A DNA stretch of 64,000 nucleotides from Tetracentron sinense (taxonomy: Eukaryota; Streptophyta; Magnoliopsida; Trochodendrales; Trochodendraceae): NCBI GenBank assembly GCA_015143295.1, contig CM026557.1, positions 31,319,965-31,383,964 of the forward strand, written 5' to 3'. Made by a program: the position numbers and the translations under genes. The notes under the pieces are model-generated. The model was not told the DNA's origin and searched no databases. It saw nothing but the letters and a program-made list of their open reading frames with translations. This document shows, in pieces, positions 1 to 64,000 of the stretch (positions are counted from its first letter, which is position 1; each line of letters opens with the position of its first letter).

Positions 1-9
1 GATGTATTA

Positions 10-155
10 ATACTTTTTTTTTATTTATTTATTTAATGAAAGTAAGCTAGGGTTAGGCAGACCCCTGCTAAGGAAACATAGGTGGGACTCGATCCCAGTT
101 CCTGGTACCACGCCAAGGAACTTACCAACTAAATTAGCTGGCACCTATTAGCACC
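10..155 (-). mobile_element. tRNA-derived SINE (probable)
   Basis: Read on the minus strand, the sequence starts near 155 and contains an A-box-like stretch (AGCTAATTTAGTTGGTAAG, 121-139). About 30-40 bp later comes a B-box-like stretch (GGGATCGAGTCCC, 84-96). It ends in a low-complexity A/T tail at 10-35. This is the RNA polymerase III promoter layout of plant tRNA-related SINEs. No clear target duplication was identified, so the ends are approximate. Confidence 0.5.
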
Positions 156-3100
156 TTGAATCACTGGACCAACGGTTCTTGCGTTTGGGAATATCTATAA
201 CATGCGCCATGCATGTCGCGTTTAGATTTGGGGAAAATTATCTTGCACATTTCTTGAGCGTGTCGGACACATAAGGTTTCCTATCGCGACACGTTCAGAA
301 GTGGCAGTGAGTAGAAATATAATGCACAAGTACTTTTTAAGTTTTTCATGCAATCAAATAAAAACGAGTCTCCTACGCGTATTGAAAGCTCCGGGAGGCT
401 TTGGTATGCGGAGCGGACACATGACTCCTGGCTGAAGAAATGTTTCATGAGAAATGCTGGCGTCACATGCAATGAGAGACACGTTCTGTGTCCTTGTACG
501 ATACGTCTAGAATTGACACTATTTCTTTTTCCTTTTTTTTAGTAAAAACATTATTTCTAGCTTACAATATCCTTAAAAGTGCGCTGACTGCCCGCAGGAC
601 TAATCAATGTATTAATTAAATTAAGAACAGTGGTCCTCTACTCAGTGAAGGACTATTGCTCCTCTCCCACCTTACAAGGTTTGAAATCCCGATTCCGTGC
701 CTAAACAGGTTCTCTCGAAGGGATTGAGATTCCTTTTTTATTAATATTTTATAAAATGTATATTTTTATTAAAAATATATATGTTAAAAAATAATATTTT
801 ATTAAAGTTAATATATTTACACAAATATTATTTTTTTCTTAAAATAAAAATAAAAATTTCCAAAATTTCGTTAAAAATATTGAAATATTTTGAAATTTTA
901 TTAAAAAATAATATTAAAAAACAATTTAAAATAAAAAAATTGAAATTCTGAAATTTTAAAAATCCGAAATTTGACCCCAAATTCTGAAATCCCAGCCAAA
1001 ATTGTGTTTTATGAAATTCTAACCATATGGATATTGGTGGGGTTGGACGAATCCGGTATTTCGCGAAATCCCAATGGGATCTTAAACCTTGCCTCACAAA
1101 GCACTTTTAATTGCCTTGAATGTGATTAAGAGTTCTAACACTTGAGGTTAAATTTTTTTAATTTTTTTTCTTCTAAAACCTAGGGCTAGATGTTTTAATC
1201 TTAAGGGTCAATAAACCTTAATCACTTAAAGAGAGTTGAAAAGGGACACCTAGCAAAAAATGTGGGACGAGATGCTCCCTTCACCACCAGTAAGGAGGTA
1301 ATTATTTTCTTTAAATTAATAGGACAGTAAACTTGAGCGCAAACCTTTTAGGCAGAATTGTAGGTTACTTAATAGCCTAATATATTTTTATTGGTCGGTG
1401 TGAAATTAGTAGATATCCAAAATAGTATATGGCTAAAAGATTGGCTCGTCACCAATCAAGACCATGTAGTTTTTTGGAACACAATTTTTATTGGTTATTA
1501 CAACAAAATATGAAACAATTAGAAGCTGTTAATTATTTGGCGATTCACATGAATCATAGATGTTGGTACTTAATGCCAAATTCCTATTAAGGGGATCTGA
1601 TTTTCAGGATCCTTTCTCTTATTTTGATTTGATGGGTTTGTCTTGGTTATTATGCTCCTTTAAGGCATTGGCTTGTGAGGTAACAGAACATTGATCAGTT
1701 CCAAAAAAAAAACCGAAAAAAAAAAAAGAGGGCTTAAATATGGGTTGAAATTCCACTATAACGCTTCGAAGTTGACCTCTCCTTTTCCACTGCAACAAAT
1801 GGCAATTTATAATTAAGAGAATCATGCTATGACTCTGCTGAAGCAGAGCTCCGGCTCATATTTAAACTAAAAAAACCCTTAAATAAATTAAAATAAAATG
1901 TTTAATCATTTCGTTTTTATTTTTCATTAAAAAAAGTCTATCTATTAAATAATTTATGATGACTAATAATTATTGAACTAAAAAACGAAAGATGCTAATT
2001 TGTTGGTATGAAAATGAGTACAGGCACGTATAGGGCTGCAACTCGGGCAGGTTGAGTCAGGTTAGGGGCCAACTCAAGCTCAACCATAAGAGCTAAACAA
2101 TTTATCCCTAGCCAGTCCATGCCCTACTCTCAACTCGAGGTGCCTAACCCAAGCCCAACTTGGGGGTTCATTTCTCTACTCTAAGATTATCTCGGTTTGG
2201 TGTGAGTTGGGTTGGTTAGGCCGGGTTGTGTCTGTATAATTAAGTTTTCTAATTAAATTTATTTATGATAAACATGTCATCTTGGAGTGTAAGTACTTAA
2301 AAATTTACAATTAGATCTATTTTTTAATTACTTAATTAAAACTCATAATCCTATGTCCGTACTAAAGATAGTAATGGGGTATGTGTGTGTGTATATATAT
2401 ATATTTAAACTCTCTTTAACACTTTTTGATTAACAATTAAAAGGTGAGTTTAATAAATAATTATTTTATAAATCTTTCAAATTGTCAAATTTAACAAAAA
2501 GACATTTCAAATTTTTTTTATCTGTAAGGTTAGTAGGTTAAGGGGTCTAACAGAGGGCTTTCAATTGCCACTCCAACAACGAGGGACATATACACTGCCA
2601 TTGAGATCAATGGGCAGATGTCAATTTAGCCTTTGCATTTGGATCGCCATAAACTTAAACAAAATTAATATATGAAAAAAGCTCTAGTAGAAATCATGAG
2701 GCTAGTTGGAATTGAGCCAGGCCTATCAATTCTGAAAGGAAACGATGAGATTTTCAAGATACAATGCTTCGCCGTGTTGTTTTAATTTTTTAGCTGAATT
2801 CTATTGTTTAAGCTTCCAATTAAGTCTTTTTTCTATATTAGAAAGTTTCATTTTCTTTATATCTTGAGTTCTATAAGTCGAAATTGACTTCCGTTAATTT
2901 TGAATTGTTTCTTGGGATGAGTATTAGTAGTTTCTAAGATTAGCTCAAATCTTTCTATTTTTGATTAGTTTTCCTTTTTGAGTAATTTCGAGTCCTACTC
3001 GAATAAGGATTACTTTTTCTCTATGGAGTTGTAATACGTTTTTGGGATTAGATTGATCAATAAACTTTTGAAAATTCCTTCTCTTCTATGGGTAAATCCA

Positions 3101-3304
3101 AAATTTCTTGTCTACTAGAATGATATCTAGTCGTTTCACGCATTAGCGCTGCGTTAGGGTTGGAGGGTTCGGGAGGCGTAGTCCTCGAATTTATAGGCAA
3201 TTTCGTCCACGTGCATATCCTACAGTTATTGTTTCTCATTGTTTACGGGGTACTATAGCTATCCACTATAAGTTCAAGGAAATTAGATTATGATCAATTA
3301 TGAT

Positions 3305-3335
<31 letters not shown>

Positions 3336-4020
3336 CACTTTGTATTTTTTTTTTTTTTTCATATTTTAGCCTTTTTTCTATCTTTGTTATTTTTAAAATT
3401 TTGCTCAAATAATCAAATAATTGGGATAATATCATAATTGATATATTTTAATCGAAATCAAATACAAATACTTTATTTCACCATCCGTTGGATAACTATT
3501 GAAATTAGATAGCCGGATAGTAGAAAGTGGGATTGTATAATTTCAGATTGTCCACTATCGGTCATTGCATTATCCTCTTTCAATAAGTTTGATGCTTGAT
3601 AGCTCAGGAAGGTCTTCGTCGCTTATTTGCTTCTTGTCTTTTGATGGATTGGTAGTTTGCCTTGAAATCTTTAGGGAGCAGAGTCCCTTTCTAATTCATG
3701 AGAGGGTCATGAGTTTTGAGATTACTCACCTGATGATCATGCAATTGCCCTTTGCGGGCTCAGAATTTAGTTCAGTTCCCAAAACTAGGCATCTCGGAGT
3801 AATAAACAAGATAGATTTTAATAAAAGTGGGGAATTTCATTAGGGTATAAAAGGATGTACAAACTCAAATGCGGAAAATAAAGACAGGTGACCACTGGCC
3901 AATATGTTAACTGACAGGGAAGACTTCAATTTGGGCCATTATGGCCATTTGCAAAAGAGAAATTATAGAATAAACCAAAAAGATAAAAAACTGGTGAGAC
4001 TGCTCAAAGTCGGCTATAGA
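156..4020. other. AT-rich intergenic DNA, no supported gene
   Basis: This stretch holds no coding sequence I can support. Visible content is A/T-rich low-complexity DNA (about 730-1000), a degenerate stretch rich in AACTCGGGC/AACCCGGCC-like words at about 2030-2230 that may be an old MITE, and a (TA)n run at 3311-3334. Open frames in this stretch, for instance plus-strand 3565-3843, show no recognisable domain. Confidence 0.6.
3311..3334. repeat. (TA)n microsatellite
   Basis: About twelve TA dinucleotides in a row, followed by a poly(T) tract near 3347-3358. Confidence 0.9.
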
Positions 4021-4039
4021 GTGGCTCATGCTAGTGCAC

Positions 4040-4903
4040 CTCGGTTTTTTGCTGCTGCATGATTAGGGAGAGGGGCCTAGTTGATGTCGCTGTTCCCTGG
4101 TTCAAACTGGATCTTTTCCGTTTCATGTAAGTTTTGGATTGCGTGCTTCAGATCAAAACACATATTAGTGAAATGCCCCCCGGGGCTTGATGATACCTAC
4201 AATGCTGGTCGGCCTTCTACGTTCTTGGCAGCGTGACTGGTGGTAGTTTGGGTTCCCTCAGCATGACCAATTTCATATCTAGTAGATAAGGGAGGAGTTG
4301 CGTCATGGTATAAGGCATAGGTGAGAAGACTCTTCTCTTTTTCTGCTCAAATGTCATCTGCTGCGATGGAAGCTGTTGCTGAGTCTGCTCGGGTTATCGA
4401 GGTCGCTGGGGTAAATGGGGAATATGGATAGGCATTGTTGTCACCATTTGCACCTCATCCTATCTTCTGTGTGTATCTCTTCGTGGTGGTTGAGGACGAC
4501 TAGAGGATGACACCCCCTTGGATCCTGAGAACATGTCAACTGCTCCCACATCTCCCATTGTAGCCTCAATCTTGGCCCCACATTTGGCCATAGTGCTAAA
4601 ATTGGAAATAGGTTGGGCTGCTAGTAGAGCCTTGAATGGATGCTTGAGTGTGCGAAGGAATGTGGTCCCCAACTCATCCTCGGATAGATGAGTATTCATC
4701 TTTCCAGCATTTTCCCTCCATCGAACAGAATATTCGATAAATGATTCATTCTCTCTCTGAGTCATTCTCTCCAGATCTGCTCTCTGTTGGACCAAGTCAA
4801 TGTTGTAGGAGTATTGAGCAACAAATGCCTCATAGAGGCCTTCCCATGTACGGACCTTGGCTGGGTCAACTTTGGTGAACCACTGTATGGCTGATCCCTT
4901 CAA
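4040..4903 (-). pseudogene. TatA gag polyprotein fragment
   Basis: The open part (4903-4460, 147 codons) holds a retrotransposon gag core: AIQWFTKVDP, WEGLYEAFVAQYSYN, then DLERMTQRENESFIEYSVRW and LGTTFLRTLKHPFKALL. Gag forms the virus-like particle that packages element RNA in the cytoplasm. Below 4460 a recognisable gag C-terminus continues in broken frames to about 4040, with HQAPGGHFTNMCFDLKHAIQ-like residues near 4150-4210, an H/C motif typical of Tat gag. Stops and the absence of pol show this copy is dead. Confidence 0.75.
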
Positions 4904-5104
4904 ACTTCTCTAAAATAGCTGCACCAGCAGCTTGTCACCGTGCTCTAGCTGGAACAACTCTCCGCAGTAAACTTTTAGGTGTGTCTTCAGGCATCCTTTT
5001 CCATTATATTTATCGAATTCGGGCATTTTGAAGTCTCGAGGCAGTTGAATCCCCGGATGCAGACACATATCTCGGAAGTCAGTGGATACTAAGTTGTAGG
5101 ACCC

Positions 5105-5710
5105 CTAGGCCCTCTTCACCAATTGTTCTAACCTCTCAATCCTGTCCTTGTAGAAGTTTGGGGTGTGGGCTGAGTTGGTTGATATGCCTGGCTGCTCTGT
5201 ATTCTGTTCAATCCTTGCCTCCTCCTCCTTATACTGGTCAATGCGTGGTGGCGGGATGTTGAAGGATGGTTGATTCAACGGTAATGGATCGTGAGATGGT
5301 CGGTTTGAACGTGATGGGTTGTGAGATGGTGGATTTGGAGGTAGTGGGATGTGATATGGTGGATTTGGAGGTGATGGGTTGTAAGAGGGTGGATTTGAAG
5401 GTGGTGGGTTATGAGATGGAGGATTTTGAGGTGGTGGCTTGTGAGATGGTGGATTTGATCGGTTTAAGGCGAGCGGTTCAACGATCGGGATAGAAGAGGA
5501 GGATGGTTGCTTCCTATTCACGGCATTCAAGATATCCTGCATGATGTTTTTCAGCTCTAGGATGCCTTGTTCAGTTCCAAATACTCTTGCCTCTAAATCA
5601 GGGATTTGCTGCAGTACATATTGAGGAGATACTGGGCTGTCAGGGTTGGTTTCCAAACCTTCTACAACTGGCTCATCTCGATCAGTTAATCTCATACTTA
5701 CCAGAGTCAT
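5105..5710 (-). pseudogene. TatA proline-rich open frame upstream of gag
   Basis: This is a 201-codon minus-strand frame between the primer-binding site and gag. Residues about 80-155 are a tandem repeat of short units rich in Pro, Ser, Asn and His (SHNPPPSNPP-type, 9-10 residues each). They are flanked by a charged N-terminal part and a C-terminal part ending in YKDRIERLEQLVKRA, which could form a short coiled coil. Tat/Ogre elements often carry extra sequence before gag, and the coiled-coil tail may belong to the gag precursor. No enzymatic domain is visible. The stop at 5105 may be a decay mutation that separates it from gag at 4903. Confidence 0.5.
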
Positions 5711-6897
5711 CTCAAAGAGGGCAAACAGCTTAGTACCGCTTTTGCTCAGGGTACAATGAACTGGGTGGTAATAAGAGGTATGCTAAATGAAGACTGAATT
5801 AAGACAATGATGAAAGCAGTGATGCTACACACATATGATCTAATGGATGACTTTTTGACATGGGACGTTGCCCCTTGTCTGGTCATGAATATAAGTATGT
5901 ACAAAATGATAGATGCGGAAAGTCCTAAGACTAATATATGTCTTAAACAATATGATGATGAGCAAAAGGATTGAATGAAGTTTTTGAATTGACTTGAATC
6001 AAATAAAATGAATTTTTTTTGAATTGAACGAATGAACTGAGCAAGTATACTCAAAAAAGGGATGTGTCAACTCAACGTGTGTGACCCAATGGGGTGAGTG
6101 GATAAAGATCAATTTCACTTATCTGGGTTGTAGGGAACCAGAGCTCATTGGGTTAAGATCAAAATGAATCAATGAGTTAACCATGTGATTCGTTTAGAGT
6201 CCAGGGTTTACCATCACTACATCTTGTTTAGAAAAGAATAGGGTTAGACCTATTTAGCAATCAAGGCTCATATAAGCTCCAAAAATGGTTAAGTATAGGG
6301 AAAAGATTGTTCTTATACTTGAACAAATGATGCAGGAGCGGCTTAAACTAGTAGCAGAATAGGGATAAGGTAGTCCCTCCTAACAGGTGCTCTTGCTTTA
6401 TGCCCAAACAAAGACCTATAATCTATATGCTCATGCTGGTGTATGCAAGATTTTTGTCTAAAAGGTTGATGAGCACTTGACCGTATATATGACTCCCCAG
6501 TATAAAACATACCTGAAAAGGGACGATTAGTACAAGCGGGAAAGACCAGTCGTATTTACCGGAGATAACCATCCCTCAGTCTACAACTAGTACTTTCCAC
6601 AGATCTTTGGGCTCCAGCATCGGGGATAACCATCATTCGATTGTTAGCTTACCAGATCCAACTAAATAGGTGAAAGAGTTCTTATTCTAGTATGCAATGA
6701 ATATGAATGTGAATGCAATAATCAAAATCAAGTAATGAATAAAAATGGAACCCTAGGAATATTACTAAGTTGGCAAACAAATGTTCGAGATTCGATGAAT
6801 GAAATAACATATAAATGAAATTGAAAAATTCTGAAGTGGTTTCCGGTATTTGATTCAAACTTAGATTTTGGCTTGAATATTGGTCTGTGAAACCAGA

Positions 6898-6916
6898 GTC
6901 CCCAGCAGAGTCGCCA
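6898..6916 (-). other. TatA primer-binding site
   Basis: TGGCGACTCTGCTGGGGAC on the minus strand, three bases inside the LTR end. It starts with TGG, the complement of a tRNA CCA tail, as expected of a minus-strand priming site. The tRNA species was not determined. Confidence 0.7.
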
Positions 6917-7559
6917 AGCTGTAGACCCGGGATTTTAACCCCACTTCCGATTAGGATTGAACCTGAGGATGAATAGTGCTAAAATTGTAGAAAAGAGAGA
7001 GTCGCCACCTATATAGATTGTGAGGGAAAATAGGGTCCCTGAAAAGATTGGATAAGGCTTTGGTTTGGAAATAGAGTTCAGGGTAAGAATTCATTCGAGT
7101 TAGGGGAAGGTATTAGGTACCCCTAAACTCTCATCCGGAGATGGTTACCTACTCCCTAAGTCTGAATTAAAGTGAGGGAAACTATAAGAGAAGCTTTCAT
7201 TTTATCTATATGTTTGATAGGTATTATATGGACAGTAATGTATAAGTTGAAATAAGCAGGGACGGGATAGGGGTTTTATCCTAGGTGAGCTGAACCCGAT
7301 CAAGTTTGCCTACATATCCACAGTCAGTGGAATCAAGCCAAACGTAGTTCCAAAGGGTAGTTGATGGTTTGATTTATTGAGTGTTTGGATAGTGGGTGTT
7401 TGAAAAACTAAGATTTGTTTTTAGATGTTAGGGTGTTTTTGAATGGTTTGAGCTCCTATTTAGGAGCGCTTGGGCCTTTTAAGCTCTTGCCAGGGAGCGT
7501 CTGGACAGTTTTAGATCATGTCAAGGAGCATGGGGTTGAGTTAGGGTCTGATAGGATTT

Positions 7560-7900
7560 GAACTAGGGTTTGAAACAAGGTTCGGACAGAGGTTCAATTA
7601 GGTGGGTAGGGTTTGAACCAGGGTTTGAATGGAGGTTCAGACAGAGGTTCAGCTAAAGCAAGTAGGGTTTGAATCAGGGTTTGAACTGAGATTCGGACAG
7701 AGGTTCGGCTAAGGTATGTAGGGTTTGAATCAAGGGTTTGAACCGAGATTCGGACATAGGTTTGACTAAGGTAAGTAGGGTTTGAACCAGGGTTTGAATC
7801 GAGGTTCAGACAGAGGTTCGGCTAAGGTAAGTAGGGTTTGGACCAAGGTTCGGACCAAGGTTCGGCAGGGTAGGCTAAGTTTGAACCGAAGTTCGGGCAG
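7560..7900 (-). repeat. Degenerate ~55-bp tandem repeat in TatA LTR
   Basis: Plus-strand phrases of the type GGTTCGGACAGAGGTTCGGC followed by AAGGTAAGTAGGGTTTGAAC recur about six times with drift. The same array is seen in the split LTR copy at about 17320-17680. Confidence 0.75.
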
Positions 7901-8177
7901 AGGTTCGACAGGGTATGTTAAGCAAGTAGTCTAAGCAACTAAAGCAATTTAAAAATAATTAAAAAGCTAATTAAACTACTAAAAGACAAAGCAAAAGTCA
8001 GTGTTTGGAGAAAAATTAAATTCTGGGAAACCCAAAAGGGTCTCTGAAATAAGTGCTCTAGAGAATGATTCTTTGAAATCAAATTCCTGAGATCGCCAAA
8101 CACTAAAATGGAATTTTTGAAAGAGGAGAGAGAAGAGAGGAAGTGGAATGAATGAATTGTGAAGTGAGGGGGGTGGG

Positions 8178-8186
8178 TATTTATAG
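8178..8186 (-). promoter_or_regulatory. TATA box of TatA LTR
   Basis: CTATAAATA on the minus strand, directly downstream of the three GGGCGCTG-type palindromes. The equivalent position in the other TatA LTR reads CTACAAATAC (17071-17080), a weakened match. Confidence 0.6.
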
Positions 8187-8893
8187 TTTTTCAAAATAGG
8201 GGGAGGGGGGGTGCTACTTCAAGTAGCGCCCCAATGGATAAAAACCCAAAAAGCAGGGCGGCTAGGAACAATGAGGTAGCCAAAATGGTTTAACACTAGG
8301 GGGCGCTGTTTGAAGCAGCGCCCCTAGCTAGGCTTTCCGAAATGGCCTGCCGAAGCGCCAAAAAAAAAAGCCCCAAAATGGACGCTCTTTGAAGCAGCAC
8401 CCCTATTAAAGAGCCAAAAATATATATATATATATATATATATTTTTGACTTTGACTCGTCACGTGTCGCGCTCCAATTCGTCGAAAAACCGTTTTTCCG
8501 TTTTAAGCCCGTTTCTAGCCCGAAAATAGTCAAAATTAAACTGATAAAATCCAAAAAAATATTTTAGATAAAACATGAATTTTTTAGTACTTTTCAGGGG
8601 TAATTTGGGTCATTTTGCACTCCAAGGGTATTTTGATCATTTTCTACCGTTTTAGTCCAATTTTATCCCAAAAATAACCAAAATTCATCAAAAAATTTGT
8701 AAATTCATTTTGGACAAAATGACGAGTTTTTTTTCACTTTTTAGGGGTATTTTGGTCATTTTTCACCCTAGGGGCATTTTGGTCATTTTTCACCCTAGGG
8801 GCATTTTGGTCATTTTTCACCTCAGAGGGTTTTTGAAAGGGTTTTTAAGAATATGAAAAGAGACTAGGGGGCTGCAAAATTGGGGTGTTTACA

Positions 8894-10700
8894 TATAGTC
8901 TTCCGGAATTGCAAACCCAATAGATGAAAAACATCGATACATCTAGTTCTCTAAAGAAAATGCATATTACCTATTAACAAAACTTGCAAAGTGCTGGACT
9001 TTATAAGACAGCCAAAATACAGACCCTTACAAGAAAATTCTAAGATTTAGAGATGCTATGATTTGCACAGCATAACTCCAAGACACCCAAAATGATACAG
9101 AACTCACATTAATATGTTTAATAAGATATAACTCAACTATAGAGATTACAATTGCTCAGATCAGACCTTTAACTGATCACCAAAATAATAATGTGATATG
9201 AAAATAAGCAAACAATTTTTAATTTTTAGAGTTACCAAACGCTATCTAAGATTTCCCAAAGTAGAGTTGTTGCATGATAGTGAGAATGCAATTTACTTTT
9301 GTCCAAGAGAAAGTTAATCATATCATGTATACAGTTTAGAGGCTGAAGAAGATATTATTAGAATGTTCACTTATTTTGGCACAAGAATTTTATCTCTAAA
9401 ATAATAGGTACCCCCAATGTTCCTTTTTTTTCAGAGTTTATTGTGATGCACAACCCAATTCACTTAAAACAAGACTTTTGTGTCTTTAATACTTTTTAGA
9501 ATGACTTTTATACCCTAATACTTTGTAAATGTCTATTCTACCTCCCCCACTACAAAAACCCTTAAAAATTAGTGTTTATTTGTATGTTTTATCAAAAACA
9601 AGATATTATTCAAAATAAGAAACTTTAACACCTTTCTAAGTTAGAAATATATAACCCCCCATTGTTTAGGATTATCAATCCAAGTCTAACTCCCACCCCT
9701 CTAGGCTCTAGGTAGGATGGTGAAAAGGCGTGCCACTCCTAAATGTGATCAATTACCAAAAAAGGGTACCTTAGTACATTGGTAGAAGTTTCGTTTGGCG
9801 ACCCACTCACCTTACTCTCTAACATTGCATTAATCATCATCGGTAGACAAATGAAAAACTTATTCCTGATCAGATTGGATTTTGCTAACCCCAGTCGCAA
9901 TTCTTCCAAAGACGCATCTGGGGTCATACAAATGTTAAACATTCTTTGACTTTTGATTTTTAAACCATTAAAATAATGAAACCTCTCCAAGTGTTAGGCC
10001 CATCTTACGTTTATGGAAAAATTTGAAGTAAATTCGCCTGGGGCTAGCACTCGATCAGATTTAGTACTGGGCTTTTAGTTGCACATTCATTGATAATGAC
10101 TAGTAAAGGTGCATGTGCTTTGCACATAATTTTTTATTAACAAAAGTATAATAAAAATAAAAATAAAATTAATAGTATTATTATTATTTAGAGTTCTATA
10201 ACCTCAATCACATGAGTTTAATAGCAATATCATTTATACAATATTTTCAAATTTATTTCTTAATTAGAATAAAATATAGTTTTTCTAAATAGCTTAATTA
10301 GAGTAAGAAATTATAGGTTGAGAATTTTAAGTACTCTAATTACTAATATAGACCTATAAAATGTAATGATATTTCTTAATATAAGGGTAATGTAGTCTAA
10401 TTAAAATTATTAAAAAATAATTTAATTTTTATAAAAATTGTTTGTGCATTTTCCACTTGTTGAAATTTTAAAGCCACGACTCATCTGAATTTGACAGTTG
10501 ATAAGTTTGGTGGCCCACCAACCAAAATTTTGAACCCAAATGGTTTACAACCATCCGAAAATATACAACGAATCAGACAGCTAGCAACATCTGAATGGCG
10601 CAATTTTGGAGTATGGCTCCAGATTAATGGGCATGGATGCAATATAGTACAATGCGTCAGCATCACTAGATACACTACAAAATGAATTAGTCGTATTTAG
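8894..10700. other. Intergenic, AT-rich, no supported gene
   Basis: No gene is supported here. The minus-strand open frame at 9739-9990 has no recognised domain. A 30-bp stretch inside it (9884-9915) is nearly repeated at 16292-16323, on the other side of the subtilase pseudogene, so both may be remnants of one old repeat. I see no subtilase signal peptide or inhibitor prodomain in this interval. Confidence 0.5.
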
Positions 10701-10919
10701 AAATCAGAGATTAGCTTCAATTTATTATTATATGATTGTGTTGGAGACTGGAGTGTAGGGATCTGGCCAGAATCACCGAGTTTCAACGATAACGGAATCG
10801 GAGAAATTCCTTCAAGATGGAAAGGAGTTTGCATGGAAGGATCTGACTTCAAAAAATCTGATTGTAACAGGTCATCATCTATAACACATTTTTCTCTCTT
10901 ACTGTCTTACATGTTAATC

Positions 10920-11064
10920 GCTCCATTTGTTTTGAGGTAAAATACGGGAAAACAAATGAATTCTACGGAAAATGTCATTTTCCAAGTATACTTTCTTTAG
11001 GACAATTGATATTTTCCGTGAAATTCATTTGTTTTCCTCTATTTTACTTCGAAACAAACGGAGC
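10920..11064. mobile_element. 145-bp MITE-like inverted repeat in subtilase intron
   Basis: The ends form terminal inverted repeats of about 54 bp: GCTCCATTTGTTTTGAGGTA at the left, and the complement of the right end reads GCTCCGTTTGTTTCGAAGTA. The spacer is short and nothing is coded. A target-site duplication could not be settled, so the superfamily is open. It lies in the 1.17-kb intron before the His-motif exon. Confidence 0.7.
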
Positions 11065-11334
11065 ATAAGATGAAATCGGGCTGGGCTGGGCTGGGCTGTG
11101 TAAGGGCTCAGTATTGGGCCCAAAGGACAAAGTTCAACCCAACATTGGCAAAGCACATATGTGTGTGTGGTCCCTGTGGGCCATCTAACAAAATATATTC
11201 AATTTTGGACATGGGCCCACGCCCATTACCAAAAACATGGCTGATCAACAGCTATCATCAATTCTCATCAAAATAAAAAAAAAAACGAAGAAAAAAAACA
11301 GCTATCATCATCTGATAAGGCTCATTTTTTATAG

Positions 11335-11693
11335 GTGGTGGGCTAGGGAACCCGCACCTAGATTGTTTTTATGGGCTAAAAAATATGCTCTCTCATTGAG
11401 ATGAATGATGCATAACCAACCTGCCATACATCCAATTTTTAAGGGGTATTTATGGAAACAATTTATTGTTAAAAAGACCTTCTTTGTATTCATAATTACC
11501 AAACTACCACTTCTCAAGGCAAATTTTGGATTGTCTCGATTGATTGATTGTTCAATCAGAGCTTCTGTTGATAGCGAGTGCCCCCCTTGAAAATTGGACG
11601 CATTACAGGTTGCTTATGCATCATGCATTTCAATGAGATAGTATATTGTTTAGCCCATAAAAACATTCTAGGTGCGGGTTGCCTAGGCCATAA
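11335..11693. mobile_element. ~360-bp foldback/MITE-like element in subtilase intron
   Basis: Arms of roughly 110-115 bp (11335-11445 and 11580-11693) are reverse complements with scattered mismatches. Both contain AACCCGCACCTAGA, then TGTTTTTATGGGCTAAA-like and ATGATGCATAA-like words. The whole could fold into a long hairpin RNA. No target duplication was fixed. Confidence 0.65.
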
Positions 11694-14600
11694 GATTTTA
11701 CTAATGATTAGGGTTAAAGAATCTGACCTGGATTTTTTGAAGAAAAAAAAGTTAGGCAGGTGTCAAAATTCTTAACGGGAGTTAAAGGGTTTTTTTTTTT
11801 AAAAAAAATTATTATTATTAATTTTTTTTAAGAGATGAATTTTCAAGCAAAGCTCCCTTTTTACTCTAAGGGGGGCAAATGAGGATTTTAAAATCCATTT
11901 CCCAGGTATGCGTATGCTAATCGCTGCTCTTTTTGTAAAGGGTTTTAGAGAGGCTGAGTTAAAGGCAGCTAGAGTATTCAAGTCTGGCAGTAAATCCGCT
12001 CCCCAAATATTATGACATCTCTTTTTCCTAATTCCGATTGCAGGAAGTTGATAGGGGCAAGATACTACACCATCCAATACAGCTCAATTGGAGCCAAAAC
12101 TGGCGGTAACAAGACCCATGCAGTGAAACCCGCAGGCTCACCAAGGGATTTCGAAGGCCACGGTACTCACACAGCATCTACTGCAGCAGGTTCCACAGTC
12201 CTCAACGCTAGCTACTACGACCTAGCCCGAGGAACAGCCAAAGGTGGCTCTCCTTCAAGTAGGATTGCAATGTACAAGGCCTGCTCAATCACAGGTTGCT
12301 CTGGCGCAACCATTTTGAAAGCTATCGAGGACGCCATTAAGGACGGTGTTGATATAATCTCAATTTCTATTGGGATGAGCTCAATTTTCCAGTCTGATTT
12401 CTTGAATGACCCTATAGCCATTGCATCATTCCATGCCCATCAAATGGGGGTTATGGTTATTTGTTCTGGAGGGAATGATGGACCTGATCCGTACACTGTT
12501 GTTAATTCTGCTCCATGGATCTTCACTGTTGCTGCTTCTAATATTGATAGAGCTTTTCAATCTATGGTGGTTCTTGGCAATGGGCATGCTTTTCAAGTAA
12601 GTGGGGATCGATGGTAAAACTGTTTGAAGGTTTGTTATTGTTTTTAGTTTGTTATGTTGATGGTGTTTTAAATTTTAATATTAATTAAAATCGGAGACTA
12701 AAAACTCCCATGATTTCATGTTATAGCTCACTTTTGGTATTTTTTCCTCGTTTAATTACTAAACTTATGATGTGGAATCTTTCTCACAAATTCCTTTCCT
12801 TTAGACCATTCCTTGGGTGCTGCCACATCCCTTGTATATGGGAGGCTTCAACTATTTTCAAGAAAGACTCAATTGTAGCGCTTCTCAGCGAAGCGATTCT
12901 CAATTATAGTTAATTAGTTAAATTGTTTGATTAATTATTTGTTATTATCAGTCTGTGTTTCTAAGTGTCGATGTGAGCAGAGATTTTGCCCAAAATAATC
13001 AACATGTTATGTTAGAATGAGTTTTTTCTCTCTTTTTTTCCCTTAGGGATATGCAATCAATTTTTCTAATCTCACTCGCTCAAAGACGTACCCGCTCGCT
13101 TTTGGTGGAGATGTTGCTGCTGCTTCTACTCCTGTATCAGAAGCAAGGTACTTTTTTTCCCCGGTTAATTGAAGCAAGGGACTTCACACATCAATATGAC
13201 AACACCATTTAAAGTGATGGATTATGAAAATGTTGATCATGGGCATCCTAAGAACATGGTGCTATTATCATGTTGGAATTGCAGCAACTGCTATCCCGGT
13301 TCCTTAGACTCAAAGAAGGCTTTTGGTAAAATAATTATTTGTGTGGACGCGGACCCAGCTATCCCAAGGCGAATGAAGAAATTAGTTGCAGAAGCCGCTG
13401 GAGCTAGAGGGGTTATTTTGATCGACGATGCCGAGAAAGGGGTGCCATTGGATTCTGGCGTTTTTCCATTTTCTGAAGTTGGAGACATGGCTGGACTTCA
13501 GATGCTTAAATACATTAACTCTACCAAGTAAGCATTACTGTAAACTTCATAGATCTTCTAAGTTTCGTGATTTTTTTTTCTTTCCATTAGGGTTCCCCCT
13601 TACAGTATATGATTCACTAAGATATACGCCTGGAGGTGAGGTGAGCTCATGTTTTTATACTGTGAAACAGGAACCCAATGGCAACTATCCTTCCAGCAGA
13701 AGAAATACCAAGGTTTAGACCTGCACCAGTTGTTGCGTATTTCTCGTCCAGAGGTCCCGGAGGGCTCACAGAAACCATTCTCAAGGTCCTTTTCTTTCAC
13801 ATGCCTGCATAATGCACACATACCATGCAGTCTCAAGGCGATTTGAGACCTTTTATATTTTGGCGGGCTTTTAGGGCATCCAAAAATTGCCCTTACATCC
13901 TGACTGCTTCTTACTCATCCCATGGAAGGCCTTTTCATCTTGAAGTGAAATAACGCGATTCAGGTCATTTTACTTGAATAAGGCGAATTTGTATGGTTCA
14001 GTCAAATAACTTGATTCAAGCAAAATAACATGATTCACTTAAAATAACTAGAAACATGTTCTACAGGATCAACAAGTAGTAGGGACACTAGGGCATCCCA
14101 AAACATTGGATGCCCTATTATCTTGCATCCCCACGTCCTGTCTCGGGTTATCCTATGAACGGGCAGTCTCATAATTATTTTCTCACAGGACCTACATGCT
14201 GAGCTTGCACTATATTTAGTCTAAATTTTAACTATCATAGCGTATTCAGCCTGATGCAACAGCTCCAGGAGTTGCCATATTAGCAGCAACAATTCCAAAG
14301 AGCGATATCGGGAGCGTTCCGATTGGGAAGAACCCATCCATGTTTAGCTTAAGATCTGGAACATCTATGGCATGCCCTCACGTTGCAGGTGCAGCTGCAT
14401 TCATTAAATCAGTACACCCTGGCTGGACTGCTTCCAAAATCAAATCAGCCCTTATGACCACAGGTACATTTCGAAGCTGAAATTCTCCTATACTCCACTT
14501 ATATTTTCAAAAAAAATTTAGGTTCTTCAAGTACTAGATCCTCATTGTCACCAATATAATGGTACTACAAGCTTAATAAAAAAGAAAACTATAAAATTGA

Positions 14601-15413
14601 TTTTTAAAGAGAAATGAAATCATAAATATATAGAATATGTCAATTTTATTCAATGAATTTCTTCTCTCTCTTTTTTTCTTTTTTGTAGTTTTATATGCAT
14701 GTATGTATGTGTATTTCCATTAATTTCTTTTTTCACTATTTTGAAGCAACTACGTCTAACAACATGGGAAAGCCATTGACGAATAGCTCAGATTCATTTG
14801 CAAGTCCACATGAGATGGGAGCAGGACAAATATGCCCACTTAAAGCCCTTAATCCAGGCTTAGTGTATGAAACCACAACAAAAGATTATCTACATTTCCT
14901 TTGTTATTACGGCTATAAAGAGAAACTTATCCGATCAATGTCTGGCACCAACTTCAGCTGCCCCACAACCTCCTTTGAGGATCTCATCTCCAATCTCAAC
15001 TACCCTTCAATTTCAATTAGCAAGCTTGACAGGAAACGGGGTTCACAGACCATCACAAGAACTGTAACCAATGTGGGATCTAAGAATTCAACCTACATTG
15101 CTACTGTACAAGCTCCGATCGGATTGGTGGCCAAGGTGTCTCCAAATAAGCTTATTTTCACCGACAATTTGAGAACGGCGTCTTTTAAGGTCTTTTTCTC
15201 TAGCGACGGTTCAACGATGGGTTACAAATTTGGTGCTGTGACATGGTCTGATGGCCTACATTTTGTTAGGACAGTGTTTGTGGTGAATGTTGTATAATCT
15301 TAACTTTAATCACACATAAGAATGGCAAAGTAAATCAAATTTGAAATATCTGGGTTCTGTATCTCTTATTCAAGTTTTCAATTATGGTATTAGATAATTT
15401 CATTCCCCTATAG

Positions 15414-15936
15414 TAGGGCTGTACCCAAGTCAAGCTAACTCGTCAGCTCGACTCCAAGCTCAAGCTGGCATTTTAGGATTGAACGAATCAAGCCAAGCTT
15501 TTATTTTGAGCACAAATGTTAAACAAGCCAAGCTCAAGTTAGACCCAGTTTGACTCAGCTCGGCTCGGCTCGAAGCTTGGCTCGTTTAAGGCTAGGTTCG
15601 GCTTAAGCTTGGCTCGAATGGAGTTAATGTATTAGTATATGAATATATAATGTATTAGTTTTATGTAGTTTCTTGTATTATAATTTATTAATAAGCACTT
15701 TTATTAAAATCATTTAAAATAAAAAAAATCCCATGAATCAAGCCTGAACCAAGCTGAGCTCGACTTGACTTGAATAAAGTTCAAGCTCGAATGGAGCTTG
15801 AGCTTGATCAAGCTTGTTCAAGCCAAGCTCAAGCGTAAACATTCGAGCTCGAAGCAAGCCAAGCTCAAGCCAAGATAGAGCATGTTCAAGCCCAACTCAA
15901 ACTTAGTTGGCTTAGCTCGGCTCGAATACATCCCTA
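15414..15936. mobile_element. MITE-like element rich in AGCTCGAGC words
   Basis: It opens with TAGGGCTGTACCC and closes with the inverse of TAGGGATGTATTCGAGCC, giving short terminal inverted repeats (TAGGGNTGTA). The body is dominated by permutations of AAGCTCAAGC/GGCTCGAG. The termini resemble non-autonomous hAT-type elements, but an 8-bp duplication was not seen, so the class is uncertain. Confidence 0.5.
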
Positions 15937-16375
15937 CCGAAGACTAATAAAGTCTTTGAGTGGTGCTGATCAGACAGACCTAAGTTCAAAATCTGTCTTC
16001 ATCTCACTAACGTCGAACAAATTCCCAGGAACAAGGAAAAATATTATACCAGCAATGTTTATTAATGGCAGAAAGAATTCTAAATACCGATCTTTTTAAC
16101 TACAAAACTGTATAATCACTTAAGATATTTCTATGGAGACCTCCAAGCTTGATTTCAAATTTATATGTTGGTGATTGCTTTGGATATTCTATCAGTAATG
16201 CTAATAATACTCATTAGAGAAACCCTAGATCTCACTTAGGACAATGTTTGTGTTTCCACATTGGATGCTTCTACTTTGTTTCAACAGAAATGCTAGCCCT
16301 AGTCGCAATCTTCCAAAGACGCAAGGTGGTGGCAACAAGTGTCATCCCATCTCCCTATTATAGGTTGCAACACTA
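15937..16375. other. Intergenic stretch, no gene
   Basis: No supported gene. The last five bases (CACTA, 16371-16375) are the left target-site duplication of the split TatA solo LTR that follows. Confidence 0.7.
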
Positions 16376-17682
16376 TGTAAGCACCCAAATTTTGCACCCC
16401 TTTAGCATCTTTTTACACCTCTAAAAACCCTCGTAAAAACCCTCTTTTAAAACCCCTCTTGCCACGTGCTTTGATTTTCAAAAACGGCCCCTCAGGTAAA
16501 AAATGACCAAAATGTCCCTAGAGTGAAAAATGACTAAAATACCCCTGTAAAAGTGCTAAATTTTTTTTACTTTGTCTAAAATGATTTTACAAATTTTTTG
16601 ATGAATTTTGGCTATTTTTTGGGATTAAATTGGACTTAAAACGGTAGAAAATGACCGAAATGCCCCTGGAGTGTAAAATGACCAAAATGCCCCTAAAAAT
16701 TTCTGAAAAATTAATGTTTTATCTAAAATATTTTTCTGAATTTTATTAGTTCAATTTTGACTACTTTCGGGCTAAAACGGAAAAATGACTTTTCAACTAA
16801 TCGGAGCGCGACATGTGGCGAAATAAAAAAAAATGATTTTTTGGCCCCTTAAATAGGGGCGCTGCTTCAAACAGCGCCCCCTTTGGGGCCTGTTCTCTTT
16901 TGGCATGTCGGCAGGCTTATTTTGTGAAACCTGGCTAGAGGCGCTGCTTCAAACAACGCCCCCCCAGTGTTGACCCATTTTGCCACCTCACTGTTCCTTG
17001 CCGCCTCACTTTTTGGGGTGTTTATCCAAAAAGGGTACTACTTGAAGTAGCGCCCCCTCATTTTGAAAAACTACAAATACCTCGACCCCATTCCTTCATT
17101 TTGAATCCATTCCACTTCCTCTCTTCTCTCTCCTCTTTCGAAAATCCCTCTTTAGCATTGGTGATCCCGGGGGTTTGATTTCGAAGAATCATTCTCGAGA
17201 GCACTTATTTCAGAGACCCTTTTGGGTTTCCCGAAAGGTAAAATCTCGTCAAAACTCTGTTTTTTGCTTAGTCTTTTATTAGTTTAAATTGTTTTTTATT
17301 ACTTTTAAATACTTAGATTGCTTGCCTGTCGAACCCCTGTCCAAATCCCGGTTCAAACTTAACTTGCTTGTCGAACTCCTACCCAATTCCCGGTTCAAAC
17401 TTAACTTACCTAGTCGAACCCCTACCTAAATTCAAGTTCAAATATAGCCTTGCCCTAGTCGAACCTCTGCCTGAACTCCGGTTCAAACCTAGCCTACCCT
17501 AGTCGAACCTATGCCCGAACTCCGGTTCAAACCTAGCCTAGCCTAGTCGAACCTCTGCTCGAACTCCAGTTCAAACCTCTGTCCAAACTTCGGTTCAAAC
17601 CTAAGTAAACCCTAGCTAAACCCTAGCTTAACCCTTGGTAAACCCTAATTAAACCCTACCTACCTAGTCGAACCCCTGTTCA
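16376..17682 (+). repeat. TatA solo LTR, left (5') part
   Basis: Starts TGTAAGCACCC and aligns with the minus-strand TatA LTR from its first base through the palindromes (16855-16880, 16936-16962, 17034-17055), a weakened TATA region (17071-17080) and the GTCGAACC tandem repeat (17320-17680). It then stops abruptly. The rest of this same LTR lies inverted at 42753-43279, where the matching target duplication is also found. It is therefore half of one solo LTR cut by an inversion. Confidence 0.9.
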
Positions 17683-17699
17683 AATACCCACCTTCGGAG
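17683..17699. other. Left breakpoint of the 25.6-kb inversion
   Basis: About 17 bp that fit neither the TatA LTR (ending near 17682) nor the TekB LTR (resuming at 17700, GGCTCTGATAAGG). It reads as short filler at a rejoined break. The partner junction is 43280-43288. Confidence 0.8.
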
Positions 17700-17740
17700 G
17701 CTCTGATAAGGCACAGACAACGCATAGACGACGTACTCTG

Positions 17741-17940
17741 ACAACGTATACGTTGTGCATCCGTTGTACAGCAACAACGGGTACGTTGTGTAGCAACAAC
17801 GGGTACGTTGTGCAACAAAAACGGTACGTTGTGCAGCAACAACGGGTACGTTGTGCAACAACAACGGTACGTTGTGCAACAACAACGGGTACGTTGTGCA
17901 ACAACAACGGGTACATTGTGCAGCACGTCGGGCACGTTGT
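17741..17940 (+). repeat. 22-bp palindromic tandem array, 5' LTR copy (~8 units)
   Basis: Units of ACGTTGTGCAACAACAACGG(GT) repeat about eight times, with 21- and 22-bp versions mixed. Each junction contains the inverted pair ACAACGGGTACGTTGT. The open reading frames crossing this array are by-products of a repeat without stop codons. Confidence 0.92.
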
Positions 17941-18004
17941 ACATAAGACAACGGACAACGAGCTCAGCACTATGCACAACACAACGGACAACGTGTTCGG
18001 CACT

Positions 18005-18212
18005 GTGCGTAGCACAACGTGTTCAGCATTGTTCACAGCATAACGTGTTCAGCACTGTTCACAGCACAACGTGTCTGGCACTGTTCACAGCACAACGTGT
18101 TCAGCACTGTTCACAGCACAACGTGTTCGGCACTGTTCACAGCACAACGTGTCTGGCACTGTTCACAGCACAACGTGTCTGGCACTGTTCACAGCACTAC
18201 GTGTTCGGCACT
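18005..18212 (+). repeat. 26-bp tandem array, 5' LTR copy (8 units)
   Basis: Eight units of GCACTGTTCACAGCACAACG plus TGTTCA or TGTCTG. Two unit types alternate irregularly. Confidence 0.92.
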
Positions 18213-20012
18213 CACGCTTTACTGAAATTTCAATAAGGGTATTGTGGTCTTTTGGTCGGTTTACTCTTACCTTAAGGGTTTGACCCGAGCCTTTAGGGCA
18301 TCATTCGACACTTAGAGAGTTTGAGAGAATAGGAAAAAGGGGAGAAGGCGATTCCAACCTAGGGTTTGTCTTTGGAAGAGAAATCAAAGGGTTTTGAGAC
18401 CCTAGATCACTTCCAGTCCGGGTTTTCTCCAAGATCTCGGCCCAAGCACTCGTGGAGAGCGTTCTCCAAGCTAGGGCAGCAGCTACACAGTCGTTTGGAA
18501 AGGGGATTTCTTCCTCACTTGATCAAGGTCGGTACTTCTTGCTACCCTCCTAGTTATAGTTCCTCTTCTTCCCCTTCATTTCCCTTTATTTCCTTGATTT
18601 ACACCTGTGCTATGAGATGAATGGTTATGAATGGTGAATGGAGGAGGATGTTGGCGAATGGATGCCATGTGGATGATGTGATGAATGAATGGGAAAGGGC
18701 ATTGTACTAATAATGAACATACAAGTGTGATGTGAGCATAACCCACCTAGAAAAGCATGATTTAGGTTTAAATGAATAATGAACATACCATGTTTGATGA
18801 AATGCCAAGGTGAATACAGTGAGTTGGAAATTAGGAAATGCATGCCTAATAAATTTTGAATATTGCAAGGGCCTATGATAGTGTGTTTTCTTGCTTTCCT
18901 AAATGATATGGATATTACATTGCTCAAATCATTGATGTTATATGTGTTGTGAAATTACCCAAATGTCATATTTAAATTTAAATGCAAGTATGTACACAGT
19001 TCCAACGAGCACGGCATGCATGACATGATTTATCGAGGTTTTCAAGAACATGGTTAGAGGTGGGACATATCCTATGATATGTTTTACCTCGCTTTTCACA
19101 AGAGAACAAGAACCAACATTCCATGAGGGGTCTCCCCTCACTCACAAGTGCATATCATGAAGAAGGGTCTCCCTTCCCTCGCAAGTGCATTGCATAAAGA
19201 AGGGTCTCCCTTCCCTCTCAAGGCATCTCTCAAGCGCAGCTCACAAGGATAGCTCACAAGTGTATCTCACAAGTCATATGATCACAAGCAAGCACGCATG
19301 ACATGCATGACATGACACGTACGACACAAGCAAGATAGACAAGACAAGCTTTCAAGTACGAAAAGATATTTCAAGCCAAGTCAAGTGCACGATGTTTTCA
19401 AGAGGTTTTATCGGTTTTCTACGAAATACAAGCATGATTATAAATTGCTTTACTTCCTTGTATGATATGAATTGCTTCTGTCTGACATATATGAATTGCT
19501 CCTGATTATGTATTGCCATTGTTATGCTATAATTGTTGGTTAGTATTTAGTACCCGCTGAGTATTCCATGCTCAGCCGTACTTCTTATGTCGGCAGGTTA
19601 TGAGGGAGCTGCTGCTCCATTTGATGTTTGTGCTCCTGGTCCATGGGTGGAGGAGGAGTACGTCGAGGAGCCTTTGGAGGAACCTCCAGTAGAGGGTTAC
19701 CATTAGGTGGTTGTAGATTCTGAGTGAATAGCTGTGGGTGAGATGAGAGATATACCTTCATGTATTTTGGCGGGTCTGTCCGCACTTTCTTTTGGATTCC
19801 TTTTGTGTAAACTTGGATTTGCGAATGTATTATACATAGAGGTTGTTTAGACTTCCGCTGTGCTTTATAGTTACGTTTCCGCTATAATGTCCTCTATTGT
19901 ATATGCTCTGTGGGTTTTTGCAGGTTGGTTTGTCAAGCAAGTCATGTAAGCCATGATTAGTCGTCCAAAGTTCACTCTAACTCCTAGGGTGGGTTTTGGG
20001 TCGCGACAGAAG

Positions 20013-20024
20013 TGGTATCAGAGC
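20013..20024 (+). other. TekB primer-binding site (initiator tRNA-Met type)
   Basis: TGGTATCAGAGC, four bases inside the 5' LTR end, is complementary to the 3' end of plant initiator tRNA-Met, which primes minus-strand DNA synthesis. Confidence 0.95.
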
Positions 20025-20370
20025 TTAGGCTTTAGGTCTCTAGGGTCACTTAGAATCTTATACCACGGCTTGACAAGAGCATATGTCAGGAAACAAGTTA
20101 GGAAGAAAGTAAGTCGGAAGAGAGTCTTGATCTAAGTGTAAGACTAAAACTTTAGTCTTAGTCTAAAATGGTTGCTTTAACCAAGTACAGGTCCTAGGTA
20201 CGCTAGAACACTAAAGTATAAGTATAATGTGATAAATACTCTGATGACTTGATGTGATGTATATTAGTATTATACAACTAATACAAATTGAATTATTGTG
20301 AAATGATATTGAAATAAACTGTGGTTTCAAGTGAGACTCATGTGGTGCTATTGTTCTCAGGACTTTAGTC

Positions 20371-21619
20371 ATGAGGCGGGGCACACGGGGTCGTGGACCA
20401 CACACCAGAGCTTCATCTTCTTCCAGAGATGAGGATGAGCAGTCGGACCTCTCTCAGGTCTTAGGCTCTATTGCTGAGACACTCGCCATACTGGCGGCTC
20501 GGCAGGCTATACCATCATCGGCGGCACCTACTCCACCGCCCGCAGCTCCAGTACATCGTACCGCTGGAGTTGAGACATTCAGGAGATTGAGGCCTCCACC
20601 CTTCCATGGGAGTGTGGACCCTCTTGCTGCGAAGGCATGGATCCTCCAGATGGAGAAGATATTTGCGGTGCTCTCTCCTGCAGAGGAAGAGAAAGTAGCA
20701 TGGGCAATCTTCATGCTAGAAGATGAAGCCCACCATTGGTGGTTGTCCGCGTTGAGGATGCGAGATTTGACCTTGCAGGGTCAACCTTGGACTTGGGAGG
20801 AGTTCAAGGGCACTTTTTACAAGAAGTATTTCCCAATTGGAGCACGGGAAAAGAAAGAGAGAGAATTCATCAACCTCGAGCAAGGTTTGATGTCGGTGGC
20901 ACAATACGAGGCCAAGTTCTCGGAGTTATCACGCTTCGCGACTCACATGGTTGCCACCGAGGCAATGAAGGCAAGAAGGTTTGAGCAAGGGCTCAAAGAT
21001 GTTATCATGGAGAAGGTTTCGGTCTTCAGACATACTACCTACCCTGAGGTAGTAGACAAGGCCTTATTGGTCGAGGCCAATTCAGAGACAGTGTCCAAGA
21101 TGAGGGAGTTGGCAAGAGGTCAAGCTAGTAGTTCAGCACCTTCAGAGAGGCGGACTCGTACCGGCCCTTATCAGTATACATGGCCAACACCATCGATGAG
21201 GCCAACTTATGCGCCTCCAGCTCCCCGGCAGTATGTGCCGCAGGCACCGCGACCTTAGGCTCTTCCAGCCCCACGGCCAGTTGCACCTCAGACGGTGAGG
21301 TATGCTCCACCTCCGGCCCCTCTGACTTATACACACGAGGTCTGCACTTCGTGCGGCCGAAGGCACCCGGCAGGAGATTGCCGAAGGGCATCGGGTGGAT
21401 GTTTTCATTGTGGTCGCCAGGGCCATATGATCAGGGATTGCCCCAGTCGGCATTTACCAGGCCAGTCTCAGGGGATTAGGCCCCCAGCACACCCAGTAGG
21501 ATCATATCAGGCGTCATCCCAGACTACCCGGTCTACACCTCAGTCTCGCCAGGCAAACCAGGGGCGTGTTTTTGCCTTGACAGAGGGTGATGCACTTGCA
21601 TATGATGATGTGGTGCAAG
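20371..21619 (+). CDS. TekB gag (capsid/nucleocapsid), one in-frame stop
   Basis: Gag builds the cytoplasmic virus-like particle and binds element RNA. The frame opens with an Arg-rich MRRGTRGRGPHTR. It has a retrotransposon gag core at residues about 70-230 (FHGSVDPLAAKAWILQMEKI, AHHWWLSALRMR, FKGTFYKKYFPIGAREKKE) and a Pro-rich linker. It ends with a CCHC zinc knuckle (CFHCGRQGHMIRDC) near residue 350. A TAG at 21256-21258 interrupts the linker, but the same frame continues to the zinc knuckle, so the full gag is one frame with one nonsense change. The 3' end is a splice donor at 21620 that leads into protease. If unspliced, the frame stops at 21649-21651. Confidence 0.88.
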
Positions 21620-21762
21620 GTACGCGTTTGGAGTTATTTCTTTATTCGTGATTGTTATGTTATGTTTTATTCCTTGTGTACGTACTTGGTATGCTATATA
21701 TGTATATACCTATGTGTATACACTGTTGATGCTTGAATTGACGTAATTAGCTAAAATTTTAG
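21620..21762 (+). other. TekB intron between gag and protease (143 bp)
   Basis: Donor GTGGTGCAAG/GTACGC and acceptor AATTTTAG/GAACCC join to give [20 protein letters not shown], a seamless lead into the protease active site. Without splicing, the gag frame stops at 21649 and protease is out of reach. TekC has the same intron at the same codon and phase (35118-35251). Confidence 0.8.
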
Positions 21763-24700
21763 GAACCCTACTAGTCAATGAGTGTTTGGCTCGAGTGTTG
21801 ATTGATACCGGGTCTACTCATTCATTTGTCTCACCGGGCTTTTCAGAAGGCTTTTCTGTGGAGCCTACTCAGCTAGAATCGGAGTTAGCCATTTCGACTC
21901 CTCTCGGCAAAACCGTATTGGCAGATAAAGTGTATAGAAATAGTGTGGTCCAAGTTGGAAGCCACGAGTTGGCGGTTGATCTCATCGTCCTTGGATTCCA
22001 AGACTTTGATGTTATATTGGGAATGGATTGGTTAGCGGCACATCACGGGCATGTAGCTTGCTTTGAGAAAATGGTACTCTTCAAGCCAGAAGAAGGGAAA
22101 CCATTCCACTTTCGTGGGTTGAGAAGTAGAGATATTGCTCGCTTTGCGGCATTGAGCTTAGTGAACCCTGAGGCAAAGGACTCATCAACTATTTCGGTTG
22201 TGAGTGAGTTCCTGGATGTATTTCCAGAGGAGTTGCCAGGATTGCCTCCAGATAGGGAGATTGAGTTTGTGATCGAGCTTGCACCAGGCACAGCTCCTGT
22301 TTTCAGAGCTCCATATAGAATGGCCCCTATTGAACTCAAGGAGTTGAAGACTTAGTTGGAGGAATTGCAAGGCCTTGGTTTCATTCGACCAAGTGTCTCA
22401 CCATGGGGTGCCCCGGTGTTGTTTGTTAAGAAGAAAGATGGCTCGATGCGGATGTGTGTCGATTACCGGCAATTGAACAAAGTCACTATAAAGAATAGGT
22501 ATCCCTTGCCTAGGATTGATGACTTGTTCGATCAGTTGAAGGGAGCGATATTTTTCTCAAAGATAGATCTTCGATCGGGCTATCACCAATTGAAGATTAA
22601 GGCGGAAGATATTCCCAAAACGGCTTTCCGGACTCGATACGGACACTACGAGTTCTTGGTAATGCCTTTTGGTCTCACAAACACGCCGGCAGCCTTTATG
22701 GATTTGATGAACCGGGTATTCCGGCCATATCTTGATAGGTGCATGATTGTATTTGTTGATGACATTTTGGTCTATTCCCAGACACGGGAAGATCACACAC
22801 GCGACCTATGCCTTGCTTTGGAAATGCTAAGAGAGCACAAGCTAGACGCCAAACTCAGCAAGTGTATGTTTTGGTTGGAAGAGGTGGCATTCCTAGGCCA
22901 CGTTGTTTCTGTGGAAGGCATCTCGGTTGATCCAAAGAAGATAGATGCAGTCATGAGTTGGGCGAGGCCCAAGAGTGTCACAGAGATACGCAGCTTCCTT
23001 GGGTTGGCAGGCTACTACAGGAGATTCGTAGAGGGTTTCTCTAGCCTTGCAGCACCGCTTACTTACCTGACAAGGAAGAATACAAAGTTCGTGTGGAGCG
23101 ACAAGTGTGAGACCAGTTTCACGGAACTGAAGAAGAGGCTTACTACAGCCCCTGTCCTTACTGTGCCATCCGGACCTTATGGGTATGAGGTGTATAGTGA
23201 TGCCTCACACGTTGGACTTGGGTGCGTACTCATGCAGCACAAGAAGGTTATTGCCTATGCATCAAGGCAGTTGAAGGAGCATGAGAAGAATTATCCCACG
23301 CACGACTTGGAGCTTGCGGCGGTCGTGTTTGCACTTAAGATTTGGCGTCATTACCTTTATGGGGTGGAGTTCTATGTGTTCACTGATCACAAGAGTCTCA
23401 AGTATCTCTTTTCCCAAAAGGAGCTGAATCTAAGGCAACGGCGTTGGATGAAATTTTTGAAAGACTATGATTGTACCATTCAATACCACCCGGGTAAAGC
23501 AAATGTAGTGGCTGATGCTTTGAGTAGAAGAACTCAAGGGTTGTTAGCACACATGTTGGTTCAAGAATGGAAGCTACTAGAAGATTTGGCAAATCTGGAC
23601 ATTAGTGTGAATGACTCTGTCCGTAGTCCTATCTTGGCAAATGTCACGGTTCGGCCATACATTATAGATTTGATCCAAGAATACCAAGCCACGGATGCTG
23701 AATTGTTGGCTTATCGGGACAAGGAAGTTGCTAAGGGTAGTGAGGACTTCTCTCTCACTAGTCGGGGTGCTATCACATTCAAGGGAAGGCTGTGCGTCCC
23801 ACCCAATGCAGATCTTCGAAGATAGATTTTGGATGAAGCACACCGTCCGAAGTACACAGTGCATCCAGGGGGTACAAAGATGTACCGGAACCTCAAGAGT
23901 CACTTTTGGTGGCGGAATATGAAGAGGGAGGTTGCTGAGTATGTGGCACGGTGCTTAGTTTGCCAACAGGTGAAAGCAGAACACATGCGACCTGCCGGTC
24001 TATATCAGTCTCTTCCGATTCCCGAGTGGAAATGGGAGAACATATCCATGGATTTCATAGTTGGCTTGCCAAAGACGGCAAGGGGCTCAGATGCGATATG
24101 GGTAGTAGTGGATCGTTTGACAAAGTCCGTTCATTTCTTACCCTACCGTACTACCTTCAACTCTAGCCAGTTGGCTGCACTCTACATCAGGGAAGTAGTT
24201 AGACTACATGGGGTGCCAGTCAGTGTTGTGTCAGATCGGGATCCAAGATTCACATCACGATTTTGGAAAAGTTTTCAAGAGGCTATGGGTTCCCAACTTG
24301 ATTTCAGCACCGCTTTTCATCCACAGACGGATGGACAAACCAAGAGAGTAAACCAAGTCATTGAAGACATGCTTCGGGCTTGTATGTTAGATTTCAGAGG
24401 AAGTTGGGAAGAGCACTTGCCTTTGGTTGAATTCGCCTATAATAACAGCTATCAGGCGAGTATCCAAATGGCACCATTTGAGGCCTTGTATGGGCGAAGT
24501 TGTAGGTCTCCTCTCTATTGGGATGAGGTAGGAGAAAGGAAAGTACTTGGTCCGGAGTTGATTGAGCAAACTGCAAACACAGTTAAGATCATTCGGGATC
24601 GATTGAAAGCCGCTCAAGATCGCCAGAAAAGTTATGCGGACACGCGCCGTAGGGACTTGGAATTTCAAATAGGGGATCGAGTTTTTGTGAAAGTATCTCC

Positions 24701-25088
24701 TAGCAAAGGGATCATGAGATTTGGAAAGCGAGGCAAGCTCAGTCCTCGGTATGTTGGGCCTTTTGAGATTATCACACGAGTTGGTGAGGTTGCTTACAGG
24801 GTAGCTCTCCCACCTCACATGGCCGCAGTTCACAACGTCTTCCATGTGTCTATGCTTCGGAAGTACATTGCGGATCCTTCGCATGTCATAGACTTGGAAC
24901 AGTTGGAGGTTCGAGAGGACCTCACCTTGATTGAAAAGCCAGTTCAGATTTTGGATCGAAGAGATCAGGTACTTCGCAACAAGACAATCCCTTTGGTTCT
25001 TGTGAAATGGCAACACCATGCTCGGGAAGAAGCTGCATGGGAGCGTGAAGCTGAAGTCAAAGCAAATTGCCCAGAATTAATTGTATGA
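21763..25088 (+). CDS. TekB pol (PR-RT-RNaseH-IN-chromodomain-like), two in-frame stops
   Basis: This is one continuous frame of about 1,108 codons. Domains in order: aspartic protease ([12 protein letters not shown], active site DTG); reverse transcriptase ([20 protein letters not shown]; catalytic FVDDILVYS); RNase H ([10 protein letters not shown], then TDHKSL); integrase with HHCC finger ([17 protein letters not shown]) and core with catalytic Asp in VVVDRLTKS, Asp in [10 protein letters not shown] and Glu in NQVIEDML; and a C-terminal chromodomain-like segment ([21 protein letters not shown]). Two TAG codons break the frame, at 22353-22355 (between PR and RT) and 23823-23825 (before IN). 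There are no frameshifts. The encoded enzymes would copy element RNA to DNA and integrate it in chromatin. Confidence 0.9.
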
Positions 25089-25178
25089 GTTTTGTATGGG
25101 TTTTGTATATGTGGCTTGTATTTTTGTTTTGATTCTGTAATGGATGTCCCGTCCAAATTTCAAGGATGAAATTTTTGT

Positions 25179-25191
25179 AAGGGGGGGAGGA
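25179..25191 (+). other. TekB polypurine tract
   Basis: AAGGGGGGGAGGA directly abuts the 3' LTR start (TGTAGAGCC at 25192). It is the plus-strand primer of reverse transcription. Confidence 0.95.
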
Positions 25192-25404
25192 TGTAGAGCC
25201 CCAGACTTTTTCATGCTTAGTACATGGCACTTTCGTTGTCATTTTGCCTTTAAAGAGATATAATTAATAAATAAGGAAGAAATTGGAAATTCTGAAATGT
25301 CAGAAATTTTCCTTTTCGAAGTACGAACCCAACGCAAGTTGAATCGTCAAAATCGGACGAACGAATCAAAAGATATGGCCAAAACAGTCCGGGCCTGTAG
25401 GTAA

Positions 25405-25515
25405 ACGTAGCTCGGTTATGCACTAAGAACGTAGCTCGGTTATGCGCTAAGGACGTAGCTCGGTTATGCGCTAAGGACGTAGCTCGGTTATGCACTAAGG
25501 ACGTAGCTCGGAAGG
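25405..25515 (+). repeat. 24-bp tandem array GTAGCTCGG... (5 units)
   Basis: Five copies of ACGTAGCTCGGTTATGCGCT plus AAGG. The inverted fragment at 43289-43563 has three copies. Removing two 24-bp units from the stretch 25192-25514 gives 275 bp, exactly the length of that fragment. Confidence 0.93.
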
Positions 25516-25569
25516 CGCTAAGGCTGTGCTCTGATAAGGCACAGACAACGCATAGACGACGTACTCTGA

Positions 25570-25850
25570 CAACGTATTCGTTGTGCATCCGTTGTACAGC
25601 AACAACGGGTACGTTGTGCAACAACAACGGGTACGTTGTGCAACAACAACGGTATGTTGTGCAGCAACAACGGGTATGTTGTGCAGCAACAACGGTACAT
25701 TGTGCAACAACAACGGGTACGTTGTGCAACAACAACGGGTACGTTGTGCAGCAACAATGGGTATGTTGTGCAACAACAACGGTACGTTGTGCAACAACAA
25801 CGGGTACGTTGTGCAACAACAACGGGTACGTTGTGCAGCACGTCGGGCAC
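25570..25850 (+). repeat. 22-bp palindromic tandem array, 3' LTR copy (~12 units)
   Basis: Same unit as 17741-17940 but with about four more copies, so the array has changed length since the LTRs were identical. Confidence 0.92.
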
Positions 25851-25914
25851 GTTGTACATAAGACAACGGACAACGAGCTCAGTACTATGCACAACACAAC
25901 GGACAATGTGTTCG

Positions 25915-26155
25915 GCACTGTGCGCAGCACAACGTGTTCAGCACTGTTCACAGCACAACGTGTTCAGCACTGTTCACAGCACAACGTGTCTGGCACTATT
26001 CACAGCACAACGTGTCTGGCACTGTTCACAGCACAACGTGTTCAGCACTGTTCACAGCACAACGTGTTCAGCACTGTTCACAGCACAACGTGTCTGGCAC
26101 TGTTCACAGCACAACATGTCTGGCACTGTTCACAGCACTACGTGTTCGGCACTCA
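25915..26155 (+). repeat. 26-bp tandem array, 3' LTR copy (9 units)
   Basis: Same unit as 18005-18212 with one more copy. Confidence 0.92.
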
Positions 26156-27955
26156 CGCTTTACTGAAATTTCAGTAAGGGTATTGTGGTCTTTTGGTCGG
26201 TTTACTCTTACCTTAAGGGTTTGACCCGAGCCTTTAGGGCATCATTCGACACTTAGAGAGTTTGAGAGAATAGGAAAAAGGGGAGAAGGCGATTCCAACC
26301 TAGGGTTTGTCTTTGGAAGAGAAATCAAAGGGTTTTGAGACCCTAGATCACTTCCCTTCTGGGTTTTCTCCAAGATCTCGGCTCAAGCACTCGTGGAGAG
26401 CGTTCTCCAAGCTAGGGCAGCAGCTACATAGTCGTTTGGAAAGGGGATTTCTTCCTCACTTGATCAAGGTCGGTACTTCTTGCTACCCTCCTAGTTATAG
26501 TTCCTCTTCTTCCCCTTCATTTCCCTTTATTTCCTTGATTTACACCTGTGCTATGAGATGGATGGTTATGAATGGTGAATGGAGGAGGATGTTGGCGAAT
26601 GGATGCCGTGTGGATGATGTGATGAATGAATGGGAAAGGGCATTGTACTAATAATGAACATACAAGTGTGATGTGAGCATAACCCACCTAGAAAAGCATG
26701 ATTTAGGTTTAAATGAATAATGAATAATGAACATACCATGTTTGATGAAATGCCAAGGTGAATACAGTGAGTTGGAAATTAGGAAATGCATGCCTAATAA
26801 ATTCTGAATATTGCTAGGGCCTATGATAGTGTGTTTTCTTGCTTTCCCTAAATGATATGGATATTACATTGCTCAAATCATTGATGTTATGTGTTGTGAA
26901 ATTACCCAAATGTCATATTTAAATTTAAATGCAAGTATGTACACAGTTCCCACGAGCACGGCATGCATGACATGATTTATCGAGGTTTTCAAGAACGTGG
27001 TTAAAGGTGGGACATATCCTATGATATGTTTTACCTCGCTTTTCACAAGAGAACAAGAACCAACATTCCATGAGGGGTCTCCCCTCACTCACAAGTGCAT
27101 ATCATGAAGAAGGGTCTCCCTTCCCTCGCAAGTGCATTGCATAAAGAAGGGTCTCCCTTCCCTCTCAAGGCATCTCTCAAGCGCAGCTCACAAGGATAGC
27201 TCACAAGTGTATCTCACAAGTCATATGATCACAAGCAAGCACGCATGACATGCATGACATGACACGTACGACACAAGCAAGATAGACAAGACAAGCTTTC
27301 AAGTACGAAAAGATATTTCAAGCCAAGTCAAGTGCACGATGTTTTCAAGAGGTTTTATCGGTTTTCTACGAAATACAAGCATGATTATAAATTGCTTTAC
27401 TTCCTTGTATGATATGAATTGCTTCTGTCTGACATATATGAATTGCTCCTGATTATGTATTGCCATTGTTATGCTATAATTGTTGGTTAGTATTTAGTAC
27501 CCGCTGAGTATTCCATGCTCAGCCGTACTTCTTATGTCGGCAGGTTATGAGGGAGCTGCTGCTCCATTTGATGTTTGTGCTCCTGGTCCATGGGTGGAGG
27601 AGGAGTACGTCGAGGAGCCTTTGGAGGAACCTCCAGTAGAGGGTTACCATTAGGTGGTTGTAGATTCTGAGTGAATAGCTGTGGGTGAGATGAGAGATAT
27701 ACCTTCATGTATTTTGGCGGGTCTGTCCGCACTTTCTTTTGGATTCCTTTTGTGTAAACTTGGATTTGCGAATGTATTATACATAGAGGTTGTTTAGACT
27801 TCCGCTGTGCTTTATAGTTACGTTTCCGCTATAATGTCCTCTATTGTATATGCTCTGTGGGTTTTTGCAGGTTGGTTTGTCAAGCAAGTCATGTAAGCCA
27901 TGATTAGTCGTCCAAAGTTCACTCTAACTCCTAGGGTGGGTTTTGGGTCGCGACA

Positions 27956-27960
27956 TAAAC
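27956..27960. other. TekB target-site duplication (one half)
   Basis: TAAAC directly follows the 3' LTR. The partner reads GTTTA on the plus strand at 43564-43568, next to the inverted LTR start. Confidence 0.93.
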
Positions 27961-28180
27961 TTTCCTAGGTATGAACGGAAACTATCTACTTATAAATTAC
28001 GAGTCTAAAATCGCCCTTACTTGGAACTACGTTTGGCTTGATCCTGTCATAGGTACGTAGGCAACCTAAAAATAGGTTCAGCCAGTTCTTCTAAAAGAAC
28101 ATTAATTCCTTGGGATACATGAGGGTCATATCACTAAAAAACAAAGGAGGAGTACAAGGTGGAAAACAAAATAAAATCTT
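27956..28180 (+). mobile_element. TatE 3'-region remnant beyond TekB
   Basis: TTTCCTAGGTATGAACGG and, downstream, GGAACTACGTTTGGCTTGAT and GGTTCAGCCAGTTCTTCT match the reverse complement of TatE sequence at about 44200-44380. This is the part of TatE that lay on the other side of the TekB insertion, now inverted. The similarity fades after about 28140-28180. Confidence 0.75.
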
Positions 28181-28315
28181 TTATTCATGGATAACAAAAT
28201 GAGGGAACTCCACATAAATTGGAGAACTCACTTGAGTTAAACAAGCAGTATCTTGAGAACATGTTATCAGCCTTAACAAGCTACTATGTTAAACAAATAG
28301 TATCTTGAATATAAG

Positions 28316-28475
28316 GTTGGAGGGCGGAACATCATATTGGTGGACGCTATTCAGAAAAGAATTCCTCCTGTGACTGATTTTCCCACCATCATCTATGGTG
28401 TTGATGTTACGCATCCATCTCCAGAGGAAGATTCTAGCCCATCAATAGCAGCAGAAGTGGCATTTGGAAACAGAG
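28316..28475 (+). pseudogene. ARGONAUTE PIWI-domain exon fragment
   Basis: The plus strand codes [16 protein letters not shown], then [20 protein letters not shown] and [12 protein letters not shown]. This is the start of the PIWI slicer domain of plant ARGONAUTE proteins, including the first catalytic Asp in GVDVTHP. AGO proteins bind small RNAs and cut or silence their targets. Only about 53 codons are present. The left edge (ATATAAG/GTT) looks like a splice acceptor and the right edge (AACAGAG/GTAGG) like a donor, so this may be one captured exon. No other AGO exon is near. It overlaps in antisense an open frame continuing from the flanking minus-strand exon. Confidence 0.85.
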
Positions 28476-28577
28476 GTAGGAATTGTCTCTTAGTGTTGTC
28501 AGCCTCAACAAGTTGTAAAATTAGATAAACAACACCTTGAAAAGCATATCTCTCAACTTCAGTGAGGAGGTTGTTTA
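28476..28577 (-). pseudogene. Unidentified gene exon, 3' part (split by LtrS)
   Basis: Read on the minus strand it codes [20 protein letters not shown] and [10 protein letters not shown]. It continues without a frame break the exon at 40393-40741, once LtrS and one copy of the 5-bp duplication GTTTA (28573-28577) are removed. The exon runs into the ARGONAUTE fragment at 28475. I do not recognise the protein. A diverged second copy of the last ~50 bp occurs on the far side of the AGO fragment (about 28252-28308). Confidence 0.6.
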
Positions 28578-29412
28578 TGAAAGTATGCCTCTTTTTAATT
28601 TTAGAAAAACAGTTCTTGGGGGGCATACATCAAATCCCAAGATCTGACTAAGATTCTAATTGATTTTATTCAATGAAGGTTGAAATATCAATCACCTTTG
28701 CGACTTTGAAATTGTTAAGTCAAATCCACGTTAGAACAGTACTTGCAAAACTTCACAAGTGTAAAGTCTCCTTCACAATCCACACGGACCTTCTTTTTCC
28801 TTTAAAGCTTTCTCTAATGGAAGCTAACGGCCCTTCCAAATTCCAGCTCTATGATCTTTGTTCTTTTCTTGAATCTCAAGATCCTTTCTTGATTTAACAA
28901 GATTGGTTCTGCTTTTGCTCAAGAGAAAAACTAGATTAACCAAGAGAGAAGAGGGGAGATGACCTTTCACAAGCCTAGGATAGGAGAGAGGTGGGCGTGT
29001 GATTAGAGGAGAGGAGAGAGAGCAAAAACGTAGAGAATGAATTCACTTCCAAAGGTGGGCATCCCACCCTTTAAATAGACTCCTATTGGGTTGCTTGCAA
29101 TCCAAGACTCATTTTCCTAATCCAATTAGGATTCCTCAATAGTTTCCTTTCTTGATTACTCCTAATTAATTAGGATTAAACTTTCAAAGAAACTAGCCGT
29201 ATCCATTAGTAACAAACTAATCTTATTCTTATTCAATAAGGAATCTTGAATTAGTAACTAACTAATGGAATCCTATTTAATTAGGAAATCTTTAATTAGT
29301 AACTAACTAACTAACCTTGTCCTTATCTGATAAGGAGTTTGTTAATTAGAAACTAATTAAACTAGGTTCCATTCTTGAAGTGGGCTTCCCACCCTAGGTG
29401 GGCCCCACTTAC
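28578..29412 (-). repeat. LtrS solo LTR, 3' part
   Basis: On the minus strand this is the end of a 2143-bp LTR, ending ...CTTTCA at 28578. It is flanked by GTTTA (28573-28577), matching GTTTA at 40393-40397. A TATA-like CTATTTAAA sits at about 29070-29078 on the minus strand. The rest of the LTR is at 39085-40392, beyond the TekC insertion. No gag or pol lies between the ends except those of TekC, so it is a solo LTR. Its start (TGTTGGACATATATGCCC) resembles Ty1/copia SIRE-type LTRs, which is tentative. Confidence 0.75.
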
Positions 29413-30119
29413 TGTCGCGCCCCAAAATACCCCCTAGGAGTTAAGGGATACTTTAGAGGTGACTGTACGTATCTGCCAAACCATCCTGTAATGAACAAGG
29501 CTAACCATGATATGTTACAATAATAATCAAAGTGCGGAATGAATGCGGAAACGGGAACTAACTTTTTCTTTTCTTCTATAATTCCAAAATAATATTCCAA
29601 GTTATCATATACAAAATATAATCAGAGTAAAGGTGGACATGCCCACCTGACAACATACAAAAAAGAACTCTCTAACACTCTCCTCTCAACAGTAGTCGAG
29701 GTATGGCCACACGTCCAAATCCCTATCCTCTTGAGACTCTAACGGGATAGGTGGCTCCCTCTCCTCTACATACTCTTCCTCGACCCAAGGCTCTGGGTCG
29801 AGGACTTCCACGGTACCTGTCAACATAAAAGTACGGCTGAGCATGGAATACTCAGTGAATACAAGCTACTAGCTAACCATAGCAATAACAAAAGCACAAC
29901 AACAGCGTACACGATGCAAAATATCAATTCAAGCAATACTAACAGCATAAGATAAATAGTATTGAATATGAAGCAATATCAATATCTTGATATGCGTGCA
30001 TGAATGCAAAAACTCCAATAAAACTCATGTTCAGAAACCTTTTTCATGTCTCGGTCTTGCTTGTAAAAATCATGCATCCATGTCTGTCTTGTTTGGGATT
30101 TCATGTCTTGACTTGTTCT

Positions 30120-30395
30120 TGAGTTGTATACTTGTGAGCTAGAGGCTAGCACTCGCATATCCCTGGGCTACCAACCTCCTTGATATTTCCTTTACTTGTG
30201 AGCCAGAGGCTAGCACCCTTCACTTGGGCTACCAAACTCCTTGACATGTGCTTGTTTCCTTTCACTTGTGAGCCAAAGGCTAGCACCCTTCCCTTGGGCT
30301 ACCAACCTCCTTGATATGTTATTTTATTTTCTTGTGAACCAGAGGCTAGTACCCTTCACTTGGGCTACCAACCTCCTTGACATATGCTTGTTTTC
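30120..30395 (-). repeat. ~60-bp tandem repeat in TekC LTR (R/U5)
   Basis: Four to five units of the plus-strand phrase GTGAGCCAGAGGCTAGCACC ... GGGCTACCAACCTCCTTGAC. The same array is at 37500-37770 and, with about five units, in TekD at 62125-62455. Confidence 0.9.
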
Positions 30396-31220
30396 TTGTT
30401 TGATTTATCATGTACAAATACTCTTTGAAAACCCGGTTCATGCATGCATACGTGCTTGTGGGTGTGATTCGTGAACACAATAATGGCATGGAAAGATTGA
30501 GGATAACATATAGCATTTGAACAATTATAGGCACATGATAGGCATTGGAAAATTCATAAGGCGTAGCATTATTTTTACTAACATTTGGGAAAAAGTCCTT
30601 AGTTCATATCTCATAGTTTTTATTCCACATTTTGCACATACATTATATCAAACATCTTGCATTCAATATTCAACCTTTATTCATATTCCTTAATCTTAGG
30701 CTTTTTCATTCATTCATGCATTTCCTCAAACATGTGGCATTCAATATCTTTTTATGTTTGTTCATTTCATATTTTCTCATTCAACAATTCATCAAACACA
30801 TGGGTGTATTCATTATGTGTACCAAACCCTTCCACCATTTTCATCACACCACATCCATCCCTACTTAGTTTGTCTTGCATTATCCAAAGAATCAAAGTAT
30901 TGAGGTAAGAATAGGACACTCATTATCAATCATAACCCATTTCAAAAGAAGACCTAGGTTACTACTAAGTTAGTTAGTAAGGTGTACTAACCTTAATGAT
31001 CACACTTGATCTTGCAAAAAAACCCTTGTTTGAGAACCCCTCTTGATGTAGAAGGATCCCTCTTGAAGAAGAAGCTTCAAGCTTAGAAGGGGTGATCCAA
31101 CCTTGATCTTGCTCCAAAACCCCTCTTGGATTTCTCTAGGATCTCCTCTCTCCCTTCTCTCTCAATCTCTATTAGTCTCCTTTAGGTGTTTGGGTAAACC
31201 ATAACCCCCCAAGAGGCCCC

Positions 31221-31230
31221 CTATTTATAG
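31221..31230 (-). promoter_or_regulatory. TATA box of TekC LTR
   Basis: CTATAAATAG on the minus strand. The copies at 38603-38612 (5' LTR) and 63239-63248 (TekD) are identical and have the same palindrome array upstream. Confidence 0.75.
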
Positions 31231-31281
31231 GCCAAGGGTAGAAACCCTAAAAATCCCGAAATAAAATTTTGGGTTCGTGAT

Positions 31282-31473
31282 CTACGATCGGTTCGTAGCA
31301 TATCTACGATCGATCGTAAATATTCTACGATCGATCGTAAGTTTCCACGATCGATCGTACATGTTACTGAGATTTTGGTCTATTTCTGAGATTTTACGAT
31401 TGATCATAAATTTCTACGATCGATCGTAGCTCACCTACGATCGTTCGTAGGATCTGTACGATCGTTCGTAACT
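31282..31473 (-). repeat. Palindrome array TACGATCGATCGTA in TekC U3
   Basis: About nine copies of (T)ACGATCGATCGTA or ACGATCGTTCGTA, spaced 8-20 bp, lie directly upstream of the TATA box. The other LTR repeats this at 38661-38851. Confidence 0.92.
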
Positions 31474-31700
31474 TGTAGAAAATTTTCAGATTTTTCTTCT
31501 TTCGTGTTTCGGTCATAACTTTTGACTCGTTCGTCAGATTTTGACGATTCAACTTGCGTTGGATTCGTCATTCGAAAAGGAAAATTCTTGACATTTTAGA
31601 ATTTCCAAATTATTCTTCATTTATTAATTATTCTACGTGAAAGGCCAAGAGGCTATGAAAATACTATTCATTAGGTACGGAAAGTTCTGAGGCGCTACAT

Positions 31701-31712
31701 TCTCCCCCCTTA
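31701..31712 (-). other. TekC polypurine tract
   Basis: TAAGGGGGGAGA on the minus strand, one base from the 3' LTR start. Confidence 0.9.
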
Positions 31713-31789
31713 CAAAAATTTCATCCTCAAAATTTGGATGGAACATACATGCACAAAACAACAAAATTTTACAAAAGAGGGAAAAATCC

Positions 31790-33551
31790 TTAAACAAACA
31801 TTTGAGGATATTTTTCTTTTACTTCGGCCTCATGCTCCCATGTAACTTCTTCTGCTGAGTGGTGTTGCCATCTTATAAGGACCAAAGGGATGGTCTTGTT
31901 ACGCAAGACTTGATCTCGTCTGTCCAAGATCTGCATTGGTTGCTCAACTAGTGTGAGGTCCTCCCGAATCTCAATCGGATCAAGCTCGATGACATGGGAT
32001 GGATCCGGGATGTACTTCCGGAGCATGCAAATATGGAATACATTGTGGACTGCCGCCATATGAGCGGGCAAAGCAACACAGTATGGCACCTCACCGACTC
32101 TAGTAATGATCTCGAAGGGACCCACATATCTCAGGCTAAGCTTGCCTCTCTTCCCGAATCTTATAACACCCTTGGTTGGTGAAATCTTGATGAAAATAAA
32201 GTCGCCAACTTGAAATTCAAGGTCTCTCATTTGGTTGTCGGTGTAGCTCTTCTGTCTATCCTGTGCGGTCTTCAACCTCTCTCGGATAAGCTTGACTCTA
32301 TCCACGGTTTGGTCAATTAATTGGGGCCCAACACCTTCCTTTCCCCAACTTCATCCTAATACAACTAGGATCTACAACTCCTTCCGTACAAAGCTTCAAA
32401 AGGTGCCATTTGGATGCTCGCTTGATAACTGTTATTGTAGGCGAATTCCACCAAAGACAAGTGGTCTTCCCAGCTACCTTTAAAATCTAGCATGCAGGCT
32501 CGAAGTATGTCTTCGATAATTTGATTTACCCTCTCGGTTTGCCCATCGGTCTATGGATCGAAAGTCGTGCTAAAGTCCAACCGAGATCTCATTGCAGTTT
32601 GAAAACTTTTCCAAAATCTAGAGGTAAATCTAGGGTCCCGATCCGAGACAATGCTCACAGGCACCCCGTGCAACCAAACTATTTCCTTGATATATAATGC
32701 GGCCAACTGATTTGAATTGAAGGTAGTCTAATATGGCAAGAAATGGGAAGACTTAGTTAGTCTGTCTACCACAACCCAAATAGCATTGGAGTTTCTCACA
32801 GTCTTCAACAACCCCACAATGAAATCCATGGAGATGTGTTCCCACTTCCACTCGGGAATAGAGAGGACTGCAGAAGTCCAGCTGGTCTCCTATGTTCGGC
32901 CTTGACTTATTGGCACACCAAGCACTTAGACACATACTCAGCCACTTCTCTCTTCATGTTCCACCACCAAAAGTGCTTCTTCAAGTCCCAATACATTTTG
33001 GTACCCCCGGAGTGAACGGTGTACTTGGACCGGTGAGCCCCGTACAAGATTTCTCGTTTAAGCTTCTCATCGGCTGGGACACATACTCTTCCCTTGAAAG
33101 TGATAATTCCATCATCCCTCACCGCAAAATCCTTGCTGCCACTATTAACCAACTTGTCTTGGTAAGAAAGTGGCTCGGCATCCATTCCCTGTAACTCTTT
33201 GATCATGCCCAGGATAAATGGCCTAACTGTGATGTTAGCCATTACCAGCCCAAAGGTAGGGAGACTAAAACTGATGTCGAGATTGGATGCATCCTCTAAC
33301 AACCTCCACTCACACACCATCATATGTGTCAAAAGTGCAGTAGGCTTCTGGCTAAGAGCATCGGCTACAACATTCACCTTGCCCGAATGGTATTGAATAG
33401 AGCACTCATAGTCCTTCAAAAATTCTACCCATCTTCTTTGCCTCAGATTCAGCTCCTTTTGAGAAAATAAATACTTTAAGCTCTTGTGATCGGTGAATAC
33501 CTCAAACTGTTCTCCGTAGAGATAATGTTGCCAAATTTTCAAGGCAAACAC
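31790..33551 (-). pseudogene. TekC pol, 3' half (RNase H end, integrase, chromodomain-like tail)
   Basis: The first segment (33551-32907) holds the end of RNase H ([33 protein letters not shown]) and the integrase HHCC finger ([18 protein letters not shown]). The integrase core between about 32900 and 32310 is broken by shifts. The last segment (32305-31790) is the integrase C-terminus with a chromodomain-like end ([31 protein letters not shown]). Close to TekB throughout but clearly inactive. Confidence 0.85.
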
Positions 33552-33655
33552 AACTGCGGCGAGCTCTAAGTCGTGAGTGGGATAATTCTTCTCATGCTAT
33601 TTCAATTGCCTTGAGGCATAGGCAATGACTTTACCGTGCTGCATGAGCACACATC

Positions 33656-35117
33656 CTAACCCCACATGGGAGGCATCACTGTAAACAACAAATCACCACT
33701 CCAGGAAGTCACTGAGAGGACGGGGGCCGTGGTAAGGCGTTTCTTCAACTCCTGGAAGCTCACTTTGCATTTGTCACTCCAACTGAACTTGGCATTTTTC
33801 CTCGTCAAGTAGGTGAGGGGTGCAATCAAACTGGAGAATCCCTCCACAAAACTTCGATAGTAGCCCGCTAATCCAAGGAAACTCCGAATTTCGGTGACAC
33901 TCTTGGGTCTCTCCCAGCTCATAACTGCCTCTATCTTCGCCGGGTCAACAGAGATGCCCTTAGCTGACACTACATGTCCGAGAAATGCTACCTTCTCTAA
34001 CCAGAATTCGCATTTACTCAATTTGGCATATACCCTATGCTCTCTCAACATCTCTAGAGCAAGGCGGAGATCTCGTGCATGATCTTCCTGTGTCTGGGAA
34101 TACACCAAAATGTCATCAATGAACGCAATCACACATCGATCCAAGTATGATCGGAACACCCGGTTCATCAGATCCATGAACGCCATCAGTGCATTCGTCA
34201 GCCCAAAAGGCATAACAAGGAACTCGTAGTGCCCATACCGAGTCCTGAAAGCCATCTTCGGAACATCTTCCGCCTTAATCTTTAACTGATGATATCCCGA
34301 TCTAAGATCAATCTTGGAGAAGAATCTCGCTCCTTTCAGTTGGTCAAATAGGTCGTCTATCCGTGGCAAGGGAAAACGATTCTTGATAGTGACCTTGTTC
34401 AACTGACGGTAATCGATGCACATTCTCATCGACCCATCCTTCTTCTTTACAAAGAGGACCAGAGCTCCCCATGGCGAGACACTTGGTTGGATGAAACCAA
34501 GTTGTTGTAATTCTTCAATTTGCTTTTTCAGTTCCTCAAGCTCTATTGGGGCCATTCTATACAGTGCCCTTGAAATTGGAGCGGTGCTCATAGCAAGCTC
34601 TATTGCGAACTCAATCTCCCGATTCAGAGGCAATCCGGGAATTTCCTTTGGAAACACCTCCAAGAACTCACTCACGACCAGAATGGCCAAGGAGTTTTGT
34701 GCTTCTAGGTTTGCTAAGCTCAAGGCTGCCAGGCGGGCAATATCCCTTTCTCTCAATCCCCAAAAGTGAAATGGTTTTACTCCTTTCGGCTTGAAATTCA
34801 CCATCTTTTCAAAGCATGCAATGTGACCGTGGTGGTTTGAAAACCAATCTATCCCTAGGATGACATTGAAATCCAAGTCTTGGAAATCTAGGACGATGAG
34901 GTCGGCTAATAGTTCGTTCTCCCCCACTTGAACTACACAATCTCTAAATATTTTATCCATATCAACTGATTTGCCAGGTGGAGTTGCAATGGTCAACTCC
35001 CGCTTTAACAGAGTAGCCTCAGTTGAGAAGCCCTTTGTGAAACTGGGTGAAACAAGGAGTGAGTGGATCCTATGTCGATCAACCCTCGAGCGAGACACTC
35101 GTTCACTAATAAGGCGC
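33656..35117 (-). pseudogene. TekC pol, 5' half (protease, reverse transcriptase, start of RNase H)
   Basis: This is the second exon after the gag/PR intron, starting at 35117 ([20 protein letters not shown]). The protease motif DTG has become DIG. A single-base shift follows near THS, and the rest of protease and RT read in the next frame: [20 protein letters not shown], then [11 protein letters not shown] at the RT active site. It runs into RNase H, where a further break occurs near 33656. These lesions make it a pseudogene. Confidence 0.85.
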
Positions 35118-35251
35118 CTGTGCGATTACACACTAACATCAATAGATTTCAGACAAGAATATACATCATACACAGGTAACTCCTAGTATAAATAACAACA
35201 CATCACATAATAGAATTTATTCATAACTTAAACTCTAGAATTCTTGCGTAC
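35118..35251 (-). other. TekC intron between gag and protease (134 bp)
   Basis: On the minus strand, donor GTCATGCAAG/GTACGC and acceptor TCGCACAG/GCGCC join to give [15 protein letters not shown]. Position, phase and flanking codons equal those of TekB (21620-21762), while most of the intron body differs. Confidence 0.8.
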
Positions 35252-35381
35252 CTTGCATGACATCATCGGATGCACGTGCGTCTCTCTCGGATAGGGCAAA
35301 AACTCGGCCCTGGGTGACTGGGCAAGGAGGCCATGTAGATGGGGAAGCCCTCGAAGCATGGGAAGAGCCCTGCTGAGATAT

Positions 35382-36476
35382 CTATCTAAAAGGGGGCCTA
35401 CTCCCCTGAGACTGAGCTGGTAGATGACGTCGAGGGCAATCCCTAATCATGTGGCCTTGGTCGCCACAATCAAAAATGCCTCCGGTAGCCTTCCGGCATT
35501 CCCCTACTGGATGCCTTCTTCCAAAAAGGGTGCATACCTCATGTGAATAGATAGGAGGAGCATAACCTGTAGTCTGAGGTAATGCAGGGCGAGGAGCATA
35601 TGAGGTAGCCGGTGAAGCAAAAGGGCGGGGAGCTTGTGGTGCCGAATACATCCTCTATGACTGAGCTGGCCCTGCGGACTGGTATGACATAGTTCTAGCT
35701 CTCTTTTCTGCCAAGCCACTAGACTGGCCCTTCTCCATTCATCTTCTTTTGAAGAACTCTTCAGAATTAGCCTCTGCTAATAGTGCCTTGTCCACGACTT
35801 CGGCATATATCTCATGTCTAAACATTGAGAAACTATCCTTGAGGTAGGCCTTCAACCCCCTCTCAAATTTTTGGGCTTTCATAGCCTCGGTAGCAATCAT
35901 GTGTGGAGAAAATCGAGATAACTCCGAGAATTTTGCCTTATAGGCGGCAATGGACATATTACCTTGCTCCAAGGTAATGAATTCAACTTCCTTTTTCTCT
36001 TTTATCCCTATTGGGAAGTACTTCTTGTTGAAGACATCCAAGAATTCTCCCCAAGTCCAGTCTTGACCCTGTCGGGTCAACTCCCGAGTCCTAAGTGCGG
36101 ACTTCCACCAATGATCGGCCTCACCTTCAAGCATGAAGGCGGCCCAAGTAACCCTTTCTGCCTCCGTAGGCACTAACACTGAGAATATCTTTTCTAATTG
36201 CCGAATCCATCCTTCAGCAACAAGTGGGTCAACACTCCCACAAAATGTTGGAGGCCTCATCCTCCGAAAAGCCTCTATCCCGACTTGTGCTCGATTGGGA
36301 GGAGCAGTTATAAGCGTGGCATTTGGAGGAGTAGCCGGTTGCCTCGCCGCTAACATAGCCAAAGTCTCGGCTATTGAAGTGAAAGCTTGGGCAAAGTCGG
36401 GTTGATCGTCACCCGATGGAGCATCACTTCCATTGCCCCTTGTGTTGTATCCATGACCCCGGGTATTGCGTCTCAT
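35382..36476 (-). pseudogene. TekC gag
   Basis: The gag core (36476-35739; MRRNTRGHGYNTR start as in TekB, FCGSVDPLVAEGWIRQLEKI, ADHWWKSALRTRE) stops at 35739. The CCHC zinc knuckle (IFDCGDQGHMIRDC, first Cys lost to Asp-context drift, CxxC partly kept) lies in the same frame further on (35651-35382). A Met at 36497 is also in frame, but the start matching TekB is 36476. Confidence 0.85.
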
Positions 36477-36765
36477 GATTTCTCCTGAGAACGGCAATAC
36501 AACATGAGTCTAACTTGGATATGCATTTAGTAATAGTTTCACAATTTATTTAGTACATATTCACTAAGCATAGAACAAGCACACATGGTATACATAACCA
36601 TAGCATAGCATACAATCCGTGTTTACTAAGTTCAGTTGGTTTACAACCGGTTTCAACTAGGACGAACTTGTTAGTCCATACTTGGAATACGACTCTTTCA
36701 TGCACCTATTGCCTTGTTCAATCATGGTATCAGTTCTAAGTGACCCTAGGGACTCTAATACCTAG

Positions 36766-36777
36766 GCTCTGATACCA
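36766..36777 (-). other. TekC primer-binding site (initiator tRNA-Met type)
   Basis: TGGTATCAGAGC on the minus strand, four bases inside the 5' LTR. Confidence 0.93.
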
Positions 36778-36781
36778 CTTT

Positions 36782-39079
36782 TTTCATGCCCCAAAATACC
36801 CCCAAGGAGTTAAGGGATACTTTAGAGGTGACTGTACGTACCTGCCAAACCATCCTGTAATAAACAAGGCTAACCATGATATATTACAATAATAATCAGC
36901 GTGCAGAACTATATCATGAATGCGGAAACGGGAACTAACTTTTTCTTTTATTCTATAACTCCAAAATAGTATTCCAAGTTATCATATACAAAACATAATC
37001 AGAGTAAAGGTGGACATGCCCACCTGACAACATACAAAAAAGAACTCTCTAACACTCTCCTCTCAACAGTAGTCAAGGTATGGCCACACGTCCAAATCCC
37101 TATCCTCTTGAGACTGCAACGGGATAGGTGGCTCCCTCTCCTCTACATACTCTTCCTCGACCCAAGGCTCAGGGTCGAGGACTTCCACGGTACCTACCGA
37201 CATAAAAGTACGGCTGAGCATGGAATACTCAGCGAGTACAAGCTACTAGCTAACCATAGTAATAACAAAAGCACAACAACAGCGTACACGATGCAAAATA
37301 TCACTTAAAGCAATACTAACAGCATAAGATAAATAGTATTGAACATGAAGCAATATCAATATCTTGACATGCATGCATGAATGCGAAAACTCTGATAAAA
37401 CTCATGTTCAGAAACCATTTTCATCTCTCAGTCTTGCTTGTGAAAATCATATATGCGTGTCGGTCTTGTTTGGAATTTCATGTCTTGACTTGTTCTTGAC
37501 TTGTATACTTGTGAGCCAGAGGCTAGCAGCCGCACATCCCTGGGCTGCCAACCTCCTTGATATTTCCTTCACTTGTGAGTCAGAGGCTAGCACCCTTCAC
37601 TTGGGCTACCAACCTCCTTGACATGTGCTTGTTTCCTTTCACTTGTGAGCCAGAGGCTAGCACCCTTCGCTTGGGCTACCAACCTCCTTGACATGTAATT
37701 ATTTCATTTTCTTGTGAGCCAGAGGCTAGTACCCTTCACTTGGGCTACCAACCTCCTTGACATATGCTTGTTTTCTTGTTTGATTTATCATGTACAAATA
37801 CTCTTGGAAAACCTGGTTCATGCATGCATGCATGCTTGTGGGTGTGATTCGTGAACACAATAATGGCATGGAAATATTGAGGATTACATATAGCATTTGA
37901 ACAATTAAAGGCACATGATAGGCATTGGAAAATTCATAAGGCATAGCATTATTTTTACTAACATTTGGGAAAAAGTCCTTAGTTCATATCTCATAGTTTT
38001 TATTCCACATTTTGCACATACATTATATCAAACATCTTGCATGTAATATTCAACCCTTTATTTATATTCCTTAATCTTAGGCTTTTTCATTCATTCATGC
38101 ATTTCCTCAAACATGTGGCATTCAATATCTTTTTATATTTGTTCATTTCATATTTTCTCATTCAACAATTCATCAAACACATGGGTGTATTCATTATGTG
38201 TACCAAGCCCTTCCATCATTTTCATCACACCACATCCATCTCTACTTAGTTTGTCTTGCATTATCCAAATAATCAAAGTATTGAGGTAAGAATAGGATAC
38301 TCATTATCAATCATAACCCATTTCAAAAGAAGACCTAGGTTACTACTAAGTTAGTTAGTAAGGGTGTACTAACCTTAATAATCATACTTGATCTTGCAAG
38401 AAAACCCTTGTTTGAGAACCCCTCTTGATGTAGAAGGATCTCACTTGAAGAAGATGCTTCAAGCTTAGAAGGGGTGATCCAACCTTGATCTTGCTCCAAA
38501 ACCCCTCTTGGATTTCTCTAGGATCTCCTCTCTCCCTTCTCTGTCAATCTCTATTAGTCTCCTTTAGGTTTTTGGGTAAACCATAACCCCCCAAGATGCC
38601 CCCTATTTATAGGCCAAGGGTAGAAACCCTAAAAATCCCGAAATAAAATTCTGGGTTCACGATCTACGATCGGTCGTAGCATATCTACTATCGATCGCAA
38701 ATATTCTACGATCGGTCGTAAGTTTCCACGATCGATCATACACGTTACCGAGATTTTTGTCCATTTCTGAGATTCTACGATCAATCGTAAATTTCTACGA
38801 TCGATCGTAGCTCACCTACGATCGTTCGTAGGGTCTATACGATCGTTCAAAACTTGCAGAAAATTTCCAGATTTTCCTTCTTTCATGTTTCAATCATAAC
38901 TTTTGACTCGTTCGTCAGATTTTGACGATTCAACTTGCGTTGGATTCGTCATTCAAAAAGGAACATTCCGGCATTTTAGAATTTTCAAATTCTTCTTCAT
39001 TTATTAATTATACTACGTGAAAGGCCAAAAGGCTATGAAAACACTATTCATTAGGTACAGAAAGTTCCGAGGCGCTACA
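36782..39079 (-). repeat. TekC 5' LTR (2298 bp)
   Basis: Same layout: shared block 38895-38941, palindrome array 38661-38851, TATA box 38603-38612, ~60-bp repeat 37500-37770. The inner end has decayed: TGTCGCGCC in the other LTR reads TTTCATGCC here, so the terminal CA of the minus strand is lost. Confidence 0.93.
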
Positions 39080-39084
39080 CTTAC

Positions 39085-40392
39085 ACGCGCCTCTTAGGGT
39101 CCTAAACCCTAAAGGTCATCCTTTTGATCTTTATTAAAAATTCCCAATGGGTCTTACCAATTTGGTTTATCACATCCAATGCAATCACACCTATTAGAGC
39201 TTCATTATACCATATAGTGATTACTTAGAAAAATTAATTAATTTAATTAATAATTAAATTAAAAGCTTTAAGAAAGTCCTAGTGTGTGGGATCTAAAGAG
39301 ATCTCCTATTTCTGGTTGTGGGACCAAGTACTTCACCTTTTTGGTTGAAGCATTGTTGCTAGGAAACACTTTCCTAAAACTCCATTAGGATCATAGAATT
39401 TTATCTATGTCCCTGGACTTCCACCAATCACAATAATGTCCATTAACACAATGTGACTAACCTCCAGAAATTAGAGAATTGCTTGTAAGTACTATCTCAC
39501 AATGTATTTGCAAATAAATCCTTCCACATTCCGATATCACATGTAAGCTTTCGGGATTGGAACAAGTCCATTGTCTAGTCCCTAGCTTATGAATAGAACT
39601 CTTTCTCATGAATACTTTTTCATTGAACTGAACTTCCGAAAGACTTTTGAAGAAACATTAGAAAAGAATTGACATATATATATACTTTTCCATATTGAAA
39701 ATATCAACTTCAATAAAGAACATTTTACCAAAAACACCAGTACTAGATTTAACAGTTCGGTTCAATAAGTATCACCTTGATATCATTATCTCCAATTAAG
39801 GAGTTGTGGATTCCTTATTGAGTGTTTACACACTTCTTCAAACATTGTGTACATGACCCAACGTACCCGGAGTTAGTCCTGTGAATTGGACATTGCCGAT
39901 TGGCACATCGAAACCATATAGACAGATGTCTGAGAAGATGTTAACCTCTTAGGTCTAAGGACAATTTGTCGAATGGATAACCCTAATACAATCTGACAGT
40001 GTATTCCATAGGGTATCCACTAGTGACCCCGTTCAGTATTATGTACTTGCTACATATACTCACATGTTAGTCAAGAATCAACACTCTTTATGAATGAGAT
40101 TCATCACACTATCTTATAGAACTACACATGTGCAAGCCATGATGAAGTATGGCGCCCAACCAGTACTCTAGAGGCTTCGAACAATATTAAGTTTACAAGG
40201 GACTGGAAAATCATATCTCCTCGCAACCTTTACATGATTTTCCTACAATGTTACCTATGGAACTTTATTTCATCATCAAATAAGAAAGTAATTAATATAA
40301 ATACCCTTTATAGTTGGTTGTGTGAATATGATGCTTGTCTAATCAACATAGAAAAGTCTCTTATTGGCTTTTGAGGGCATATATGTCCAACA
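39085..40392 (-). repeat. LtrS solo LTR, 5' part
   Basis: The minus strand starts TGTTGGACATATATGCCC at 40392 and runs to the TekC insertion site (CTTAC, 39080-39084). It is U3 sequence without open frames. It is flanked on the right by the duplication GTTTA (40393-40397). Confidence 0.75.
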
Positions 40393-40741
40393 GTTTAGTA
40401 GCATCAAGCAACCTAAACAGGCTTCATCAAGACAGACTGGTAAAACGCAGGATATCCCCTTCAGCACATGCTCAAGCTCACCATCAAGAACACCTACACT
40501 TCTGACAAACTTCAAGAAACTGAGTTCGTTCTCATGACGTCTTCTCATTATGTCAATGATGAAGTTACAGGAAAATATGAATGCATTGCTCTTTGTTATC
40601 CGCTTTACCAAGTCACACAACTTGACAGCTTCGAGATCCTTTATAGCCTTCAGGTAATAAATGAAGGCTAATCCAGTTTTGTTGACCTCCAACCAATCAA
40701 GGACATCCCTTCTCGAAGCATGCTGTGATAAAAGGTTCATT
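40393..40741 (-). pseudogene. Unidentified gene exon, 5' part (split by LtrS)
   Basis: A good acceptor (CCTTTCTTTTACAG) precedes a minus-strand exon coding MNLLSQHASRRDVLDWLEVN, then LAFIYYLKAIKDLEAVKLCD and SFLKFVRSVGVLDGELEHVL, up to CLGCLMLLN where LtrS enters. The frame continues after the LTR at 28577 (NLLTEVERYAFQG). It is Leu-rich and helical-looking. I do not recognise the family. No further exon was found, so this may be a captured or dying gene fragment. Confidence 0.55.
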
Positions 40742-41557
40742 CTGTAAAAGAAAGGAGCATAAAGTCAGTAAGGATATACATATATCAATTACTGTTAAAA
40801 AAAAAATCATAGTCCGCGGACAACCTCTTGGACTTACCAAAATTTGGAAAAGTTCAAGTCCACGGACAACCTCTTGGACTTAACCAATATTTGAAAAAGT
40901 CCAAGTCCACAGACAACCTTTTAGGACTTACCAAAATTTGGAAAAGTCTAAGTCTACAGACAACATTTCCACGGGAATTAATTAAAGTTCGCGGACATGA
41001 AGTCCTTAAGGCAGTTTTAAAGCCCGTGGACAAAGTCCTTGGGCAAAATTAGTCCGCAGACAAGTCTACAAATAGAACGTTATCTTTTTAGATGACCTTT
41101 CAGGTTTTCCTTATCAGAAAACCTTGGAACTCTGGTAATAGGACCGGGATTCCTATTAAGAAATATATATACAAAAAACAGAATGCTCAGAAGGACATTC
41201 CAAAACTTTTGGATGAGGAAAATCTCAATCCCCTTCTTCTATAAAGCCAAGATTTATTTCTTTCAAAGTTAGAAAGATAGTTGAGCATAGCTATAAAAAA
41301 AGGGATGATCGGATCAGAGAAGAAGGAAAATTCTTCTCTGAAAAGAAAGGAAAAGAAAGAGAGAACTCTGAGAAAACTAGAGTCCTATGATTTCAGAAAA
41401 GAAGAAGGAAAAATGCCTTCCCCGAATGCTAATGGTGCCTTATATAGGGACCCTAATCATCAGGATTTTGACCATCCATTTTTCAAAATGGACAGTCCAG
41501 ATGGGTAGGATCTGAATGACTGAACCATTCTTAGAAGTTCAGATCTTGAGGGGCATT
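40742..41557. other. Non-coding stretch with tandem repeat and TATA-like site
   Basis: Holds a ~47-bp degenerate tandem repeat (40808-41060; phrases like TCCACGGACAACCTCTTGGA then CTTACCAAAATTTGGAAAAG) and a TATA-like AGCTATAAAAAAAGGG near 41288. It may be part of an older element. No gene is supported. Confidence 0.5.
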
Positions 41558-42747
41558 TGTGGGTAGTGAAATCTCACCGTCCATAAAGAGGGTGTATGGT
41601 GCACCTGCCTATACCTGATCACCACCCATAAAAATGGGTGGTTGGGCCTCGCATATGCCAAAGGTACGCGCAATAGCTGGCCAAGTGCTGGCTCACCGCC
41701 AACCCGCCTAGCATTAAATGCTAGCAGCAGGGTCATAGTGCCCCACGGACACCCCTTTGTGTCAAAACCTTAGGAGACTGACACGTGGTTAGGGTTTGCC
41801 CTTACGGGCAAACCCCCACTTAAGCTTTACAGATAGACTCTATGAATCCATCCGCGGGCTAGTCAGATAATGACTGCCAAGTAGTAGAGAATCCCTGATA
41901 AAAAAGGACTCTCTTCCAACTTTGGGGGATCCCAAGATAAAGATCCACTCTTTTTCTCCAGTAATAGAGTGTTATATGGCACCCCATTCGAAAGGGGGAG
42001 TAATATCTCCCCTTTCTTGGAAATAAGACTTTTTCCTCTTTTAAAGGGAAGTCTTATCCTCCCAGGTTTCCCAAAAAAGGAAACCAATTTAGAATCCTTC
42101 AAGAAAAAAGACTCTCACTCGTACCAGGTTTCCCCAAGATAAGGGAAACTAACTGTCAAATGACAAATGACTCTCTCTAAAAGGAGATAACTTTTTTGAT
42201 TCCCTAAAAAATAGGAATTCAAAGGGGAGTCCAAAAAGGACTCTCCAAAAGCTATAAAAATGGAGTTTCTCACAAGAAACTCCCACGAAGAAAAAGAAGA
42301 AAAACACAGCAATAATCCGAGATAAGAGAGAGAAAAAGAGTTTTCTTTTCTTTTGCAAGAAAAGAACAATCAAAGAGGAAAAAGAATGATCTTTAATCAA
42401 TGGAGAATATCAAGTGATTTAATCAATGGAGAATATCAAGTGAACCCCCAATATGACCACCTCTCTTTCTTTTTTTCCTTTTTGGATACAAAGATCTCTA
42501 TGAGGTATCCTGTAATGCCTACATGGGATCTGGCAACCCCTTTGAATAAATAAATGATTTTATTCAATTATTTGTTGTTCTTTAATTTTTCTTCTTAATC
42601 AAAGGTTCTTCCCTAAATCGGGAAGGTAATTAATAATCTGGGTTTATTCAAATTAGAAAGATAATCTCTCACACAAAATAATAAACTCCACACAACAATG
42701 GAGGTAATTTGATCGCAATGAAATTTACACGTTATAGACGCAACACG
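41558..42747 (+). repeat. LtrF copy 1 (LTR-like, ~1.2 kb)
   Basis: Starts TGTGGGTAGTGAAATCTCAC, like copy 2 at 58484, and ends AATAATAAACTCCACACAAC... as copy 2 does near 60420. A TATA box (TATAAAAA, 42253-42260) and following TTTCTCACAAGAAAC line up with copy 2. It lacks the long hairpin array of copy 2. It has small palindromes such as GGTTTGCCCTTACGGGCAAA. The five bases 42748-42752 (TAGTG) are the target duplication of the TatA solo LTR. Confidence 0.6.
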
Positions 42748-42752
42748 TAGTG

Positions 42753-43279
42753 TGTGAGTACCTGAATCTTAACCCCCGTTCCCGATCAGGATTGAACCCA
42801 ATGAAGAATAAGCGATAAATTAGAATTGGGTTGAGAGTTGCCACCTATCTAATTCTGAGGGAAATAGGTCCCTGAAATGGTTGGATAAGGCATGATCTGG
42901 AAGTCAGAAGTCAAGGTAAGGGATTCATTTGAGTTAGGGGATGGTGTTAGGCACCCCTAAACTCCCATCCGAAGATGGTTACCTACTCCCTGAGTCTAAA
43001 TTAAAGTGGGGAAACCATAAGAGAAGCTTGAAATTTGATTTATATGCTGAGCAATATATTATTAACATAAATAAATGAATTGAGATAGACAAGATAAGAT
43101 CGGAATAGGGATTCTATCCTAAGGGAGCTGAACCCGATCAGGGTTGCCTACGTATCCACTGTCAGTGGAATCAAGCCACACGTAGTTCCGGAGGGGCATT
43201 GATGGTTTGATTTGATTTGATTTGATTTTGGATTGTGGGTGATTGAAAGGTTTGACGATTTTTGCTCCTATTTGAGGAG
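42753..43279 (-). repeat. TatA solo LTR, right (3') part, inverted
   Basis: Matches TatA LTR 6920-7466 in the same orientation: TGTGAGTACCTGAATCTTAA at the end, GCTGAACCCGATCA, and GCTCCTATTTGAGGAG at the break. It completes the LTR that starts at 16376. The flanking TAGTG (42748-42752) is the reverse complement of CACTA (16371-16375). Confidence 0.9.
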
Positions 43280-43288
43280 AAAAATGGT
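43280..43288. other. Right breakpoint of the 25.6-kb inversion
   Basis: Nine bases (AAAAATGGT) that belong to neither neighbour, between the TatA LTR part (ending 43279) and the TekB LTR start fragment (43289-43563). Confidence 0.8.
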
Positions 43289-43563
43289 CTTCCGAGCTAC
43301 GTCCTTAGCGCATAACCGAGCTACGTTCTTAGCGCATAACCGAGCTACGTTTGCCTACAGGCCCAGACTGTTTTGGCCATATCTTTTGATTCGTTCGTCC
43401 GATTTTGACGATTCGACTTGCGTTGGGTTCGTACTTCGAAAAGGAAAATTTCTGACATTTCAAAATTTCCAATTTCTTCCTTATTTATTAATTATACCTC
43501 TTTAAAGGCAAAATGACAACGAAAGTGCCATGTATTAAGCATTAAAAAGTTTGGGGCTCTACA
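43289..43563 (-). repeat. First 275 bp of the TekB 5' LTR, inverted
   Basis: The minus strand from 43563 starts TGTAGAGCCCCAAAC and follows TekB 3' LTR 25192-25514, with three instead of five GTAGCTCGG units, ending CGTAGCTCGGAAG. The next five plus-strand bases, GTTTA (43564-43568), are the TekB target duplication in reverse complement. Confidence 0.93.
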
Positions 43564-44880
43564 GTTTAGACTTGTATTTTAGGGGCAAGTCTTTGAGAAA
43601 TGATGAATCTTTTTAGCTTGTATTCAGGAGTCTGTCAAATTGCTCTAATTTTTGCCTAAACTGACTCTTGGAGTGTTAGTTTAGCGAGCTTTTTGTTGCC
43701 CTAATTTTTGCCTAGACTGACTCTTGGACTGTTAGTCTAGCGGGCATTTTGTTTTGACACAATCTTTTCTTAAGCCGTCATTTCGGATTTTTAATTTAGC
43801 CAGCATTTGGTGCTTTAATTTCTGCCTAAGCCATCCTTTCAGGTTTTCATCTTAGCGAGCTTTGTTACCAAAACTTTTGTCTAAGCCGTCCTTCAGATTT
43901 TTAACTTAGCGGGTATTTTGGTGCCCTAATTTTTGCCTAGACCATCTCATGAGATTTTGGTCTAGCAGGCTTTTATTTAATCCTCATGGATGGTATCACT
44001 TTGAGAATCATACATTGGTCGGGGGAGATACTCCATTGTCCGTCCATTGTAGTAAGCAGATATGCTTTATTTAAGCGTGTTCCCTTGATGGTGAGAAGTT
44101 CTTTTAGAGTTTTGGTTTCTTCTTCATATACTAGGTAGTAGTTTTTCTTCGTTTTACCTATATTGGGGGATAATAATGATGATTTTGTATCCCAGGTGGA
44201 TAATGTTCTTTTTTAGAAGAACTAGCTGAACCCAAGTTAATTTTCTCAGCCAGTCTACATACCCATGATAGGATTAAACCAATCGTAGTTCAAGTGGGGC
44301 ATTTAGATTCAAATTTTATGAGCAAATAGGTAGTTTCTGTTCATACCTAGGAAGGTTTTGACTCTGATCTTGTATCTTGAAGACTTTTGAAGCTTTGATT
44401 TGCATTTTGAGAGCGAATATGCAGTTTCTGTTCTTACCTAGAGGGTTTTGGCTTCGGTCTTGTATCTTAAAGCCTTTTGAAGCTTTGATTCATTTTTTAA
44501 GAGAGAATAGGTAGTTTCCATTCATACTTAGGAGGATTTCCACTTTGGTCTTGTATTCGGAGACTTTTGAAGCACGGTAAACAGTTTTAGCTCGTATTCA
44601 GGAGCCTGTCAAATTGCTCTAATTTTTGCCTAGACTAACTCTTGGAGTGTTAGTTTAGCGAGCTTTTTGCTGTCCTAATTTTTGCCTAGACTGACTCTTG
44701 GAGTGTTAGTCTAGCGGTCATTTTGTTTGAATCAAACTTTTATCTAAGCCGCCCCTTAGGATTTTCAACCTAGCGAGTCATTGGCGCTCTAATTTTTGCC
44801 TAAGCCATCTTTTAAAGTTTTGGTCTAGCGAGCTTTTCAATTCCTAGGAGTAATATCACTTTAGGAATCTTGCATTCGTA
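43564..44880 (-). repeat. TatE 3' region with two kinds of tandem repeat (copy 1)
   Basis: Units of about 60 bp built on plus-strand GCCTAGACTGACTCTTGGAG and TTAGTCTAGCGGGC alternate with units of about 95-100 bp built on TAGGTAGTTTCTGTTCATAC and CTTGTATCTTGAAGACTTTT. Copy 2 is 47785-49102. No coding sequence. A block with CATGATAGGATTAAACCAAT near 44265 recalls TatA LTR sequence, so part of this may be LTR-like. Confidence 0.7.
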
Positions 44881-44891
44881 GGAGGGATGAT

Positions 44892-45953
44892 TCATTCTCC
44901 ATCCATTGAAGTCAATAGGTATGCTCCGTTGGAATATACCTTCTCAATGACGTAGGACTCTTCCCACTTTGGTTCGAGCTTTCCCTTGGTTCGATGAGTG
45001 ACAATGATTGGAGTCTTGACCATTAAGACCAAATCCCCTGTTTTAAATGACTTTAGTCTTACTCTTTTGTTGAAGGCATTAGTTAGCCTTTGTCGGTACA
45101 TCTCTAAGCTCTGTTGGGCTTGGAGACGACGTTCATCAAGAGTTTTGAGCTCTGCAAGACGAACCTTAACTGAGTCTTCATTTGTGATAGACTGCTGAAT
45201 TACCACCCTTAGGGAGAGAATTTGAATTTCCAGCAGGAAAACTGCTTCACCGCTAAAGACCAAGGAATACGGTGTGGCCTGTGTCAGAGTCCAGTAAGTA
45301 GTTCTGTATGCCCAGAGCGCTTCGGGTAGGCATTCTTACTAGTCCCATTTACTCTTGTCCATAACTTTCTTAAGGATTTTGAACAAAGTCTTGTTGAAGG
45401 CTTCGGTGAGACCATTCGCGGCTGGATAATATCGAGTGGAATGGTTTTCTTTGATACCAAATTTGACATACAATTTATGTATGAGGGTACTTCGAAAAGG
45501 TTGCCCATTATCTGTGATGATGCTTTCAAGAATTCCGAACCGATATATAATGTTGGTCCAGATGAAGTCTGCCACTGAGTGTTGTTTGACCTCTTTGAGA
45601 GTGACGACTTCAACCCATTTTGAGAAGTAATCCATCGCAGCTAGGATGTATTGATACCTAGTAGATGATGGTAGGGTGAATGGACCTATGACATTCATTC
45701 CTTATACCGTGAAAGGCCATGAACGTGTTGTCATGTGAAGAAGCTCGTGAGCCCGATGTATGAAGTTAGCATGAAGCTGACAAACTTTGTGTTTTCTTGC
45801 ATAGTTGAGACAATCAATGATCATTGTAGGCCAGTAGTAGCCCAATCTTTTCAGCTGCATTTGGAGCTTGGGCCCAGCTTGGTGGGCACCGCAGATCCTG
45901 GCATGAGTTTCTTCCATGGCCTGATCAATTTCATTTCCTGAGAGGTACCTCAT
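44892..45953 (-). pseudogene. TatE integrase, duplication copy 1
   Basis: Three adjoining frames: zinc-finger part (45953-45702; HARICGAHQAG, YYWPTMIIDCLNYARKHKVC), core (45698-45339; catalytic Asp in MDYFSKWVEV, Asp in SIITDNGQPF, Glu in GLTEAFNKTL) and C-terminal part (45263-44892; FKTGDLVLMVKTPI). A TAA separates finger and core (near 45700), also present in copy 2, so it predates the duplication. Integrase would join element DNA to the chromosome; this copy cannot be made as one protein. Confidence 0.85.
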
Positions 45954-46085
45954 TAAGATACCATACAGGGACTATTTGTCTAGTGTATCTTCCAGCATCA
46001 CGAATTTTGTGACATGTCGACGGACTTCAGCGCGTTTGGCACGATATCCGGGCAATGGACAATGTTGGAGATAATCGATGAAGGG

Positions 46086-46319
46086 CTACCACCAGTCTTC
46101 GTCTTTTTCTTTGATTGTCATTGAACAAACTGTTTCCATGAAATCTATACCTGGAAGGGGTTTGAAAGTTCTTCTTTCCCCCACTGTGATAGTCAGCACC
46201 CTGCCTGTTGGTAGAGTTAGATATGCTGCAACACCAGCCAAAGCATCGGCTTGATTGTTGAGTCCTCTATGGATATGGAAGAGGTTGCTTCTTGGTATTT
46301 GAGCAAGTATCTGGTCCAC
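46086..46319 (-). pseudogene. TatE second RNase H-like domain, copy 1
   Basis: MDQILAQIPRSNLFHIHRGL and NNQADALAGVAAYLTLP match the end of an archaeal-type RNase H as found between RNase H and integrase in Tat/Ogre elements. The catalytic-His region and the ADALA motif are visible. Upstream parts (46320-46500) are broken by indels absent from copy 2. Confidence 0.75.
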
Positions 46320-46379
46320 TATCTTCTGATAGGCAATGAGGCTGACTCTTCACAAGACATATTCACTTCGGACTTGTTT

Positions 46380-47525
46380 GAGACGAATTCTGAATCCCCA
46401 TAGATAGCTAGTTTAACCACTGGGATCTCAGAGTCATTCAAGACCTGGTATCAGGGCCTCATATATAGCTTCACTGTTTGAGCATCCTTCTGTTAGTGAG
46501 AAGGAATAGGGTAGGATTGCATTGTCTGGCGTGATAAAAATAATACCAAATCCTGACTTGTTCTCCTTCGGGTTAATGCGCTTGATTCCATCAAGGCTTC
46601 ATGAAATTCCATCAAAATACATCTTCCAACCTGGTTTGACCTGTACCTGCATAACTTCTTCATTAGGGAGGTTGGTGACTAGTGGTGAGTCTACGAGGAC
46701 CGGATGTGCTGTAAGGGCTTGCCCTTTTATTGCCTTTTGGGGCACGAATTTGATTTCAAATTTTGACAGGAGTACCGCCCATTGGACATTTTGCCTAAGA
46801 GAATGGGGCGGGACATTTTGTATTTGAAGGGATCGGCTCTAGATATCACTTTCAACCAAATGCCCAAGCATATAATGCCTTAATTTTTTCAGACCAAAGA
46901 TGAGGGTCGATAGACTTTTCTATCGGAGGATACTTGTTTCTTCTCCAACTAGAGTCCTACTCAAATAGTACAGGGCATTTTCCTTTCCTTGGTCATTATG
47001 CTGAGCGACGAGAGCTCTCAGAGATCCTTCTATTGCTGCTATGTCAAGGATAAGTTACTTTTCTCTAATGGGACCCATGAGGACTGGTGGATTGGTGAGA
47101 TATGTCTTGATGCTATTGAGGGCATTTTGATAAGTTTGATCCCATTAATTGGAATGGTATTCCCTTCTTCATAAGCTGGGAAAATGGTTTACATCTTTCG
47201 GCTAAGTTGGAGATGAATCTTCGGATGTAAGCAAGTTGACCCTAAAGTCTTTTCAACTTGCTCAGATTTTTTGGAGGGGCATTTCATAAATGACCTTTAT
47301 TTTAGTAGGGTCAATCTCGATTCCTCTATGGCGTACCACAAAGCCTATGAATTTTCCTGGTGGGACTCTGAATACACATTTGAGCGGGTTCATTTTAAGT
47401 GGTGCTATCGCAGCCTATCGAAGATTTCCTTGAGGTCATCCAGATGATTACTCCATTGTCCAGTTTTGACAACCAAATCGTCGACAGAGCACTCGACTTT
47501 GCATGGAGAATATCCCCGAATATGA
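46380..47525 (-). pseudogene. TatE RT-end and RNase H, copy 1, indel-riddled
   Basis: Corresponds to 50600-51750. It differs by about ten single-base or few-base indels (for example TTTGAGACG against TTTGATGACG, CTCAGAGTCATTC against CTCAAGAGTCAATTC, TTTGCATGG against TTTGTCATGG). These destroy the frame that is open in copy 2. Confidence 0.8.
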
Positions 47526-47784
47526 TTAGCGCATAACCGAGCTACGTTCTTAGCGCATAACCGAGCTACGTTTGCCTACAGGCCCAGACTGTTTTGGCCA
47601 TATCTTTTGATTCGTTCGTCCGATTTTGACGATTCGACTTGCGTTGGGTTCGTACTTCGAAAAGGAAAATTTCTGACATTTCAAAATTTCCAATTTCTTC
47701 CTTATTTATTAATTATACCTCTTTAAAGGCAAAATGACAACGAAAGTGCCATGTATTAAGCATTAAAAAGTTTGGGGCTCTACA
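47526..47784 (-). repeat. TekB LTR-start fragment, duplicated copy
   Basis: Equivalent to 43305-43563. It now sits inside TatE pol, between two TatE integrase regions, which can only be explained by the tandem duplication. Confidence 0.92.
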
Positions 47785-49113
47785 GTTTAGACTTGTATTT
47801 TAGGGGCAAGTCTTTGAGAAATGATGAATCTTTTTAGCTTGTATTCAGGAGTCTGTCAAATTGCTCTAATTTTTGCCTAAACTGACTCTTGGAGTGTTAG
47901 TTTAGCGAGCTTTTTGTTGCCCTAATTTTTGCCTAGACTGACTCTTGGACTGTTAGTCTAGCGGGCATTTTGTTTTGACACAATCTTTTCTTAAGCCGTC
48001 ATTTCAGATTTTTAATTTAGCCAGCATTTGGTGCTTTAATTTCTGCCTAAGCCATCCTTTCAGGTTTTCATCTTAGCGAGCTTTGTTACCAAAACTTTTG
48101 TCTAAGCCGTCCTTCGGATTTTTAACTTAGCGGGTATTTTGGTGCCCTAATTTTTGCCAAGACCATCTCATGAGATTTTGGTCTAGCAGGCTTTTATTTA
48201 ATCCTCATGGATGGTATCACTTTGAGAATCATACATTGGTCGGGGGAGATACTCCATTGTCCGTCCATTGTAGTAAGCAGAAATGCATTATTTAAGCGTG
48301 TTCCCTTGATGGTGAGAAGTTCTTTTAGAGTTTTGGTTTCTTCTTCATATACCAGGTAGTAGTTTTTCTTCGTTTTACCTATATTGAGGGATAATAACGA
48401 TGATTTTGTATCCCAGGTGGATAATGTTCTTTCTTAGAAGAACTAGCTGAACCCAAGTTAATTTTCTCAGCCAGTCTACATACCCATGATAGGATTAAAC
48501 CAATCGTAGTTCAAGTGGGGCATTTAGATTCAAATTTTATGAGCAAATAGGTAGTTTCTGTTCATACCTAGGAAGGTTTTGACTCTGATCTTGTATCTTG
48601 AAGACTTTTGAAGCTTTGATTTGCATTTTGAGAGCGAATAGGCAGTTTCTGTTCTTACCTAGGTGGGTTTTGGCTTCGGTCTTGTATCTTAAAGCCTTTT
48701 GAAGCTTTGATTCATTTTTTAAGAGAGAATAGGTAGTTTCCATTCATACTTAGGAGGATTTTGACTTTGGTCTTGTATTCGGAGACTTTTGAAGCACGGT
48801 AAACAGTTTTAGCTCGTATTCAAGAGCCTGTCAAATTGCTCTAATTTTTGCCTAGACTAACTCTTGGAGTGTTAGTTTAGCGAGCTTTTTGCTGTCCTAA
48901 TTTTTGCCTAGACTGACTCTTGGAGTGTTAGTCTAGCGGTCATTTTGTTTGAATCAAACTTTTATCTAAGCCGCCCCTTAGGATTTTCAACCTAGCGAGT
49001 CATTGGCGCTCTAATTTTTGCCTAAGCCATCTTTTAAAGTTTTGGTCTAGCGAGCTTTTCAATTCCTAGGAGTAATATCACTTTAGGAATCTTGCATTCG
49101 TAGGAGGGATGAT

Positions 49114-50175
49114 TCATTCTCCATCCATTGAAGTCAATAGGTATGCTCCGTTGGAATATACCTTCTCAATGACGTAGGACTCTTCCCACTTTGGTTCGAG
49201 CTTTCCCTTGGTTCGATGAGTGACAATGATTGGAGTCTTGACCATTAAGACCAAATCCCCTGTTTTAAATGACTTTAGTCTTACTCTTTTGTTGAAGGCA
49301 TTAGTTAGCCTTTGTCGGTACATCTCTAAGCTCTGTTGGGCTTGGAGACGACGTTCATCAAGAGTTTTGAGCTCTGCAAGACGAACCTTAGCTGAGTCTT
49401 CATTTGTGATAGACTGTTGAATTACCACCCTTAGGGAGAGAATTTGAATTTCCAGCAGGAAAACTGCTTCATCGCTAAAGACCAAGGAATACGGTGTGGC
49501 CTGTGTCAGAGTCCAGTAAGTAGTCCTGTATGCCCAGAGCGCTTCGGGTAGGCATTTGTACTAGTCCCATTTACTCTTGTCCACAACTTTCTTAAGGATT
49601 TTGAACAAAGTCTTGTTGAAGGGTTCGGTGAGACCATTCGCGGCTGGAAAATATCGAGTGGAGTGGTTTTCTTTGATACCAAATTTGACATACAATTTAT
49701 GTATGAGGGTACTTCGAAAAGGTTGCCCATTATCTGTGATGATGCTTTCAAGAATTCCGAACCGATATATAATGTTGGTCCAGATGAAGTTTGCCACTGA
49801 GTGCTGTTTGACCTCTTTGAGAGTGACGACTTCAACCCATTTTGAGAAGTAATCCATCATAGCTAGGATGTATTGATACCTAGTAGATGATGGTAGGGTG
49901 AATGGACCTATGACATTCATTCCTTATACCGTGAAAGGCCATGAACGTGTTGTCATGTGAAGAAGCTCGTGAGCCCGATGTATGAAGTTAGCATGAAGCT
50001 GACAAACTTTGTGTTTTCTTGCATAGTTGAGACAATCAATGATCATTGTAGGCCAGTAGTAGCCCAATCTTTTCAGCTACATTTGGAGCTTGGGCCCAGC
50101 TTGGTGGGCACCGCAGATCCTGGCATGAGTTTCTTCCATGGCCTGATCAACTTCATTTCCTAAGAGGTACCTCAT
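49114..50175 (-). pseudogene. TatE integrase, duplication copy 2
   Basis: Same three parts as copy 1: finger (about 50175-49924), core (49920-49561) and C-terminal part (49485-49114). Differences are few. One is TEPFNKTL for TEAFNKTL next to the catalytic Glu. The TAA between finger and core is shared with copy 1. Confidence 0.85.
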
Positions 50176-50307
50176 TAAGATACCATACAGGGACTATTTG
50201 TCTAGTGTATCTTCCAGCATCACGAATTTTGTGACATGTCGACGGACTTCAGCGCGTTTGGCACGATATCCGGGCAATGGACAATGTTGGAGATAATCGA
50301 TGAAGGG

Positions 50308-50541
50308 CTACCACCAGTCTTCGTCTTTTTCTTTGATTGTCATTGAACAAACTGTTTCTATGAAATCTATACCTAGAAGGGGTTTGAAAGTTCTTCTTTC
50401 CCCCACTGTGATAGTCAGCACCCTGCCTGTTGGTAGAGTTAGATATGCTGCAACACCAGCCAAAGCATCGGCTTGATTGTTGAGTCCTCTATGGATATGG
50501 AAGAGGTTGCTTCTTGGTATTTGAGCAAGTATCTGGTCCAC
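50308..50541 (-). pseudogene. TatE second RNase H-like domain, copy 2
   Basis: Nearly identical to 46086-46319 (FKPLLGIDFIETV for FKPLPGIDFMETV). It lies between RNase H and integrase, as in Tat/Ogre elements. Confidence 0.75.
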
Positions 50542-50823
50542 TATCTTCTGATAGGCAATGAGGCTGACTCTTCACAAGACATATTCACTTCGGACTTGTT
50601 TGATGACGAATTCTGAATCCCCATAGATAGCTAGTTTAACCACTGGGATCTCAAGAGTCAATTCAAGACCTGGTATCAGGGCCTCATATATAGCTTCACT
50701 GTTTGAGCATCCTTCTGTTAGTGAGAAGGAATAGGGTAGGATTGCATTGTCTGGCGTGATAAAAATAATACCAAATCCTGACTTGTTCTCCTTCGGGTTA
50801 ATGCGCTTGATTCCATCAGGGCT

Positions 50824-51396
50824 TCATGAAATTCCATCAAAATACATCTTCCAACCTGGTTTGACCTGTACCTGCATAACTTCTTTATTAGGGAGGTTGG
50901 TGACTAGTGGTGAGTCTACGAGGACTGGATGTGCTGTAAGGGCTTGCCCTTTTATTGCCTTTTGGGGCACGAATTTGATTTCAAATTTTGACAGGAGTAC
51001 CGCCCATTTGGACATTTTGCCTAAGAGAATGGGGCGGGACATTTTGTATTTGAAGGGATCGGCTCTAGATATCACTTTCACCAAATGCCCAAGCATATAA
51101 TGCCTTAATTTTTTCAGACCAAAGATGAGGGTCAGATAGACTTTTTCTATCGGAGGATACTTGTTTTCTTCTCCAACTAGAGTCCTACTCAAATAGTACA
51201 TGGCATTTTCCTTTCCTTGGTCATTATGCTGAGCGACGAGAGCTCTCAGAGATCCTTCTATTGCTGCTATGTCAAGGATAAGTGACTTTTCTCTAATGGG
51301 ACCCATGAGGACTGGTGGATTGGTGAGATATGTCTTGATGCTATTGAGGGCATTTTGATAAGTTTGATCCCATTGGAATGGTATTCCCTTCTTCAT
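50824..51396 (-). pseudogene. TatE RNase H, copy 2 (open frame)
   Basis: A 190-codon frame: MKKGIPFQWDQTYQNALNSI (end of RT thumb/connection), PPVLMGPIREKSLILDIAA, SLRALVAQHNDQGKENAMYY, LSRTLVGEENKYPPIEKVYL and FEIKFVPQKAIKGQALTAHP. This is the RT-linked RNase H that removes RNA from RNA-DNA hybrids during reverse transcription. It ends near QVKPGWKMYFDGIS, the beginning of the additional RNase H domain. Confidence 0.85.
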
Positions 51397-51628
51397 AAGC
51401 TGGGAAAATGGTTTACATCTTTTGGCTAAGTTGGAGATGAATCTTCGGATGTAAGCAAGTTGACCCTAAAGTCTTTTCAACTAGCTCAGATTTTTTGGAG
51501 GGGCATTTCATAAATGACCTTTATTTTAGTAGGGTCAATCTCGATTCCTCTATGGCGTACCACAAAGCCTATGAATTTTCCTGATGCGACTCTGAATGCA
51601 CATTTGAGCGGGTTCATTTTAAGTGGTG

Positions 51629-52300
51629 CTATCGCAGCCTGTCGAAAATTTCCTTGAGGTCATCCAGATGATTACTCCATTGTCCTGTTTTGACAACCAA
51701 ATCGTCGACAGAGCACTCGACTTTGTCATGGAGAATATCCCCGAATATGATGATTATGGCCCTTTGATAGGTTGCTTCGATATTTTTGAGGCTGAATGAC
51801 ATGAATTTGTAACAGATCAATCCCTTAGGGGTGCGGAAGGCTATGAGTTCTTCATCTTCTAGAGCCATCTTGATTTGGTTATAGCTGGAATATCCGTCCA
51901 TGAAGGATAATGTTTCAAAGCTGGTTGTGGCATCGACCATCATTTCTGTGATGGGCAAAGGAAAGTCATCCTTGGGGCAGGCTTCATTCAAATTCTGGAA
52001 GTCTAAGCAAACTCGGATCTGTTGGTTCTTCTTCTTTATGGGAACAACGTTGGCAAGCCAAGTAGGGTACTGAACCTCTCTTATAAACCCGACTTTGAGG
52101 ATTTTATCGACTTCGGCTTCAATTTGAGCTACTAGTTTTGGGTGAGATCTTCTTTATGCCTGCTTGATTGGTCTGACATCGTCTCGAGTTGTGAGATGAT
52201 GGACTGTAATTTTTGGATCTAGGCTAGGCATTTCTGTGTAATTCCAGGCAAAGACATCCTTGAACTCTTTCAGGAGACAATGATATTTCTCATTTTCTTC
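51629..52300 (-). pseudogene. TatE reverse transcriptase fragment
   Basis: The clear part is 51991-51629: MNEACPKDDFPLPITEMMVD, FMDGYSSYNQIKMALEDEEL, FRTPKGLICYKFMSFSLKNI and VECSVDDLVVKT. The catalytic pair survives as SVDD, where YVDD is usual. Upstream (to about 52150) the N-terminal RT fingers are visible in broken frame (WLANVVPIKKKN-like). Confidence 0.85.
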
Positions 52301-53700
52301 TTAAGAGAGTGAAGCACTGATGAATGTTGGCCTTGGGTCTTGTTCTGAGCCGAGGTTAACTCCAAAGGGATCATAAATTGTTGCTTGACCTCCTGCTTTA
52401 AATTTTGGAGGAACCGGATGGACTTCTGTTTCTTCCGGTCGTTCTTCCATAATCATTTCTTCTCTTGAAGAGGAGTCTTCATATACCGTAATAGTAGTTA
52501 TGGTCCAAACTTGGTCTTCACTTGATGAAGGATCAGAATTTCCTGACTCAGATCTTCCTAAGTTAGAGCCAACCTGCTTACTGGTAGCTAAAGTCCTGAG
52601 TGTTGGCATAATTTTGTGCTCAGCTTGTTCTTTTTCTTCAGTATATAATCCATATTTCTCAAGCATTTTCTTGAATGATGGATTATACATAGGCTCCTTC
52701 TGGTAAGAGTTCATTCTTCTATCCTTTCTGTTGTTTTGGGGAGTGGCTTTGCCTGCTTGCCTTACAGAATGAGAAAAGAATGGGCTTTTCTCATGCTCCT
52801 CTGGATGGGATAATAACACTGGGAATGGCTTCCATTGTCAGCCATTTTTGTTATGCATCGAGACTAACCTTAGTCAGGCTATCAATCATATCTTGATGCG
52901 CCACCTTAACCCATGGGATGCTTGTCGGGACTCTGCTTCTTCTGAAAGCCACTCCATGGAGAATTCTTCTGATACGTGGTCTTCTCTGATTACGACTGTA
53001 TTAACAGTCCAGACCTTATCTTCATCTGATGAGTAATTAGAATCGGATGAGGAATCAGAATCAGAATCAGATGAGGAGTCAGAATCAGGGAACCCAAGTT
53101 CGTGGTTATTACACCGGATTTGTTTACCGATTGCAAAGTCTTCCTCTGCTTGGGAGTGAATGCTGACTCATAGGCTAGCATTAGTTCGCCTTCACCTTGC
53201 TCTTTTTCTTTAGGATTCAACCCTAATTCCTCAAGCAGTGTTTTGGTTATTGCGATATATACAAACTTTTTTTGATATAGGTTTATTTTCCTGTTATGGT
53301 CCGAGCTATGGGAAGTAGTAGTCTTGCTTAGTTGTTTTGCAGGACCAAAATGATGGACTTTTCTCCTGTCTTTCCCGGTGGAAGTATAAAGCTAGGGCTA
53401 TTTCCTGCCACTGACCATCCTCGCCACATGTTGAGACTGACTCTTATTAGATTATCAGTCATATCTCGACAAATTGCTTCATTCCATAGGGGCTCTTGTG
53501 GAGGCTCTGTTTCTTCTTCTAAGGACCACTCTATAGAATCTTCTTCTTCCAATGAGTAGTTTACTCTAATCATGACTATATTTACAGTCTGACGGTGGTT
53601 TCCTCCAAATATTAAGATCGGGAGCTTATATCCCAGCCCTGACATATCCGTATTAATATAGTCACCAGTATCTAAGGCCTTATGTTGGTCCATTTTGAGT
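52301..53700 (-). pseudogene. TatE acidic linker between protease and RT, with repeated modules
   Basis: The largest open part (52819-52301, 172 codons) has PSFKKMLEKYGLYTEEKEQA, an acidic stretch around SSSEDQVWTITTITVYED, and PPKFKAGGQATIYDPFGVNL. Two further, diverged versions of the same acidic module follow upstream (near 53040-52900, and in 53693-53328 with VNIVMIRVNYSLEEEDSIEW). I see no catalytic motif. Tat/Ogre elements have long variable sequence here, where Ogre elements also carry an intron. Confidence 0.6.
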
Positions 53701-54179
53701 GCAACTTTATAAGTAGGTAGAAGAGTCCCTTTGACATGTTCTTCTTCAACAAGATTCAGTCTGTGATTTTTGAGGACAGTGAGGGTCTGTTTGCCATAAC
53801 TTGACTTCTTCTAGTAAGGATTGATCATCCTGTGCCTTTCATCAGTGTATATAGGATTAATTCTTTCGTATTGACCAAAAGAATTATAGAGTATGGGCTT
53901 CTATCATCTTCTTGTGATTGGAACAGTGCGACTGGAGGTAGTTTCTACCATTGTACAGTCCATCTTCCTCAAAGGAACTAAATGATCAACTTTCAGAGCT
54001 TGAAGAGGATCAGCTTATTTAACCTCAAAAATCAAGAATTTGTGAGCCAATTTATTCATTTTTAGATTCCGGAGAGATCTGACCAAAGCTAGGGTCAGTT
54101 GCCCTTCTTTTTTTTGAGACTTTGGGGTATATTTTAACACCCTTTTTGGAACAGTAGTTTGGTCGGATCGCTTTTTGGC

Positions 54180-54560
54180 CCTCTTTCAACCTTTTACCCC
54201 TTGGGCTTTGTTGAATACTTCTTTGGGCACTTTTGACATAAAAACGTGCATCTGTGTAATATGCCTCTACATCATTGAATGGATCATCATCAGCATCGAT
54301 CCTTGCTTACCTATTCCTTTGTGGGTATTTGAGGAATTGGTGATAAGTGGATGGCACAATAAGATGATTATGCATCCATTGACGCCCCAATAAGGTGTTA
54401 TATGATGTATCAACATCAATAACCAGAAACGTTGTAGTTTCAGCAATATCTCCAAACCTGGTTTGAGGTTAACCATGCCCATAGGCTTTTACTCATTTGG
54501 TTAAAACCTTGGATGATCAGGTTACTTTTAGTAAGCCGGCTTATTTGTATGCCAAGCTTA
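54180..54560 (-). pseudogene. TatE protease C-terminal region
   Basis: In broken frame the minus strand reads LLVIDVDTSYNTLLGRQWMH and then VPSTYHQFLKYP. This is the conserved end of the protease region in Tat/Ogre polyproteins. The active-site DTG/DNG part upstream (54560-54900) could not be read with confidence. Confidence 0.7.
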
Positions 54561-54899
54561 TACAACATCCTTTTTGGGAGGATGTTGACGGCCAAACCCC
54601 CATCACTCATTACTCTGGAGATACTAGTTTCATTAACTAGACCTATGATGAACAGTGGCCGATTATGTTAGAGAGTTTCAGCTCGCATGTCTTCATCATC
54701 AAAAGTGATTGTGAAAAAGCATGAGGTCCCTGTTTCAGGCGGTTGAGGTGGTTGACTTGTAACTTCTTCAGAGAAGTCCTCCGGATTTGAGAGGGCATAT
54801 ATAGGAGACCTTCTCAATTTAGGAGACATCTTGAGAGCATCATAGACTTTTAATAAGGAAGGGATTTTCTTTAGATGAGCTAGGATATCATATTTAACT

Positions 54900-56190
54900 C
54901 TTTCATTACCAAGAGCCGCTTGTGCAGGAGCCGGTTGAGCTCTGGTTTGATTTTCATGCTGGACAGGTACAAATCTTAGTTATACCCTTCTGCCTGACTG
55001 GAGATTGAGTTGATAGACTTTGGAAATTATCTGGTCTATTGATTCAGATGACTCTCCTTCCAAGAGTTGGATCATGTTCATAGAACTGAAGTCTAGCTTC
55101 CTCTTTTTGCTTTGAAAGGCCCTGTTGGACTTCCAGGCTTAGCTGAAATTGGCGTAGGCCATCTAGTTTTGCGATGGCGTAAGCCTAATACCTTAATGAC
55201 AGCTGATGTTTCCTATGGAGTCAGAGTTCAGGATTCTAATTTGGAACCCTCAAGAGAACCGAGCGGTGCTCATTTACTGTTTTCTTCTCTTTCTTCATTG
55301 GAGATATAACCATTGGAGAAGTTGGAAAGCCCTCGGAGCGCTGATATTTGTTCAGATGCCGGAAAATTGTCAGTTGACCCTGAGCTAAGGACTGCTTCTT
55401 CTGTTGGAGGGTCTTTGTTTAAACTGGCTGCAGCAAGTGAATCTTGATTCTCGGGCTGACTTAAGATTTGCACCAATCGTTGTGTCTGACAATGATTTTG
55501 ACTTGGAGTCTTAGGTGTACATGGTATCTCTTGAGAGGAACCAGATTGTACTTGTTTATCATCTGCCTATCGTTCTTTTTTAGATGAAAATCCTTCAAAA
55601 AGATCTAAAAGTCCTGTAGGTGTCTGTCCCGGTGTGGATGGTCTCCTTTCTGGGAGTTCAATATCTTCAAATTGATCTAGCGAATCCTGAAATGCCCAGT
55701 GTCTTTCTAGATTGCAGGCTACCACTTGTCTTGGGACATTCAACCATAAAGGGTCTTCATTTGGGACCATATTAATGACATAGCAAAATAAGATGTTGGA
55801 GTCATCTCCCGAATCTGTCGACTAGAGGTTATCATAATCATTGTCGGAGTAGAAGCCTGGACGGATGAAATCCATTAAGGTAATTGCCAACAATAGCTTT
55901 TGTTCCAGAAGAGCGTCTTGGGCAGGGGCATTTTTCTTGGTTTTCCTTACTCTTTCTCTCTTTTTTTTTTCTTAGCCTTGGTTATACGCTTTCCTTCTTT
56001 TCTCTAGGCTTGGGCCTGCCATCTAGCCCGAGATTGCTTTTTAGCATCAACATTTTGAGCCAATTGCTTTTTCATCTTGGCTCATTTGCTTTAAAAAAGA
56101 GTTCAATCTTCATCTGACAGTTTTTCATCAGAAGAGTTGTCACTTGAAGATGTTTTATCTTTTATTAAGTGGTTCCAAAACCACCACCAT
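54900..56190 (-). other. TatE interior without clear domain
   Basis: Degenerate gag-pol linker. Short frames occur (55476-55270, 55770-55567) with no recognisable motif. GRRPSTPGQTPTGLLDLFEG-like acidic and Pro-rich text suggests a disordered linker. Confidence 0.4.
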
Positions 56191-56201
56191 ATTGGATGTA
56201 G

Positions 56202-57473
56202 CTACCTGTTGAGGATCTTGAACAATGACAATATTTTATTGTCGAAGACTTGTTGAATGATGTCCTTCAGTACAAAGCAGTCATTTATCTTATGATTGAT
56301 TATAGGATGATAAGGACAATATTTGGGATCATCCTTCATCCTGATCTCTTGGGGTCTCCTGCTTTCCGGGAGAACAATCAGTTCATTGGCGAGAAGGTCT
56401 TCAAACAAATCTTCTACAATGTCCTCAGAGAACGAATATGTTTTATTCATTCTTTCTTCAATGGTGACTCTTTTTTGTAGGTCACGCTTATCTTGCCATT
56501 ATAGTCTTCTGGCTCCACCTTGAGCTAGTTTAATACCTCTTTTGACTAGTCCTTTGTCATTGTTTAATCAAGCAGTTGGTCTATTTGCACTTGGTGCTGG
56601 TTGTGCAGTCTTTTTCGTTTCAATTACCACGGTTATTAAAGATTTAAGGCAATCAGTGCCATTACCTCGCCTTCTCTTTCTTATGTTGTTTTTCATGTCA
56701 TGTGCTTTTATGTACAGATCTTTAAAACCTTCAATGGTTTGGGCCATGAGGGCAGTTGACAGATTATGCCTGGAATTGTTGAGGTACATCCGAATGAGTT
56801 TCAGTTGAGTGGATTTTTGAGGACAGGAGAAGGTCAAGGCTCTCCATTGGGCAATGAACTCTGTTACAGACTCATTGTCTCTCTATCTACTCTCAATCAA
56901 TTTTGGAACACACACTCTTCTTTGAGTGTTGTAGAATTGTTTGCTGAATTTGAACAACATTGTATTCTAATCTGGTATTGAAGCCTCAAGAAGATTAGTG
57001 TACCATGTGAAAGTAGCACATTCTAAGGATTGCATGAAGATTTAGAGACAGAGAGCTCCCGTCTAGGATGCTAATCAACAGCTTGAAAGGAAATGAGATA
57101 GATGTTGCCTCAGATCTCCGGTAACATCAAACATTTCGAATGTTGGTTGAACGAAGCCTGGCGGGAACGGAATAGCATTGATGTTAATTGGATAGGGTTT
57201 CACAATCATGTGAACATCCTCTTCTTTCTCATTGGCCCTTCGCATTTGGTTGCGAACAATCTCTTTGATTGCAGCAAGAAGAGACAGTGACACCCCTCTT
57301 ATGAGTGATACCTGGTCTGGGGCTGGCCCTGTTCCTGGTACAACTGGATGATTTGAAGGCGCAAGGGTTGTGCCTTGATTACTGCTATATCTTTGGTACA
57401 AGAAGTGCAGTCCTGGTGTCGATGCAGACTTGAGAGCTGACAATTGAGTAGCCAATTCTTGTATTTGAGACAT
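56202..57473 (-). pseudogene. TatE gag
   Basis: Three pieces in order: N-terminal part (57473-57075; VKPYPININAIPFPPGFVQP, FDVTGDLRQHLSHFLSSC); core (about 56990-56568; ESVTEFIAQWRALTFSCPQK, MYLNNSRHNLSTALMAQTIE); and C-terminal part (56450-56202; DPKYCPYHPIINHKINDCFV, the CxYH...HxxxxC finger of Tat gag). Frameshifts separate the pieces. The rest upstream, to about 58470, is further leader or gag N-terminus without clear domain. Confidence 0.8.
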
Positions 57474-58639
57474 GATGGTGGTAATTTCATCATCTTTGTA
57501 TTGGAGTTGGGCCTGTAAGGCGGCTGTTTAATCCCCTTATGTTGGAGGTGCCAATACAGAAAGATGATTTTCTTGACCTCTGTTCCTGTCTAAATTTACC
57601 ATCATGACCGCTATCGGTCGCTTGACACTTGGTTCCTGTGATAGGAACATGTTTGGAAACTCTTCTTCTGTGAAATAAGCCCTAGGCATTCTATACAGAG
57701 GGTTGGATGCATTAAAAACCTACCGCAATAATTCTGGCACTGTTTTCAGTATCGCTGATTGAACAACTGGTTCTTCAGAGCTATAATCCTCAATTGGAGA
57801 GATTCTTCCCAATTCTCTTGGAGAGGTTACTGGTGTCACTTACTTGGATCCCTCTTCGGTTCACTGATGTCAGGTTCTGGAACTGACTGAGATGGATCTT
57901 GGCCTCCTCTTTTTTCTTGGGATTCTTTGATCAGGAGCTATCATTTCAATAGATCTATTAGATTCTGCTTCGTCTAAAGCACCAAAAATAGAAGCAACTA
58001 AGTTCTGAGAGTGTTGCTTTTCTGAGAGATTCTGCTCGAGCGGTGTACCAGTCCCTCGGAACAATGGAGTTGTAAACTACTCTGGATCGGGGTTGCTCCT
58101 TGTACCAACCACATTAACGGACACCCTTTCATAATAGGGGTATGACGTTCTAGTTCCTGGTTTCCCCAGTGATTATGTGCCCTCCTTGGTGGAGCCTAGG
58201 GGTATTTCCGGTTTCTAAGCTAGAGGATCTCTTCAGGAGTTTTCTTCCTTTGCCTTTCAAATGGGGAATAACTTATATTCATCACTTTAACCTGAGGGTT
58301 ATATGGTGCTCTAGTTCTTTTTTTCAGTCTGTATTTGTTCGGTCCCAGAATGGGCTGACATCTCTGGATGAAGGTCGTTGATGTTGATGACGAACAGTTG
58401 TCATCATTGTTGTGAAGGTCGCCAGATTAACACCTCTGAATGCATTTGGACCCAGCCTGAACAACAAGTTTATGTCTACTTTTTGTGGGCAGTGAAATCT
58501 CACCGTCCATTACCCAGGTGAGTGTGCAATGGCACACACCTGATCTCAGTCTCTCGGAGAGACGGTTAGGTTCACACGTGCCTGTGGCACTTACATGTCA
58601 GAATTAAATGCTGATGGCTGACATCATCTCACCCAGCTA

Positions 58640-59500
58640 AGCAATGTGGGATTTGATCCGTGAGGATAAACCTCACGAATCCATCCTAAGTGACAGCCTC
58701 TAAAGGGGCTGACACGTACCCCATCCGAGAGGGTTAAAACCCCACAGATTTAATCCTAAGTGTTTGCCTTTATAAAGCTGACATGTGTATAATCTGTGCG
58801 GACTGAAACCTCATAGAAAAACCCTTCGTGTTAGTCTCCAAGAGATTGGCACGTGTTTGATCCTTGAGGACAAAACCTCACGGATCTATTTTGAGAGTCA
58901 GTCTCCGAGAGACTGACATGTGTTCGATCCTTGAGGACAAAACCTCACGGATCTATTTTGAGTGCCAGTCTCTAAAAGAATGACACGTGTTCAATCTGTG
59001 AGGATAAAACCTCACGGATCCAACGTTGAGTGACAGTCTCCAAGAGATCGACACGTGGCCAATCCGTGAGGATGAAAACTTCACGGATCCATCCTTGGTG
59101 CCAACCTCCAAGAGGCTGACACCTATCCCATCCGTGAGGATAAAACTCCCAGGGATCATGTCTGAGTGCCAACCACTAGAAGATGACATATGTCAGTCCG
59201 TGAGGATTATAACCCCACAGATCAAATTTTGAGTGTCAGCCTCCAAAAAGCTGACACGTGTTTAATCGATGAGGACCAAAACCTCACAGATTTAATCTTG
59301 AGTGTCAGCCTCTAAAAGCTGACACTTGTCCCATCCGTGAGGATAAAACCCCCACAAATTATATTTGGTGCTAGCCTCTAAGAGGTTGACACCTGTCCCA
59401 TTCATGAGGATAAAACCCCCCATAGATCATATTTAGTACTAGCCTTTGAGATGCTGACACGTGTCCAATCCTTGAGGATAAATCCTCACAGATCAAGTAT
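58640..59500 (+). repeat. ~67-73-bp tandem array with two hairpins per unit
   Basis: About twelve units. Each has one inverted repeat of the type CAGTCTCCGAGAGACTGACA and one of the type GATCCGTGAGG (4-7 bases) CCTCACGGATC. The latter is an 11-bp perfect stem in the best units (around 58985-59030). Copy 1 of LtrF lacks this array. Confidence 0.88.
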
Positions 59501-60036
59501 TATGTCTTGGATCTAACGCAGACCACAGGCAAGACCCGTGGTCCATGGACGAGACCTATGATCTCACCCCGTGGTCCGTAGGCGAGACCTATGGTCTCAC
59601 CCTTTAAATCCGTGAACTGACCTAGGTCAGTCTGTCCCTGGCTGACAGTCAGTATCTGATTGTCATAGGGCAGAGAATCCTTGATAAAGAGGATTCTCTG
59701 TCAAGTTGTGGGGGGATTCCAATATAAGGATCCCTTCCTTTAAATTCCCATGGGATGCCACATGGCACCCCATAATTATGATAGGACTAGGACTATGTCC
59801 TATATCCTAGGAAAGGATGAGATTACCATCCTCATTTTTAAAAGGTACTAGGATTCCTCCCAAAATTAATGGAAAACCTGGTACACGAGTCCTCAAAAGA
59901 AGAGAATTCTCTTGAGTTTAAGGAGTCTCCCAGATAAGGAAGATCCGTGAGCTAGCATTCTCTAAGAGGAGAGCCCATCTTGACTTTCCTAAAATAAGGG
60001 AGTCAAAGAGGGAGTCCCAAAAAAGACTCTAAAACC

Positions 60037-60044
60037 TATAAAAA
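60037..60044 (+). promoter_or_regulatory. TATA box of LtrF copy 2
   Basis: CCTATAAAAAGTG; same position relative to TTTCTCACAAGAAAC as in copy 1 (42253-42260). It marks a U3/R boundary about 25-30 bp downstream. Confidence 0.6.
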
Positions 60045-60480
60045 GTGTGTTTCTCACAAGAAACACACACGAAGATACACGAAGAAATACTGGAAAAACT
60101 CAGAAAGAAAGAGAAAAACTCTCTCCTCCCCTTCAAGCAAAGCAAACAAGTGAAGAAGAAGACTCCCTCGACATGGAGAACATAAGGTGAGCCCTTAAAT
60201 ATGGCCACCATTCTTTTTCTTTTCTTAAAAAGACCTCAATGAGGCACTTGTAACGCCTACATGGGAATTAGGAAACCCCATTGAATAAATTCATATACTT
60301 TATTCAATTTTGTTCTTCTTTTAATTTTTTATCTCAATCAGAGGTTCTTACCCAATATAGGGAAGCTAATTTAACAGTTTGAGTTTACTCAGATTGGAAG
60401 GATAGTCCCCCATAACAAATAATAAACTCCATACAACAATAGAGGAAATTTAATAAGACAAATTTTGCGCTTAATTATTA

Positions 60481-61380
60481 ATGGCACGACTGGTGGGACA
60501 TTCTTCTCCTCTCATCTTTGATAAAGAATTAAAAAAAAAGAAAAAAAAAAGGAAAAGTGAGTAATCCTTTTCCTATCTTCTCTCTGATTGGTGTGCAGGA
60601 TATTCGAGATCGTCTACATTAGGCCGGCCTATGTGCTCACGATTAAGAGGAGGGTTTATATCCCTCCTATGTCGATTCCAGTGACTCACCCCTAACTTGG
60701 GCATAGGTGGCAGTGACCCCAATCATGAGGTCTCGGTTTACTGGCTGAACTCTCAATGAGGGTCTTGCTGCTCCTCCATGGAGGAGTCAACCCTGTTAGG
60801 TCCACGGAAAAGGTGTAGCCCCAAAGGTACACCACAGACAGGGTGCATTCCTAAGGATTTTCTATAGACAAGGGGCATCCCTAGGATGTCCCACGGAGAG
60901 GCTGCACCCAAGAGGATGCGCCACAGAGCAGGTGTATCCCCAAGGATGCACCATGGAGTAGTAGCATCCCCAAGGATGCACCATGGACAAGGGGCATCCC
61001 CCAGGATGTTCCATGGAGAGGCTGCACCTAAGAGGATGTACTATGTAGCGGACATATCCCCCAGGATGTGCCATGGATTGGGTACATTCAACTGGATGCC
61101 CCACGGATAGAGTGCATTCCCATCAGAGTGCACCACGGAGGGTGTACCCAATTGGGTGCACACATTGCAGGGTGGTTCTATCACTCTGCGACAGGTCAGC
61201 CCAAAAGGCAAACCTCAAACACTAGGCCAGGCCTAACAAGCAGTCCCAAATCCCAACAGTCTGTAGTGGAAAAGCCGTAATCATTGAGGCCGACCATAGG
61301 ACTAGTTGGATATAAGCCCCCTCAGTCCAAGTTGGCTGTTGGAGCTCCCGCTTTGAAAAATTCTCCAAGGCGGGGAGATT
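60481..61380 (+). mobile_element. LtrF-linked leader with 30-bp tandem array
   Basis: Follows the possible primer-binding site at 60482. No gag is seen before TekD starts. It contains the 30-bp array at 60800-61165. From 61170 to 61380 nothing recognisable remains. Confidence 0.5.
60800..61165 (+). repeat. 30-bp tandem array (~12 units)
   Basis: Units like CAAGGATGCACCATGGACAA plus GGGGCATCCC. Because 30 is a multiple of three, long frames appear on both strands (for example a plus-strand decapeptide repeat MHHGQGASPR). These are most likely repeat by-products. Confidence 0.88.
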
Positions 61381-61449
61381 ATATGATGCTTTGGTGACGT
61401 GACTTAATCTTAAATCAATCCTACAAGGAGTACACAAGGCATGCAAAAT

Positions 61450-63600
61450 AGGGAATTAAAATTTCTTTAATGACTCAACTATATTCTAAGTGTAATTGAT
61501 TTCAAAAACTGAATAGAAATTAAAACATGTACATGAACTCCTTAACTTGAGTCCCCACTCAAGTGATACAAACATCCCCAGACATAAGAACCCAAAATAC
61601 ATGTCTCTCTCTCACTTATCCCAACCATAGGGTCACACTTCAACTCCTAATATCTGAGTGAGAATCCTAGCAATCTCTTGCTCTCCAAGGGCCGCCTCTA
61701 TCCAAGGAACTGGAGTTCACATAACGCCTAGCGCACCTACCGACATAAAAGTACGGCTGAGTATGGAATACTCAGCGAGTACAAACTACTAGCTAACAAT
61801 AGCAATAACAAAAGCACCACAATAATAATAATCACAATACACAAAAGCATTACTAGTAACATGTGATATTCATAGCATTGAAGTAAAGCAGGATAATAGT
61901 CATGACATGTTTGAATGAATGCAAAAACTCCGGTAAAAACCATACTTTAACTGTTATGTCTTATTCTTGAAAATAGCCTTTCATGTTTCTTTCAAAACTT
62001 GCTTGTCATTTTTGAAAACGTGTTTCTTGTCTTGGTCTTGTTCGTAAGAATCATGCCTGCTTGTCTTGTCTTGCTTGGAATCACTTATTTTGCTTGTTCT
62101 TGTCATGTTCTTGGCTTGTTCTTGCTTATATACTTGTGAGCCAGAGGTTAGCACCCGCACATCCCTGGGCTATCAGCCTCCTTGACATTTCATTTGCTTG
62201 TGAGCCAGAGGTTAGCACCCGCACATCCCTGGGCTACCAACCTCCTTGACATTTCATTTACTTGTGAGTCAGAGGTTAGCACCCGCATATCCCTAGGCTA
62301 CCAACCTCCTTGACATTTCATTTACCTTTGAGCTAGAGGTTAGCACCCGCATATCCCTGGGCTACCAACCTCCTTGACATTTCATTTACCTATGAGCCAG
62401 AGGTTAGCACTCGTACATCCCTGGGCTACCAACCTCTTTGACATTTCATTTTCTTGTGTACGTATGCTTTAGAAAAACCGATTTATGCATGCATGAGTGT
62501 GTGTGTAGCATTGTGGTAATCATGGTGGCATGTATAACTCAATGGATGACATGTAGCAATTCAATTTCTAATATAAGCATGTGAGAATGTAGATAACATG
62601 GAGAACATTTGATTAAGAAGATCATTTAGAAGGAATCACTCAATTCATGCTTTCATAACTTTCATTAAATCATTCAAATTGTCATTTAAGCATTTTATCA
62701 AACACTTGACGTGCAACATTTCTTAGTTTTTTTTTTTTTTTTTTTTTTTTTGTGCATACATTTCATCAAAACATCAAGGTGTATTCATTATGTATGAAAT
62801 GTCCTTCCACCATTATCCATCACATACATCACATGGCATCCAATCGCCACAACCTCCACCATCCATTCATACATCCCCCACACTCATCTTTTATCTTGTT
62901 TATTTTAGGGAAGTTAAGCATTTAAATTAAAAAGGGAAAAATAAGGGAGATTCAATACACATTATACACAAGGAAACTACGTTATTACCAAGGTAGTTAG
63001 TAGGGTGTACTAACCTTTGAAGATTAGCCCTTGATTTGGAAGAAAAATCCTTGAGGAGAAACCTCCAACTTGATAGAGGGTGATCCTTGCTTGAAGACAA
63101 TCAAAGCTTGAAATGGGGAAGATCTACCTTGATCTTGATCTACTCCTTTTTCAATCCCCCACTCTCTTAAAATCCCCAAATTCTTTCCTCTCTATTCCTC
63201 TTAGGTTTAGGGAAAGCCAAAAACCCCAAATGGAAGCCCTATTTATAGGCAAAGGGGGTTTAAAACCCTAAAAAACGCAATTTCAGACTTTTTAAAACCA
63301 AAAGCGCGCGTGCCGATCGATCAGGGCTTAGTCCCAATCGATCGGAAAAACCTCGGGTTCAGGCTGATCGATCGTGCCGCCAGGCCGATCGATCGGACCT
63401 ACAGGCGAAACTAGGAAATTTTTGACAGAAACCCACTTTGGTAATTGGGCCGTAACTTTTGACTCGGACCTCAGATTTTGACGATTCAACTTGCGTTGGA
63501 TTCGTCTTTTAGGGAGGAACAACTTTGATGTTTTCTCACAATTCAAATTTTGAGTTTTAATTTACCAAAAATGGCTCTAAAAACGACTGACATGCAAATG
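61450..63600 (-). repeat. TekD LTR (related to TekC), ends not fixed
   Basis: From 61738 (ACCGACATAAAAGTACGGCT) the sequence follows the TekC LTR through the ~60-bp tandem repeat (62125-62455), TATA box (63239-63248), a GATCGATC palindrome array (63311-63395) and the shared block (63451-63498). Orientation is minus. The body is diverged and neither LTR end is certain. A poly(T) run is at 62727-62752. Confidence 0.75.
63311..63395 (-). repeat. GATCGATC palindrome array in TekD U3
   Basis: Four palindromes of the type GCCGATCGATCGG lie upstream of the TATA box, where TekC has TACGATCGATCGTA. The core GATCGATC is the same and the outer bases differ. Confidence 0.85.
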
Positions 63601-64000
63601 GGTTTCATCAACCCATTTTTGCAGCAGATTTGTTTTCGAAACTCGGATGTTTGACTTAACCCCGACTGAAAATCAAGGAAAGTGATCATCATGAACCTTG
63701 AAGAGGGTTCTAATACCTTTCCAAAATTTCAAATTACTTGATTCCGAGAAACGATGACTAAACTAGAGCCCTTTAAGGTTGAGGCAAATGCCGAAACATA
63801 CCTTTTCAACACCTAGAACACATCAAGTGTTTTCACACTCTTTTCCCTTGTGTCCAATACCCTACTCACACCTCATAAATCGTTCTCCATAGTTTTTTTT
63901 AACCCACCTCAACGATCATGAAATTCGCACCAACATGCATGAGAGACTACAACCTCTGTATGCCTCATGTGCTAGCAATATTCACCTACAACCCATTTAA
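63600..64000. other. End of window, no supported gene
   Basis: No coding sequence or repeat boundary could be supported. It may be the remaining TekD U3 or the sequence next to it. Confidence 0.4.

Follow-up and report, generated by a model that had tools for sequence, protein, structure and literature searches.

A probable 25.6-kb inversion with both breaks inside LTRs in Tetracentron sinense, recognised by two split target-site duplications

Two LTRs in this region of Tetracentron sinense are each divided into two distant pieces in opposite orientation, which raises the question of what rearrangement separated them and how it arose. The analysed window was the whole stretch of 64,000 bases, which contains no N and has a G+C content of 40.9%. 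The window was aligned to itself in both orientations, with matches kept from a length of 80 bp upwards and an E value of 1e-5 or lower. Together with the raw sequence and focused alignment, this comparison indicated that a 25.6-kb segment is inverted and that both breaks lie within LTRs, as the first-pass annotation of this DNA had proposed. Every element described in that annotation was recovered by these three approaches.

The first divided element is a solo LTR termed TatA. The labels TatA and TatE are those of the first-pass annotation; the Tat lineage is defined by RT phylogeny and a dual RNase H. The first part of TatA occupies 16376–17681 on the plus strand, as judged by homology to an older LTR copy of the same family in the window, and weak similarity extended to 17694 with a looser scoring. 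It begins with TGTAAGCACC directly after CACTA. The last part, delimited by the same homology, lies inverted at 42753–43279 (minus strand) and starts with TGTGAGTACC after TAGTG. Positions 16376–17681 corresponded to 8893–7526 in the older LTR, and 43279–42766 corresponded to 7466–6932. The identities were determined over shorter stretches as 79.5% (16487–17323) and 79.2% (42766–43248). Since the parts match neighbouring stretches of one older LTR, the two pieces are consecutive parts of one LTR, in agreement with the proposal that TatA is broken and that its remaining end is inverted at 42753–43279; homology on the left ended at 17681. The sequence lost between the parts was 59 bp with one alignment scoring and approximately 110 bp with looser gap costs; approximately 100 bp had been estimated previously. 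When the left flank of TatA was compared with a related site at 60452–61200, the score was 28, with a mean of 29.4 and a maximum of 43 for 200 shuffles. This comparison was uninformative on flank contiguity across TatA; that no counterpart of the flank was detected at the related site near 60.5 kb stands among the points against the explanation preferred below.

The second divided element, TekB (17700–27955), is a Ty3/gypsy retrotransposon. Its 5′ LTR (17700–20008, plus strand) lacks its first 275 bp and 13 deleted bp. Self-comparison and focused alignment located these 275 bp, inverted, at 43289–43563 on the minus strand, where they had been placed previously. The internal region (20009–25191) and the complete 3′ LTR (25192–27955) follow on the plus strand. 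The TekB break is inside a 24-bp tandem array within the LTR, and the array at 25405–25523 of the 3′ LTR corresponds to this break site; the array of the 5′ piece is shorter by two units than that of the 3′ LTR. With TekB's own 3′ LTR as the reference, 13 bp were missing between 43289 and 17700. The motif GGAAG, which lies at the edge of the last array unit of the 3′ LTR, was present at the right join and confirmed this loss, the size of which had been given as approximately 13 bp. A search for the exact 24-bp unit in viral contigs yielded 0 matches.

Pfam matches above the cut-off were obtained in TekB for gag, aspartic protease, RT, RNase H, and the integrase zinc-binding domain. The integrase core (25.3 bits, cut-off 32.6) and a Chromo match (21.1 bits, cut-off 25.1) were below it; a C-terminal chromodomain, together with placement in an RT tree, marks the Chromovirus/Tekay clade. 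The order gag, protease, RT-RNase H, and integrase between LTRs with a target-site duplication (TSD) is that of Ty3/gypsy elements. The frame is interrupted: stops are found in pol at 22353–22355 and 23823–23825, and gag lies in another frame. As read from these frames, the coding capacity of TekB is not intact. In a search with the TekB RT stretch, the named entries among the best 120 of 7972 matches were nearly all from flowering plants, as were those among the 96 matches of a subtilase exon in the window. One bacterial MAG and one fungal entry were seen among the exceptions in the two sets together, and no match above 71% identity was present among the matches listed for either query.

Both elements retain their TSDs in split form, as seen in the raw sequence. 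CACTA at 16371–16375 (plus strand) on the left of TatA agrees with the inverted TAGTG at 42748–42752 (minus strand) on its right. TAAAC at 27956–27960 (plus strand) follows the end of the TekB 3′ LTR at 27955, and the inverted GTTTA at 43564–43568 (minus strand) follows the TekB 5′ LTR start at 43563. These pairings had been recognised in the first-pass annotation, together with the judgement that two independent matches by chance would be very unlikely. Of 63,996 positions in the window, 37 carry TAGTG and 69 carry GTTTA, and the chance of both split TSDs agreeing independently was approximately 6e-7, which supports that judgement. A structurally complete Ty3/gypsy element nested inside the inverted segment (29413–39079, minus strand) served as a control: it is flanked on both sides by CTTAC (29408–29412 and 39080–39084), indicating that TSDs are readable in this region. 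Flipping 17700–43279 makes the TatA solo LTR and TekB both whole and restores both 5-bp TSDs, as had been claimed. Both joins are reciprocal, and the ancestral order returns on flipping. This flip appears to be the sole simple rearrangement, among those that we found, that restores two elements and two TSDs together.

TatE sequence had also been said to be rejoined across TekB. The flanks joined across TekB aligned through the join to a 90-bp array with a score of 357; by itself, the right flank reached 335 and the left flank 137. A second run gave 230 for the joined flanks, 195 for the right flank and 157 for the left. Insertion of 5, 30, 45, and 60 random bases at the join gave 240, 233, 255, and 258 (one draw each), so that zero spacing was not singled out. 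The alignment through the join therefore stood weakly, and the spacer controls did not favour direct contiguity. Contiguity of the host element across TekB is suggested by the TSD, to which the array alignment adds weak support.

The joins themselves were then considered. The left join (17682–17699, plus strand) contains up to 18 bp of uncertain origin, which may be LTR remainder, filler, or both. A template for it was searched for and not found; the best match covered 9 of 14 bases. On the right, similarity to the older LTR ended at 43279 in both scorings, and the following 9 bp (43280–43288) are probable filler. Together with base 43289, they form ten bases that copy, in inverted orientation and at 9 of 10 positions, the sequence 43254–43263, located 16 bp away. 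By chance, a match of this quality was obtained in 0.5% of trials with shuffled fillers, in 0.8% with random LTR 10-mers, and in 4.3% with random places in the window; given the last value, it is possible that these bases are native LTR sequence. Short filler at both joins had been suggested previously. Templating of filler on close-by DNA through short primer repeats is characteristic of SD-MMEJ.

A rearrangement absent from the first-pass annotation lies next to the right join. Self-comparison identified a tandem duplication of two units on the plus strand, unit A (43305–47525), whose left edge is within the 24-bp array, and unit B (47526–51751), in which the TekB LTR start (47526–47784) and GTTTA (47785–47789) occur once more, likewise absent from that annotation. 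An alignment of the units showed 51 differences over 4216 aligned sites (1.21%) and 15 gap columns. Since both carry the TekB LTR start and GTTTA, the TekB insertion should predate the duplication. Only 1 bp is shared at the duplication join 47525/47526, as judged by eye. The left edge of the duplication and the inversion break share one array; the edge is 16 bp away from the TekB side of the join and 25 bp away from the TatA side. With random placement, the chance of a pair at most 16 bp apart was 0.0021 (64 kb) to 0.0044 (30 kb), and that of a pair at most 25 bp apart was 0.0032 to 0.0068, both for distances picked post hoc.

The divergence between the two TekB LTRs was uneven. The tandem arrays (within 17700–18212 and 25404–26153) were left out of the counts because their copy number differs. 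The separated first 212 bp of the 5′ LTR differed from the 3′ LTR at 8 sites, and the later LTR differed at 13 of 1794 sites (Fisher p 0.0008). All 13 substitutions fell in 18233–19057, so that 18213–19057 holds all of them and the last 951 bp none; against this 13-substitution part alone, the first 212 bp gave an approximate p of 0.051. With random scatter, the probability of finding all 13 differences among the first 843 of 1794 sites was 5.4e-5, and for any gap of this length it was at most 7.6e-4. The boundary at 19057 was picked post hoc, and the Fisher value of 5e-5 for that split is too small or approximate. As LTRs are identical at insertion, this unevenness is read most simply as LTR–LTR gene conversion. 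On this simplest reading, conversion would have reached the 3′ parts of the LTRs but spared the piece that the inversion removed.

Such conversion probably spoils simple dating of TekB. The structure demands LTRs more diverged than the duplication, and the seemingly unconverted part (21 of approximately 1057 sites) agreed in direction, its excess over 1.21% not being significant (p 0.07, approximate). Over all counted LTR sites (21 of 2006) no difference from the duplication was found (p 0.61). Taken by itself, the later LTR (13 of 1794) would appear to be younger than the duplication, again not significantly (p 0.10). With a substitution rate of 1.3e-8 per site and year, the values of 2.0% and 1.21% would give soft estimates of approximately 0.8 and 0.5 million years. 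The original reading of the locus as an inversion was supported and yet incomplete, as it lacked the duplication in the same array, the position of the TekB break within the 24-bp array, and the uneven LTR divergence.

We considered whether the arrangement is a product of assembly, in which a contig was wrongly oriented and gap-closed in repeats and the 4.2-kb repeat represents two haplotypes placed end to end. The joins do lie within repeats, and a divergence of approximately 1.21%, as between the duplication units, also occurs between haplotypes. However, the break sites offer little to mislead an overlap assembler. All 8 comparisons between them, made in both orientations and with flanks of 272–301 bp on either side, scored under the 95% point of their 200 shuffles. 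This lack of shared sequence makes an assembly error unlikely, and the uninterrupted window, the deletions and probable filler typical of repair at the joins, and the single shared base at the duplication join also argue against it. We infer that the rearrangement arose in the plant.

Alternatively, the inverted LTR start at 43289–43563 could derive from a different, older insertion of the TekB family, so that only the TatA split would be real and the second match a coincidence. The contrast between 8/212 and 13/1794 differences, taken alone, would suggest a fragment from another copy and in this respect counts against the preferred explanation. Nevertheless, such an insertion would need a chance 5-bp TSD agreement (approximately 0.001) precisely at the border of the LTR, LTR break points that complement each other to within 13 bp, and a chance pairing with an independently split TatA LTR. 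The undisputed LTR pair is itself uneven, with its 13 substitutions confined to 18233–19057. We therefore regard a separate insertion as very improbable. Inversion by homologous recombination between oppositely oriented repeats is a common route and repeats abound in the window, but it can be set aside almost completely here, since the lack of similarity between the break sites, which lie in unrelated LTRs, speaks against recombination between inverted repeats in either orientation, no inverted homologous repeats were found at both breaks in the eight comparisons, and each join is non-homologous.

The locus shows the features of an inversion by end joining, with 13 bp and approximately 60–110 bp lost and probable filler at 43280–43288. 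Break sites without homology, small losses, and filler that may be copied from nearby DNA favour repair by end joining, possibly with limited synthesis, as far as the sequence can tell. In the proposed course of events, a region of nested LTR retrotransposons would have been hit by two double-strand breaks, one inside the TatA solo LTR and the other in the 24-bp array of the TekB 5′ LTR, TekB then lying on the minus strand. The segment between the breaks would have been flipped and its ends joined without homology, with small losses and possible synthesis of filler. We consider it highly likely that an end-joining inversion through two double-strand breaks, with a probable link to the duplication through the array, is the best explanation of the whole.

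The inversion and the duplication probably either arose together in a compound event or reflect a fragile site that was used twice. The array may have been broken in both sister chromatids in one episode, or a fragile array may have been reused another time; judged from the sequence, either order of the two rearrangements would fit. For the single episode, we tentatively propose that both sister chromatids broke in the array and that one end led to the inversion and the other to an end-joined unequal sister exchange. If this is true, a minisatellite internal to an LTR would act as a chromosome fragile site.

Folding of single-stranded DNA was examined for four stretches relative to shuffles. 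A hairpin in the 24-bp array was rejected as the fragile feature, as neither of the two stretches that hold the array folded better than its shuffles did (z +1.83 and +1.12). The z value was −0.80 for the left join side and −4.50 for 43240–43295 at the right join. The latter stretch includes the filler, and its hairpin may thus be a result of the repair and not its cause.

Paired-break repair is listed as one mechanism of inversion (PMC13393857). At wheat deletion junctions, SD-MMEJ and filler DNA have been described, with the filler templated in cis, according to the available text (PMC7156093); these junctions are deletions, not inversions. The present locus resembles small inversions formed in repeat-rich plant DNA by two double-strand breaks and end joining (NHEJ or SD-MMEJ) in its non-homologous joins, small losses, short filler, and breaks in transposable elements. 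It differs in that two split TSDs in one sequence sufficed to deduce the ancestral order, no comparison genome being needed, and in that one break lies in an LTR-internal 24-bp array. For the Triticeae 4L/5L translocation, the accessible part of one report describes breakpoint reuse at a rearrangement hotspot (PMC5144955). The likeness is that more than one rearrangement used one place, whereas here the coincidence is within 16 bp and concerns an inversion and a tandem duplication, perhaps from a single event. LTR conversion tracts that erase the age signal appear in the available portion of a study of camelids (PMC8605555). As in intra-element LTR gene conversion, similarity within the LTR pair is much higher in one part than elsewhere; unlike in those cases, one LTR piece was removed physically by the inversion and shows the highest divergence. 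Large-size inversions have been reported in maize, none of them recognised by split TSDs in the accessible text of that report (PMC2773423). Our literature search did not find an inversion recognised by split TSDs; most subscription papers were outside its scope, and no claim of absence from print is made.

The locus is a clean example in which break sites coincide in an unusual way; it represents no new kind of system. The inversion has the appearance of a well-preserved scar left by error-prone DNA repair of the ordinary kind. With LTRs that diverge so unevenly, caution is due when the TekB insertion, and hence the inversion, is dated by LTR identity. Split TSDs allow a small inversion and its break sites to be read from one plant sequence. 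With two rearrangements in one array, 16 bp apart, the locus offers a sharp test case for LTR tandem arrays as recurrent break sites.

The two long terminal repeats (LTRs) of TekB, a Ty3/gypsy element, were compared over the stretch 18213-20008 and its counterpart, 26154-27955. All 13 of the 13 substitutions fell before 19058, and none was found in the last 951 bp. The stretch probably underwent gene conversion between the LTRs. Each TekB LTR also carries 22-bp and 26-bp arrays, within 17762-18212 in one and 25590-26153 in the other, and the numbers of repeat units are unequal (8.3 vs 12.3 and 8.7 vs 9.7).

A 4.2-kb tandem duplication, which starts within an LTR array, was identified at 43305-51751, and its two units were 1.2% diverged. 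No differences between the units were observed over their first 480 bp; under a uniform rate, the chance of such identity was 0.003.

At the right join of the inversion, a strong single-strand hairpin was predicted at 43254-43288 (z of -4.5; folded stretch, 43240-43295), and the probable filler forms part of it. Near the left break, at 17606-17662, an 11-bp unit of the TatA LTR, TAAACCCTAGC, is repeated about five times. This repeat, which may resemble plant telomere repeats, ended approximately 20-40 bp short of the break.

The motif ACGTTAT was present at 41077-41083 and again at 42729-42735, and the end of the stretch bracketed by these copies was similar to the region at 59.9-60.5 kb. The stretch is possibly an older solo LTR that lacks canonical ends. 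An older LTR of the TatA family was located on the minus strand at 6932-8893, with approximately 79% identity over the matched parts in the self-comparison of the window. The TatA solo LTR itself lay approximately 1.1 kb from a subtilase-like gene at 12012-15297, which showed Peptidase_S8 and fn3_6 matches.
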